From: Morchella semilibera
Lineage: Eukaryota; Ascomycota; Pezizomycetes; Pezizales; Morchellaceae
Reading direction: 5' to 3'
Assembly: GCA_009192285.1 (NCBI GenBank)
Contig: WBVU01000004.1
Location: forward strand, 3,928,001 to 3,992,000
Length of the DNA stretch: 64,000 nt
A program made the position numbers and the translations under genes. Within the stretch, counting starts at the first letter, position 1, and each line of letters opens with the position of its first letter. This document shows positions 1 through 64,000 of this stretch, piece after piece. The notes beneath the pieces are model-generated. The model was given only the letters and a program-made list of their open reading frames with translations. It made no database searches and was not told where the DNA came from.

Positions 1-347
1 CATGCAGCTACATGTACTCTAGTCAGTATTGAGGGAGCAGGGTTAGGGTTTCACTTTACAAATGCCGAGGTTAAAATAAAAACCGGCATCCGGCATTCAT
101 TTTGGAATGCCTATCCGCACGCTGTTGAATAGGCGCTTCCCTGGATAGGGCCAGTGATCTTCTGGTTTCACCTGGGACTGGTATGCTCGACTTGGACCCG
201 CATGATATGATATTTTTATCATAATAATACTATAAACAAGAGAAAGACGACCAAACACCATCAAAACAGACCAAAAATAAAAAACAAAAGCAGAACCGTT
301 AATACCCCCTCCCTTAGTTTTTTTTCCCCCTTCCTTTCCCGACCCCA
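1..347. other. 3' flank of the FAD monooxygenase gene, no gene seen
   Basis: No coding region is supported here. The stretch holds one TACATGTA palindrome (9-16), a short telomere-like GGGTTAGGGTTT (about 45-56) and an A/T-rich segment just past the monooxygenase stop codon that probably includes its 3' UTR. Confidence 0.6.
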
Positions 348-1819
348 TTACAACATGCTATTTACATTCCCGTCATTCTTGAACCTAGCCCACGCCGTCT
401 CCACCTCCGCAAAGGCATCATACCCAAACAGGAACTTTTGAAACTCGGGGTCCCTCCACTTGTTCGGGAACCCCGGCTTCAGCTCGTCGCGCAGCAGCTC
501 CGCGTCGCGCGCCTCCTGCGCCGGCCCGTTGTGGAGGTGGAACACATCCCTCTGGTGGGTGCTCGCCAGGACGATCCTGGTCGTGCGCTTCTTGCGCAGG
601 CCCTCGTACGCCGCCAGCAGGCCCTTGAGCTGGGCGCGCTCCTCGAGCTTCTCCAGGAGGCCGCCGAGCACGGCGCCGTCCTCCACGGCCATGGCCGCGC
701 CCTGCGCAAGGTACGGGAGCGTGGCGTGGCAGGCGTCGCCGAGGAGCACGAACTTGCCCTCCGGGTGCAGCCACGTGTCCATCTCTCGCGAGTTCTGGAG
801 GCGCCATTTGGACACCTCGTGGACCATGTTGAGGAGCTTTCCGAGGCGGGGGTCCCAGGTCTTGAAGAAGTCGCGGACCTCCTCGGGGCCCGTGGTGACG
901 ACGTTGACGTCGGCGGGCAGGTTGTCGGGGCAGAGGAGGACAATGTTGTAGAGGCCGCCGCCCTTGAGGAGGTAGCAGGCGGCGTGGGCGTCGGGGCCCA
1001 TCCAGAAGTTGATGGCGGGGTCCTCGGTGAGTTCGTTCAGCTCGGGGTCCTTGCGCATCTCGTCGGCCTTGACGATGATGCGGTAGGCGAGGTCGCCCGT
1101 GAGGTGCGGGGGGTCGGCGCGGCCCATCATCTCCTCGCGGCAGCGCGACTTGAGGCCGTCGGCGCCGATGACGAGGTCTGCGTGTATGGTGGCGCCGGTC
1201 TTGAGGGTGACGGAGGGGGCGGAGAAGTCGATGGAGGTTACGCAAGAGTTGAGTTGGACTGGCACTCGTTAGTCTAGTCCGTCCACGTTGATATGGGGGG
1301 GGGGGGGGGGAAATACTCTTGACACCAAGATCGCGGGCCGCCTGCACCATGGTGTTGTGAAAGTCTGCACGGTGGACGTGCCAGTAGGGGCCCTTGTACA
1401 CCTCCTGCGTGTAAGGGACCAAGTTCTGCGTCGAGAGGATCTTTCCGTCCTTGTATCCGCGCAGCATCAGGGCCTTTGGCACCACCGCGTGGTTCTCCAT
1501 CTGCTCCTTCAGGCCCCATTTTATCAAGATCCTGGACGAGTTTGGGGGGATCTGGATTCCTGCACCGACCTAATGGTTGTTAGTGTTGTGGCATGGATTG
1601 GTAGTGTTGTATGAATTGTGGGGAAGTATTGTGAGTGTGGGGGGCATGGATTGGAATTGGGTTGTTGTAATGTTATATGATTGTGCTCACCTCGCCGAGA
1701 GCAACGGCCTGCTCGAGGATTGTGACGTTGTGGCCTCCGCGACGGAGGGCAATGGAAGCTGCGAGACCGCCGAGGCCGGCGCCAACGACGATGACGTTGA
1801 GCTGAAGTTTTGCTGGCAT
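348..1819 (-). CDS. FAD-dependent monooxygenase, salicylate-hydroxylase-like (3 exons)
   Basis: Exons are complement(348..1264, 1317..1569, 1691..1819), giving 432 aa. The introns are 52 and 121 nt; phases agree at every joint, and the donors are GTATTT and GTGAGC. The family uses FAD and NAD(P)H to hydroxylate aromatic or related small molecules. Visible motifs are the N-terminal Rossmann segment VIVVGAGLGGLAAS (residues about 9-22), the central ADLVIGADGLKSR (about 157-168) and the FAD-ribityl GD motif GDACHATLPYLAQGA (about 303-317). Length is normal for single-domain members. The substrate cannot be read from sequence. The second intron contains a run of 16 G (plus strand 1295-1310), which explains why the reading frame looks interrupted. 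The start at 1819 is the conventional one, placed just before the Rossmann fold. The same frame stays open upstream to an ATG at 2116, so a longer N-terminus is possible. The ZZ-finger gene lies divergently upstream. Confidence 0.9.
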
Positions 1820-1842
1820 TGTCAATGTCAATGGTACTGAGT

Positions 1843-1995
1843 GTCTATCAGATGGTCTTTTAGTTTTGGTTGCTGCTGAGGAGTAGTGTCTATCAGATCT
1901 TTTAGTTTTGGTTGCTGCTGAGGAGTAGTGTCTATCAGGTCTTTTAGTTTTGGTTGCTGCTGAGGAGTAGTGTCTATCAGATCTTTTAGTTTCGA
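1843..1995 (-). repeat. 42-bp tandem repeat in frame with the monooxygenase N-terminus
   Basis: Units begin at 1843, 1888, 1930 and 1972, the last one partial. Spacings are 45, 42 and 42 bp, all multiples of three. Read on the minus strand in the frame of the monooxygenase, each unit gives a 14-residue block containing DRHYSSAATKTKR, with no stop between the ATG at 2116 and the start at 1819. It could be 5' UTR or a translated extension of 99 residues. The first residues after 2116 are rich in Arg, Ser and hydrophobic residues, as in mitochondrial presequences. Confidence 0.8.
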
Positions 1996-2116
1996 TTGCT
2001 GCTGGCTGGTGATGGGGTCCAGTGATAAAGAGGGGGGAACTGGATGGTCTAGAGAGGAGGTTGTGTCTACTGCATATACTTCTAGATCTGTTGATGGTGA
2101 AGCGGAGTGGTAGCAT

Positions 2117-3189
2117 AGTCGGAAGGGGGGAGGGGCAATATATCTATAATTCTCTGGTCTGTGGGAAAGTAAGAGTATAGTGTAGCTACATGTTAGTTGG
2201 GACATCACCATCCCATCCATGCAGATGCATAAACACGACCAATTGATCCAGACGGGGAGTCGAGGGAGGAGTGCACCCCCGGAAATCCCGGCACTCTCGC
2301 TCAACGGCCTCTGGTTGGTCGGGCAAGTGTTTATCCGCGGTATATCCATTATCCATGAGGCTGATATGAGTTGAGGCTCCATCCCCCGCAGAAAGGCGCC
2401 ACCATGAACCCCGGATTCAGCAGGGGTGGAGATCAATATGCACCGGATGAAGGGCTCGGTAGGTGTCTTTCGAGAAAAGCCAGATTGTCATGTGGGTTCG
2501 TTACGGGAGAATTTGTAATGTAGTATACTACAACCCCGCCCCGAAACGAGTTTCCCCATATCCTATTAACGTTCAGTGATCGCTGCATAAGTGATTATCC
2601 TGGCCGTGACGTCGGTGTACATGTATGTATTTACGCGCAGCCGGGAAAAGGATGTTCCGCTGGCTGTCCTGGCTGGATGGGTGGGGTGCAAGCGAGAGAG
2701 AGGGCTAGGGTTGCCATGGCTGTCACGGGCTGTCACTCGTGGGTTGAGTATCTGAGGGAGTATCACTCGATACAGAACCGGGTGAGAGCGGGTGAGTATT
2801 AACCACTGTCTACCGGTGTAAGACTCGGGTGTGGATACATGTATACATGTATACTCTCTATGTCTGGACTGGACAGATGTTCCCCACCTCTCTACAGATA
2901 CATGTCCACTCTCTACGTGCGGTGTGTAGTACGTAGAGATGCTGCATACGTACAACCTGATAGATGTCCTTCTCTCCATCCCTGTATTACATATAGCTAG
3001 AGTGTATCTGCTATTACCTCTCTTGTATGCACAGAGTGCATCTACCATAGTTGCATCTCAATGTCATTGATCCCCGAGTGACAGCCCGTGGCACGCAGCA
3101 GTCCGTGGTTACACGGTAGATCCCCTCACATCATCGCATCGCACATCCATCTACATCCATCTATATATACACTATACACTAATATAAAC
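2117..3189. other. divergent intergenic region, monooxygenase / ZZ-finger gene
   Basis: No gene is supported. The region separates two divergent genes, so it should hold both promoters. It carries three TACATGTA palindromes (2618, 2836, 2844) and a TATA-like run (about 3160-3180) close to the ZZ-gene ATG. The short open frames here have no recognisable content. Confidence 0.6.
2618..2851. promoter_or_regulatory. three TACATGTA palindromes in a divergent promoter region
   Basis: Perfect 8-bp palindromes start at 2618, 2836 and 2844; the last two abut. They lie 340-570 bp upstream of the ZZ-finger ATG and 800-1030 bp upstream of the monooxygenase start. A regulatory role is inferred only from their window-wide over-representation and placement. 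Confidence 0.3.
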
Positions 3190-4270
3190 ATGGCAATCCA
3201 CTACGTCTGCAACAGCTGCAGCAAGCGCATCTTTCCCGTCAGTGCACGGTTTCACTGCCTCGTCTGCCCCGACAGCTACGATGCCTGCCAGGCCTGCCAC
3301 CTCGCCGCCCGTCACGTACCCCCTCACGAGGGCTCCCACCCCTTTCACGTCGTCTACGACCAGACCACCTCCCCGCCGCCCACCGCCTCTCTCGCCGCCC
3401 TCACAATCACTCAACCAGCCCCTCCACCCCCTCCTCCGCCTCCGCTCCCCTTCCGTTCCCCCCAAACCCACCTCCCCTTCCCCCGCGCCAGCTCTCCTCC
3501 TCCTCCTCGAATACCACCCCCCAGTCCCCAAGCTCCCCTCACTCCCCGTACGTGTGGGGGCCCCTCCTCACCCCGCAAAACACCCCCACCCACCACCTCC
3601 ACCGCCTCGCCGACGCCGCCTTCCACCACTTCTCCTCCGCCCAGGGCGCACCCTCCTCCCCCTCAATGACCCCCGAGCAGCTCGCCCGCTTCTACACCGC
3701 CATGGGCCGTAGCGGGAGCACAAACTTCCCCGACCTCTTCCACACCCTCATGGCCCAGTACGGCGCCACGCTCGACCCCAGCGACGCCCAGATCGCCTTC
3801 GTCTTCCAGGAGTACGCGTACGCCTTCACCCTCGCCACCCGCCCGGGCTCCTCCGTCCCCAGCGGAATGCCGCTCCTCCTCCTCGACGGCTTCCGCAGGA
3901 TGCTGACGGACGAGATCCTCGAGGCCCCCGAGGAGGCGTGGCGCGGCTTCAATACCCTCCTCGTGGGGTGCCCGCCTTGGGTCTCGCTGGGCCGATCCCC
4001 AGAGCGTGTTTCCCCGACAGGGAGGACAGGGAGGCCAGGGCTCGCGGCGACAGGATCAGTGCTGTGCTGGTCGAGAGGAGCAAGGCCATGTTTGAGCGCT
4101 TGGAGAGGGACGCGGAGGCGGAGGCGGCGGAGGCGGAGGCGGCGGCGGGGGAGGCGCTGGCGGCGGCGAGGGTGAGGATGGAGCTGGAGCAGAGGGGGAG
4201 GGATAACTGTCTGGGCGGGTGGAGGGTGGACGAGTGGGGGAACGAGTATTATGACCAGGGGCTGATCTGA
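3190..4270 (+). CDS. ZZ-type zinc-finger protein, reading frame broken twice
   Basis: The ATG at 3190 starts a ZZ zinc finger, with Cys pairs in CNSC, CLVC and CQAC and the terminal HEGSHPFH (residues about 7-53). A long Pro/Ser-rich linker follows, then a helical region beginning WGPLLTPQNTPTHH and including TPEQLARFY and DGFRRMLTDEIL. This resembles the DUF7514-type domain that often follows ZZ fingers in fungi, though that assignment is tentative. The C-terminus is Glu/Ala/Arg-rich and ends WGNEYYDQGLI. The three parts lie in different frames: 3190 to about 3500, about 3492-3962, then about 3968-4270. Frame-compatible introns (3349-3491; 3963-4024) exist but have poor donors. Equally, one missing base in a C-run and one in the GGGG at 3965-3968 would join all three frames. 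ZZ fingers mediate protein-protein contact. A TATA-like sequence precedes the ATG. Confidence 0.6.
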
Positions 4271-4307
4271 GGGCAGTGTTTTCTGTAAGTTATAGCGCGG
4301 TGTTTGG

Positions 4308-4430
4308 GCATTTTGGACGGTTATTATTTATTAGCTTGTTCGTGAGAGGCAGTGTTTTTGTTTTTGGTTATTGCGGGTTGGCATTTTGGATTATTTATTT
4401 ATTAGCTTGTTTGTTCGTGAGAGGCAGTTG
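4308..4430 (+). repeat. tandem duplication downstream of the ZZ gene
   Basis: About 47-50 bp beginning GCATTTTGGA and ending GTGAGAGGCAGT occurs at 4308-4354 and again at 4381-4430, with small indels. It lies in the probable 3' UTR of the ZZ-finger gene. Confidence 0.7.
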
Positions 4431-4728
4431 TGGCGGTAATGGTGTTGAGATGCAATGATCAAAGAGCATGATTAACAGCGCCCACACTCGACCGAGTGAG
4501 CACCAGTGATGCGCGCCTACCAGTTATCGGCTGGCCACTACCTGCCACACATGTAAATTCATTGATTGCAGTATAAGCGTTAGCTTCACGAGTAGGACAT
4601 ATGAACTGGATGTTGAACCCCGTTAGCCACAGTCGACTCCCATAAGCTACGATTCACGCCTGCAAGCATGTTCGGAGCCATTCGGTGTAAAACCGAGGGC
4701 TATAATCCTGAATATAATATTTAAAGTA

Positions 4729-4769
4729 NNNNNNNNNNNNNNNNNNNNNNNNNNNNNNNNNNNNNNNNN
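4729..4769. other. assembly gap (41 N)
   Basis: A run of N marks unresolved sequence of unknown true length. Confidence 1.
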
Positions 4770-5144
4770 AGGCGATTACGGTAGTGGGCCGAAAACTTGG
4801 TGAATATAACAGAAATAAATAAAATTATTTCCAATAATAGACTAAGTTTCAATCTTTATACTACATGGGCACATGTTCAATGGGTGCTCTACCACGCCAG
4901 GAAATGCATCATTTGATGCATTATCGACACATTGCCCATACAGGACCGGACATGGTAATGCATCCCTTGATGCATTACCTGTTGAGGGCTCTCCTAATCG
5001 GTATGCATGATACATTTTATGATGACCTTACTGTCTTATTGGGAAAAGCATCAGGAAATACATCAGGAAAAGCATCAGGAAAGTTGTTGAATAGCTATCA
5101 ACTCGCTTAATAAGATCTATTATAATATCATTATTATATGAATT

Positions 5145-5432
5145 CATGGCCTAGCTGGTAAGATATACATTCTCCCATTGGAAGCACTCAGGTTCAACTC
5201 CCACATATAGCTTTTTTTATTTCCGGATCCCTTTACCGATTGGAAAATCGTCAAATGGGACTGGGATGCATATCCCGATGCATTTAGGATTCATTAATTG
5301 CCAATTCAAAGGATGCATTTTGAGATCCATTTGTGATGCATTACCTGCCGTAGTAGAGATGGCTTCCGCGCTGGTGGGTGGTATTGTTTATATCCTCTGA
5401 TAGCCCGGTAAATACTTTACCGCCGGTCCACA
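5145..5432 (+). repeat. SINE-like element with tRNA-like head, copy 1
   Basis: A box-A-like TGGCCTAGCTGG (5147-5158) and a good box B GGTTCAACTCC (5191-5201) form an internal polymerase III promoter pattern. A T-run and TTTATTTCC follow. The acceptor and anticodon stems do not pair well, so this is not a functional tRNA. The unrelated-looking body ends near a CCGCCGGT palindrome. The copy at 6585-6890 has the same order of parts (box A, box B, T-run plus ATTTCC, a TCGTC(A/C)AAT stretch, then an ACC..G..TAGAGAT block), which supports one family. Confidence 0.45.
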
Positions 5433-6584
5433 TATTTTTATGAGCTTGATATATGGTTTAGTTAAACAGGATATATGGTGATTTGGCATCTCATATGACA
5501 TTTTTTATCATGCCCCGTTGAAGCTAACCTTTGGCTCAGTGTGATATTTCTACCGTATGATATCATGTGAGAAGTCTTATATAATGGTTTTACTCGCTGA
5601 AAACCCAAATACGCAGGTAGGCCAGCATTCGCGCTTATTCTGCATAGATAAATTTCACAGATTAAATACTTCATATGTACACAAGTCTTTGCTACAGCCG
5701 TCCACCCGCCCGCCTGCCCGCCCGCCCACCCACCAGCCTGCCCGCCTGCCGTACCTGCTTGGTTGACTGCCTGATTCACTGCGATTCACTGCGATTCACT
5801 GCGATTCACTGCTTGACTCCATGCTCTATACGTACGTTGCGGTACGGTATGTACGGTGCAGTACGCATACAGTGTCAGTGCAGTACGTATGTACGTACGG
5901 TGCGGTGCGGTATGCAATATGGTGCGGTGTGGTGTTTGGCTCCGTTCTCGTTTGGATTTGTTGAACTCACTGCTTAATTCACCGATTAGCTCATATCCTC
6001 ATAATGGCGATGGTGATTAATTGGAAAGGGGTGTAGATGGAGCCATAGAGATGAAGCTGTAATGATGGTAGAGATGAAGGTGTGGTGTAGAGATGGAGGT
6101 GTAGAGATGGAGGTGTAGAAGAACGTGATATATCTGTCCCCAACCCTAACCCCCGTTCCTGAGTGATAATCTGATTTCTCCGTGAATGATTCAATTCCAA
6201 AAGGACCCCTAATTGAGCCGGATTGGGACCTGAATAGGCGGCAAATATCAGGGCTATCACCTAATCAGGGAAGATTGAGGGTGATTCTGCATCTAAAGTT
6301 CATATTATGGTCAAATCATACCTCGGTCTCAAAATCAGTCTGATATTTTTACACGGACTGGCGGTAATGTATGTATTTTATGCCTTTCCATACAAAAGAA
6401 ATCGGTAAATGAACTATAAGATGCATCTGCATGTGATGTCTGATGCAAATGTATCAACAACGTACACTTCCCTACACTTTTGAAATGTGGAACACTTTTG
6501 CAAACGACTTTGCCTGTAGTATCGCTTGTAAAGTCGTAAAAATGATATTTTTCTGCGAAAATACATCTAGAGTTAATTTGTGTC

Positions 6585-6890
6585 AATGATGGTATAGTGG
6601 TTATGTCCTAAATGTCGAATAGTCTAGTTTCAGTTCCTGATGCGGTGAATATTTTTTATTTCCATGGCTAGGCCTAGGGTTTTTGATAGTTGGGAAATGT
6701 GTATGTAAAGTCGTCCAATTTCCCTAATGATTCATTTGCACACATTTACATGATTCATATGCCAGCGATTTTAAAGGATTTATTTACCGGGCTATTAGAG
6801 ATATTGGCATGTAGCTTCTCTTTTGCCGAGGCCATAAAAACTGGCATTGTAAGGTCAAAGTAACTTCACCACCGGTGGCGGAGATAATAC
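6585..6890 (+). repeat. SINE-like element with tRNA-like head, copy 2
   Basis: Box-A-like TGGTATAGTGG is at 6590-6600 and degenerate box-B-like GTTTCAGTTCC at 6627-6637, followed by ATTTTTTATTTCC as in copy 1. Further parallels are TCGTCCAAT, TTTACCGGGCTATTAGAGAT and a terminal CACCACCGGTGG palindrome. The copies have diverged strongly, so boundaries are approximate. Confidence 0.45.
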
Positions 6891-7480
6891 CATGATTGAT
6901 GCCTATGTCACTTTCATGGTAAAAGCATAGGCATCTTGGCTATATCATGCCAACACATGAGTCCCATGTCCCCGGCGGGGAGTTTCGTAAGTGTTGGTAC
7001 GTATTAATGATAAAGGCTGAAATTCAGCGCTTATAACCAGCGGTAGTAATTCACCACCATTAGCAAAAGTACTTTCGACATTTACCGCGCCATATAGATG
7101 GGCATCTCACCGCCGGTGGTAGGGCGATTTACTATGCCGTAACATTTACCCCGTACCATATAGGGTACCCTGTTTATATAGAAACTCTCTCTTTTTTTCT
7201 TCCCCGGCCCGCAGCCGAGAGATATAGAAGGTCAAAGTCAAAAATCCCCCCTCGGGAGATTCAGTACCTTATAGAAAGAGTGGCTGTATTGCGGGTCGAG
7301 TCTTGAGGAGAATAAAATTATAAAAAGGGACGCAATATAACGAATCTAGATCAGATCAGACCTACGAACTCTACAACCACAGCACTGCCGGGACAATATC
7401 TCATTCCGACACTCTTTTCTCCGAGAACAGGGTGCTCCTGGCGCTGGAAAGTAGGGGTTTTGGGTAAAGGGCAGTTGAAA

Positions 7481-7496
7481 CCCTAACCCTAACCCT
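7481..7496 (+). repeat. interstitial telomere-like repeat
   Basis: CCCTAACCCTAACCCT is two and two-thirds copies of the fungal telomeric hexamer. Shorter GGGTTAGGG-type matches occur near 45, 6145, 15525, 18630, 22014 and 52132. Confidence 0.7.
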
Positions 7497-7671
7497 ATCC
7501 AAAAACATTTTCCTGCTCCTTAGACGCGAAAGACCCCCCCCCCCACTGACCACCCATTTAAAATTGGGTGTCTTGCCTCATGTTACTGTGTTTGTGAGCC
7601 GTACATTTGATTGGGTCTCGTGCTGTGTGTGAACTGTTGATTGCGTCCTAATGTTTTTGATAACCCGCAAT

Positions 7672-7811
7672 GTACTCGGGTCAGGTAAAAAGAACCCGAA
7701 AATGCAAGCTGCAAAGGAGGGGCCCAATTTTGTGCAGTTTCTACTAGTAGCGAATCAGAGATTGTTACCGTTAAAAGTCATTTTCAGGTTCTTACCTGAC
7801 CCGGGTAGTAC
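7672..7811. repeat. inverted-repeat (MITE-like) hairpin element
   Basis: CGGGTCAGGTAA followed by AAGAACCCGAAAATG (about 7678-7704) is matched in reverse complement by the arm at about 7778-7802 that ends TTACCTGACCCG. The flanking TACT..AGTA extends the symmetry. The core is about 73 bp with no coding capacity. Confidence 0.6.
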
Positions 7812-8934
7812 TTTCCACTGGCGCGCTATATCTACCCTGCCAGCCTACTTACATGCTAGCTGGGACATGAATAATGCTCCCCGTACTGGCTGCGTAGGTT
7901 TACTACAGCGGTGCCTATGAAGTTTTGGGACCCCACCATGACAAGAGTAAGTACATGTATATAAGTGGAAATACTGCTAAAGATTACAAATATCAAAAAA
8001 GAGTTCTATTTTGGATATCCTTGATCTGTTTTCCTAACTTTGTGGTTGTATAAAGTACCATGACAATTAATTCCAGCCAACAAACGATCTACTGAATCAA
8101 CAGAGAAATACCAGAAAAATAAATGTATAGAACAGAGTCCATTTTACCTATACTGGAGGTCTTGCAAATATGGGTTTGTGGTTGGTGGAATTAAAATCGA
8201 GTGCATTGCTATGTATGTGGCTCCGGCAACTCCCTAGACACGGCTATACTAGTCTGTCAATGATGGCCTACATAGGGATTTGCATAAGGCATCTATTATC
8301 CGCACAGTTACAGTAGAGAGGCCCCCAGCTAGAAGGCTTGCTGCGGGACAGGAGCTCGCGCTTGAAGTCTGTTCTGCAGCTTTGAATAACCATTAAGGGA
8401 GAGGGATGATTGATATATTATTATACTACGGGCAGCTTTGTATATTTTCATCCAGCTTCGTCCGGATTTTTTTGGGGGGAGTTATCGGCTGGGCATGTGC
8501 AGATGTGGATGGGGTGGGAATTTTTTTTGGAGTAGACTGTGTGGAGGGGTGGGAGGTAGGCGGTGCGTGGTAGTTGGGATGGAGGTTGAGGTTGAAATGT
8601 TCCAGGCATGGATGGGGGATTACGTATGGAGGTAACTACTGCAAAAGGGTAGATACTTATCCACCGAATCTCAAGATAAAGCATCAATTCAATTAATCAC
8701 CGTGGTTACAAAGCTCATCATAAATCTCATAAATGCCACAAGTCTCGAGCTACATATGATCACATCAAACGTCAAACAGGGCGGTAGAAAGCTTGGTATT
8801 GGGTGGAAATTAATTCGATATAAAACACTAGTTCCTAGGGATATCATAAGGTTAGTATGTAATAACCGCCGGACCGGCCAGCTGCTGCGTGTGTATCGTT
8901 AAGAGCCCTGGACATGCATGTATATATATATGCG

Positions 8935-11138
8935 TCAGAGCTCGTTCTGTCCCATCAATTGCTGGTACAGATCGCCGCCAACGTGGTTCTCGGCTGCTTT
9001 CTTGGCCTTGTAGTCTGCAATGGCGGCGATGGTCTCGCGGATTATGGCCTAGAGGATGGGTACAATGAGATGGGGGATTTTGCAGAAACCGGGTTGGGAG
9101 AGCCAACCTTAAACATCCCAATACTATTCATTAGCTGAAAGATAGACCCCAGCTCGCCAATACAGGTCGGAACACTGCGCACCGTACCGCGCGAGAGCAG
9201 AAACACACCATGTGGAAGACTCGTCATGCGGAGGATCTGCATATTGAGGCCCTCGTTCAGCATCCCTACAACCTGCAGCTGCTTGATGGTCTCCTCGTCG
9301 TTATCAACGAGAGCGTGTAGGCGGCGCAGCATCGAGTGCATTCCCGTTACCAATTTAGTGCTGTCCGACACGTATTTCTTGGCTGGGAGGCTCTCATCGT
9401 TCTCGATGCTGCGGGACACCTCGATGGCGGCGTACTCGATGGGCGCAAAGTCGCGGGCCGTGTGGATGATTGCGTCGTAACGCAGGTTGTTGTTGCCGAT
9501 GAGCTTGAGGGCGAAGCATTTGATTTCCTTTCTGTAATATAGAATTAGCTTTGGGGATTGGGAATGACAAAGGTTGATTAAGTAGGTATACCGCTGAACC
9601 ACTACGCCGTCGAGGCCAAGTAGGCAGTGGTCGATGAGGGGCGACCAGATGTTGGAGTCGAACCAGCCCTCCCTAAAGTTGAAGCATGAAGCCAAAGTGC
9701 CGTAAGAGCCAAATAGTGCGAGCCTGTGGGGTGGTGGGTCAGAATAAGTGGACAGGTGAAAGTAGTAGAGTTGTGACATACATCGCCTGGATAACAAAGT
9801 TAACCCATCCAGCATCAAAATGTTTTGTGCGGTCATATGGCTCTTCAGGTGGTCTGCAGGGAACTGTGTCGAGGATTGTTTGATAGTCCTCCGCCGTCTT
9901 TGCCTGTAAGGTAGGGGGATTGTTGTTAGCTTGGGCGTATCTCGATTAGGGTTATGCTTATTTACCTTGGCAAATCTGTTGACTGAGTGCGCAAAGTGCT
10001 TGTCGGGCGATGGCAACGGCTTCACAAGGCCTCGCAACACATCTAGTTTGCCATCGAACCACTCAGTCACCTGAGGATCGTTAAGATCAATTATCCCCGA
10101 AAGGATGGGGCTGTCTTTGGTTAACCAGGAAGGCCTCTTGCTGACTCCGGAGAAGATTGTATTAACTATCCAATCGTCTACATCATTACTGTAGATAGAT
10201 TCAAATAGCTCCACCGCCTCATCGAGTGAAGTTCCATCGATAACCTGCACGACTAGTTAGTTAAAGATGCATTTACAACTAGATAGTCAATCTTACATCG
10301 CTAGGAGAACTTTTGCTTTTTGGACGTTTAGCGTCAGCAGCACGTCCAGATTTACCCCCTTCGATAGCACTCTCAAGCGGCCTCTTTGACGCCTTACTGT
10401 TTTCAATATGGCCAATGTGGACATCACTACCAGCATTGATGGCATTGAAGAACGGGCCTTTGTTTTTGTAGATGGTTATTTTGGGGGTTTTCCCATCTTT
10501 CCCCCCGGTGTTTGAGTTTTGGGGATCGAGCCATCGCCGAGCACGATCTTTCTCCTATCACACCAAGCATGTAGCGTTAGCAACCCCCAAACCGGGGCCG
10601 AGATGGATGACCTAGTAAGCCATCCGATCTGCGACCCTGTCATCACACACACTTTGGAATCTTTCAAGCTAAGAACTTGTCCGTTGGTTTCAGCTGTTGA
10701 GGTTTGCACCACGCAGTTGATTTTCAATTACAAGCTAGTAACTTGCACCGTTGGATCCACAAGCTAAAAACTTGCGCACGAAGCATGGCTGGTGACCGTG
10801 CCTGTGTCCCAAAAGCTAGTCGCGAGGGAGGGAAGAGGTAGGGGAAAACTACATACGTTGCGTCGCCTATATTTATCGCGAAGGACTTGGGCTCTGGCAC
10901 GACGTTCCTCGCTTTCGGTCGTGTCGTTAGCGATTGTCTCTAGGGAGCGGACCCATCGAGACAACGCGATATCGTGTTCGTATTCGCCTAACTGGCGACA
11001 CCATTCCAAATACTCGATAAGGTCCCAAGAGTCGTGAGGATGTTGTGAAAAGTAGTTGATGTGATCGGAAGGGGGGGGTGATGATGACGACGTATTATCC
11101 ACCGTGGCTGGTACCGGTGATGATGATTTAGAGGCCAT
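8935..11138 (-). CDS. hypothetical protein, 536 aa, seven exons
   Basis: Exons are complement(8935..9048, 9108..9531, 9592..9723, 9782..9903, 9966..10244, 10297..10554, 10857..11138). All six joints keep phase, giving 1611 nt. Introns are 52-62 nt except the first (302 nt); donors include GTATGT, GTAAGA, GTAAAT and GTATAC. The N-terminus is Ser/Pro-rich (residues 1-30) and is followed by a charged helical stretch ending RDKYRRRNEKDRARRW. A basic KRPKSKSS (about 171-178) could be a nuclear localisation signal. The remainder, from VIDGTSLDEAVELF to the C-terminus, looks globular and mostly helical, with landmarks FDAGWVNFVIQAM, FGSYGTLASCFNFREGWFDS and RKEIKCFALKLIGNNNLRYD. No signal peptide or membrane span is visible. 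I do not recognise the family and assign no function. The perfect gene structure and absence of stops indicate a real gene under constraint. Its 5' neighbour is a 2-kb gene-free stretch. Confidence 0.85.
10662..10775 (+). repeat. three CAAGCTA..AACTTG palindromic units in intron 1
   Basis: The first, unusually long intron of the 536-aa gene contains CAAGCTAAGAACTTG, CAAGCTAGTAACTTG and CAAGCTAAAAACTTG. The first two are followed by a CCGTTGG motif. Each unit is an imperfect palindrome. Confidence 0.75.
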
Positions 11139-13154
11139 GGATCATGGTGTTGAGGGCGATGGGGCGATGGACGAGGTTGCGGGGACCAAGTGCTGCTGCT
11201 GGGCACACTAATTTAATGAGGTGGCTGGTGGGCTAGAACTTGGCGCCAAGGTGAGTTCGGTTCAGTCATTCTAAATGGCTTGGCACCTAGTGACTTAATG
11301 ACTAAGCGAGTACCAATAATCTTGCATGCGCATATAGGAACTTGCCCATTGATCTAAATTTGGCCTGACTGAGATTCTATAGGGACGATAAATGAAGGAT
11401 CGCCAGATTTTTATAAAAAACTCTAGTTTCCCGCCGCCTGTAACACTGAGATCTATCCTGGAGAGCCAGTCTTTCTCTTCCCAATATATATATGATTATA
11501 ACAATCGACGCGACTTTCGCAGATATAAAAGGTCCTAGTACCGGGAGCCTTCCGATGCAATGACCCCATCGTTATCGTTCACGGGAAACAAGACGAAACA
11601 AAAAACGGACAGATTTATGCAATGCCGATGTTGGGAATGCAACATCTGCCCTTGCAACAGTCTATACAGATAACGCCCAGGCCAAGTTTGATAAGGTAGA
11701 CGTATAGTTTGTCGGCGGCCCAGTTAATTTTAGGGGGCTTGGGGACTGTGCATCTCTTAATTGTAAATAGTGGCTCTGTACCAGGGTCGGGTCTCATGGT
11801 AGCGTTGAAGGCTGCAGCAGCTTTTGATCACACCCGAATTGTGGAGAAAAATGCAACTCTTCTTTACCGTTGGCTCTAAAAACTGCCGTCGGGAACGGCT
11901 GGACTCGAGTGTAAAAACAGTGGGATAGTCTCCGCGACAGCGATGGCCATACGCCAGCATACTATGCCAACGTGACTAGTATAGTCATCGAATACCTCCA
12001 GAGCCGTGGCGGATCGAGACCCTCCCAGCGTGTTCAAAATATATTATTAACTAAGACCCCGGCGAATATCTTGGAAAAGTGTTCTTGGTACAAGGAGTTC
12101 TATGTGTAGAACAACTGTTGGCTACTGTCATGTGTTTGAGGGTATGAAAGATACAAGTAGTTTCAGTGCTCTGCTACATAACGTACAACACTAGCCCAAA
12201 CTCCCTAAAGAAAAAGTGTTTTCCTACAACATTACGTATACGTATATCTTCCGACGAATAAGCAACTAGTTCGAGAAGACTTATAAATATGTTGACTGCA
12301 ACGAAAGCTTAGTTGCTATAATTTCACGGTTCAGACGAGTGTAGGCGCCACGAATGGCCATTATATAATTTTAGAGAGCCTATGGCCGGCTTAGAGGTCT
12401 AGTCTAATGAGCATGAACAGTAAAATCTACAAATCCTTAACCCTGACCGAGTTCTGTCAGAACGCGCGCCCCCTCAGGAGTTAGAAAAATGAGTGTGGGC
12501 GCGACCCAAAGAGAAGGGCAATAACAAACCGTGACTTAATATGGAGTTCTTTGTTTATTCCTACACCTCCATTGCTGTTCAACACCAGAATGTTTCCTTT
12601 TTTAAATTTTTTAAACCCAGTTATTAATAGCTGTAAGCTTCGGTTCTTGTCCGTCACTCTTGCCTTTTGTCTCGTACCCTTGCTTCCTCTCCGTCTTCGT
12701 CTCTATGTTCTCATCGGAGTTATATTTTGTTGTCCGGGTGTAGATGAAACACACATGTCGAGTGATAACCTGTGATCAATATGATAACCAACAATAAAAA
12801 CGCAAGATCTTTCGTACGAGCTATATTGGTAGACGAGTTAAGAAGAGAGAAGAACTATATAGTATGGATTCTGTTTTTATTTGATTATAAAAAGCTCCTT
12901 TTTTATTGACTGAACTTGGTTATAGACCACAAGGCTTTTGTTTGTTGCAGATATGTTCGGGACTACGAGGTCGGTTTCCTGCAGGAAGTAAGGAATTAAG
13001 ACGGATAACAGCGCCGTTCGACCGTGCCGCTACATATCCCACCCACCTCATGATCTTCAAACCTGAAATTAAAATGTACAAAGAAAACCCCGGTAAAATT
13101 ATGTTGGCAACACTTATATAACAAACTTGTATCTGTCGTCAAACTGGGGATATA
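11139..13154. other. gene-free AT-rich intergenic region
   Basis: I see no supported gene. The short frames (60-74 codons) at 11615-11960 and 12551-13121 lack domains, splice context or compositional bias. The left part should contain the promoter of the seven-exon gene; the right part abuts the 3' end of the APH-family gene. Confidence 0.6.
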
Positions 13155-14908
13155 TTATTCCTGGCCCCGGGCCCTCTTAATAACAGGCTCCCTTGGGATA
13201 CCGCGATGACGAGCGAATGTGGGTAAAAAGATAGAACTGGCTCCAGTCAACTTTTGGATAAGGTTCCAAAGCTTGGCCCCCCAGGAAAGCTGGGGAGAAG
13301 TCACGTCAGCTGGAGACTCTCCTGGAAGTGAAAGTAAATTTTGAATCTTAGGCAAGAGATTTTGCTTCATTTTCTCCCCCAAACCCTCTTCCGCAAGCGC
13401 TTTAAACACCTCGCCCAGGTCAAGATTATCTGAATTGTGGTCGTCGCCGGCCCTACCCTCCGGGAAAATGTGGTGAAAGAGTTTGCCGACAACAGAATCG
13501 AGGCAAATGGGGCTCATGGCAGCATTGTAGATGGCCTCATGAATATGGGACTTGGTAGTAAACCTAGCACTGCCAAGCGAAGCCATCTTTCTAGCGTAGT
13601 AATTGCGATATTCTTCAAGTTCCTCTGGAGAATTTTCAAATTCCTGTTCGGGATAGCCATACATCACAGGGTCCCAATCGCGTGTAAGCCATGCTGGATA
13701 CAAACGGCACCCGATCCACTGAGGAGCAGTTTGAACGTTGTCCCAGTCGATAATTGCGGTAAGAGTCCCGTCCTCAGATACAAGGAAATTTTGACCACCA
13801 AAGTCGGGATGAGCAAGCTCGAATGATTCTTTACCGTGAGGACTTGGAAGGGGAAGATTTTCGATCATTATTCTAACCAACTTATGTATTCCGATATCGT
13901 ACCAATCAGCATCATCTGGGAGCTGCTGGTCATCGAGCAAGGAGTTTAAGTAGTCCCGGGAGCTATCGAACGGCCCAGTGTTCTTGAAGACAGCACCAGT
14001 ATCCGCCTCCGCGGCATGCTGCTCCATCTCTGCCTGCTGATCAAGGATATTTAGTGGGCCAACGGTAGGCGAAACAAACAAATCCGATCGGGGATCTTGC
14101 TCAAACTCAAGCATTCCAATTTTATCAAATGAAAATTGCGTTAGCTGTGACATGGCGGCGGCAATAGTGTCCAAGATCCTATGTCTACGGTCTTCGAGAG
14201 GAGTTGGGCCAGTCTCATCAAACCAGATTTTACACACAGGGGTGCCTTCATCGAACCCCATGATGGTGTACGGCGAGGAAAGCTCATTTTCGCTTGTAGG
14301 GTCGAAGCTAATGATGTCAGGGATTGGAATTGTGGTGTTTTTACGGATGAAATGCATGGTCATAACCTCTGACTTTAAACGGCGGGCACTAGATCCATCC
14401 CGGCTCTCTGAAGGAAGTCGTAGAACCCACTTAACACCATCGGAGAAAACCAAAACATGAACCAAGTTGAAGGACCCACATAGTGGGGGAGATATCAAAG
14501 TACAGGTGGCTTTTTCAGTCGAAGGCGATACCGACCATTCCTGGTGGGTGCGAAGAGCCATAGAAATTATAGTCTCTGGTCGGATTCTGGTAAGTAGCGA
14601 AGCAAACCTGGAGAAGGAATCAGTGGACCCAGTGGAATCAGTGGATCCGGCGGAGTGGGTGGATCCGGCGAGTGAGGCATGGGTGGGTAATAGAGTAGGA
14701 GTCTTCACTTCAATGACAGGAGCTGTGAGATAACCCTGTTAGCTGGCTCCGAACAGGGTGAGGTGGAAAGGGGATGTAGCATAAAGGGCTCACATTGAGG
14801 AGGGGGGGCTGCGGGAAGAGTCAAGGCAAGGGGAGGTGGGGGCTGACTCGAACCTTGCTTCGTATCATCCAGGAGAGGCTTGGTCCCCACTGTATACGGG
14901 GAAGGCAT
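13155..14908 (-). CDS. aminoglycoside-phosphotransferase-like (APH) family protein, 2 exons
   Basis: Exons are complement(13155..14722, 14794..14908), giving 560 aa. The 71-nt intron has donor GTGAGC, acceptor TCTCACAG and an AGCTAAC branch-like site, and the joint is in phase. The second exon alone has no suitable upstream ATG, so the ATG at 14908 is chosen. The protein has the protein-kinase-like fold: a nucleotide-loop region CGSFNLVHVLVFSDGVKWVLRLP with its Lys (about 120-142), a catalytic loop HPDFGGQN (His343, Asp345, Asn350) and a metal-binding IIDWDN (Asp364). Fungal members are abundant and mostly uncharacterised. They probably phosphorylate a small molecule, and drug resistance should not be assumed. 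The N-terminus carries low-complexity Pro and GSTDS repeats. A small Cys-rich gene lies divergently upstream. Confidence 0.88.
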
Positions 14909-16007
14909 TTAGAAGAAGTATTTATCGAGTTACTGCCTTTGGAGCCGAGGCGAATATTTTTCGTATGGTTGATCGAGGAGTGTGGTAGGAGGGAGTTGCT
15001 TTCACAGTCGAAGGAGGGTGTGTAAATGTTGTCTGTTGTGTGCGTGATTCTAGAGAGTGGGGAAGTAGGAAAGAAGGGATTTGATATGGTATTTAAGCTT
15101 AAGAAAATTGCTGGGCCTTGGCAAACATAAGAGAGAAAAGAAGAAACAGGCCGTACGCGTTTTAAGTTATATAGTTAAGCGGATGAAGAGCAATATGGGG
15201 TTAAGAGTTGAAACAGAAAATCGTGCTGCGGCGCAGTTCAACTGGGACTAAATAGGTCGTGTAAAGTGGGATGTTACTACTGCTGTATATATATTGAGGG
15301 CTTCAGTGAAATTAAATTGGGGGCCAGTAGCTATGATAGGTCTACGTACAAACTTGAGTGCAACATTCAAAGATGCGCACGCCCACTGTCACTGTGCTAT
15401 AGTTCTGGATGGCGCATTCAACCTTAAAAGTTTGGTTTCAAGGGCCAGGTTTTCATTCAAAACTAGTGCATGGGGGGTTCGAAAGTTGAAAGGTTGAAAA
15501 TAAAATGTGGAGCACATCCCTTGGGTTAGGGTTATTACAAAACTACATGTAGTTGCGAGAGAAATTAAAAGTAAGCAGTACTGTGAACACAATAATTCAA
15601 CACATGACTATTGGAGATTAAGTTGCAAGAATGAGCATCGAATCTATATATATATGTAATATATGATGGATCCCTAATAAATTAGGCACAGGATAGAAGG
15701 TATCACGCAACTGGCAGCTGGTGGCATGATGGGTATTCCTACTGTCCGAAAGGGACTACATGTAGACGTAAGTTCTTTGGGATCCCCTCTCCGTTAAATG
15801 TAGTTCTTTGAAAGAAGAAATACATGGAGTTAATTCCTTGAAAGAAGAATGTACCCGATTGGAGTGGAACCGAGCCTATTTAAACAAGTTTTTCGGCCTC
15901 AATTGATCAACTTATATCCATTGCTAATTCCACATACTGAGACAGAAATAAACAAGTAATAACAACCAACTCAATACCTTATAGTAATAAAACACTCCGT
16001 GAAGGAA
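14909..16007. other. divergent intergenic region, APH gene / small Cys-rich gene
   Basis: No gene is supported. The region holds two TACATGTA palindromes (15544 and 15757), a telomere-like GGGTTAGGG (about 15525) and a short TATATATATA stretch (about 15640-15655). It should contain both promoters. Confidence 0.6.
15544..15764. promoter_or_regulatory. two TACATGTA palindromes in a divergent promoter region
   Basis: Perfect palindromes lie at 15544-15551 and 15757-15764. They are 636 bp upstream of the APH ATG and about 250 bp upstream of the small Cys-rich gene. Their function is inferred from recurrence only. Confidence 0.3.
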
Positions 16008-16332
16008 ATGCCAGCTAAGAAATCTCCCATCAAGCGGCTTCATCACTGGTAACTATTGCTTTCCTCTGTATTTATTAAAAAGTCTTTAATTTCCTCGAGA
16101 TAACTGACACCTTCCGCCCTTAAGCCCGAAATGCCAGAAAAGTATGATGCTTTCTCGTTGTGAGAAGAAAGGTCATGTTGAGAGGTGCCTGGCTCATCCC
16201 ACTAAGTACATTAAGACTGGTAATGAATGTCCAAGGTGTAAGGAGGCCAGACTGTCTGAGGAGAGGTCAGAGAAGAAGAGGGCCGAGGGACAGAACAAGC
16301 CCAAGCCATCAGTTAAGAAGTATTATTGGTAG
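16008..16332 (+). CDS. small Cys/His-rich basic protein, 76 aa (2 exons)
   Basis: The proposed exons are 16008..16048 and 16143..16332. The 94-nt intron has donor GTAACT, a GATAACTGAC branch-like site and acceptor AAAAG, and it is in phase. The product starts MPAKKSPIKRL. It carries a possible zinc-binding arrangement, CEKKGHVERCLAHP then NECPRC (Cys-x9-Cys..His..Cys-x2-Cys), and ends in a Lys/Glu-rich tail. I do not recognise a named family. The exon-2 frame alone is 62 codons and could be translated from its own ATG at 16144. Location about 1.1 kb from the divergent APH gene is consistent with a real small gene, but no independent support is visible. Confidence 0.45.
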
Positions 16333-18499
16333 TGTGCTCCTCATGGGCCGCATTTGGATAGAAGAATCCGATCGCAGGCTAACCCGTGAACCAAGAAAAG
16401 CGATATCGTATGAACTTCGGAGAGCTATTATTATATTAGGGTTTACGGAGCACAATAGGTCTTTAGGACGTTTACTTGCTATTGATCTGTTCTTTATTTT
16501 TCTTCACTCTCCACTTGTTGGCTTTTAATTGAATTCTCTCTTATCATTTTTCTCTTTGGGCTATTTTCTTTTCTCCATCTAGATCTTCGTCTCTATGTCC
16601 ACTTCTATTCTCTCGGCCTTATGTCTCTTGCTAAGCCCTGTTTTTGCATCCACCCCTCCTCTCCGCCAGCTCTTACCAAAGTTCCCCCGAGCTGACAAAA
16701 ATCCACCAAATATGTATAGTAACCTATAGAATATGAACATCAGCTTATCAATCCCCCCCCCAGACCACGGGAGGAAACGCCCGGCCCGAGTAGCATACCC
16801 TTACCAACAGGAGGGTTCAGGCTTTTAGAGAAGCCACTTTACCCGTAGATCTGAAGAAGGATTAATCTTAAAATTGACTGCAGAACACTAACTCACTAGA
16901 ATGCGCATGCAACCGATAGTGACTTTAGTAACTCCCTCATCAACCTCCGCCTACAAAGGCTCATCCTACCTGTCCGTACATGCGTGCTAACGCGCGAGTT
17001 CGGCTTCCTAGATATCTGGTTAGAATCGAAAGGATGAAGAACTCGGGCCCTAATTTTGGCTCATTCTACTACATGTAGTTCATGGGGTTTCGGGCACGGG
17101 TGAGGTGCATGCAGTTATATACTACGCGTGCCATGACTCACTAGCCCATGGCCAGAAGTCGATTTCTACTAATCTTATGTAACCAGGCGCAACTAATTGA
17201 TCCCTATGCATCAGGGAACATAGAGACACAATCCATGCATGCCGACTTCTCAATTAATCACTAATCTAGCTAGAATAGATTTCGACACCCTTGCCCTCGT
17301 AATATGAGGGCAGGCGCATAGGAGCACATAAACACGCTGATAATATATAATTTATGAATTCTTGAAGCTTGATGGGATGTCAAGTGACACTATATAACCC
17401 CGAGTTTAGCCTGATAAATTCCACCATCACAATATTTCCGTTATGGCACGCGCTCCTCGCTAATTTCCTCTTCCACCTGTAGTTATTCAAGGGACCAGCT
17501 TCCGTTTCAATAGGAATCACCAGCGGCAGCTAACGCATTTGATCTCAGGAGAAGACTATATAAGAAGCTAGTCAGATTTCGCTTCTGCGGCGGGGGCTTG
17601 GAGTGCCCAACTATTCAATTCATGGAGCGCCTAGACATTCTCACGTGATTGTTTGCTGCGGGGGTTGGCCCAGTGATTATACTAAAGGATCACAAGACAA
17701 ACGAGACTGGTAGAACATGGCGGATGGGGTGTGGAGGTGTTATTTAGGGCTCTTTGAAAAACCAACTTTGTTCGATATTTCAGGCTTCTCGCCTTCGCAG
17801 CGCGGGAAAGCACCACACTCGGGGGGCAGGCAGGTGGTGTTAATTGGTTATAACCATATTGGGGTAGGCGCCGCATGGGTATTGGTAGGTTCGGGTAGGG
17901 GGAGGTTTTCGTGCCAGTTACCTAAACTTCTAGTTAGGGCCCATGTTTACGCCCCTTGGGCCAGCGGTTTGGCTCCGCTCGATCTGTGAGCTCTAAGGAA
18001 GAGCGCTATATATATGGCTATAGGTGTATAAGCTACATGCGCGTCCTAAAGTAACTCGCTATTTTGCATAATATCTTTCGGGTCAAGTGGTGCTCTCGAC
18101 CTGGCGACCGAAAGGCCATTGAGTGAAAATCCTACAGTACGAATAAAGCAGTGTAGTAAATAACACTAACGTATAACCATATATACCTCTTTTTCTGCGC
18201 AAAGATAGCTAAGGACAACGGTGTGGTACTACCAGGATTTTGTCGGGTATTTCTATATGTTAGTTTAGTCCTCACCTTCTCTTTCAAAAGGACTCTATAA
18301 AGAAAATGATTATTATCCAAAGTACATGTACGTATGTACTTACTACCGTGAAAAAAAGTGGGGGGGGACACTTTCTTTCGGGCTTTTCATCCCCCCTCAA
18401 ATAGTCAAAGAAACATTAGTAATTCTCCTCAATCCAAATGATAATGTCTGAAGTTCCTTAAGCTCGGTTACGAGGTACTGTATTGGATTCGCGGGGGGT

Positions 18500-18588
18500 G
18501 TACTTCGGGTGTAGGGGTAAGTGAGAAGACACCCTTCACGCAACCTTGGCAGAGTGGTGTCTTCTCACTTACCCTACACCCAAAGTAC
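18500..18588. repeat. near-perfect hairpin, arms about 33 bp
   Basis: The left arm (18500-18533) and right arm (18556-18588) are near-perfect reverse complements containing GTGAGAAGACACC and GGTGTCTTCTCAC, with a 22-bp loop. The outer ends are GTACTT and AAGTAC. It has no coding capacity. It may be a small MITE or a structured RNA. Confidence 0.7.
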
Positions 18589-20995
18589 AGAAAGTGAGCG
18601 AGTGATTCACAGTGAATCACTGGACCCAGGGTTAGGGTTCGGCAGTTAGTTAATCTCAAAATAGTATACCTGAAGATTATCCTGGGTTGGGTTAATCTTG
18701 TATTGATCGAAGTAAGTGATAGCTATAGTATACGTTCCCCATTATCTTTCATCTCTATCAGACATTAGAGTCTTTTAGCCACCGCCCGTAGGAAAGTCTA
18801 AATGAAGAGTCCCAAGAAGTAAAAACACCCAATGCTCAACATTGGGGACCCAAATCAAATGCCCTCAAGCGTATTTTTAAAAGTATTGTGATTAAAAGTG
18901 ACATATCACATGCAAACCTACATGCAGAGTGGTCTTGGGACTTCTCATTTCTTGGGACTTTCCGTTTGGACTTTTCTACGGTCGTTGGTTAAAAGACTCT
19001 ATTACCATTGTCACAAAACATCGCTACTATGTACCATCTTTTATCATCACACCCATTGCCTCTTTGCAACACACTGCCCCCTACATTAGTCGATTTACCC
19101 CATAATTGTCTAAGTAAGTGTTTTAACCCATTTCTATCCCATACCCCTCCGCTAAGAACATCCCCACACCAATTTCCCACTACTAGTATTCGGTCCACTG
19201 ACCATATAACAGGAATGGATGGAGCATGAATGCCGGTTTACTACACAAATGTGGATGATCGAAGAGATATCGACAAAAATATCTTTCGTGCAGTGGAAAT
19301 AGTGTTTGGTTTCCTTGGGGGACTCGGAGACATATTTATGAAATCCTGGGGAAAGTCCATTGCGCCATTCATCACATCAGAAGAGAGAAACGATGTCATC
19401 AAGCTAATAAAGTCAATCTGGGGGCAACGACGGACCTGGGCAACGACGGGGACACAGTTTTCAGTCAACCAAGCGATTAGATACCAGCCTGCAGGCCTGA
19501 GCGCCTGTGCTTTGTCCGCCAAATATCCCTGTTCTTCGTTCAACCAGTTTCGTCTTTGTCCCCAAAATGACTTTACTTACTAGGGGGAAAGCTTTAATCT
19601 ATAGGAGGAGGGTCTAATATTCGTTGAGAAGGTAAGCCATTTCCAAAACATCCAAAATAATCAAGATAGGTCGGTCAGGGGGGTGAAGGTATTCTGATTG
19701 CTCTAACTAGCAATAGAGTAGGTTTGTTTGTATGCACCCGTTCTCGGGAGGGAGAAAAGATGGTGGGCGGATTAACACCTCCTGTGTTGAGGGTATGTTT
19801 GTTCTTAATTGATTTTTACCTACATATTGAGGATATATTGCTATATCGTACTTTATCCAGTCTATAATGAATAATGAGTTAGAGACTCACACGTACGGGA
19901 GAGAGTTGATAATGAATTTTCCGGGTAAAAAGGTCTATCATCCATCAATACCTGATCAGCTGAGTTCATAAGGTACTACTAGAATAATGGATTCACTCCC
20001 TATCTTAATGCAGCATGAATCGGCAAAACTAACATTACCCTGCGGTTACAAGGTGGGAATATTATAACTAGACGGAAAACTAAGTATGGGATTGACAGAA
20101 TCGGGAGATAACAGGAAAGAGGCTAAAAGCCTCATTATCTGGATAACTGAGGGATGGAGCCAGAGAGACCTAAGGTTCTATATATCCTAAGGGTAAAGAT
20201 TTCATATCTAAAATGAATTTAATGTAAATACTATTGGAAGACCTCCCATAGGAATTTATAGCCTACAGCACAAAAAGAGGGATGGAGTCGCTACGGTATC
20301 CCTGTTAATGCGGTAAGAATACAGTATTGGTACAGTACCCTTCCTTTAATGCCAGTTTGATTTGCTATTTGCCACTAAACTTCGTAGTCCTATGGTAGTG
20401 GTTTTCGCCACGTTTTTGGCCAGTGTGGCAAACAACCCATCATATTGCACAATCCCTTCCAGGCTTTTGACGTTTACAGGTCCGAACCGACCACCCCCCC
20501 TGTTCAGATTCAGATTCTGGAATCTAAATTTCTACGGGAAGTCATCCATTATATTAACTGGGAGACTGGGGGACTTCTTAACTTGCAAGTGGGTGAGGGT
20601 CCCATGAACTGGTGAATAGAATAATACCATAATATCAGCCACACGCGTGGTCGCGGGGTGGTCGCCCTAGTATTATTGTATGTATATCAAAAGAGATAGC
20701 GCTGTGGTAAGATTTGGAAACGAGACTATATGTATGTAGTACGTATGTGTATATGCAGGCACACATTGTGGGTGTATGCTCGTTCCAAGGAGTAAGCTCT
20801 CCTTAGATAGCTATAGGGGATGAAATTGATCGCGACTAGGTGGGTCGTGCTCTGCAGAACGAGAATACACAGAACGAGACTAATGTAGGGTTATTTACCT
20901 TTAAACCTCCCTCTATTATAAAGGTGATGGCATCATAAATCACAGGTTTATACACACTAGTCTCATATCATGCATGGCACGCGTACGCTTCGCAC

Positions 20996-21027
<32 letters not shown>

Positions 21028-21029
21028 AA
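20996..21029 (+). repeat. homopolymer T25-A9 tract
   Basis: Twenty-five T are followed directly by nine A, a self-complementary low-complexity tract in an AT-rich desert. Confidence 0.9.
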
Positions 21030-22832
21030 GAAATCACCCCCCACTAGTATATACTGACTCATCATACATCCCATCCTCCCTCCTTGTAATGGCCTCGACA
21101 AAAATAATCATCTAAACCGCCTTCCTCTGGTTATTGAATATAGAGCTCTCCAAATGCTAGCACTGAAATACGCATTCCATGATACCCTACACCTCAAACC
21201 CAAAACTACCCCCACACTTCACCACTGAACGAGGAGTTCTCAAACTACAGGTCTTCATAGTTTTTCCTGATACAGGGGACTCTCCCGCGAATACTATGAT
21301 TTCACCGATCTTGGCATTTCACCATTCTGGTATGTTCGAGGTCTGCTATCAACCTCTTCTCTTGATGTGGTGCAGGAAGGGCAAATTCTCTCTCCTCCTT
21401 TCTGTTTTAATTTCGTGTCATGGACCACCTTTGATGAACTTACACATTTCCGCACATATAAATTCACATCGACTAATTGAGGACCTTTATGTTGTCAACA
21501 TCGAAGTGTTCACCTACTGCCCCGCTAATTATAAGGGTAACACCACCCGCCTAGCCCCATGTTGTCTTGGCAGGACGTGTGGAAGAGCTGTGGTGGGGGA
21601 ATCAAAGCCACCGTCGTTTGCCGAGTGTTTTCCTGCTACGGTTTCTTTTGTCACTACACTTAGTCACGCTCATTACTTTTTTCTCTGTCCCTTCCCTCTA
21701 TCACTTTGACTCTGTACGAAGAAAAGAGTCTACCCTAAGCCCTTGAATAAGGGTGAGTAGCCATGAGCTACCCAGGCAGCACTATATATACATTCATACC
21801 TTTAATTACTCAAAATATTAAAACCTACCCCCTATCATATATTGGCACCAGTGGCGAGAGATTTGATGAATAGGTGTAACATGTGTGTTCTGGGGCCAGA
21901 AAACTGGTTCATTCAAGATGGGCGTCCGTGGAGCACCCCTAGGTAGGTCTGTCTAATCCTGATTGGCACACGGAGGGACGGCCTGGTGCTAGGGCGTGGT
22001 CATTCAGGGCCCTAACCCTAGTTACATGGTAAACTCTGGAGGCATCAATTAAAATACCACACGTATATACGTATATCCTGTTTAGTAGCGGGGTACTCAG
22101 TCCCTCCTCTTGTAGATGGCCTTATCAAGGACCTTAGAGGCTGTACGGTGTTCCTGTTTACAATCACCGTATCTATTCGTTTGATAGCTCTGATATCTCT
22201 CGGTCTTAAAACCCCACTTCTCGAGTAATCACGTAAGCTAGGATAATCCTGGTGTTAGTCGCTTTCTACAGCTATAAGGAAGTGTGATAGTGAGTAAAGT
22301 CGATTATATCAATGTATACTGCTGTTCACAATGTATTGAGATAGAAAACACCTTCTGCGTCGTATCACTCCTATCGAATCCGTCTACAACGCTAGGAAGA
22401 GTATCCGCAAAATCTGAAGGATGGCCGGCTACTCTTCCTCACGGTTAACATCACCTCCGCTAAAGGTATGATCCTAGTCGCAGGACGTTCCCCAGCACGG
22501 TAAGGGTCGGGAAGCTGCGATCTAGGAATTAGACTGGCCGGGAGCTAACACCTCTCACTATTATCTGTGAACAAACGGAAACGATTACGGAGAAAGGTGC
22601 TGGACTAGCAAATATTTCGGGCCTTGACTAACAGGCGTGGCCTGTAAAGAGGCTTTGTGGCATTTGGAGCTCACGGTTCGGGAAAGTATAATAATGATTA
22701 CGGCGCTGGTAACTTCTCGTTTGGTAGCTCAAGCAAAGTAGGTATTTATGGAAAAGCTTTCAGCCAGCATTGAAAAATCAATAGGCCCTGGGCAAGTGTT
22801 TCCAACGCGATGGCGCCGGCAAGTCCAGCAGT

Positions 22833-22927
22833 GGATAATAAGTGATGGAACACAGCGATACCTATTTTGGTAAAACGCCACGAATATTTGGTGCTTGTAC
22901 CCTCAGGGCGTTCCATCACTTATTACC
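22833..22927. repeat. 95-bp inverted-repeat element
   Basis: GGATAATAAGTGATGGAAC (from 22833) is mirrored by GTTCCATCACTTATTACC ending at 22927, with one indel. The core is about 55 bp and has no coding capacity. Confidence 0.6.
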
Positions 22928-24028
22928 TATATGTTAGAGATAGTTGGCGGTATATCAGGGCGAACTCGACGCCACATTGGAGGTGCTCCACTGGAAACTA
23001 CTCTGCGCCCCTTATGACACTGATATATGTTTCTATGAAGTGAATATTCGAAGATGTTATGTATTTGCTTTGCTATATAAGCCTTTAACTCATCAAACCT
23101 TCAACTCTATAAGCCGAGGTTGGGAGAATCGCAGTTACGTGCTAGCCCACTCTCCACTCCTAGAAATTTTATGGAATGCGAATTCAGGATCTAACAAGGG
23201 GATTGGTCAACAATCATCAATAATCTTAGACTCAAACTAGCACCTGGCCATGCATTGGCCTACTTCTACTACAAGAATCATGACCAAGACATGAGGGCCC
23301 CTGTAAACTACTTTTAACTCTAGCAATGCAGTAACGAAGGTTATATACTATCGTCATCGATGCATACCTAAAGCACGTATAAATATAAAGCCAGTAAGGA
23401 GTCGATCTTACAGCACACCGCCAGCTCTGCTAAAGCAGGATATTACTCAGTTGATGCACTCAGGGTCCATATATATCCGTTGAGAGGGTATATTTGTTAT
23501 TGCTTCCTTGTATGAAAGTGAGAAACTGGGCTTGCGGAGTCGCTCGGAGATATTGATCCGGCTACTCAAGTACGCAGATTGCGGTTAAGAGAGTTTACAC
23601 ACGAGTGGCACCGGGACCAATAGTTGACGTTAGTTAACACCGAGAGTATGCCACACTTATCCGGTATGTACCCTATACGTAGACAACTAGAACCTCTGAA
23701 TTCTGATTCTGCAATTGGCCTGGCCGAGCCCAAACCTTGCTATTTTACTCGGTTCTGGTAAACACCAGTTCAACTTGAATCATGTTTTAGCGCTAGGCCG
23801 CCCTTGCAAGAACCCACAAAAATGGTCATGTTTACATATTGACAATATATTAGACGTTCCAGAAATATATATAATCGGATAGACCACACCCATTCTAATG
23901 CGCATATGTCGGGAAAGGCAGGGACACCTAAAGTGCAATCGATCTTAAACTAGGAATTCGGGATATGTAAAACGAAGTGCAGCTATCGCTTCCACGGAAA
24001 TAAGAATATTGTAAGGCATAAAGAGACG

Positions 24029-24404
24029 TATGGTGCGGCGCGTCTTAAAGGTGACATGTCTGTATTTCAGCTGGAACAATCTTGGCTGCTCCGAACCAAT
24101 TAGAGCATGGTAATCCAGCCACCTTATGGCTGGAAATCACATAGCCGCAATTCCGCAATGAAGAGGGTATAAATGGGTATAATACTGTTCCACTTCACCA
24201 AGTCTTGGCACTTTTTACATACAAAAATAGGTAAAAGGCATCGTGAATAACTTTTCAACCAGGCAAGATATCAAAAATCTATGATATCAAAATCTTTATC
24301 ATACCTATACCTACAATCTAATCTCATAGATTTTTGATATCTTGTCTGGTTGAAAAGTTATTCGCGCTGCAATTTCTGTCACCTTTAAGCTGCGCCGCAC
24401 CATA
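24029..24404. mobile_element. MITE family A, copy 1 (376 bp, TA-flanked)
   Basis: The terminal inverted repeats begin TGGTGCGGCGC and run to AAAGGTGACA (about 26 bp). Both ends are bounded by TA, as expected for Tc1/mariner/pogo-type target duplication. Inside is a second inverted repeat of about 38 bp containing CAAGATATCAAAAATCTATG and its complement. A diverged second copy is at 43309-43663. No coding capacity is visible, so movement would need a transposase from elsewhere. Confidence 0.8.
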
Positions 24405-25715
24405 TCTAGATTATAGCAGCAAACTGGGTATGGGGAACCTACACCGAATGATAGGATGTATGTATAATTGCACACGTACACTATCTCGCGGATATGATAG
24501 AGACGTCTGGACAAGGTTGTGGGTGAGGAAATTAAAGTAGAAGAGAACATTATGGGCCAGGATACCCTCTCCCCAACCCCCCGCGACAGATACAAAAAAC
24601 TGAGGACTCAGACATTTCACAATACTTTGGACATATTCCCCTCTATATATATGCATGAACCAGTGTTAGGCGGGGTCCAGATGGCCGAGTGCCTTGCATT
24701 TTGCGTGTTTCACCGGTTTCATAAACGGGGCCAAATTAACATTTGGCGGTGGTGGCCGCCGGAAAAGAGGATACTGAGTACCGGTACCGCCATGGAACCA
24801 AGCATTATATTTATTAGCTCATAAACAGAAGATTCTGCCATGGTGGGGGGCTCAAGAGTAAGTATATACCCCCCCCCCTCCCCCCGGGGGCAAAGTTCCT
24901 ATTGGCCTAGGGGTGCGTTTAGGTGTGTCCACCGATTTGAATGTCAAGATAGAATTTAAGCGGAGGGGCTACGATAGATCACGAGTAGAATTGGTACGCG
25001 GATATATATAGGGGGTCCGGGGTGGTCAGTATTAGGGTATGTAGTGGAGTTATGTATCTCGGGGCTCAGGAAGGCATAGGCAGGTAATGGCCCCGATTAG
25101 ACCCTAAAGTTTAGTAGCCTTTACAAAATTTATGGTCAAACGAAACACTGAAAGACTGTCGATAAACGAAAATCGCGTTTCTGGAACTAGTACTGTTGAT
25201 ATCATGTCGAACTCAATTTCACGGGGAGAATTATATATAAAACACAAACCTGTCCCCGATCCCAATCTTCATATTCCAATGCTTTGATTTAAGAACACTC
25301 GGTTCAGGACAGAATGAAACTTACAGTTCTTCCCCCTCTGCAACACCACTTTCCCCCTCCTAGTAACCGCTATTCCACGTTAGGCTATAGTCATCAATGA
25401 GGCCCTCGCCTGCTGCTGGAGGACTGGGATAACATGCCGGGATGACGGTGAATGCAGGGACGGTGATCTAGTTTGTGCCGGCTCGGGCCGTGATAAGATT
25501 TGCTTCACAACTTAATATTGTCCATTGCGGTGTATATAAAGTTAGGTATGACATTTAGGCTCATTGGATGCGGACTTGATTATGCATGTCGGAGCCGGTA
25601 GAGCTCACGATAATATGATAGACTCTATCTATGCGGGACCGGGGGAGGCCAGGCGTGATAAAGGATAACCTGGGTTTCAAGACATTTTCTACCCGAAGTG
25701 GCATGGGTAATTTTA

Positions 25716-25837
25716 TAGTCGCAACTCGAACTCGATATGTCGGATTGCTAAGATTTAAAATCCTAGAGGATTTCGAGTTCGTACAGGACAGTAAGGATTC
25801 GGCGTGTTGAGATGCGGCATATCGAGTTGCGGCTGTA
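25716..25837. repeat. 122-bp inverted-repeat element
   Basis: TAGTCGCAACTCG plus CGATATG on the left is mirrored by CATATCGAGTTGCGGC at the right end, with a short insertion in the left arm. Both ends carry TA. It may be another TA-specific MITE. Confidence 0.45.
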
Positions 25838-27490
25838 GAGTACTAATTATAACTGCACTGCAGGGCGATGTTGTTACTCTACTAGATCTAGCATAACCCG
25901 TGAGGCATAAATGGAACCAAGATTCTGATTACCCTGTCTTAAATCGAGACTTGATCGCCGACTCGCTAGAACCTGCTAATACATGTAAGTTACATAAGAG
26001 AGGGAGGGTCGTTTCTCATGCGCGACAGTGGTTTTTTGCCACCGGTGTGGACTGTAATTAACTAGTGTACCGCGTGACCGCGCCTAAAACACAATTTTAT
26101 ATGATTACTTCACACTGAACAATCTACTCATTAGGTAGTTTTAATTCAGTAAATACTACCCTCGATCTATTTATATTGTATGAGAGTGACAAAATTGAAG
26201 GTGTGCTTCGCATAATAAATTTCAGACAAGCGATGCCGTTGGATAATTAAGAACCCCCACCCCTCAATGCCTATTATATCTCGTAACCCTTAATGACACC
26301 TCGGCACCGGAACACAAAATATCACTCGTATAAGGCCTGGTCGGTGTTAGTACGTTCATTGACTAGCTGAATACAGCCTCGTGTACTGATCGATTTTTCA
26401 GTACTGGGGTGTCCACATTGTGCTTTTCTGATTTTGCCCCCCAAGATGATCTGATATCGATGAGGGTAAGTGGTGCACATCAATAACTTATCGGTGAAAA
26501 CTCCCAACCATCGTGGAGAGATGCTCAATATTAGAATTATCATTTTTGCTAGTTATAATCGACAGTAAATGTGAATACCCAAGGCTTTCCTACATGCATT
26601 AGGGACCTTCGCCTGAATAACATGAGGGGTAATCGTAAAGAATGATTCTAGAGATTGGTGCTCTATAGATTAAGCATGGTATTCGAAAAGTGCTATATGA
26701 TATCCATCTTTCATGCGTTACTTATTGAGTATTTCATTTGGTTTTTAAAAAATCCTTTAGGGTACCAATGTCCGACTATAGAATACTTCGGAGAAGCAAC
26801 AGATAATCGATTGATCACAGCCTGCATACGTATCACATGAGGTGTGTCAGCTATTGATGCGTTTTAAGGCCTGCCTCTGATGTCTGAAAAATCTCAGTAT
26901 TGGCACAATAGAAACAGGACTAGAATTCTGGGGTGTCGCGATCGGCGGTCTTGGTCCCCATGTGTCGCATTGTTTGGTCGGGAAAAATGTGTTATTTTAG
27001 GAGACTGCTAAAATGCAATAAGTTTAGATCTTGCGAATAGTATCGAATATCGCGATAGTTTTCAAATCTAGTTATAGTATACAGTGATTTCCGGGTCTGT
27101 AGAGATAGAACTAACTAGGTGATATGGGGGTTTGTGGGCTCGCCGGTTGTCGGTAAATATGCTAAACCTTAATTTTCCAGTCCTTGAGATGAATCGCCCG
27201 CCTTTGTTTAAGGCGTAATTAGATATTACACGATTAATGGTTTCTTTCCTTTGGGAGTCAGGATTTCAGAGGGCAGGGAGCGTGTTAGGCCACAGGGGGA
27301 ATGATATATATCTCCATCCACCCACCACTACGGAGGAGATCTTGTAGGGGAAGTAGAGCTCCAGCTTGGAACATGCATAAAGTTTTCTAGCTGGGTCGAT
27401 TGTATTTCCCAATCGCTTTTCGAGGCGCTTATCTTCTCCAATTGCAATTCCTATATGCAAATAAAGAACGGACGAATCCGCGGCGACATA

Positions 27491-27778
27491 GTAAAGTCCC
27501 TACCCAAAAGTTTTCGTGAAAGGGCCAATTACCACCCAAACTAGGTGGAACCAGGTTCCAAGTGTAGAACCACAACACAATGAATTATAACGATGGACAG
27601 AGGTAAAATATTTTCACCCTTGGGAGAAGCCCGTTGCACATCTTTGAATTGGTAGAAAAAAGTGGTTAAGGTGTAATAAGGCACTTCAGTGGAGAACCTG
27701 TCGCTAGGTAGATTTGTATGGGTTTCGCCACTTAACTGCTTTTAGGCCTTCACGAAAACTTTTGGGTAGGGACTTTAC
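27491..27778. mobile_element. 288-bp MITE with perfect 30-bp terminal inverted repeats
   Basis: The arms 27491-27520 and 27749-27778 are exact reverse complements; the left arm begins GTAAAGTCCCTACCCAAAAG. The interior has no coding capacity. A target duplication is not clear: the left flank ends ATA and the right flank begins AATA. Identical arms suggest recent insertion or conversion. Confidence 0.8.
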
Positions 27779-28044
27779 AATACAACCATTTTTGCGGCAA
27801 CATACCCATGTATCTGGAGTAGCGGAAGTAGAGTCGTATATCTACGTAAGTAGCCTTAAAACTCGCCTTGCCATGTGCTTACTTCTCTGAGCACATAAGG
27901 TGTTCCAGGAGACGATATTCAGAGCGATCGATACCTTAGTACGATCGTACTCACTTGACGAATACCTTCTGTTGATTGAATTGAATCATACGCATTTGTA
28001 TAAGTTCATTGGCAGTATCGGTCGAGTGAGGGTAGACAAGTACC

Positions 28045-29025
28045 TACATGTACAGGCTGTAGATATTCCTTTTTGTAAACTGTATATATATGTACTCGTT
28101 TACGAGTACATATGCCTGGCCTGCTCATAGGGTAAGATAACGAGAGGCTAGAGTTTTCCGAGAGGCGGGCACTGTACAAGCAGCGCACAAATGACACCGT
28201 ACTGGATTGCCAAGAGTTGCGTAAGGAAGTATAGCGGGCACTCTATCTGATAGACGGTCAGTCCGAATTGCGACCCGAGACACTTAAACCCTTTATGGCA
28301 ACGTGATGAATATAACGCTAAATAAGTCTGAGCTGTAGTTTCCAGCATGCGTGACAGTTTGTGACACTTTTTCAATTCTGGGCGCTTTTTATAGCACGGG
28401 GTTTAAGTGTCTCGTTGCCATTCGGATTGACCGTCTATCAGAAATACATGTAAGTACCTACATGTAGCTAGGTACTGTCTCACTGAGTATTGGACACTGG
28501 CCGTGTTGACAGGCAGGGGTTTTTTTGGCCAATAACTGGGCTTGGCTATTTCTCTCTGGTGAGATCCGTCAATATATACCCAATATCCATCCATCATCAC
28601 CCCGTGAACAACCTATGAATCGGGATTCAATGTACCTACCATAACTGTAGTAATAAAGTGATATATGATATGTGTTAATATAATACGATCGACAACATCC
28701 ATGCATACACATATGCATGGCCAAGATAAGGTTACATGTATGTTCGAGGTCGGCGTGGCAGGTGACACCGACCGGGAGACTCCGAATGGGAGTAGACCCA
28801 TTAAAACACTTTCTTCGTATTCGATCGATTTATAATTTAGGGATTGAATTACGTGGTTTTATATGCCAGGTCAGGCAAAAAAAATCTTGGTTTACAAATT
28901 AAGTAAATCCCTAAACCCACTGGTTGCACCGTCGTGGCCAAGCCCACATTCCCTGCCCCCTATCTTCCCCCCATACCAATCATCATTCATCATCAGCCCA
29001 TGAACATAACCGGTATATACATGTA
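28045..29025. promoter_or_regulatory. cluster of five TACATGTA palindromes upstream of the DUF3433 gene
   Basis: Perfect palindromes start at 28045, 28445, 28459, 28733 and 29018. The last is 136 bp upstream of the DUF3433 ATG. Five copies in under 1 kb is the densest cluster in the window. A role in transcription is inferred, not shown. Confidence 0.35.
28247..28441. mobile_element. 195-bp MITE with about 43-bp terminal inverted repeats
   Basis: The left arm starts CTGATAGACGGTCAGTCCGA and ends ACTTAAACCC. The right arm ends in the complement, with about four mismatches and a short indel. The core is about 107 bp and non-coding. It lies 0.7 kb upstream of the DUF3433 gene. Confidence 0.75.
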
Positions 29026-29153
29026 TGTATGTATGCACTCTTGGCTGTTCTATCGATCCCGCTTGCCGATGAGCACGTTATAAAGGTGAGGGGGTTCGGG
29101 ATATATTAACACTCTAGCCACACTTTCTATATCTCCCTGCTTGGGTCGTTACG

Positions 29154-32100
29154 ATGGGAACGCAAACGAGATATTCTTCGGTGCTTCAATTGCAAGAGAC
29201 ACCCATCTGCTCGAACTGGCGTCCTTGGCCAATTCGGTTTCGTTTTCTTTTATTCTTTGTGATTTTGTGTTTAGTACTCGTTGCAGGCCTTGAAGTTCTA
29301 ATATATGTTTGCTCGCCTGACGGATGTCCTCTTGTGGGCAAATCATTAAATGATGGGTTCATCATACCTGATGCATCGTCGGCGGGGGCTGTGTTTGTTT
29401 ATGTTTTACTTCCAACGATCCTCGCAGTATTCTTTGGGCTTCTTTGTGCACTCATTCACCACGATTGTATGCGCATGGAACCATGGTTTCAACTTAGCAA
29501 GCCCGAGGGTGCTGTAGCAGAGGACTCGCTTTTTCTTGAGTACTCATATATGTTCCCGCCTTTCGTTCCCTTCCTGGCGGCAAAGAAACGGTTCGTTCCC
29601 AATCATGCCTCCTTAATCGTTAAACTGACGAGCTTTGCAGGCATTTCAATGTAGTTGGGTCATCATTTATACTTTTATTAAGTTCGGTGGTGCTTACTCC
29701 GATGACTGCCGGTATTTTCGACGACACTAGGGTCCATTTGCCCTTGACAAAAAATGTGACGTATCCAGTTATAAATTGGTCACGCCCGACGGACAAGTAC
29801 AAGGACTTAGAGCCAGATGTTGCCCTTTACTCCGCCAGTCTCTATCACCTGGCCTACATGCGCGTGTGGCTTAATTCATCACTGCCCGCATTTACGACTG
29901 AAGATTATGCACTTGAGCCGTGGAATTTTGGCAATACTCGCGTTGATACCAACAACGGAACCTCCAGGAAAGAAAAACGCTCGTCCGAACATCAATGGAC
30001 AGGACCCACCCTTATGTATGAAGCCGACCTAGAATGTGAGGAAGCAGATAGGAGCCCAATAACAGTAGGCGAAAGTGGCATACTTGGCTATAACCTCACC
30101 TCGAGCCTTTTAGGCTATTCTATGCGATTATGGGACCCCGGTATGGTAGAATATAATGACACTACACTCATGCAGCGCCTTCAAGAGACGGTTCCTGGCT
30201 TCTCTACCAATGAGATTAACTCGGAGGAGTTTAACAACAGAGCTTGGTATTTCTCGCCCGGAACAGACTACAATAATCTTGCCCTACCGATCTATGACTG
30301 GGCAATAAATGGAACCAACAGCAGTATGTACGAGTCAGCTGTGTACATTTGGGCGTCTGGAAGACCATGGGAAAGTTCTACAGTCACAGGGTCGATGCTT
30401 CCGCTCCGGTGGACTGCGATCATTTGCGTTCCTCGTTATTATGAATCCAACGTGAATGCAACGGTGCTCATGCCCTCCGGAGCGGTTCACGATATCGACA
30501 TGGCCGGTAAAAGGATCCCACTCGACACGGATATCACCTCCTCCAACATCAACAGTTTCTTTAAAAACTTCAACGATGGTTATACTAGTTATGGGTTGGG
30601 TTTAGCAGTGGTTGGTGATGACGGCTTCATAGATTTCGAATTCGGGTCTCTCCCAGAGAGCCCGGCAGATAGTGCTGGCCAATCAGTGAGACGTTTCGGA
30701 GGCATCAAGTATGAGCCACGTGTGAGGTCCAACTCTCTATGTCCAGAACTTGCCTTATACTCTCAAAGCAATGATACACTGGAGACACTGTTCGAGCCGG
30801 AAAAACTTGCTGAGATGTACGGATCTGCTTTCAAACTTGTTTTCGCAATGCTAAGTACGGACAAGTGGCTGAGAGGACAATCAAACCATCGTGCTCCGAG
30901 TGTGATAAGGGCAGATGTCTGGGTGCCGGGGTTTGGGGTGAATGAAGTGTGGTGCCGGTGCTCACAGGGCGTGATTGTTGTAATTGCAATGCTAGCCGTG
31001 TTGCTGATGGTCTTGGGTCGCCAGTGTCATTTGGACGGAGAGCCCAATAGTCTAGCTAGCGCTCTAGCGATTCTTCACAGAAGTCCTGCTCTCAGCAGAC
31101 AGCTGGAACAATCAGAGTTTCAAAGGATGAAGGAGTTAAGGAGTGCGCTAGCGAACAATGGAGCGCGATACCATTTGGTACTTGAACCAAATGTAGGACC
31201 GCGAGTTGAAGTAATAGAAACGGTTGACGCAGTACCGATTGTCGTTCTCGATAGTTCAGAAGGCGCAGTGAATCAAGATACCTGGCCCACTAACTTTTAC
31301 TCGGGGGTGTTTTTTGCGAGTTTCTTTATATCGATGGTGGCCTTGACTATTTCGGTGTATGCCAGCGATAAGGCGAATAATGGTAAGCTACCCACCGAAC
31401 CCGCCGTTATTGTAGCCAGCATTCAGTCGAGTGTTATATTACGCTAAGATTTAATCACTTCTAACCGAAAAATAGGACTATTTTCACCTGCCCCGGCAAA
31501 TTCATTTCGCTATAAAATCCTGTTTTCATACTTCCCGACACTTTTAGGAACCATCATTGAGCCTCTTCTGGTAACACTTGGGAGTTATTATTGCATGTTT
31601 GGACCTTATACGCTCCTTCACCGTGGGCATGGCGCAAGCAGTAAAACGACTCTTTCCGTTGACTACGATCAGTCTCCTCCACATTTCCAGATCTTTCGCT
31701 CTTTCCGTTCTGGGGACTTCACTCTCGGTGGATTGGCGGTTTCAATATTACTTTCAAACGTACTTTCCGTCGCACTTTCCGGCATATTCACGCCAAACTT
31801 TGCCCCTTCAAATATCATACTCCCAGCGGAAGAGCTTGGAAGTCCCAGATTTAAGGGTAACTTTAGCGATATGAACGGCCTAGACATCCATTACACCTTA
31901 TCGGGCACTCTATCCGGCAAGGTTCAACGGCCTATTTGGACTACCGATAAGTATTATATCCTTCCGTTCACTCTCAATCCTAATACTGGGTTTGAAACAA
32001 TTACCGCCAAGACCCTTGGACTTGGAGCGGAAGTCGACTGCTCGTATGTCCCCGCCGCCGATATCACATCCTACTGCGTTTCCATTTCCAATAATACATA

Positions 32101-33094
32101 CACGACAGAAGCATGCCCTTTAGAAGCCATGCAGGAAGAACAGAAGGCTGCCCTCACCGCGGCCGACCCTTGCTGGCCACGCATTGAAGAGGGTGATCAG
32201 ATTAATGGGCTGCCAGGTGAAGAAAAGCCAGCGTTGTGGAGGTTTCCTCTGGGAGATGATTTCATACTAAGCCCGCAATGCCGAAACATATTCTTCCTCG
32301 CCCGGATGCAACTCCTCGAAACCTCCTATAACAGCACTATCCCACAAACGAGCATCTCACTACTCCGTTGTAGCATTTCCCACGAGAGCGTACACCTCAC
32401 CGCGACAGTAGACTCTGAAGGGAATGTCCAGGGAATCCAAGATGTTGTACCTTTGTCGCCTACAGAACTAAACAACCTCCACTCGGGAAGAATCGAAGAG
32501 CTCACGACTACATTCCTTAATATAAGCGTTGAATATGCAATTATATCAAGTTCGGAAAGTGAGAAGTTGCTGTGGTATAACTCACACCTTGCGGCATTCA
32601 ATCCACAAGTAAGAATTCTCAACAAAGTGCCGGACAAATCAATTTTACCACGAGCATTCGAGGAAGTCTTTCGCCGTCTCTATGCAATGGGAATAGAACT
32701 ACATAGGGCAGAGTTACTAGAATATCTGGGGGTTCCGAGAAAAATTGAAGCAAAGGCGGTGGTAATGAGAGATAAAGTAGATGTTTCTACGCCGATGTTC
32801 GTGATTACGATTGGCATCTTGTTATACACTACGATCGTGATACTGTTACTATACTGGGGACCTCGACATGGAAAGAGAAAAGAGGGTCATGCACCCACTT
32901 GTATGGCTGCAATGTGGTCACATTTGTATGCAAGCGATGCAAGGCGGTTATGTGGGGAGATAAGAGGGGCTACCATGGAGGTCCGCCTGGCAAAGCTGGA
33001 TCAATCCGAATCTAGGTTTACATATGGACAGTTCACCAGGGATGGAGGTAAGCATGTAGGTGTCTTTATAGCACCCATGCCTACAGAGGGTTAG
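29154..33094 (+). CDS. DUF3433-domain membrane protein, 1265 aa (3 exons)
   Basis: Exons are 29154..29590, 29641..31382 and 31476..33094. The introns are 50 and 93 nt, the latter with branch CTTCTAAC and donor GTAAGC, and both joints are in phase. The protein is a polytopic membrane protein with the two-halved architecture of fungal DUF3433 proteins. Hydrophobic spans include FRFLLFFVILCLVLVAGLEV, VFVYVLLPTILAVFFGLLCA, SSFILLLSSVVL, GVIVVIAMLAVLLMVLG, FYSGVFFASFFISMVALTI, FSYFPTLLGTIIEPLLV, LGGLAVSILLSNVLSVALSG and MFVITIGILLYTTIVILLLY. Each half has a signature, LSKPEGAVAEDSLFLEYSY in the first and IIEPLLV..MFGPYTLLHRG in the second, and long non-cytoplasmic loops with many N-glycosylation sequons lie between spans. 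Family function is unknown. A paralogue starts near 62.6 kb. Confidence 0.92.
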
Positions 33095-35469
33095 AATTCT
33101 ATTTATTTACCTTGAGGTATCTATCTCTAAGTTTGAATGTATTTATTTGCTTGCGCTATCCACAAATGGAGAATTGAGTCTTATGCTTAAGGGTTTCCTA
33201 GAAGGGATTAATACAAGTTCGATTATTTCCCCGGGATTGTATACTAAGTATTAAGATTCGACGTATTAGGTTGTGCCCCTGTTTTAATGAACTTGGCTTG
33301 ATTGCGTGAGGATTAATATGTTCTATTTTCCCTATAGTAGTGCTATAGTACGTATTCTGGCTCCCCACCTGGCCTAGTATTTACTACGAAAATGCGGTAA
33401 AATTAGTTATTCTGGCTACGATTCTGGTCTAACCGACAAGTGTTGCACAATCCCGTGTTGCTACATATATACTCGCCCAATTGAAGATAAGGAAAAAATA
33501 CGGGTGTAGGTAAAGACCTTGATCTGGGGTTTCAAAGTCATACAGCTCCCCCACTATTTGATGAATGGAGTTACATGTTGGAATCCGAGGTCTTTGAGGT
33601 ATATATTTCATTTCGGACAGTTTCGTGGCTTAGTGAAAGAATTGAGAGCTGAGTAAACTGCAAATTTCGGGAGGACGGCTGTGTCCAGGAACTGTATGAT
33701 CCAATAGCTACATGGGGTTAGTGTGATTAGGGAAACGCTGTGTATAGTCATGCTATCACGGGTGTATTCAGGATACTGTACTTCATGCCCTTGCCTTCGG
33801 AGAGCGGAAGGTCCAAGGTTTTGCCGTAAACTATGGGCTGCATGTATGTCTCAGTTATAGGAGTAGTAATAGAATACTGTACTACGGTTGTAGGGTAAGT
33901 CTGTAGACAGTTAAGTTACTATTAGAGACTTTACGCAAGCGGAGCCGCGGCCATGGCAGCTCTATTTTCCGGTAACCTCATTGGTACCTGGCTGTGCCGG
34001 TCTCACATTCCGCAAACCATATAACCAGAAAATAGATCCCCTATATCACAGTTGTCTATAATTAATTACATGATTCTCTGAAACCCTCCCCGCCGTACGG
34101 TTTCACACCCCCCCCCCCTGTTTTCCATACATACATGTATTTTGGTCGCTGTATGGGGCGCGAGGAGATCTATATTTGATACCTGTCCGTATTACTGCAC
34201 GTATTGTATATGGGCCGTGGGCAGATGTGCCCAAAGCAAATGCGCATTACATACAATAATTTTATGTGTGAATTAGTAGTTCAGCAGTATATTGGTAATA
34301 GGTTTAAGTGACAATGATTATTGCGAGGAATGAGGAACGAAGAACTCTCAACATACTGGTTTTAACCTCGCATCTCCTATAATAGTGGGTTAGAGTTTGG
34401 CGTGAAATTAATTAATTGATAATAAAACTCCACCAACTTTAGGGTGGGCAGATATTCTGTTAGCTAAAGATAGCACGTTTGGGTATCGAGTGATAAGTTA
34501 TGATGATTATTTATAATGACGGTCTCCCTACCAAATTGAGCAACTGAACTACCTTCATCAAAATACATATGTGCACCGAGCTACCCCTACAATAACGTGG
34601 TAACTCATTATACTAGGTTTGGGTAGTGTCAGGTTGGAGTTAGGGAAGCGGTAAGGGGAGGGTATTCTTGATGACCCAGAATCTTTTGCGGATTAGACCT
34701 ATAGCTACTGTCCAAATGTATTTGTATAAAGATGGTCAGTGCTCAATGTGGCTTGCAGAGCTAAATTAAAGAACTCAAATGTATCCATAGAATTATAGGG
34801 ACTTGAACATTTCAATACACGGTTCGATAACTGCACGACTTGAGCCGAACATGTCGTATTAAACCCGAATCACAAACACTTTTGATGAGTGGCTGTACAT
34901 ACAGCCATGTTCGAAAGGTTGTGGCACCCTACTATATTGTGTCTGTTTATTAATTCTAACCCACCAATAACCATATCCCCTGCGCATACTTAAAACAGAT
35001 AGGTATGGCTGTAATGAAGATATTGTAGCTCTCTGTTATTATAGTCATAGTAATGGGAGAATTAGAGAATAGAAGAAACATCCTCGTACTTTTGACCGGG
35101 GGTGCCAGGACTTTTCGAACGGGGCTGTACAGGTAGGAGATGCAAGTGGATAGTGCGTGACCGTCGAGTGTTCTACCATGACAACATTCACAGCTATCGG
35201 TTAGAATATTGTTGAGACCCCACGAACGAGTCGTTGCTTGTCACGGGATGCGGAGTTAATCCGTAGTGGCCATTGATTATCACTCGGTCACGAAGAATCA
35301 CTCGGTAGCTATTTGTTTACAGCACACAATACATGGAGCTATTTTAGCGAGAGTAAACTGTAAAATCTTGGATAGATTAATAAATGTCGTTAGGAAATGT
35401 GGTGGATATTTGCCAATAGCAACCTGTAGGTTGGAAGAGCGATGGGCAAACAATAGATTTGGGTAGGGA

Positions 35470-35765
35470 TCCAATGGGCCGGCCTGGGCTTGTAACGCCC
35501 CCATGCGTGACCCAAAGCACAAAAAGCCCAATGTTATATCTGTCCTACTCATGACTGGGAACGCCTAGATATGGAGGTTATGTTATAATAGAATATGAAA
35601 CGATTTTCAACATTCAGGCAGAAAACAGAAAACATGGGCTCAAGGGGGGCCAAATAGCCCGGGCTTTGATTCCCATGAGGCCTGTCCCGGCCTTCTTATC
35701 CACTACAAGGCTCGACCCAAATAGCCCGAAGTTAGCCCGGCCTTCCTTAGGCCACGGCCGTTGGC
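35470..35765. repeat. GGCC/GCCCGGGC-rich dispersed cluster 1
   Basis: This GC-rich island in AT-rich sequence carries GGGCCGGCCTGGGC, AGCCCGGGC and several GCCCGG..GGCC words, shared in style with three other clusters up to 42.6 kb. Confidence 0.45.
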
Positions 35766-38700
35766 ACCTTGGATTTGGGCCGCCGGCTAAGAGCCTCTAT
35801 TGAGACTGCCCGTAATCTGGGTGTGCATACAGAGGAGGAGACGTACACATGTGGGGGCGATGTCCTTGGGAGTGTGGGGAGGTTTCTATTTCGAGTTGTG
35901 AGCAGCAAAATGAATCTGCAAAAGCTCAGAATTCAAAGGAATGGGCGATTATAAACCCCATCTGGTATTTCAAATATAGATGACTCCATGTATTCAACTG
36001 CCCCGTGGAAAGAAGAAAGATATATCAGAATGCATCGCGAGGAAGCGAGGTAGTCCTGGGTCCTGTATGTGCTGGACTGGGTTTGGAAACGCAGGAATCA
36101 CCCGAAGTGAGACCGGAGTGGGCAACGCTTTTTGGCGGGGGACACCTTGAACCGGAGCGCTAATCACCTTCCCAACTACATTATGGTGCCTGTCGCGATA
36201 AACCTGCCTCGCGGACATTAGCCCAGGGCCAAAGGGTGTTTTTTTGGTCGGGACTTAATGTCTTCTTGAGGGACAAAAACCTACCCTTCTAGACTCCCAG
36301 TCCCCTAGCCCTCAGCATTTCACCATAACCCTATGATATTGACCCGATTTAGGGCAATTTTCATAGCGGACATTGAAAACCTCTTACACCAAAGCCACCC
36401 AGCTAGGAAACCTATTGATCAACCCACATTCAAATTAAGAAATCTAGAAATTCAAAACAACCATCCTGTAGATAATCACCAGAGCTATCTAATCTATGTT
36501 TTAAATTTCCTATATCGGGAATTTTGGGGTGTGTTATAGGTGAGGTGTGGAGGGCATGTTGAGGGAGAATATTGGTAGGTTTATCGCGACCGGCACATAG
36601 AGTCTTTCAGCCATCAACGAACAAAAAGATTATTTATTCCCAAGACTTCCAAGACATGCAAGGTGCAAGTAGGATGTGCCTCGTTTCGGTCGAATCTATG
36701 GTTCTGTATATTTCGCTGTGAAAATGAATTTCAAGGGCCAAAAGTCTGACGCCATTGCCCAAGACAAACCAAACCCCCCGAACCCGAGGGAGAGGTACTC
36801 CATTCTCTATATCTTCTCACAATTTCTCGCTAAGTTATGTTAGGAAAGTGTTGACGACGATATATCTACAACTTCTAGACCCCCTCCAAGCCTCAGCGCC
36901 CTCGATTCTGCAAATATCTTGCCACTTCGTGGTGGAACTCACGTTGAGGCGGTTGTCAGTAAATACGGCAAAAGCATTAAGGAAACTGATCTTACACACT
37001 GGGGAATTATTGACTCGTCAGATCAGGAGCTCATGAAGATCCTAGAACGACTAGGTTTCTGGGCGCTAGTATCTGGTAATATGGAGCTGTCGCGCGGGGG
37101 TCAATTTCTAGGACTCGAAACCTTGCGGGTTCCTCCCTGGCTAACCGATTATATGAAACGTTACGATAATGTCCGGGACATGGATGCCTACGACCGAGTC
37201 CGAGATGAAGCCTCGCTATCTATCCCACAGGGTGAAAGCGCTTCGGACGTCGCGTTCTTGAAACGTTGGGTTGATCGCTGTTACGAACATGTGTTAGTTT
37301 CTTGCTAATCACTCCTGCATTTCTGAAAATAACTCATAATCAGACTTTCATTACTCATCGAGACCGGCGACCTGCTTCACCAGAAACTGTGCGAGGGTGT
37401 CTGGGAGTCAATTTATTGGTACATATTCCACGTATCCCTATTTGACCTCATGATACAGAGGTTGGCACATTTCACCCCTGACATAAAGTATCTGTTGGCT
37501 GATATCACCATCTAATTATAACCCCAGACGCGATATCCGACCCAACGCCATGGCAAAAGATTTCGTTGAGGAATATCATAAACTCGTAGACTTTATCCCC
37601 TACATCCCGCCCATACCACCCTACTACCACCACACAAAGCTACCAAATCATGCCAGTCATATACTCTAAAAGAAGCCATTGTAACATAAGTCTAAACGGT
37701 GTAGACACAAGAATATGATCGCAATATAACAAAAGAAAAATTACCGGCGGCCGCCTAATATTTTGAAGGACCTATCAAAACAGTTCCAATAATAATTTTA
37801 TCACTCGCAAAAGGAAAGAAGGGAGCCTAGGGTCTGTCATACCTCAGTCAGCCTATTCTCATTGATAATCTCCATACCATTTCTCAATCAGTCTATAAAC
37901 GATCCTACACCTACCATCTGAAGCCACTTTCTTGCAATTGAGTAGTGATATGGAATAGATATTCGCAGGTTGTGTGCCTAGAATAGTCATTTTTTGTAGT
38001 AGTTTGAGGTGTTAAAACTTAAGCAGATGACGCACGATGCCTAATAGGATGGTAGGATATCCCTACCCCCATACATTCAGAATTGTAGAACGGTTGAGGG
38101 CCCGTTTGTACACGTGTTTCCACTACATATATATAATTGGGCCTGGTCCCATTATGCTGGCGATAAAAATGATACGCTCGCTAGCTTCAATGATAGAGTT
38201 CCACAAGAGCTTTAAGAGAAGGTGCACACATACTATTAAACAGATACATTGGACAGCGGGAATTTAGAGTCCAATGCGGACCTGTTACATCCGGAATAGC
38301 TGCACTGCGTCTGAATCCGTCCGGACTCCAACCGCTCTTATCAAACCAAAGGTAGTGGCCACAATTATTCCTCTCTACAATCTATTTCTAGAGCAGTATC
38401 TCTGTAAAGGAACAGAGAGATGCTAAGAATACTAGATATCCGGCTTATCGAAGGGAGGATTCCAAGTGGTGAGATTGATGGTGGGCCAAAAGTTCTACCA
38501 CGCATTCAGCTATCATCTATTGAGGGCGGCCTACTTTTCATTTCAATAAGGAAACAGTTACCAATTTGACTATGTTATGTCTCAAGGGGTAGCAGTATGA
38601 TATCCCGCAGGGTACAGACAGTCATAGTAGAGGCTACATGTGAAACAGTAAGTGGTCCTGATAAACTACATAGTCCATTAGGACGAAAGCAATGTTGGGT

Positions 38701-39639
38701 ATGAGGTGCAAGCACTAGGTGATAGGCACCAAAGAGGTTGTAGTCCCGTAATGCGAAGAAAACATATAATTGTAGTGTAAAACGTACAGGAGCAAACAGA
38801 AGACATTGCATAGAGAAGAACAAAGAAAAGACAGCAAGAAGAGAGGCAATGCCTCCTTATAAACACAAAAGAAACCCTCTAATCATAACTACAGAAACCA
38901 ATGGAACCGAAATCTAACTCGATGACTCATAACCTTCCTAAACCGAAATAATGTATTCCGCGAACCAGAACCGGCGTTTACTCTTACTCCTTATCCCTGC
39001 GAAAGTATATATGAGACTTTGCGATGGCCACTAATAACTTACAGAGTCAAGCGGTGGATGTTGCTAGTGTTCACTTAAGGTCTGATCCATTCACTCAATG
39101 GTAGTTTTATGTGACAGATTCAAGGGTTACAGGTGTAATTAGCTTGATGGTAGGGCATTTCCTTGTCCATCCGCCTGTCTATGATTGTACAGATCTCCTC
39201 AACATACCTAAATTTTGCGAGAGTTATGCAAAGTCATTCGGAAATATGCCTCGCCGGGGAGAGTATTCAGATCTATCTGATAAATAATAGACAATATCCC
39301 CCTGATAGCTATTACTGTTTGTGCCATGGAGGTATATACTGCCGGTTCAGAGGAACTTGAAGGCTGTTCAAAGAATACCAACATGAGGCGGAGGGTATTT
39401 GCGATACTTTACTGAGCAAGTGCAGGTGCTGGTTTTGGTTATCCGGAATCCGGCACAGTGAGACTAACCTTCACTCATGTTGAAGAGGATGACTATGGTC
39501 TCAAACCCTCGCCTGGCAATCGGAGGGCATAAGGGAGCAGAGGGTTCATAGCCTAAATTAGTTATAGGGAACAGGATATAGTATATACTTAAACCGAAAT
39601 CTTTATTTGCTTAACTTCCTGCACTCTGTATTGAATGGC

Positions 39640-39755
39640 CAGGACTCAATCCTCAAGTCCAGGCCTTAACTATTGGGCCAGGCCTACCGTTCATTCCCAT
39701 GGGCCGGGCCAGTCGACATAAATTGGGCCCGGGCTAGCCCGTTGGCGCCCCTGGA
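39640..39755. repeat. GGCC/GCCCGGGC-rich dispersed cluster 2
   Basis: It contains CATGGGCCGGGCCAG followed by GGGCCCGGGCTAGCCCG. The order CATGGGCCGGGCC then CCCGGGCTRGCCC is repeated in cluster 4. Confidence 0.5.
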
Positions 39756-40691
39756 CTCGGCTGACGAATAACACTCACCGGATCAAAGAACTGTGGAAGA
39801 ACGAACTTTCTAATACTGCGGCTACTACTACCACCACTACTACTACTGCCACTACTCGTTGTTGATAGTGGGGCCAGCGTGGCCGTAGCGGTGCTCCAAT
39901 ATCAACCTATCACCATCTGCATACAGCTCGACCTATCCTGATCCCAGGTGCACATGTCGCACTTGCAATTGAAGGGTTCAGAAGCTAGCAACTGCACTAC
40001 AAGGCGACAACCGTACTCCTACAAACTTACCTTAATAAGCCATATGCATACTCTAATGCCCCACGTTTTTTCCCTGCATTAATATAGACCGGCGATTAGC
40101 TTTACCCCTTAGTTGGCAGCGTACGCGTATGCGATACAGCAGGCAAGACTAGTCTTTCGTTTACTAGAACCCTGGAGCACAGATAGCGAGAGACAGAACC
40201 ACCGTAGACAGAACGGTCCGAAAAATGGTTTGTATGGATAGTTGGGTGAATAGAACTCTTGTTATCTTTTTAAAATAATAATAATACTTACCTGTCATAA
40301 CGGAAATGTGCGCAGACATCGATGTGATCGCCCCCTCCCAGCGGGACGGAGGACGCAGCATGGGCATCTGGTCAGATAGGCATGATCACTGATATTGGCT
40401 GCACTGGAACAAAACGACGGGATGGCATAGCTGATTTCTTGCATGCGTTTAATGATGCTGGCCATTTTACAAGAGTGAGAACTGTTGCAACCACGGCCAG
40501 ACTTTCCCCGATACCCTATCTGTAATACATTGTTAAAAGCAGTAGGGACACCGCCACTCTGTGAGGATTCAATTTTCATTTTAACTAATCATTAGGAATG
40601 CGCCACGTCGATGTTAGTATCCCTTCTTCTTTCATGAAACTCTGGCCAATTTTTCTGTCGTGTCAAAAGGACGGCTAGTGAATGATAGTTT

Positions 40692-40791
40692 TACTCGCGA
40701 TTAAATATTTGCCAAGAATCCTAACCTAACCAAGGGATCAAGGCATTTAACCAAAACACCAGGTGAAAAATCTCGGGGATAATCGCGAGTA
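40692..40791. mobile_element. 100-bp TA-ended inverted-repeat element, possible relative of MITE family B
   Basis: The ends are TACTCGCGATTA and TAATCGCGAGTA, exact 12-bp inverted repeats beginning and ending with TA. TACTCGC is also the terminus of family B. The interior is unrelated, so membership is tentative. Confidence 0.45.
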
Positions 40792-41959
40792 CACTAATTT
40801 CCTCCTGGACCGATCTCAGGCCAATCTGCTCCCAGGACCCGCTGTGGCGTCTTTGAGGGGGGTCAGGCCACCTACTGGAAGGTCCATCGCTCGGTGCCAA
40901 CTATCCTGATCGTGCCCACCTACGAGCATCTAGGGCGGCCGTCGCGATGTGGATTGAGGGACAATAAAGCGTTACAACCAGCTGTAATGTGAAGTAATGC
41001 AGTCATATCTGAGGTAGCCATAGGCAGACAAACATCAAAGAGAGGGGATATTCCGTTGCAAAGCTGGGACAGGATATCCAAATAGTAGCTAGGCAATGAA
41101 CTATCACTTCATCCAAAATATTAAGTGAATATATTGGGAAAATCTGGGCCCTCACCTTTCAAAAAGCTCCTAGATCGGTGTTCTTAGTATTTATCCTGAA
41201 CAAGGCACATTGTAGATGCATAAACATACGGCCCAACTAGTTGAGATAACGTTCAAGCTGAAAGTGGCTACTCTAGTGGAGGAACCATGGAACCTTTAAC
41301 TGCCCTCATGACAAATTCTAATGATGTATATTTACAATATCTATACCATTATGTAGTCAGATGTCTTCCGCAGGACTGAACATGATGATATATCTATATT
41401 CAGGTCTCAACTCGGCGCTGATTCCTACTTGGAGCAGTACCATGTACCAGGAATCACGCCCTCTCTATCACCTGCATTCATATGCGGCCTGACTCTTGAG
41501 TTGCAAAGAGGTAGCCTGCAACCGGTCGTACATATATTCCATAAACTATAGTATGCAGATAGTTTCACGTAATGTAAATTAGTCGTAATGTGCTCTGTTG
41601 TTTGCTCTTTCATCCGCAAATTGATAAATTAGACCGAGGATCTAGCCAGCTGCGAAAGGAACAAACGCGGCTGCGCCCAATCAAGAATTGCCCTTAGAAG
41701 AAAACATATTCTGCCAAAGGTAAGTAAGCATAGACTGAGTGGGTTCTATCTTTGTGCTATTATATTCATAAGGCAAGGCCGGGACGTACCAGGCGTTAGA
41801 AGTGGCCCGAGATTTGAATTATGAATGATTACCCGACATTCTAGCCGAATCCCAAACCACAAACACAGAGGTAGCTCATTCGAACAAGTATATGATTTAT
41901 ATTTGTTTAGCTAATAACTCCCAAACGGCATTTACAAACAGTGACAGGGACGCCAACGG

Positions 41960-42075
41960 GGTGTGGGCTCAGATGGGCAGCCAGGGCCATTCTTTGACGG
42001 GCCAAGCCGGGCCATAGGATCTATTCGGCCGTGAAGGTCAATATCTGGCCCGGGCAAATAGGCAGGCCCGGGATT
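41960..42075. repeat. GGCC/GCCCGGGC-rich dispersed cluster 3
   Basis: It contains GGGCCAAGCCGGGCC and GGCCCGGGCAAATAGGC. It matches the other clusters in word usage but not over a long alignment by eye. Confidence 0.45.
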
Positions 42076-42162
42076 GGAGGTGTTCATACACTCTTAGTAG
42101 TGCGAATTAGTGGAACACATGCACCTATACTCTTTTTTCCCATAAACTGTATGGTGCGAGAG

Positions 42163-42285
42163 TACTCGTATCCTAATGTTTTTGAACGCGACTGATATTG
42201 CATACTATACAAAAACACGCGAAGCCCCTGATTTTGTGTGTATGCAATAGCGGCCGAGTTTAAAAACGTCAGGACACTACGAATA
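42163..42285. mobile_element. MITE family B, copy 1 (123 bp)
   Basis: The left end TACTCGTATCC continues through GTTTTTGAACGCGACT to ATTGCATAC. The right end is the approximate reverse complement and ends in TA. The arms are about 48 bp with a core of about 25 bp. Related copies are at 46086-46210 and 60507-60633. Confidence 0.65.
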
Positions 42286-42529
42286 GGGGGCGACTTTGAT
42301 AACCCTGTACACACCACTTCAACCAATTTCATTGGCTCTGGGAAGCAAACATTGAAGAGCCCCACCCCGAACCCGACCCTTCTATGCCCGTCAGAGCCAA
42401 TAAGATATTACACTGAACTGGTGTGAACAGGGTTGACAACGTCGCCCTCCAAGCCTTCTTGCACTATAGCATATTCGATCTTATTCAACTCCAGCCCATG
42501 AACAGAATTAATCAAGCACGGACAGTATT

Positions 42530-42605
42530 TAGTTGGGCCAGTCCGTGGTTTTAATAGCATGGGCCGGGCCAGGCCGTCTCTCTATTTCAGCCCGGGCTGG
42601 CCCAT
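42530..42605. repeat. GGCC/GCCCGGGC-rich dispersed cluster 4
   Basis: GCATGGGCCGGGCCAGGCC is followed by AGCCCGGGCTGGCCCAT. This gives an inverted, palindrome-like arrangement similar to cluster 2. Confidence 0.5.
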
Positions 42606-43308
42606 CGGTAAAGAAGAGGTACCCTCCGCATATGTGCAACAATTACGGTGTTCATTTGCCCCATAGGTAGAGTAGTTTTCTTTTCCGTGCTCGCCACATC
42701 CTTATTGGCCACTACATGGCTGGAGAGATAGATCGGTGCTGTGAGCTGTAGTGGGTACTGATTTGGACTAGGCTGCGCAATTCCTGTTGGCGTAGATCTC
42801 CAGCACCCGTGGTGGAGCTGTTGTGCGGTGTCCCGCGAGACACGAAACTGGTTACTCCCCTCACTAGAGAGGGTTCGCAGCGTCTGACAGCGAGTTCTTC
42901 GCACTGTGAAAGTATATGAAGTCATGCGTATAGCCCTCTTTACGGTTTAGAGGCCTTCATGTGCTCTGCAGGTCCGAAATTGGAGATGTCCTTCAGACAA
43001 CGTCGGTTGGTGCATAAACCTACCTACAAAAGGGCCAGACAAGTCACTCTTGGAGCTCTTGGCCCATAGTCAGATGCGAAATAGCAAACAAGGAGCAAAA
43101 CCTCAAAACTATTCTCTGTTTATCTGTGCATAAGTCTTGCAGCCTGTAGGCGCACCTCAAGTCTGGCCGGAGAGTGCAAAACCTCCCTATTACTCACATG
43201 CCCCTACACCCTCAATGCGCAGTCAATGCCAGTCATTTACTCAATCGCAAGCAGAAGCTTTATGTAACAAGGCTACAATACCAAGGGAAGGGGCAAGTTC
43301 TCGTTTGA

Positions 43309-43663
43309 TATGGTGCGGCGCGTCTTAAAGGTGACATGCTGGTATCTGAGTTGGAACACTCCGGTTGCTTATGGATCAATAAGTTCCTTAGATTCCAGCT
43401 GAAAATTAGATCTTGGCTGTAAGTGTGTAATGTAAGGTATAAATGGGTATAATACTGTACCAACTGGCGCTTTTTACATACAAAAGCAGGTAAATGGCAT
43501 TGATTATAACCTTTTAAACAGACAAGATATCAAGAATCTAACAGATCAAAGTCCTCATATTAGGAATATCTACAACTTAGCCTATTAGATTTTTAATATC
43601 CTGTCTGGTTAAAAAGTCATAAGCAATGCAATTTATGTCACCTTTAACGTGCGCGGCACCATA
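43309..43663. mobile_element. MITE family A, copy 2 (355 bp, TA-flanked)
   Basis: It shares the TGGTGCGGCGCGTCTTAAAG terminus, the internal TATAAATGGGTATAATACTG block and the inner inverted repeat with the copy at 24029-24404, with many substitutions and small indels. Both ends are at TA. Its right terminus carries GTGCGCGGCACCA, slightly degenerate. Confidence 0.8.
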
Positions 43664-44459
43664 CCATTCCGAGGTTCATGTGAGCACGGCTGTTACTCTA
43701 CAAAACTCATTTGTTCAAGTAAAGCCCGAGGTAGTGCGCAGGTCTATTTTCGTCACTGCCCAATACGCTAGACTTTCTACGTAATATTTGCTGAAGGTAA
43801 AGCCACTCCAGATATACATTTACAGAGAGAGATAGAATTATTGTAGAAACAGTGGGTCTCAAAACAGGATTTGAATGGCTGATTTGGCCAATAGGACTCC
43901 TCCCATCCTTCTACCATAATTTTACCACACGCTGTACCCTCTGCTAACTAAAGGAATGTGCCTCTGCTGATTCTACTTTTGATTCCATAAAGCCTGAGGG
44001 TATCCGCTGGCAAAGAAGGACTTCTTCCACTTTCCCTATTGATTGTATGATTTCCTGATTGTCCTACACAATATCCTAAATTAGCTGGCTTCCCCTACCC
44101 ATTAGAGCATTTATTACTGCAGGAACCCCGCCTAGGACACTACTACTCCTTGTAACAGTGTAAAAGCGAGCTAACACACCCAATCGTTTGTTCGAGGTAC
44201 AGATCTGACAGAATCGAGTTGAGCCATAATACTGTACTGAAGCCTATCTTATCTAGTTTCGTGGCCAAACGGGCCGGGGATCACGGACTCCGGTGGCTGT
44301 ACCTGAATTTTCCTGTCGATACCAACATTAGAGTACCTTATTGAGGGAAGAACCAGGGACCAAGGCTAGTCCATTGCTTCGCTATCCGTGACATTAGTTG
44401 GGATCAACACCTAACCAAAGAACCGCGCGATTAGGCCCGGATATAGGCCAGGTCTCAAG

Positions 44460-45123
44460 ATGGGAGCTTGTTATGCCTCGATTTACATGGCCTTAGTAGC
44501 AAGCCCGGTACTCTCTCTCCCGGTGACAAACAACACCTCCGGAATCGCTCCAACCTTTGTTCCCGAACCCGATGGGCGTGGCCCTCTCATTTATAAAAGC
44601 TGTTGGATGATTGCGGGTCGGCATCGGTGGCGTTTGGCCACGCGTTTGCGCACGCAATGGCTCCATGAAACGGAGGTTATAAAGGGTAGTAAAGAAGATA
44701 TGTGCCTTTTTTGTGATGGAAGGATGCATAATTGAAGGAGTAGAGGAGGGGCACACCGCCACCGTACCCCAGGGATTCATCACACTAACAAAACTTGGGC
44801 TTCTCGGGAAGGACGTTCTCAACAAGGACGACATCAAGGACAAAGGGAGAGCAGGTGCTCTTGCAGGGTTGCTTGTCTGTGCTCGGGCAATTTGGGTGGT
44901 AGTGCAATGTGTCACCAGAAAATTGACACATTTGCCGGTTGCCTTTCTCGAATACCATGTCGCCATCCAGGTGGGCTATGCCCTTACAATATACCGCCTC
45001 CATGATCGCATCGGACTGGCCTTTAAAGCCAGTCGATATGAGGTCGTCAAGAACGAACCTCCGGGATTGATTTACGAGCCTATAGACATTGCTGTGCCGA
45101 TCAACACAGTAATTTATTTATGA
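44460..45123 (+). pseudogene. decayed fungal membrane-protein gene (internal deletion)
   Basis: The 5' part (ATG 44460) encodes a signal-like N-terminus ending LSLPVTNNT and then the motif FVPEPDGRG, which in a common uncharacterised fungal membrane-protein family precedes a membrane-spanning block. That block is missing. The 3' part (44713-45123, another frame) resembles the C-terminal half of the same family: TVPQGFITLTKLGLLGKDVL, then KDDIKDKGRAGALAGLLVCA, then RAIWVVVQCVTRKLTHLPVA. The two parts are separated by frame changes and stop codons. I infer a truncated pseudogene, although unrecognised introns cannot be excluded. Function of the family is unknown. Confidence 0.5.
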
Positions 45124-46085
45124 TGTCTCAGATGATGTTTATTCATGATGCCGCGAGGGCTTATAACATCTACGGCCAGCGGACATACATGTCCGCACCC
45201 GCCTAAGGCCACATCTAGTTCGCTAGTAGGACACACTATATACTAGTGATGCTCTACGTATAACATAATGCAGCATAATAGTAAAATGCAGCACAGCAGA
45301 CATCGCTGCACTGCCTGCCATCGATATCGGACTGCTTAAGGACCGCAATGGGCTCACCGTCTTTTGATTTGTGCCACCAAAAGTAATATGGGTATTCCAA
45401 CCAGTGTCCTTCACGGACTCGCGTGGGACAATCATTTTCCCTCTCAGGTTGGGAGGTGGATCTGGCGTGTATCGTCCGTCGGTGTTGGTGTCGCCCCTCA
45501 GTGCATGCTACTTCACTTTGTGCTCAGAGCATATTGTTCGATATACCTGCATCAGCAAGCTTGCTGACCCTAACGATATGGCCTTCTGTTCTGAAGTTCT
45601 CGCTGTTTCTCCAACTGGTGAGAGATAATTGAAATCACTCCTACTGCTGCAACTGTATTGGTGAATATACTGATTATCTTTGATGACTCGATCTTCAGGT
45701 TTCTGTACTGGCTTCCCCGCAACGCATCGCAATCCATCCCAGCACTTGATATCTCGGTGCAGTCTCGGCGCAGTCTCGGCGCATAAATTTTGGGGAAATA
45801 CCAAAGTTAACTGTGCATGTGGGGTCAAAATTACTACTAGTAGACCGATCTGCAAACTTCAACTAATCGTTAAGGAGATAGTCCCCGGCTGGGGATAGCT
45901 ATTATTCTACTTGAATTGGTGTGGACTGTGTCGGATTAGATACACTCGTGGTGGTAACAAGTTCCCAAAAATGAACGTCCTGATATGTAATTTTTATTGG
46001 AGCAGAAGTCAAACACAGCAAAAGCCTGCAGCTGCATATTCGGGCATTTCAGGCCTGCCGCGAGTATATTTATGCGTCTACCTAC

Positions 46086-46210
46086 TACTCGCAGTTCATG
46101 ACATTTGCGAACACGACCGCTAGTGCATGTCATACAAATGTCAGTCTTGGTGGGTTTTTTGCGTGTATGCAGTATCAGTCGTGTCCGGAAACGCTATGTA
46201 GTTGCGAGTA
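46086..46210. mobile_element. MITE family B, copy 2 (125 bp)
   Basis: It begins TACTCGCAGTTCATGACATT and ends with the related inverted arm AACGCTATGTAGTTGCGAGTA. TA is present at both ends. Inner arm words such as GAACACGACCGCTA are shared with copies at 42163 and 60507. Confidence 0.7.
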
Positions 46211-47305
46211 TATTTACCTAGGATCGGTGGTTGGGACCTTTGCGTATTACACGGCCCAGGTTAAAGGTACTGAGTGACTATTTATGCGGGTGACTGGAAT
46301 TTTATGTTGAAGTATTTGTGTGCCGTATGGTTTGTCCTTTGATAGATCATTTAGATTTAGTAACCTGATTTTGGGAGGGTCTCACGCGGTGCGTGTAGTT
46401 TCAAGATTTTTCCACTCGTTACGTTTCCGAACAGGACCGGGTCTGCATACTATGTCTAGGGTTCTTCTTGCTTGACTAGGATAATGAATACTTCGCTGGA
46501 TGCCTGATGTGGCCGCGCTATTATAAGCGATAGAACATGTTCTATGAATGGTTTTTGAATAGGCCAGGTTCCAGTAAATGTCTAATCAATCCAATACAAA
46601 TCAGGCATTAGTAGTTCTTGTCCTAGTACCGTTATTTCTTGAGAAATCCACTACTCTATCTCCGCCTCGCTAAAACGTAATTCCGGGTGAGAAGAAGTGT
46701 GTATCTGCACGAATCCGTGGGGTTTGATTCGCCGGTTCGCTCTTGTTCGGACTTACCACATACAAATACGGGGATAGTGGATTATTCGATAATTAACGGT
46801 AAGGGTTTATCTCTATGGCAACTCAATCGTACTAGACCCTCTCTTCTTTCTGATAGAACATCTCAATTTGATCTATTCGGCGATAGAAAGTGTTCTATTG
46901 CTTACGGGAAGTCCTCCATCATTATGAGCTTCGAGCCTAGACGTGAAACCAATATCTATGGATTTAGGAATACCTTTGCCAATGCCTCAGTGAAAACCTT
47001 GGCGCTAGGTGAGGGGTAGGTGCAGCTCTGTGTCGCCTTTCTTCAACTCTTGGGCAAATTTCAAATTTATCGACTATTTAGCCACCCCCGCCTGAGCCGA
47101 GACCAGCTGTATAAGGGTTGTATATCTATGGGGTTTTCCCTAAGCCAAATTCAACATGATTCAGAGAAAACCATCTGGCTTTCCCTGAACTTCGCAGAGC
47201 ATTGCGCGCATCCTCGCCTACCCAGCCTAGCTTAGGTCAAGAATTCGAACCCTTGTTAGGGAAACACACACGAGCGAGCTATAAAACACCTAGCTTAAAA
47301 CCAAC

Positions 47306-47313
47306 TACATGTA
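47306..47313. promoter_or_regulatory. TACATGTA palindrome 15 bp before an ATG
   Basis: This copy lies just upstream of the membrane-protein start codon at 47328, so it would be in the 5' leader or core promoter. Confidence 0.25.
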
Positions 47314-47327
47314 CCAGTCAGCCATCC

Positions 47328-48308
47328 ATGAATCGGGTTTTCATTTATAACCTCTTTCTTCACTGCTACTTCCTCCCCAATGCGTCGGCACAACTCCAGG
47401 AGGGCGACCCTTTCTGTACCTACGCCGTTTCCGGCACCTACTGCTCGATATCACGATATATGTTATACGTCCTTTATCTCTTTGGCATCATTTATCGAAA
47501 GGAGGATTGGGCGGTTGGTGCAACGTTCGGAACGGCCATGGTTTTTAGTTGTGTTGCTAGTATTCACCTTGTATTATTGGTAACCACGCACACACGTATG
47601 GCATGGGACCCCGACCTGAATCCAGCATTCAACGTAGTTTGTTCCGGTCTGGTCGCAGGCTGCGCACTCATGATATGGTCCTCATCGTTTCATTCCGCAA
47701 AGAGATCTACACGTTTGGCGGTCTTTGCCTGGATGTCACTATCCGTGGCCGGAGTAATTGCTAGCTTGAGATTTCTAGACATCGATATTCATCCGGTGGG
47801 GTCAATTTCTGAGTGCAGCGATAATATACCGATGAGAGCTGGGCAACCGGCTTTTATTGAGCATTTCACTACCGTCTTTTCCTTTCCTGGAATTCCGTAC
47901 TGGACATTATTTAAGATCCTGTTTCCGCCGGAAATCGTTCTGGCCTTGGTATGCGGTGCCTCACGCACGGATCCTGTATCGCTTGTAAAAGAGCTTTATG
48001 TACGCTGGCCGTTCCGGATGTTCTGGCAGATTCTTTCCCTGTCGGTGGTAGCGGTATTACAAGTGGCAATCTTGTTGTTGGTTCTTCTTGATCTCGTTTT
48101 AACCGAATATTTCGCCTGGGAAGAGAGTGAAAGTATTTCTAGTGTAGGACAGTGGGGTCGAATAGTGGAAATAGTCATTGTTTTTGGGGCAGCGGCCGCA
48201 TACAGATGGCTTAAGCAAAGGGACGCAAAAAAGGCACAGGGGGGCGAGAACCAGGTTATGTCAGAACAGGCGCGCCCCCCACGCGGACGTGTTAATAGTT
48301 CTGTATAG
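47328..48308 (+). CDS. multi-pass membrane protein, 326 aa, unknown function
   Basis: This is a single open frame from ATG 47328, chosen because a signal-peptide-like segment NRVFIYNLFLHCYFLPNASA follows directly. The frame stays open upstream, but without signal character. Hydrophobic spans follow at YMLYVLYLFGII, GATFGTAMVFSCVASIHLVL, VVCSGLVAGCALMIW, LAVFAWMSLSVAGVIASL, VVAVLQVAILLLVLLDLVL and IVEIVIVFGAAAAY, about six or seven in all. The C-terminal tail is basic and polar. The WTLFKILFPPEIVLALVC segment recalls the core of uncharacterised fungal integral-membrane proteins. No catalytic motif is visible. A decayed gene for another membrane protein lies 2.2 kb upstream. Confidence 0.75.
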   Translation: MNRVFIYNLFLHCYFLPNASAQLQEGDPFCTYAVSGTYCSISRYMLYVLYLFGIIYRKEDWAVGATFGTAMVFSCVASIHLVLLVTTHTRMAWDPDLNPAFNVVCSGLVAGCALMIWSSSFHSAKRSTRLAVFAWMSLSVAGVIASLRFLDIDIHPVGSISECSDNIPMRAGQPAFIEHFTTVFSFPGIPYWTLFKILFPPEIVLALVCGASRTDPVSLVKELYVRWPFRMFWQILSLSVVAVLQVAILLLVLLDLVLTEYFAWEESESISSVGQWGRIVEIVIVFGAAAAYRWLKQRDAKKAQGGENQVMSEQARPPRGRVNSSV

Positions 48309-49117
48309 ATGGAAGCAATTATTAATTCTGAGCCAGTTGGCGCCTGATATAAAGCTCGTGAAACCACAATAAATTACTGCTGAGATAATATGAAAGACAG
48401 GGTTTATTCCCCTTCCCATCCCATGGGTTACCTCTCAGCGGGGAGAGCCTGCCGCGGACTACCGGGTAGACCATTCAATCTCCCGCGATTATACAGTATG
48501 AAGTAGAGTATTATAAGCCTTTCTGGTGGGGCGTCCTCAGGGTTAAGGTCAACAAAAAATGGCGAGGTGCTTCGCAATGAGCAAAAAGTCAATCCCAAGC
48601 TGACTGTACGGCTTTTTCCTAACAATTAGCGTTTCACGATTTCCGCCCCGCCAAATATACCCGACGTCAGGCCACCCCGACGTCAGGTCGGGCACTACCA
48701 AGATTAAGCGAGGCATACCACAGCCGCAGTTAAACGAGAGCACCAACCATCACCATGTGCCACCACCACCACCAATAGGATTAAGCGAGACCACCACCAC
48801 TACCATCACTAAATACTACCTGCGTCTGGGAATGACTGCTATGCTGGTGCACTGAATTGATATATGGCGCCAATGCCATCAGCAAGCTCGTGGCCTTCTC
48901 CTGGCGCAAACCCCTGCACCAGGGCACGAACGCCAAGCCTTACCACCTGGCGCCAGTAGCCCGTGGAGATGCATCCTACCATATCATCTCCTGGCGCAAC
49001 CCTGTCGCCAGGGCGGAGACTACAAGCCTTGCGCCTGGAGCCCCCAGGCGTAAGCCTCTCGCCAGGGCAGAGACTCTAAGCCTTCACGCCTGGAGCGCCC
49101 GGGCGATCTCCAAGCCT
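48309..49117. other. intergenic region with CAC-rich and GC-rich repeats
   Basis: No gene is supported. A (CCA)n-type stretch lies at about 48755-48800, next to repeated GATTAAGCGAG words. A GC-rich palindromic repeat array (48870-49117) runs up to the left end of the pogo element. Confidence 0.6.
48870..49117. repeat. GC-rich palindromic minisatellite beside the pogo element
   Basis: Words such as CTCCTGGCGCAA, CGCCAGGGC.GAGACT and AAGCCTT.CGCCTGGAGC recur at irregular 45-65 bp spacing. Each contains self-complementary CCAGGCG/CGCCTGG parts. The GGCGCCAG-type words resemble the pogo terminus CTGGCGT, but the array lies outside the TA that bounds the element. Confidence 0.55.
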
Positions 49118-49119
49118 TA

Positions 49120-49175
49120 ACGCCAGTTACCCGGAAGTGGGTCGCGACGGGGAAGTAGGCCACCAGTGAGGCAAC
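49120..49175 (+). repeat. left terminal inverted repeat of the pogo element
   Basis: It starts ACGCCAGTTACCCGGAAGTG and ends GAGGCAAC. It pairs with 51266-51319 with several mismatches and one or two indels. Confidence 0.9.
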
Positions 49176-49221
49176 CGATACTATATTTTTTGTATACAAC
49201 AATTACAACAACATACTTCCG

Positions 49222-50835
49222 ATGGCACGGGTTAAAGAGAGACAGGTTCCGGAGGAGGAGTTGCGTATTCTAAAAGCTCTAGACGCCCTACACAAAGACC
49301 CTAAACTATCTATCCGAGCTGCTGGACGGTCATATGGGGTACCTAGGACGACACTTACAAACAGATTTAACGGAAAAACCAAATCGAGAATTGAAGCCCA
49401 CAAACACCAACAATTGCTTACCGATGAGGAGGAAAAGGCTATTGAAAAATGGATTGGCCGATTAGATGATATTGGAATTCCACCAAGGCTTACACATTTG
49501 CATGATATGGCGGCTTCGGTCCTACAACAAAGAGGTGATGGATCGGAAACACATATAGGACAACATTGGATTACACGTTTTTTAGATAGACACCCAGAAA
49601 TTGCCTGTCGGCTTTCTGCACGGATTGATAATGAACGGGCCGCAGCTAATAATCCTAAAATGATCAATACATATTTCAATCGATTGTCGGAAGTGAAAAG
49701 TCGATATAAGATTTCCCCTGACGACACATACAATGCAGACGAGACTGGCTTTGCAATCGGAGAAGCTAGACAGACAAAGGTTCTAGTACGTCGTAAACGC
49801 CGAACTTCAAGAATACGACAGCCCGGAAATCGTGAATGGGTTTCAATACTTGAATGTGTATCTGCTCGGGGTAAAGTGCTACCTGCCTTTATTGTTTATA
49901 AAGGTGAATCACATCTTCTTGGTTGGCATGATTATGAAGAACGGGATGAAGCTACATTTGCTTTATCAAAGACAGGCTGGATTAACGACAATTTGGGTTT
50001 TCAATGGCTCAAAACACATTTTAATCCATATACTTCAACAACTAATAATCGATTACTGATTATCGATGGACATTCCTCACATTTAACGCTTGAATTTATC
50101 GAATTTTGCTTTGACCATAATATTCACCTTCTCTGTCTTCCACCTCACGCAACTCATTTGCTTCAACCTCTTGATATCGGATTATTTTTGCCTCTCAAAC
50201 AGTATTTTTCAAATCTGCTTGATTTGTGGACAAGAACACATCCATATTGCCGAATAACCAAAGGAGATTTTTTTCCTTTGCTTACAAAAGCTCGAAAATC
50301 AACATTTACAGAAAAAAACATCAAGTCCGCATTTGCTAGTGCTGGAATCGTTCCTTTCCGTCGCCACCGTGTTCTTGACATCCTTCAACACCCAATAACC
50401 AATATTGCTAAACCCAACAAACCTACCGATCCTGGAGCAAGCATACCTAATAACGCTAAAGATATACAAAATATGAAAACAACTGTTGAGAAGTCTGACA
50501 AATTAGAAGACGTGAAGACAATGTTTAATCTACTAGCTAAATCTGCAGCTATAGCATTTGCTGACCTCGCAATTGCTCGCGAAACCATCCATCAATTGAC
50601 AACCTCGCAAAAAAAAAGCAAAATCGATAAGCGACAAATCAGTAAAGCTTTAGTTATATCAAGATCAGATCTTGATAGGTTGCGCAAGCTCCGCTTGCAG
50701 CAAGAAGAGAAAAAGAAACAGGCAGAAGTCAAGCGTTCACAAAAAAGGAGAAACAGAAAAGAAATATCTCCTAGGAGTAAGAAACTCAATCTCATACTAG
50801 CTTTATTAATCATTACTAAGTATTTCATTAGTTAG
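49222..50835 (+). CDS. pogo/Fot1-family DDE transposase, 537 aa
   Basis: A single intact frame starts with ATG 49222, about 46 bp inside the left terminal repeat. The N-terminus has a psq-type helix-turn-helix (residues about 12-52, LSIRAAGRSYGVPRTTLTNR) and then a CENP-B/Tc5-type DNA-binding domain (about 60-130, ending HWITRFLDRHPEIACR). The catalytic DDE domain shows Asp173 in YNADETGF, Asp282 in IIDGHSSH and Asp318 in LLQPLDIGLF. The 35-residue spacing between the last two is the D35D pattern of Fot1-like elements. The C-terminus is Lys/Arg-rich (about 480-525). The protein should bind the terminal repeats and catalyse cut-and-paste movement into TA. Confidence 0.95.
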   Translation: MARVKERQVPEEELRILKALDALHKDPKLSIRAAGRSYGVPRTTLTNRFNGKTKSRIEAHKHQQLLTDEEEKAIEKWIGRLDDIGIPPRLTHLHDMAASVLQQRGDGSETHIGQHWITRFLDRHPEIACRLSARIDNERAAANNPKMINTYFNRLSEVKSRYKISPDDTYNADETGFAIGEARQTKVLVRRKRRTSRIRQPGNREWVSILECVSARGKVLPAFIVYKGESHLLGWHDYEERDEATFALSKTGWINDNLGFQWLKTHFNPYTSTTNNRLLIIDGHSSHLTLEFIEFCFDHNIHLLCLPPHATHLLQPLDIGLFLPLKQYFSNLLDLWTRTHPYCRITKGDFFPLLTKARKSTFTEKNIKSAFASAGIVPFRRHRVLDILQHPITNIAKPNKPTDPGASIPNNAKDIQNMKTTVEKSDKLEDVKTMFNLLAKSAAIAFADLAIARETIHQLTTSQKKSKIDKRQISKALVISRSDLDRLRKLRLQQEEKKKQAEVKRSQKRRNRKEISPRSKKLNLILALLIITKYFIS

Positions 50836-51265
50836 GAAACCCTCGCATAACAGAGACTCTCATACTGCAATACCATTGGCACTGGCATATGATCGCTCAC
50901 GCGATACGAATATTCAACAATATTCCTTGAATACCATCACGGAAAACACCCTTGGTACAGATCACACTCGAGTTCCACTTGGCCCATGCAGGTTTAATAT
51001 AAGGAATATGTAATATTCTTTCCTTACTACAGGTTAGTGTCTAGTATAATTAGTTTTTGGCTTGCAGGTTTTAATATCTTCTAGCAAAGTAGGTAGCGAG
51101 GGGGGTAGCAACATGAAAGTAGAACCACAACCAACTCAGCTTTTCTATTCTTTATTTTTTGGGCCTTAGAAAGATCCTTTAGTTTATTCTAGTTTAACTC
51201 ATATTACTCTTTCTGCTATTATTCAGTTGTTGTTGAATTAACAATCTTTCTTTACATTTGGCTCA

Positions 51266-51319
51266 GTTGCCGACCGTGGCCCACTTCACCGTCGCGACCC
51301 ACTTCCCCGTACCTGGCGT
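51266..51319 (-). repeat. right terminal inverted repeat of the pogo element
   Basis: Its reverse complement begins ACGCCAGGTACGGGGAAGTG and ends GGTCGGCAAC, matching the left repeat. TA follows at 51320-51321. Confidence 0.9.
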
Positions 51320-51335
51320 TAGTGGTCTCCCGCCG

Positions 51336-51388
51336 TCCTCCACCTCCATCTCCACCTCCACCTCCACCTCCACCTCCATCTCCATCTT
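51336..51388 (+). repeat. CCACCT/CATCTC microsatellite
   Basis: Hexamers CTCCAC and CTCCAT alternate for about 50 bp just outside the right end of the pogo element. Confidence 0.8.
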
Positions 51389-52639
51389 GAGTATCTCCCT
51401 ACCTCTATATCCCGACAACCATTATACTGGTTTCTGGTGGGGTGAAGTTCCGGTTAGGGGCACCGATCCCTGCAAAACTTTATTATATAGGCTTTTTGAG
51501 GGGTGACCTTAGGGTTAGAATTGCGTTTGTATGAGTGACCATTATGGGACTTCATTTTACACCAAAGATCATTATGGCAGGGTCCATTTTTGAAATTCAC
51601 AAACTAGTGATATCATTTTCTGTTATATCCTGCTGTACAACCAGTATTTACAGATTCAAAATCAAGAATAGTGCCTGCACACCTTTAAAACGGAAACTTG
51701 CATTATATACCTGACATAATGCTACCAGCGGTTCTGCCCCTGGAATTATTATAGCGGGGTTTTGCCACGCCTACACTCACACTAATACAGCGCCCAGGCT
51801 CACGCCCACGTCCACGCCAAAGTCATTGTACTACGGTAGCTCTAGGAGGCGCCACTTGCACCAGTGTTACGGAGCAACACAGAGACAACAGACAAGAGAG
51901 CCGAGGTACACAACCGAGGCAGGAACGAGGACGAAGACGAGAGACGAGCGCGAGGGAACTTAACCGAGGAGCAGAGTTGTGGGGCAGAGGGTCCAGATGG
52001 CCTCTCTGACGAAGACGTGGAGACGAAGGTACCAGTAGACGACACGGACTACGGTCATGGACTATAGACGAGGCGAGGCGAAGCGGAGCAAGGACGAAGC
52101 GAAGCGAGGACGGGACGAGATACTATGGAGTTAGGGTTAGTGATCAAGCTGTATTTGTTTTAGGGTACAAATAGCAAACCACAGCTAGGGAAAGCCTAGG
52201 CACATGACTACAACTATAACCGCAGGTACAAAAATGAAACCCCATCCACCCCTAGGAGAGCTCAACCCAAAATTCGAAGGCACAACCCTCAAAGCCGAGT
52301 CTTACAACACCCAAGAAAGAAGACAAGAACAACACCAAGCACGGGTCCTATGCATGCCATCACCCTTATAACAGCAATCCATGCGAGGGAGGAAGAGCCC
52401 CTACCCGAACCAACAGCTCAACCCAAGTCAGAGGCACAACCCCCTAAGTCGAGTCTAACAAATCAGTCCAGCAAAGACCAAAACCCAAAACAGCCCAATC
52501 CATACCGAGGCACAACCCCGAGACCAGGACTAACAACAGGTACATCCTCCAAAGAAAAAGAAGCAGAGCAAACTCCAACTTCTAGCGGCCCCAGACCTAC
52601 CATAATGACGCCCCGATTTCCACCCCCGGAAATCACTCT

Positions 52640-53710
52640 AGCGCGGTCGCGTACTTTTCACGTAAACGACCCCACACAAACGACTACAAGGTTAAGCGAG
52701 AATGCCACCCACCTGTCCCCACACGCGCGACCCCACATTTATACGATCTCATATATGCGACCCATTTCTCGTCAATACATACCTGTTCTCGTTACCCCCC
52801 ATCAACCCAGAGGTGCCCTCCGGTTGCTCTTATGTATCGCCTATGAATAGGACTGACATGTTTTTCATGTCATCAGTATCGACCGCCACCTATACCCTCA
52901 CCCCCGCCTTCATCTCTATCTCGAGTATCTCATTACCCCATATTGAGTGCGACACCTATGCTAACGTCTATATAGAGTCCTACACCCAAACACACCCCCA
53001 AATCCACGCCATGGACACACTCGTAGTGATGCCATGTTAGAACACACGCATATCAACGCCATGGACACGCTCAAACTGAGGCCCTGAATCAACGGCATGG
53101 ACGTGCCCGAATCGACGCCATGGACATGCCCGAAACGATAACTTCTGCAGGTATGGAGGTAGGCGGGCGAGCATATATTTCTACAGTTAATCACCTGAAC
53201 TGTCCAACCGTTAGTGGGACCTCGATTCCTAGAGAAAACGCGCACTTCCCACGTAAACGACCCCACATAAACGACTACAGGGTCAAGCGAGAATGCCACC
53301 TTTGCACCTCTCCCGCGCGACCCTACATATATGCAAGATGCAGCACACCCAAATTCTTGCACTTCCAAAAAGCGACAGGTCGCATTTGGCTCGCCTAAGC
53401 TCCCGCCATCACCTCCGCGCCCACCTCTATCTCCATTTCCATCTTTACCTCCAACCATATCTCCATTTCGAGTATCTTCCTATCCCATATTCAGACACCT
53501 ATGCTAATACCTATATAGAGTCCTACGCTCAAACCAACGCCCAAACACACGGCATAGACAAACCAAACCCACGCCTAGGATATCCCCAAATCCGATCCTA
53601 GGGCATGCCCAAATTGATGGCATAGATACGCTCGGAACAACGGCATGGACATGCCCGGAATGGCGGCGTCTGCAGGTGTGAGGGCAAAAAATACATATAT
53701 CTATATTCAT
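52640..53710 (+). repeat. diverged direct duplication, units of roughly 500-570 bp
   Basis: Unit 1 (about 52640-53205) and unit 2 (about 53238-53710) share blocks in the same order. These are CACGTAAACGACCCCACA, AAGCGAGAATGCCACC, CTATATAGAGTCCTAC and ACTTCTGCAGGT/CGTCTGCAGGT. Both units also contain repeated GGCATGGACATGCCCG words. Substitutions and indels are frequent, so the duplication is old. Confidence 0.65.
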
Positions 53711-54891
53711 GGGAGTGAGAGCTTTTCATTACCCAGCATGAGGTGCCGTTTGCCGCCCAGGTTGTCCAATCGCCGATGTGGTGCTAGAGTACCAACGGAG
53801 GGGGGTGTCTAAGGTTCTACTGTAACCGTTCGTCTGGCAATGTTTCAGCATCGGGTTCATAGGGCATGTGTGGGCCAGGACGAAACCAAATCTCGTACTG
53901 ATGCTAATGTACAGTATGCAACTCTCCATAAATATGACCTCTCGCATATGACCACCATACGACTACCCATATACGAGGCCACATATACGGGGTCTTTGTG
54001 TGAACTTATGTCCTTAAACAAATAACGACATATATATATTACTCCACATATATGCCCGACTCCATACCGGGAATGTAGAAATAACCGGGATAGTGGTATA
54101 TGGAGATGGAGACGGGGGTGGAGATGAAAGTGGCTGGTTATTTAAATACCGGCAAGTTAATCCAAAGCAGGTCTAGCTAGAATAGGACCGGAGAGATTAA
54201 GTGAGTATTGATTTATGACGTCAGAAAATCCTACCCACATTATGATTCTCGATAGATAAATTGATAGCGTACTGGGGTTCTTGCCTGCTACAAGTGAATA
54301 TTATCTTTAACTCAATAATCTTTACTAGCGAGATATGTTATGCTACATCCTCACCATCAGTTGCCGCCCATGATGCACTTTACCTTTAGTATGCGCATTG
54401 TCATGTTGAAGCCCAGACAGGACTAGCATACATACAAATATACTAAAGCATCGAAAATAAATGAATAGGACACCTCGGCCTCTACATCTCCACATACGTC
54501 ATACCTATTTTCCCTACACACTAGAGCAACCTTTATACATGTACCTGATAGCCATTATGTCAATTCCACCTCTCCCGTCTCACCCAGCACTTATTACATT
54601 GCTTTAATGAAATGCAACCGTGTAGTTTCCTTTACGTTGCCAACTGTCCACTCCCAACCAAATCTGTCTTTTCAAAATATTCACTTCGCCCGTACACGTT
54701 ACCACAATTTCTAGCTATAAATCTCTATCTTACTCCCCCCCTCTCCGGCTCTCTTTCATCATTCCAACTCACCACCCTATCCTCTCATCATCTCCTTATA
54801 AAGCAAAAACTGCTGATAGTGGGTTAGTTCTCTGCTCCGATTTTATTTCTTTCTCAACTAATAAGCGCTTCCGACACCGTCAATATATAGA

Positions 54892-56155
54892 ATGAAAACC
54901 CCCAAGAAGTGTTCCATCTGCAGGATGTCCTTCAGCGATGCTAGTGCATTTGCATACCACAGACGGGCAAGTAACCTCCAAGCTCTATTTTATATCCTTA
55001 CTTATATGTATCTTTACTAGACTACCCATCAAACAACCACAACTGTAAAAACCCGTAACAACGAAAACTTGATTTTCCATAGGAATAACATAAATGGCTG
55101 TTTTACTTGCCCATGTGGTTATCGTTCAAACACACCCGATATGGTTCGGAAGCATGCTTTAGAATTCAACCTAGATCATTTTGGGAACCTCCCTACCGGT
55201 TCCCATATTACTCCAGGGGGACTCATGGTCGCCAATTGGCCCCTAGACAATACCGAAACAGCCAAGAGAGCTAAAAACCCCGTTCAGCAAGATGGAGTTG
55301 GTCGTGGTCAAGTTACCGGAATGAGCTCAGCTGCGCCAGTCCCACCACCTCATATTCCCACAAGCAATCCCTTTGCCTTTGCATCAGCCGTTTCCGCTGA
55401 ACCCGAACAGCGCTCCTATACACCCCCGGGTTGTCCTACAGGTTATCTTTTGATCCTTCCCAACATTATGCTCTAGAATCCTCAGGACCAGTATTTCAAC
55501 CGTCTCTTCTAGGTACGCAAGTATTTTGATACAATCTAATGATATTTATTCATCGCTAACCCCTATCAATTCCATAGAGCTCGGTTCAAGCCGCCTCTTC
55601 TCTACTGTGTCTGAGCGTAGCGAGGCCGCCGCACCCTCTTTGCAAGCTACGCCGTGGCAAGATCTTCTATATGGTACTAGCAATACTGGGATATTTAATG
55701 GCGCAAATCCTGCGGCATTTAAACCCTTCTCTGATTCCTCTTCATCAACCGTATCACTCCCTACTCATGGCCGTGGAGATCGGGCAATGCCCTCCCCACC
55801 GATATCTGATATCTCCCCTACTATTGAACCCCAATCCTCTTCTCTCAATCTCTATAACGAGAAAGGCAAAGCAGTTATAATTGATTGTGTTACACCCAGA
55901 ACCATTGGTGCTGCTGTATCATCACTTACCCCTTCTCGACGCGCAGAATGCTTTGGACTGTACTATCTCGCAGCGTACAAGGTTATCATTTGCCTTGATT
56001 GTCAGTCAGGACTGGATCCTCAACATGTTTTTGTCCATCTCAAAAGGGAGCATCACCTACCACAGAAAGCTAAAGACGATCTCGAGCAGCTGGTTAATGA
56101 ACTTTCACCTCTTCCTGTCAACCNGTTTGACATGCGATGCCATTTAGGTAAATAG
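54892..56155 (+). CDS. C2H2 zinc-finger protein with OrsD-like domain (multi-exon, frame problem)
   Basis: ATG 54892 opens a C2H2 finger, KCSICRMSFSDASAFAYHRR. A GC-AG intron (54967-55020, donor GCAAGT) would lead in phase into a second finger-like unit GCFTCPCGYRSNTPDMVRKH. A Pro/Ser-rich middle follows, then an intron at 55513-55577 (donor GTACGC, branch CGCTAACC). The C-terminal part, YYLAAYKVIICLDCQSGLD then VFVHLKREHHLPQKA, resembles the zinc-binding start of the OrsD (DUF3505) domain. Between 55084 and 55513 the frame must change once, near CACCCCCGGG (55430-55440); a missing base in the C5 run would do it. An N at 56124 lies in the last exon, and the frame ends soon after, shorter than usual for OrsD proteins. 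DNA binding is likely; the biological role is unknown. It may be a truncated or pseudogenised copy. Confidence 0.5.
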
Positions 56156-56265
56156 ACCGAGTAAGAACAAGCCATGATCCATTATCCATTGTCCTACTAT
56201 TCGGAATCGGATGGGGTATAAATTGGAGGTGTGCTGACCAGCTCGGGCTGCGTCAATTTACCCCA

Positions 56266-58588
56266 CTAAGATCCCAATAGCTGATGACTCTTCCGGTGGA
56301 GGAGGGGCACAGCAGGTAAGGAATTGACAGATTTGTGGGATAGAGCCCTCTGTTTTGCCTTCTTGATATTAGGCGGTGGGTCATCCCCGGCAAGTGTTAC
56401 ATCAGATAAGTACTCAGAAGAACTGTCAGTTATGCAATCTGTCGCTCCGCCGGAAGTGGCAGGGCCTCTTTCACATAACCTATTGTTTCCGTAATCGGAT
56501 AAAATGGACTGAGCTCTGCTGAGAGCCTGAGGAACTCGAACATTATCAAGGTTATACAGCGGGCGTGTATGGAAAAGAAGAATACCCTGTTTGATTTCCT
56601 GATTAGATTGGGTAGTACAAGGGCATGTTGCTAGAAGTAGGTTTCCGTTGGTGGTCACATGTGCAGACATAGCTTCGGAGGTTTTGCGTTCAATGCCTTT
56701 ATAATTTGCCCCACTTCAAGTTGCTTCCGTTCATAGGGAGAATTTCCATAAATTCAATCCAATGTTTCAAGCCTCGGGAAACACGACCTGCAGAGGTGCT
56801 CTGGAGATTCATAAGCAGAACGCTGATAATCATAAGCACCTTCTGTTGCACGTCATCATCAACAGTGACAATGCCCTGACCACATGCCTTAGACATGCCA
56901 ACATTTTGTGGATACGAGACGGGGATGCCCATGAGTGAGTGCAACGAAAGCCACCTTCAAGTGTCAGGACGCAATAAAACCATCCAGACGGTATGTAAAG
57001 AGAAACATCACTTTTAATCCTGACAATGTGACCATAGTGGAGTCTAGTTGCAACTGCTCAGCGTTTGTGAGCCCCCAAGGGCATGGGCGCGGGAAGGCCC
57101 GTCGCTAGGACTACACCGCTGATAGACAGTAGTGTAGTAGGTAGATGTATTGCGCTCAGTTGGGGCCAAAGGGTAAAGATCTCATCGGTATTTCCAATTA
57201 GAGTACAGAGCGTATCCTGTCCTCTATCTGCGGTTCGTAAGTAAAAGAATATCTTAACAAACTTGAAAGTAAAAAAAGAAAAATTAATAAACTTGAAAGT
57301 AAGTGCCATACCAGCATGGAGATCAACAAATGTATGCATTGGGGTAGCATTATAGGAGGTGAATCCAACACACTATTTATAAAACCCCAACGAAACCGGC
57401 AGTGTGACAGGGAGCCGGACGATAAATTCCTCAGGAATCATGTTTAAGGCAAACTGGTCATTTCTAGGAGCATGGGTCTTGTAGCAGATTTGCGTACTGA
57501 TAATCCAAAAATCGGTATCAGGGGGCTGGAGACAAGTAGACTCCTAGAAGGATTAGCGAGCTGTTAATCATCTGACTAGGGTATGCTCGCATATTTCTGA
57601 CTAAAACAAGCCAAATGCACTTTGTCCCCGGAAGGCTGCGCGTCTGACCAAGTGTCCTTGGGATCAAGAAGAAGTGGAACCTGTCCTGTGGCAACAAAAG
57701 CCTTATTGTGAAAATCAACGTTTTTGAACATAAACGCATAAGGGGCAAGTAGCCCCCAGATATCTGGCTTGAATCCGGGATTCCTTGTACGGTAAATAAT
57801 CATGGCTCTCCACCAGACGTGTTCGGCATCCACTTCAGGCATGAATGGGCACGAGCCTTCATGGATGGGAACGCCCCTTTCAGAAAGAGAAACGACTTCC
57901 AGGCAGCCGAAAAGCTTCCATTTGCAAGAGGGGGAACTACAAAAGTCAATAAGGACACTGCAACCCGAACTGGTTTTCATACCCATTCTTCTGATTAAGT
58001 CCTTCCCCTTCTGTGTGTTTGATATCGGTGTCTCGGTGTTCTGGATCCGGTTCATATTGTCGGGGTGGGGAAAGGATGAAACGGTTGATGCTATGTTTAC
58101 GGAAGAGGGGTGGCGAGAGGTCTAGAGGTTGAAGGTCGCTTGTTGATGTAATAGATGACGTTGCTAATCCTGACAGACTCTATTTTCCTTGTGCGGTGAA
58201 AGCGGGTAAAAACGAGTATTCCGGGGTCACGCGTAAGATGGCGAGTGATAATCTGTGATACAAAGGTTTAACATTTCGTACGTTTTCACGTCAAGAAACA
58301 AAGATCCCCCACCCTGGTTCGCTATAAGCCAAACCACTTACCCTCGGCTTCAAACCAAACCGCACCGGAGTTGAAAACATTTTGTGCCATGCGGAAATTG
58401 GGACGTCTCAGGGGTCTAGGCGCGTGTTGTGTCATTGGGTGAAGGAGACAGTCGGGTTCGGTGCGGGCGGACCGGATCAAGACTCCGGAAAACTGCATTT
58501 CTTGATAGACTGCTTCTAGGGATTCAAAGGCGGAAACAGAACATACGGTATCACCGCTATATTTAGGGGTCACCTTGTCTTCTATGAG
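56266..58588 (-). pseudogene. fragmented JmjC/cupin-like gene, probably decayed
   Basis: Minus-strand coding segments follow in order. The first is 58342 to about 58588 (SVSAFESLEAVYQEM..NSGAVWFEAEG), with donor GTAAGT. Next is 57621-58090, with phase-compatible acceptor ACATAG and content GCLEVVSLSERGVP and VDAEHVWWRAMIIYRTRNPG. Then comes 57543 down to about 57056 (TDFWIISTQICYK, GFTSYNATPMHTFVDLHAD, DTLCTLIGNTDEIFTLWP), and a segment at about 57050-56900 with SDVSLYIPSGWFYCVLTLEGG. This last pattern recalls JmjC-type proteins (LWP, IPSGW..V.TLEGG); in the expected HxD site the first His appears replaced by Phe. In-frame TAG (near 57365) and TGA (near 57056) and a frame change near 56870 suggest decay, though an intron could bypass the TGA. 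No start ATG is evident. The last segments (56699-56944 and 56266-56670) are unrecognised. Confidence 0.42.
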
Positions 58589-58758
58589 CTAGGGACTGCA
58601 ATATATATTCTGCCTTGTTATATCTGCGTGTGTACGTTATTTAACCCGCCCTGTGCAGACCCGCCATTAGTAGCCCAGCAGTCATCCCTCATAGGCCTCA
58701 TTGATAAGGGAATCACCCCCCCCCCGCGACAAACACAGCATACTGACCGATCTATTCG

Positions 58759-59643
58759 ATGCATTCCGTAGCACTAACACTCCTGCTCATTCTTGCTATT
58801 GCAAACACCGCCTCCTCCCAAGAGATTACGCACGGGTGGGCCTGCATCGGGTCGATCTCGACCCCATCAACCGCAGAAGGCACAGATTCCATAAAGTCTG
58901 ACATCCTCCCCGCGGACGTGGGTGTCCCCGAATACCTTGTGAGGCGCAAGGGCGGCGGCAGTCGAGGTGGTGGTAGGGGTAATAGCGGTAGCAGTAGCAG
59001 TAGTAGTAGCGGAGGCCGTGGTCCCGGCGGGTAATTAAACCTTTTCTCTATCTCTATACCTCCAATTTCTAACCCACCCAATACTACTAGTTCCGCGAAT
59101 ATCGCCGGTGGTCGTACCACCACCGGGTCCGGCACACCCAGGTTCTTCGACGGCTACTACGGGGGCGGCGCCGCCGTCCCTTACACCAGCGGCCACCCCA
59201 CCCCCGCGGGTCTTCCCCCGGTTTTCCTTGCTCTGTCCGTCGTGTCGCTCTTCTTCTCAGGGCCGTGGCTCTACAACGGCATCTATGCGTATCCATACGC
59301 GAATGGCGTGCACTTTGCGACAAGAGGTAAGAACATAACTCTACCATTGCTATGTCTGTGCCAGGAGTCCTCGGTGTGCGGGTGCAATGAGAACCACGAC
59401 GAGGTGTATGTGGATGCCATGGCCGCGAACGCCACTACGACGGGTGATGGGATTATTGTTAGCAAGTTAGTGGAGGTGAACGGCACGCAGACGTTGGTGG
59501 TGAACGGGACGTTGGCAAACGGGACGATGGCGGACGGCGGTACAGATATTGTTTCTGGCGCCGGGATCACGGCGCAAGGGCCGGGGGCACTGATGATATT
59601 GTTACTCTTGTTGTTGACAACGACAATGTTATATTATTATTAA
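58759..59643 (+). CDS. secreted DUF7732-like protein, 274 aa (2 exons)
   Basis: Exons are 58759..59030 and 59091..59643. The 60-nt intron has donor GTAATT, branch TTCTAACC and acceptor ACTAG, and it is in phase. The N-terminus MHSVALTLLLILAIANTASS is a clear signal peptide. A KGGGSRGGGRGNSG-type Gly/Ser-rich linker follows (about 65-95), then TGSGTPRFFDGYYGGGAAVP, a hydrophobic span FLALSVVSLFF, WLYNGIYAYPY, a Cys cluster CLCQESSVCGC and N-glycosylation sequons (NGT repeated). The C-terminal LMILLLLLLTTTMLYYY could be a GPI-attachment signal or a membrane anchor. This layout matches fungal DUF7732 proteins, whose function is unknown; the assignment is from memory of the pattern. It is expected at the cell surface or membrane. 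It is divergent from the decayed JmjC-like gene, with starts only about 170 bp apart. Confidence 0.82.
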
Positions 59644-59723
59644 TATACAAATATTATCCACTGCCGGGTTTGATGAGATTTTTTTTGTGAGCTCTCCGAC
59701 GCCAGAGAAGTTGATGTCGGAAG

Positions 59724-59795
59724 TCGGAGGCCTGTCGGAGGCCTGTCGGAGGCTTGTCGGAGGCTTGTCGGAGGCTTGTCGGAGGCTTGTCGGAG
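59724..59795 (+). repeat. 11-bp minisatellite, 6.5 copies
   Basis: TCGGAGGCCTG occurs twice, then TCGGAGGCTTG four times and a partial unit. It lies about 80 bp downstream of the DUF7732-like stop codon, so it may be in the 3' UTR. Confidence 0.9.
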
Positions 59796-59887
59796 CACAA
59801 TTTGCATACAAAATTCCTCCAGCGGAGTTCACTTTCCCTGATGCATTAATCCTCGTAGTAGAGCCGCTATAGGTAAGCCTCTAACAG

Positions 59888-59992
59888 CGCCCCTGGATGG
59901 CCGAATGGGTAGGCTTCCAGGAGGCCGAGTTTTCCCAATGAGGAAATTTTCCGAGGCTGGGCGAGGTGGCAGATTCGAATTCTGTAGGGGCG
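59888..59992 (+). pseudogene. tRNA-like sequence (class II-like), probably tRNA-derived
   Basis: The sequence has a box-A-like TGGCCGAATGGG (59898-59909), a box-B-like GATTCGAATTC (59972-59982), a T-arm GCAGA-TTCGAAT-TCTGT and closing ends CGCCCCT and AGGGGCG that pair. Box A lies about three bases too far from the acceptor stem for a canonical tRNA. The stretch between D-arm and T-arm is long, as with an intron plus a variable arm. A TTTT follows near 60019. The anticodon could not be assigned. Confidence 0.4.
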
Positions 59993-60506
59993 GTGACCTA
60001 GGGGACATCAATCATGGGTTCTTTTCCTGGCTTGGCATGGGGGGTGGTTTCTGCTCCAGAGAGTTTTCCATGTGCGAACGAGAGTGCCGTCATGAAGTAT
60101 CACTCGAGGGAAAGGTTGCTCGCCTAACTCCGATCAGCCACCCAGTATCACTCGGTTTGCGGGGTGTTGGGCCGGGGGGGGGGGCCTTAGGCTCGGGTAG
60201 GTAGCAGTAGTACCAGTTTACCACAAAAAGAAGTAGAAAATGCAAGGGACAGAGACGGGGATAACTGCATTTTCTAGTTCTTTCCGTGGTAAAAGAGACT
60301 CTACATGCACTTCATGTGCGCGGGTGTGCGGATTGCCAGCTTCATATCGAGCTGTCGTATTTACTCGCAGCGCCGAGACCTGCTCCTGTAAGAGTGAAAA
60401 ATGGAACACTAGAAAGCTCAAGCTAATGGGGATCTTTCTAATTTTGCATGCGAATCTGAATTATGGACGAAGAATGGCCGAGGATTAAAATACCCTATTA
60501 AGTCTT

Positions 60507-60633
60507 TACTCGCAATTCCATAGCGTTTTTGAACACGACTAATATTGCATACACCCAAAAAAACCGCCAAGACTACATTTTTGTATGGTATGTAATAGCG
60601 GTTGTGTTTAGAAACGCTATGAAGTTGCGAGTA
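60507..60633. mobile_element. MITE family B, copy 3 (127 bp)
   Basis: TACTCGCAATTCCATAGCGT continues through GAACACGACTAATATTGCAT. The right arm is its complement with a few changes and ends GAAGTTGCGAGTA. TA is present at both ends. It is the best preserved of the three copies. Confidence 0.8.
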
Positions 60634-60870
60634 GATGATTATTCCCCATGTCATGATACAATATTTATTGGCCGCAAGGATACGCATAGGGAATATTAAT
60701 ACCTATATAGAATTTCACTCTTAAAGAACATCGTATTTGTTATTTCTTCGTGGATCTGATCTGGTTGCCCAGCTCTAATTCCAGTCGCCGTAAGACAAAG
60801 CTAATGATTCTAAGCCTTAAGTTTGCTTGGGTTGTGTACGGCGCGCGCCGATCCCCTTTAGAGTAGAGGT

Positions 60871-60924
60871 CTTTCTTTCTTTTCTTTTTTCTTTTTTCTT
60901 TTTCTTTCTTTTCTTTTTCTTTCT
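60871..60924 (+). repeat. polypyrimidine T/C tract
   Basis: About 54 bp consist of CTTT and CTTTTTT units with no purine on this strand. Confidence 0.9.
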
Positions 60925-60970
60925 CATTTCATTTTTCATCATCGCCGAATTAAGCCCCTACTGACTTTAT

Positions 60971-61139
60971 GCAGAATCTCAGGAATAACGAATCGAACTG
61001 GACTGGAATATTAGACTTCGGATTGGTCAAATGCCTGCTGAGCCCCAATCCGACAAAGCCAAAGCGTAACTTTTGTTGTCTTGACCAATAGGTAAGTTGT
61101 ACTCCAGCCTAGTCCGATTTGTTATTCTCGAGATTCTGC
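60971..61139. mobile_element. 169-bp MITE-like element with about 42-bp terminal inverted repeats
   Basis: The left arm begins GCAGAATCTCAGGAATAACG. The right arm ends TTATTCTCGAGATTCTGC. A second inner inverted pair is GGATTGGTCAA / TTGACCAAT. Non-coding; no clear target duplication. Confidence 0.7.
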
Positions 61140-62569
61140 CGTATTTCGACGATCACTAGCTTGTAAACATTGCGCATGCTCCGCAACCTAGCAGGCCGGC
61201 TTGGACTAATGAACATAGACAATTGGGCGCCAGAAACAAGGCTGGCCTTTGATCGCTATGCTAATATGCTAATTGGATACATAGCAAAAAACTAGAGATA
61301 ATCTCCCTCCCTCTCAAATACTTGACCACACACAGCTTACTTTGATCAACACAGCTACCTACTCAATATGAAGCAAGTAATTACTTAGCCTTGAGACGTT
61401 TCTAGCTTATAAAGGCTTTAGGGAGGTGGCAACTAACCTGAATCCCATTTTGGCTGATCCTGGAGCTGAAGATGCATGCACTTGTATATGAGGCGCCTAG
61501 GACTAGAAGCACTTGATCCCCCAAAAAGGGTGAGAACCCCAATACTAAATCTCATTTAATCAAAATCTGGGCTCAGTCTTCGATCGTGATTCTCGTACGA
61601 GTACCCCTTTATCTCCATCACTAACTGAGTGGGTTTCAGTTTCCGTCACGAGACATGTGGACGCAGGTCTCAATATTTGATAACCTCGGTCATATTTATT
61701 CTAATTATTCTCTCTACACTATGTTTTGTTACCTGATCTAGCTGGTAGTACAGAGCCATAAATGTGCACATATCTAACATCAGCCATAACCGTAACATTC
61801 TGGTAACTCCGGCCGCCAATGCCTTGCATATCACAATGTTGAACTGCAGTACGAGGCATGCAATGGAGGCTCTTATGCATTTAGTTTATCCTTGCTTGCA
61901 TGACCATGGGCAGCTTCCTATCTACTATCTACTATGTACTAGATTATGACATTTTCGCACTCCTTGGCATAGCAACCTTATTGGTTGAGAGTGACGGAGG
62001 TATTGACTAAGCACGACACATCAAGACCTGAATTGTATCACAAGGCAATGAAAGGTTAAACTGGCGGGAATTGGGGTGGGGAGGGAGGGCCGAAGGCTCC
62101 CATAATTACATGTACGTACCGTAGAGAGAGGATTAGTTTACCGCTGTTCCCCAAAATCTACACAACTCGCGGTCGCGAGGTGGAACCCCTAGTGGGTATG
62201 TGCTCAGAAATCATTACGCGCAGATATAAAATATTCGCAAGTCGATTGGGCTGTATCCACCAACAGTAAGACAGCTAGCTCCAATTGAACCCCCCCCCCT
62301 CCCCCTGGTACAGCCCCGTAGTACTGATTGGTCAATATATATGCTCCATGTGAACTTGTTCATTCAGTTCCTTATATGTAGGGCGCCTGTTTTCCTTGCA
62401 TCGTATAATTCTTCGAGCATACGAAACAATCCCGCCAAAGAAACCCCCTACTCTCCAGAATATTTCAAAGTATTTCTCCGTAACTGATCTATCAACCAGA
62501 GCTCTTCTTTTTCTTTCCACATTCCCGAGTATCACAGGTACCTCCTACGGGTTGTGGACCCTGGGCCTC

Positions 62570-64000
62570 ATGCCCGCCGACGACGTCACGCTCCCTTTAA
62601 TCGAGAAATTTGAACCTAAAATGAGTGACCGCCAGTACTGGCGTCCCTGGACTCTCCGCAAACCTTTACTGATCTCATTCATTGGGCTTTGCGCCGGGCT
62701 ACTTGTTGCCAACGAGCTCGCTAACTTTGGCTGCAAACGACATGGTAGCTGCCATGTCTTTGGCTCCAGGGAAAACGGTCATATGCCCAGGCTCTCCACA
62801 TTTGTGTACAGGACACTCCCGGCTATACTTGGTATCACTTTGGGTCTTCGATGGTATGCGACACATTATGATATCATCCGGCTCGAGGCATACTCCCAAA
62901 TGAGCGCAAAGTACGGTGCCAAAGCCTCGAACTCACTCTTCCTACAATATCCGTATGAGTTTGTCTTTGCTCTACCTTTCAAGGCCTTACTGAAGGAGTA
63001 AGTTATCAATCAATATTCCCGCCAGCTAGGGGATGCCTAAGTACTGACCGGGGTTTATGATAGACACTACGTTGTGGCCTTATCGTCGTCAATCCTCTTC
63101 ATAGTGAGCTACGGGCTCGTGCCACTGGTTTCGAATATGTTTGACGATACCGTCGGCAGCACCTCCATCTTCGCAAACGCCAGCCGGGTCGAGTTCAACT
63201 CAACGGCCCGTCAGGTACCTGCAAACTTCACCTTCTCAGCCTACGACTTGACATGGAGAAACGGCTCACTTCCCCCATTCACGACCGAAGACTTCTCGCT
63301 ACTTCCCGTGAAGTCACTGGACCAGTTCCCGGTGTTCCAGTCAGGAGAGGACTGGACCTTCTTGACAACGCTGTACGAGGCCGATCTTGAATGCGCCGAG
63401 GCACACCATATTAATTACACCTATAGCTACTGGCCGGACAACAAGCACCTGGTCGTTGAAATCTTCCAGAACGAAAGTAGGGATTCAATTGTGAGGGTGT
63501 GCGATGCCCTCGGCCAGGAGAGGACCGATGAATTTGATCTTATCCTTGAGAATGAGTGCACGGAACTTGCGTCCTTCGTCGCGCCGTGGGCGGGCCTTTT
63601 CGGGCAGAAAGTGGTGGCGTCGCCGACGTTCATGTTTGGCTGGGCCTCTGGTTCACCTGCTGGTTACCCAGGAGTCAGCGCCAACGTCAGTTCCCCAGCT
63701 CCACTTAATATGACGGCCATCTTCTGCACGACGAAATACTACACTCATACTGTCAATGCCACCGTCTCAATGCCCTCGGGGAGGGTGCTTCCAGACGGTG
63801 TACATCGTATCGGCGAACGGGAGGAGATTGAACCTCTTAAGGGCTTCACCGAACTCATCGCCGGAGAAACCCTACCTGACAACAACTTGTGGTTGGAGGA
63901 CGTCTTCGTGTCCACACCGGATCGGGCTGATACCATGATTACTCCCCTCCGTTTCGGGTACCAGCCTGACAAGATCGTGGATCTCAAGTATGACCTTGTG
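62570..64000 (+). CDS. second DUF3433-domain membrane protein, 3' part outside the window
   Basis: Exon 1 is 62570..62997 and exon 2 starts at 63064 and stays open to the window end. The 66-nt intron has donor GTAAGT and acceptor TGATAG, and it is in phase. The frame is open upstream of 62570; ATG 62570 or 62621 (MSDRQYWRPW) are the likely starts. The domain order copies the gene at 29.2 kb. There is a WRP N-terminal motif, the span LLISFIGLCAGLLVANELA, the second span FVYRTLPAILGITLGLRWY, SLFLQYPYEFVFALPFKALL, then after the intron HYVVALSSSILFIVSYGLVP. The glycosylated outer region contains PPFTTEDFSL, YEADLECAEA and TVNATVSMPSGRV. The family is of unknown function and membrane-located. Homology between the two genes is clear but distant. 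Confidence 0.88.

Follow-up and report, generated by a model that had tools for sequence, protein, structure and literature searches.

The question raised by this locus is why the palindromic octamer TACATGTA recurs so often in the DNA of this fungus, and in particular whether its copies are sites that are read by a protein or traces of a process that has passed over the genome.

Abundance and exactness of the octamer

The original prediction listed 19 perfect copies of TACATGTA in the window, i.e. the whole 64-kb stretch analyzed here, where about one or two would occur by chance. All 19 positions are exact (Table 1), against 1.07 copies expected, and none of 100 dinucleotide shuffles of the window reached 19 (maximum 5). 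The strong over-representation that had been claimed holds genome-wide as well, with 22,206 copies in 56.8 Mb, or approximately one per 2.5 kb. The reversed palindrome ATGTACAT, used as a control, has 3,723 copies, a count that is partly inflated because TACATGTACATGTA contains ATGTACAT. The Markov comparison that had been proposed along with the genome-wide count was performed on a 254-kb sample, composed of the window and 19 of 20 10-kb stretches (stretch L025 being left out because it is 99.95% identical to L024). This sample holds 72 copies versus 4.0 expected from an order-3 background with the motif masked, an 18-fold excess, while the next most enriched palindromic octamer remains below 5-fold over its order-3 expectation. 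Base composition at the dinucleotide, order-1 or order-3 level is thus ruled out as the cause by the shuffles and backgrounds.

The 24 one-mismatch neighbours of TACATGTA amount genome-wide to 38,153 (60,359-22,206), compared with 41,979 (45,702-3,723) for the ATGTACAT control; the pooled neighbours thus do not exceed those of the control, and it is the exact octamer that is enriched. A single dispersed repeat family was rejected as the carrier for the bulk of the copies, because only 3 of the 72 sites fall in sequence that has further copies in the sample, such sequence making up 8% of the bases. Similarly, a 4-bp-phased TA pattern was rejected as a genome-wide property, the TA-TA distance ratio being 1.09 at 4 bp and 1.06 at 8 bp with the motif and TA runs masked.

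Table 1. Copies of TACATGTA and transposon-like features in the 64-kb window.
Feature	Position	Strand	Remark
TACATGTA, putative scar	9..16	.	exact match
TACATGTA	2618..2625	.	exact match
two abutting TACATGTA	2836..2851	.	8-bp spacing, expected of two scars in TATA
TACATGTA	7952..7959	.	exact match
TACATGTA	15544..15551	.	exact match
TACATGTA	15757..15764	.	exact match
TACATGTA	17070..17077	.	exact match
TACATGTA	18323..18330	.	exact match
TACATGTA	25980..25987	.	exact match
TACATGTA	28045..28052	.	exact match
two TACATGTA, 14 bp apart	28445..28466	.	adjoin TA-flanked inverted-repeat element 28251-28437
TACATGTA	28733..28740	.	exact match
TACATGTA	29018..29025	.	exact match
TACATGTA	34132..34139	.	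exact match
TACATGTA	47306..47313	.	only copy in the window that overlaps predicted coding sequence, close to the 5' edge of the segment
TACATGTA	54536..54543	.	exact match
TACATGTA	62107..62114	.	within dispersed repeat module (TACATGTAcgTACCGTAGAGAGAGGATT...)
TA-flanked inverted-repeat element, CAG...CTG ends	34900..35129	.	230 bp; 19/24 terminal bases pair
TA-flanked pogo/Fot1-type element	49118..51321	+	ends AC...GT
transposase ORF of pogo/Fot1-type element	49222-50835	+	DDE_1, HTH_Tnp_Tc5

Position relative to genes

Genes were called with a home-made hexamer model, which is crude and not an annotation, giving 44 genes in the sample. Among protein domains, DUF3433 and OrsD were noted, both of which point to filamentous ascomycetes. 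Only 2 of the 72 sites overlap predicted coding sequence, which makes up 33.8% of the bases and holds 22% of all TA, bearing out the claim that the excess is not a coding effect. This avoidance is not peculiar to TACATGTA, as coding overlap is 0/52 for TATATATA, 211/2,454 for A/T-only octamers and 11/109 for TACATA. The distance bins around genes took in 59 of the 72 sites: 23 within 1 kb upstream (25.9 kb, 0.89 per kb), 16 within 1 kb downstream (26.1 kb, 0.61 per kb) and 20 at 1-5 kb (68.7 kb). With 44 crude genes, the difference between the two sides within 1 kb is not significant (p = 0.27), and together with the coding avoidance this places the octamer in intergenic, gene-adjacent DNA and not specifically upstream. 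Hence the predicted intergenic and gene-adjacent location stands, while its upstream-specific part is not supported; of the two readings offered, a replicated motif comes close and an upstream cis-element gains no support from position.

These positions bear on two explanations that invoke function. HIP1 of cyanobacteria is likewise a highly iterated, exact palindromic octamer, and is common in coding sequence. A HIP1-like palindrome with a role as, e.g., a methylation or chromatin mark would account for an exact octamer of very high copy number whose neighbours are no commoner than the control's. The occurrence in coding and non-coding DNA alike is however not found here, and the near-absence from coding DNA (2/72), together with the insertion alleles and the transposon-like flank preference described below, makes this explanation very unlikely.

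Alternatively, TACATGTA might be a putative site of a TALE/Iroquois-like homeodomain protein that selection has spread through intergenic DNA. The octamer is identical to the core site named in the available text of PMC3520976, which gives it as the preferred site of Irx (Berger 2008, as cited therein), and its palindromic form, its location outside coding sequence and its higher density within 1 kb of genes would suit such a site. An abundant upstream motif of the same sequence exists in Phytophthora: according to excerpts of the respective papers, motif-1, TACATGTA, lies upstream of 12,070 genes in three species and is correlated with infection-time expression (PMC3520976), and M93, again TACATGTA, has 4,150 occurrences in the promoters of P. 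infestans (PMC3597505). Both studies interpret the octamer, with its thousands of upstream copies, as the site of a transcription factor. Against this explanation, which we regard as unlikely overall, the copies in this fungus are not upstream-specific, and further points are given below.

Insertion alleles in a SINE tail

The repeat module around 62107..62114 is related to the tails of a tRNA-derived SINE. A pattern search over the SINE tail, which contains two TAs, returned 36 exact matches, reduced to 32 copies after leaving out three C13 haplotig duplicates and one unrelated match. Twenty-eight of these copies are empty, one carries CATGTA inserted at the first TA and one carries it at the second TA, one carries CTCTA at the first TA (TA to TACTCTA), and one carries CTACTG; L065 provides a third, less clean case of a TA converted to TACATGTA. 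Empty copies thus retain one TA at the position where filled copies show two, separated by terminal nucleotides, and the exact 6-bp insertion at TA in some repeat copies suggests scars of transposon excision. The genome also contains a Tc1/mariner element that is flanked by TA and ends in CTC (L171, with a second copy in L186/L187); it would leave a CTC scar matching the CTCTA copy. Haplotig pairs were of no use as a polymorphism test for the sole pair compared, L024/L025 (99.95% identical, no mismatches).

Such alleles are an unexpected route by which selection would generate homeodomain sites. One of the two clean CATGTA insertions (gatTAcatcc) would also fit a near-tandem duplication, and a cryptic simple-sequence origin, in which slippage and palindromic template switching among TAC, CAT and GTA words produce TACATGTA, has to be weighed. 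TACA, CATG and TACT are 1.4-1.7-fold enriched around the sites, hinting at local simplicity, TACATACATGTATGTA-like contexts occur, and 13 of 15 distinct gaps of at most 15 bp between closely paired copies, among the places listed, are 6, 8, 10 or 14. Yet most of the 84 flanks inspected are unrelated to one another, and slippage predicts enriched one-mismatch and longer tandem forms, whereas transversion neighbours stay at background. We consider this microsatellite-type origin a minor rival and rather improbable.

A proposed excision footprint of Tc1/mariner-type elements

On balance, we think it somewhat probable that TACATGTA is the excision footprint of Tc1/mariner-type cut-and-paste transposons with CA...TG ends. 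A CA...TG element inserting at TA would duplicate the target, giving TA-CA...TG-TA. On excision, one strand would be cut by the transposase two nucleotides within the element; if end joining then retained both dinucleotides, the product would be TA-CA-TG-TA, and the TA would have gained 6 bp to become TACATGTA. Each copy would then record one departed transposon. Scars would last in non-coding DNA, where point mutations erode them, and those in coding sequence would be purged or never survive. The observations behind this reading are the 6-bp TA insertions, the presence of elements flanked by TA that have suitable ends and open transposase frames, and the preference for A at -3 and T at +3; a 2-nt stagger, full fill-in and a CA...TG family, perhaps now rare, as the maker of most scars are what we infer. 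The exactness of the octamer and its scarcity in predicted coding sequence fit the footprint as well.

Tc1 itself has ends of the CA...TG type. Its footprint taCATGta, described as rare in C. elegans (Eide and Anderson 1988, as cited in the available part of PMC3520976), has the same eight bases as TACATGTA, with the TA duplication around the terminal dinucleotides. In contrast to its rarity in C. elegans, the sequence here exceeds 22,000 copies and is the strongest palindromic octamer of the sample. Transposases of the Tc1/mariner family cut two to three bases inside the element, according to an excerpt of PMC2170065. Sleeping Beauty, the nearest solved relative of the element L169 described below, nicks three bases inside (PMC7827188, in excerpt), which would give TACAGTA/TACTGTA and not TACATGTA, and this counts against the footprint. 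TACAGTA/TACTGTA are found 35 times versus 29.3 expected, 1.2-fold only.

Elements with suitable ends are present. L169 and L172 have CAG...CTG terminal repeats that pair at 20 of 20 bases and adjoin TA. The two contain frames of 366 and 389 aa, open from stop to stop (DDE_3 and HTH_Tnp_Tc3_2), and L169 matches the Sleeping Beauty transposase at 1.1e-34. Additional CAG-ended copies and the MITE E3 were found, so that the inner bases of the scar equal the ends of TA-inserting elements of this genome; a pattern search for other CAG-type ends gave no firm result. The element at 34900..35129 has an end type that would leave TACATGTA on excision, while the pogo/Fot1-type element is not an expected source because of its AC...GT ends. 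At least 69 DDE_3 matches in the genome stand against more than 22,000 putative scars, a disparity that weighs against the footprint.

A occupies -3 of TACATGTA in 59% of copies genome-wide (13,179/22,206) and in 91 of 144 sample flanks, compared with 29% for TA overall. The reversed control also has 59% A at -3, with 6 of 8 such sample cases overlapping TACATGTA. The scar flanks favour A at -3 and T at +3, a feature common to CAG elements (A at -3 in 33/40 E3 flanks and 11/13 in other CAG-ended copies), and the target consensus of Sleeping Beauty is ANNTANNT (PMC2756404, in excerpt). G at -1, in contrast, is found in 35/40 E3 flanks and 13/13 of other CAG elements versus 39/144 at scars, so that none of the extant families observed is an obvious source of the scars. 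As T at -2 is likewise frequent in E3 (30/40) versus scars (26/144), E3 is unsupported as the main source. Eight of the 40 E3 flanks form a complete TACATGTA.

The MITE family GGCGCGTCTTAAAGGTGACA was tried as a scar counter. Its 40 stretches (15.6 kb, 1,288 TA) hold one TACATGTA, in L099 outside the aligned part, and 20 E3 interiors examined (4.6 kb, 292 TA) hold none, i.e. one copy in approximately 20 kb compared with 7.2 predicted from the sample rate per TA. The lack of scars within aligned GGCGCGTCTTAAAGGTGACA copies counts against the footprint reading.

Neighbouring words as possible decayed scars

Against the same motif-masked order-3 background of the sample, transition neighbours of TACATGTA number 72 versus 31.6 expected and transversion neighbours 71 versus 64.6, a bias that would be the signature of decaying scars. 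The A at -3 is not clearly carried along, at 0.36-0.40 for transitions versus 0.34-0.38 for transversions. Transition enrichment is alike at all four half-site positions, and no position is clearly tolerant. This speaks against the TALE/Irx site, whose preferred sequence is shared but here comes without clear single-change tolerance or demonstrated upstream bias. A further point against the footprint is that TACATA/TATGTA exceed expectation by just 1.6-fold, which is no higher than for TACGTA.

Wider implications

The available text of PMC3520976 raises a transposon footprint for motif-1 and then sets it aside. A neighbouring Phytophthora motif, M94 (TACCGGTA), has the sequence expected from excision of an element with CC...GG ends; it is not enriched in this fungus (1 versus 2.5 expected). 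More tentatively than for the footprint itself, and with the odds in our view against it, one class of transposon scar may form the most over-represented complex octamer of a fungal genome, with more than 22,000 intact and many decayed copies, and the Phytophthora TACATGTA may have arisen likewise, some scars possibly being adopted as TALE-homeodomain sites. Among the papers listed on the octamer, fungal palindromes and excision footprints, including those of impala and Tc3, no title or abstract opening describes TACATGTA as a genome-wide scar.

If TACATGTA is instead a regulator site, one exact site approximately every 2.5 kb in a fungus would be equally worth explaining. If it is an excision footprint, the octamer would provide a countable and datable record of cut-and-paste transposition, measuring departures of elements that are invisible from surviving copies, and its scars would test how fungi repair transposase breaks. 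The motif that de novo promoter searches present as the conserved site of a regulator would then have arisen as a by-product of transposon movement, which would make a footprint filter necessary in searches of this kind.

Abundance and exactness of the octamer

All 19 positions at which the original prediction had placed the palindrome TACATGTA in the window carry exact copies, and its claim of over-representation was likewise borne out (mean of 1.07 in dinucleotide shuffles, none of 100 reaching 19). The genome comprises 56.8 Mb in 23 contigs, and the window spans C20:3928001-3992000. Genome-wide, we counted 22,206 copies, one per 2.56 kb, compared to 3,723 for the reversed-palindrome control, a count itself inflated by overlaps since TACATGTACATGTA includes the control palindrome. 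In an initial sampling of twenty 10-kb stretches from twelve contigs (L009-L028), no 8-mer with a count of 20 or more exceeded its order-1 expectation as strongly as the octamer. Among the 10-mers of these 200 kb, telomere-like ones (AACCCTAACT, for example) turned up 16-18 times each. Stretch L025 (contig C10) was left out of later counts as a near-identical haplotig of L024 (contig C9; 99.95% identical across 10 kb, no mismatches). Because, in addition, the same repeats lie at near-equal coordinates in the contig pairs C9/C10, C12/C13 and C21/C22, duplicated haplotigs appear to be present in the assembly. The window and the remaining stretches (254 kb, hereafter the sample) are sparser in octamers than the genome, yet their 72 copies are 18 times the order-3 expectation of 4.0. 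The second-ranked palindromic octamer lies less than 5-fold over expectation. The octamer count is real and remarkable.

Genome matches with at most one mismatch number 60,359, which leaves 38,153 for the 24 single-mismatch neighbours combined, rarer than the neighbours of the control (41,979). Against an order-3 background with the octamer masked, transition neighbours in the sample were doubled at every one of the four positions of a half-site (72 versus 31.6 expected; one of them, TATATGTA, is in part a TA-run word), and transversion neighbours were close to background (71 versus 64.6). The total halo amounts to 0.69 of the intact octamer excess (bootstrap 5-95%, 0.37-1.09). Such a halo is the pattern expected from many exact copies decaying through ordinary mutation, whereas a protein-binding site would be expected to show tolerance at particular positions. 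The decay argument is weakened, however, because the flank preference of intact octamers was not clearly present in the transition neighbours of the sample.

That preference, for A at -3 and T at +3, is the sole strong one outside the octamer (13,179 of 22,206 genome-wide, or 59%; 91 of 144 flanks in the sample, versus 29% for all TA). The control palindrome has an equal 59% preference (2,209/3,723 genome-wide), with six of the eight such cases in the sample overlapping TACATGTA itself. The extended form TANNTACATGTANNTA accounts for 3,317 of the 22,206 octamers; the target preference described for Sleeping Beauty, a Tc1/mariner element, in passages of PMC2756404 is ANNTANNT.

Position relative to genes

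Using a hexamer model trained on 47 long frames, which called 33.8% of the sample coding, predicted coding sequence was touched by 2 of 72 octamers, 2 of 42 transition neighbours (three of the four transition types) and 5 of 11 neighbours of one transversion pair. Other AT-rich words also avoid coding (TATATATA, 0/52; A/T-only octamers, 211/2,454; TACATA, 11/109), so this avoidance alone proves little. Octamers numbered 23 in the 25.9 kb within 1 kb upstream of genes, 16 in the 26.1 kb within 1 kb downstream and 20 in the 68.7 kb at 1-5 kb. The proposed concentration upstream of genes held as regards non-coding placement, with no significant difference between upstream and downstream densities (p = 0.27); it thus mostly reflects coding avoidance. 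The promoter-element reading is weak.

The same octamer has been described in Phytophthora as motif-1, present at 12,070 genes across three species, and as M93, and was interpreted as a factor site (PMC3520976, PMC3597505); PMC3520976 also notes an Irx homeodomain preference and a rare Tc1 footprint. The neighbour motif M94 is TACCGGTA, which, by our own inference, a CC...GG-ended element would leave; no TACCGGTA enrichment was detected in the M. semilibera sample.

Insertions at TA and candidate transposons

A dispersed tRNA-derived SINE, its tRNA-like part visible, bears tail modules, and in two copies TACATGTA stands where other copies have TA. A tail pattern that had to match exactly, apart from up to 12 additional bases allowed behind each of its two TAs, gave 36 places; discarding an unrelated match and three duplicates on haplotig C13 left 32. 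Both TAs were empty in 28; three of the four insertions (see table) consist exactly of a second TA plus 3-4 bases. These tails hold two octamers in 64 TA, versus 0.3 expected. A less clean TA to TACATGTA case occurs in a different tail module (L065). The modules are interchangeable among SINE copies (L013, L109-L148), and some junctions fall on TACATGTA, as in L148, where an end of the short element E3 is joined to the SINE body.

Coordinates of insertions and features (window positions unless a contig is named)
Feature	Location	Remarks
Insertion CATGTA, first TA	C20:733506	SINE-tail pattern search
Insertion CATGTA, second TA	C2:1973772	SINE-tail pattern search
Insertion CTCTA, first TA (TA-CTC-TA)	C3:1403256	SINE-tail pattern search
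Insertion CTACTG	C23:2358029	SINE-tail pattern search
pogo/Fot1-type element	49118-51321	TA-flanked terminal repeats, AC...GT ends; open 537-aa transposase frame (DDE_1, HTH_Tnp_Tc5)
MITE, ~370 bp, two copies	24029-24404, 43309-43663	TA-flanked; TIR TGGTGCGGCGCGTCTTAAAGGTGACA, 179 end matches genome-wide at up to 2 mismatches
Smaller inverted-repeat element	24248-24360	TA-flanked; within first MITE copy
Frame with APH phosphotransferase domain	13155-14708	
Frame with OrsD domain	55526-56155	

The genome holds at least 69 DDE_3 and at least 96 DDE_1 transposase matches. Five DDE_3 loci were fetched, with DDE_3 above the Pfam cut-off in all five and HTH_Tnp_Tc3_2 in four. Perfect CAG...CTG terminal repeats of 20 bp, abutting the flanking TA, occur in both L169 and L172; the open frames there run from stop to stop and span 366 and 389 aa, respectively, and L169 matches the transposase of Sleeping Beauty (1.1e-34). 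The CAG repeats of L170 may extend by TAGG, the ends of L171 are of the CTC type, and terminal repeats were not found at L173. Among six further predicted CAG-end loci, both ends were present at four, one end at one and none at one; the C9 locus has ends identical to those of L169, the others being 15-17/20 identical to L172. E3 is a 235-bp non-autonomous element with CAG...CTG ends. Its target preference is the palindrome ATG-TA-CAT, and it therefore frequently lands beside or within TACATGTA, which is complete in 8 of 40 flanks (20 copies, L149-L168). Two other TA-flanked inverted-repeat elements start exactly at the final TA of TACATGTA (L023, 7880-8095; L028, 9728-9876).

Excision scars as the probable origin of the octamer

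According to PMC2170065, the cut that Tc1/mariner transposases make on one strand lies two to three bases within the element. For Sleeping Beauty this distance is three bases, and its footprints equal the overhangs left behind (PMC7827188). CA...TG ends, a 2-base cut and retention of both overhangs would yield TACATGTA, and CTC ends cut three bases in would yield TACTCTA. The 2-base cut is an assumption, given that Sleeping Beauty cuts three bases inside and that TACAGTA/TACTGTA, the 3-base-cut product, is enriched only 1.2-fold. TACATA/TATGTA, another known Tc1 scar type, is enriched only 1.6-fold, similar to TACGTA. The extant CAG families are not plainly the source, because their G at -1 (35/40 flanks of E3; 13/13 of other CAG elements, L170 left out) is absent as a preference from the putative scars (39/144). 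Moreover, another MITE has a single TACATGTA in 40 stretches with 1,288 TA, and that one lies outside the aligned part; the interiors of 20 E3 copies hold none in 292 TA, versus 7.2 expected for both at the sample rate; this shortfall counts against scars, unless those copies are younger than most scars.

Among the octamer places listed and in the sample, close pairs exceed the prediction of a uniform spread, and 13 of 15 distinct gaps of up to 15 bp equal 6, 8, 10 or 14. Less six inserted bases, these would correspond to original TA distances of 0, 2, 4 and 8, which scars re-forming at the same or a neighbouring TA should produce. Speaking against scars, TACA, CATG and TACT are 1.4-1.7-fold enriched around octamer sites. 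Overall, we regard Tc1/mariner excision scars as the best-supported reading of the octamer, one that we hold somewhat more probable than even.
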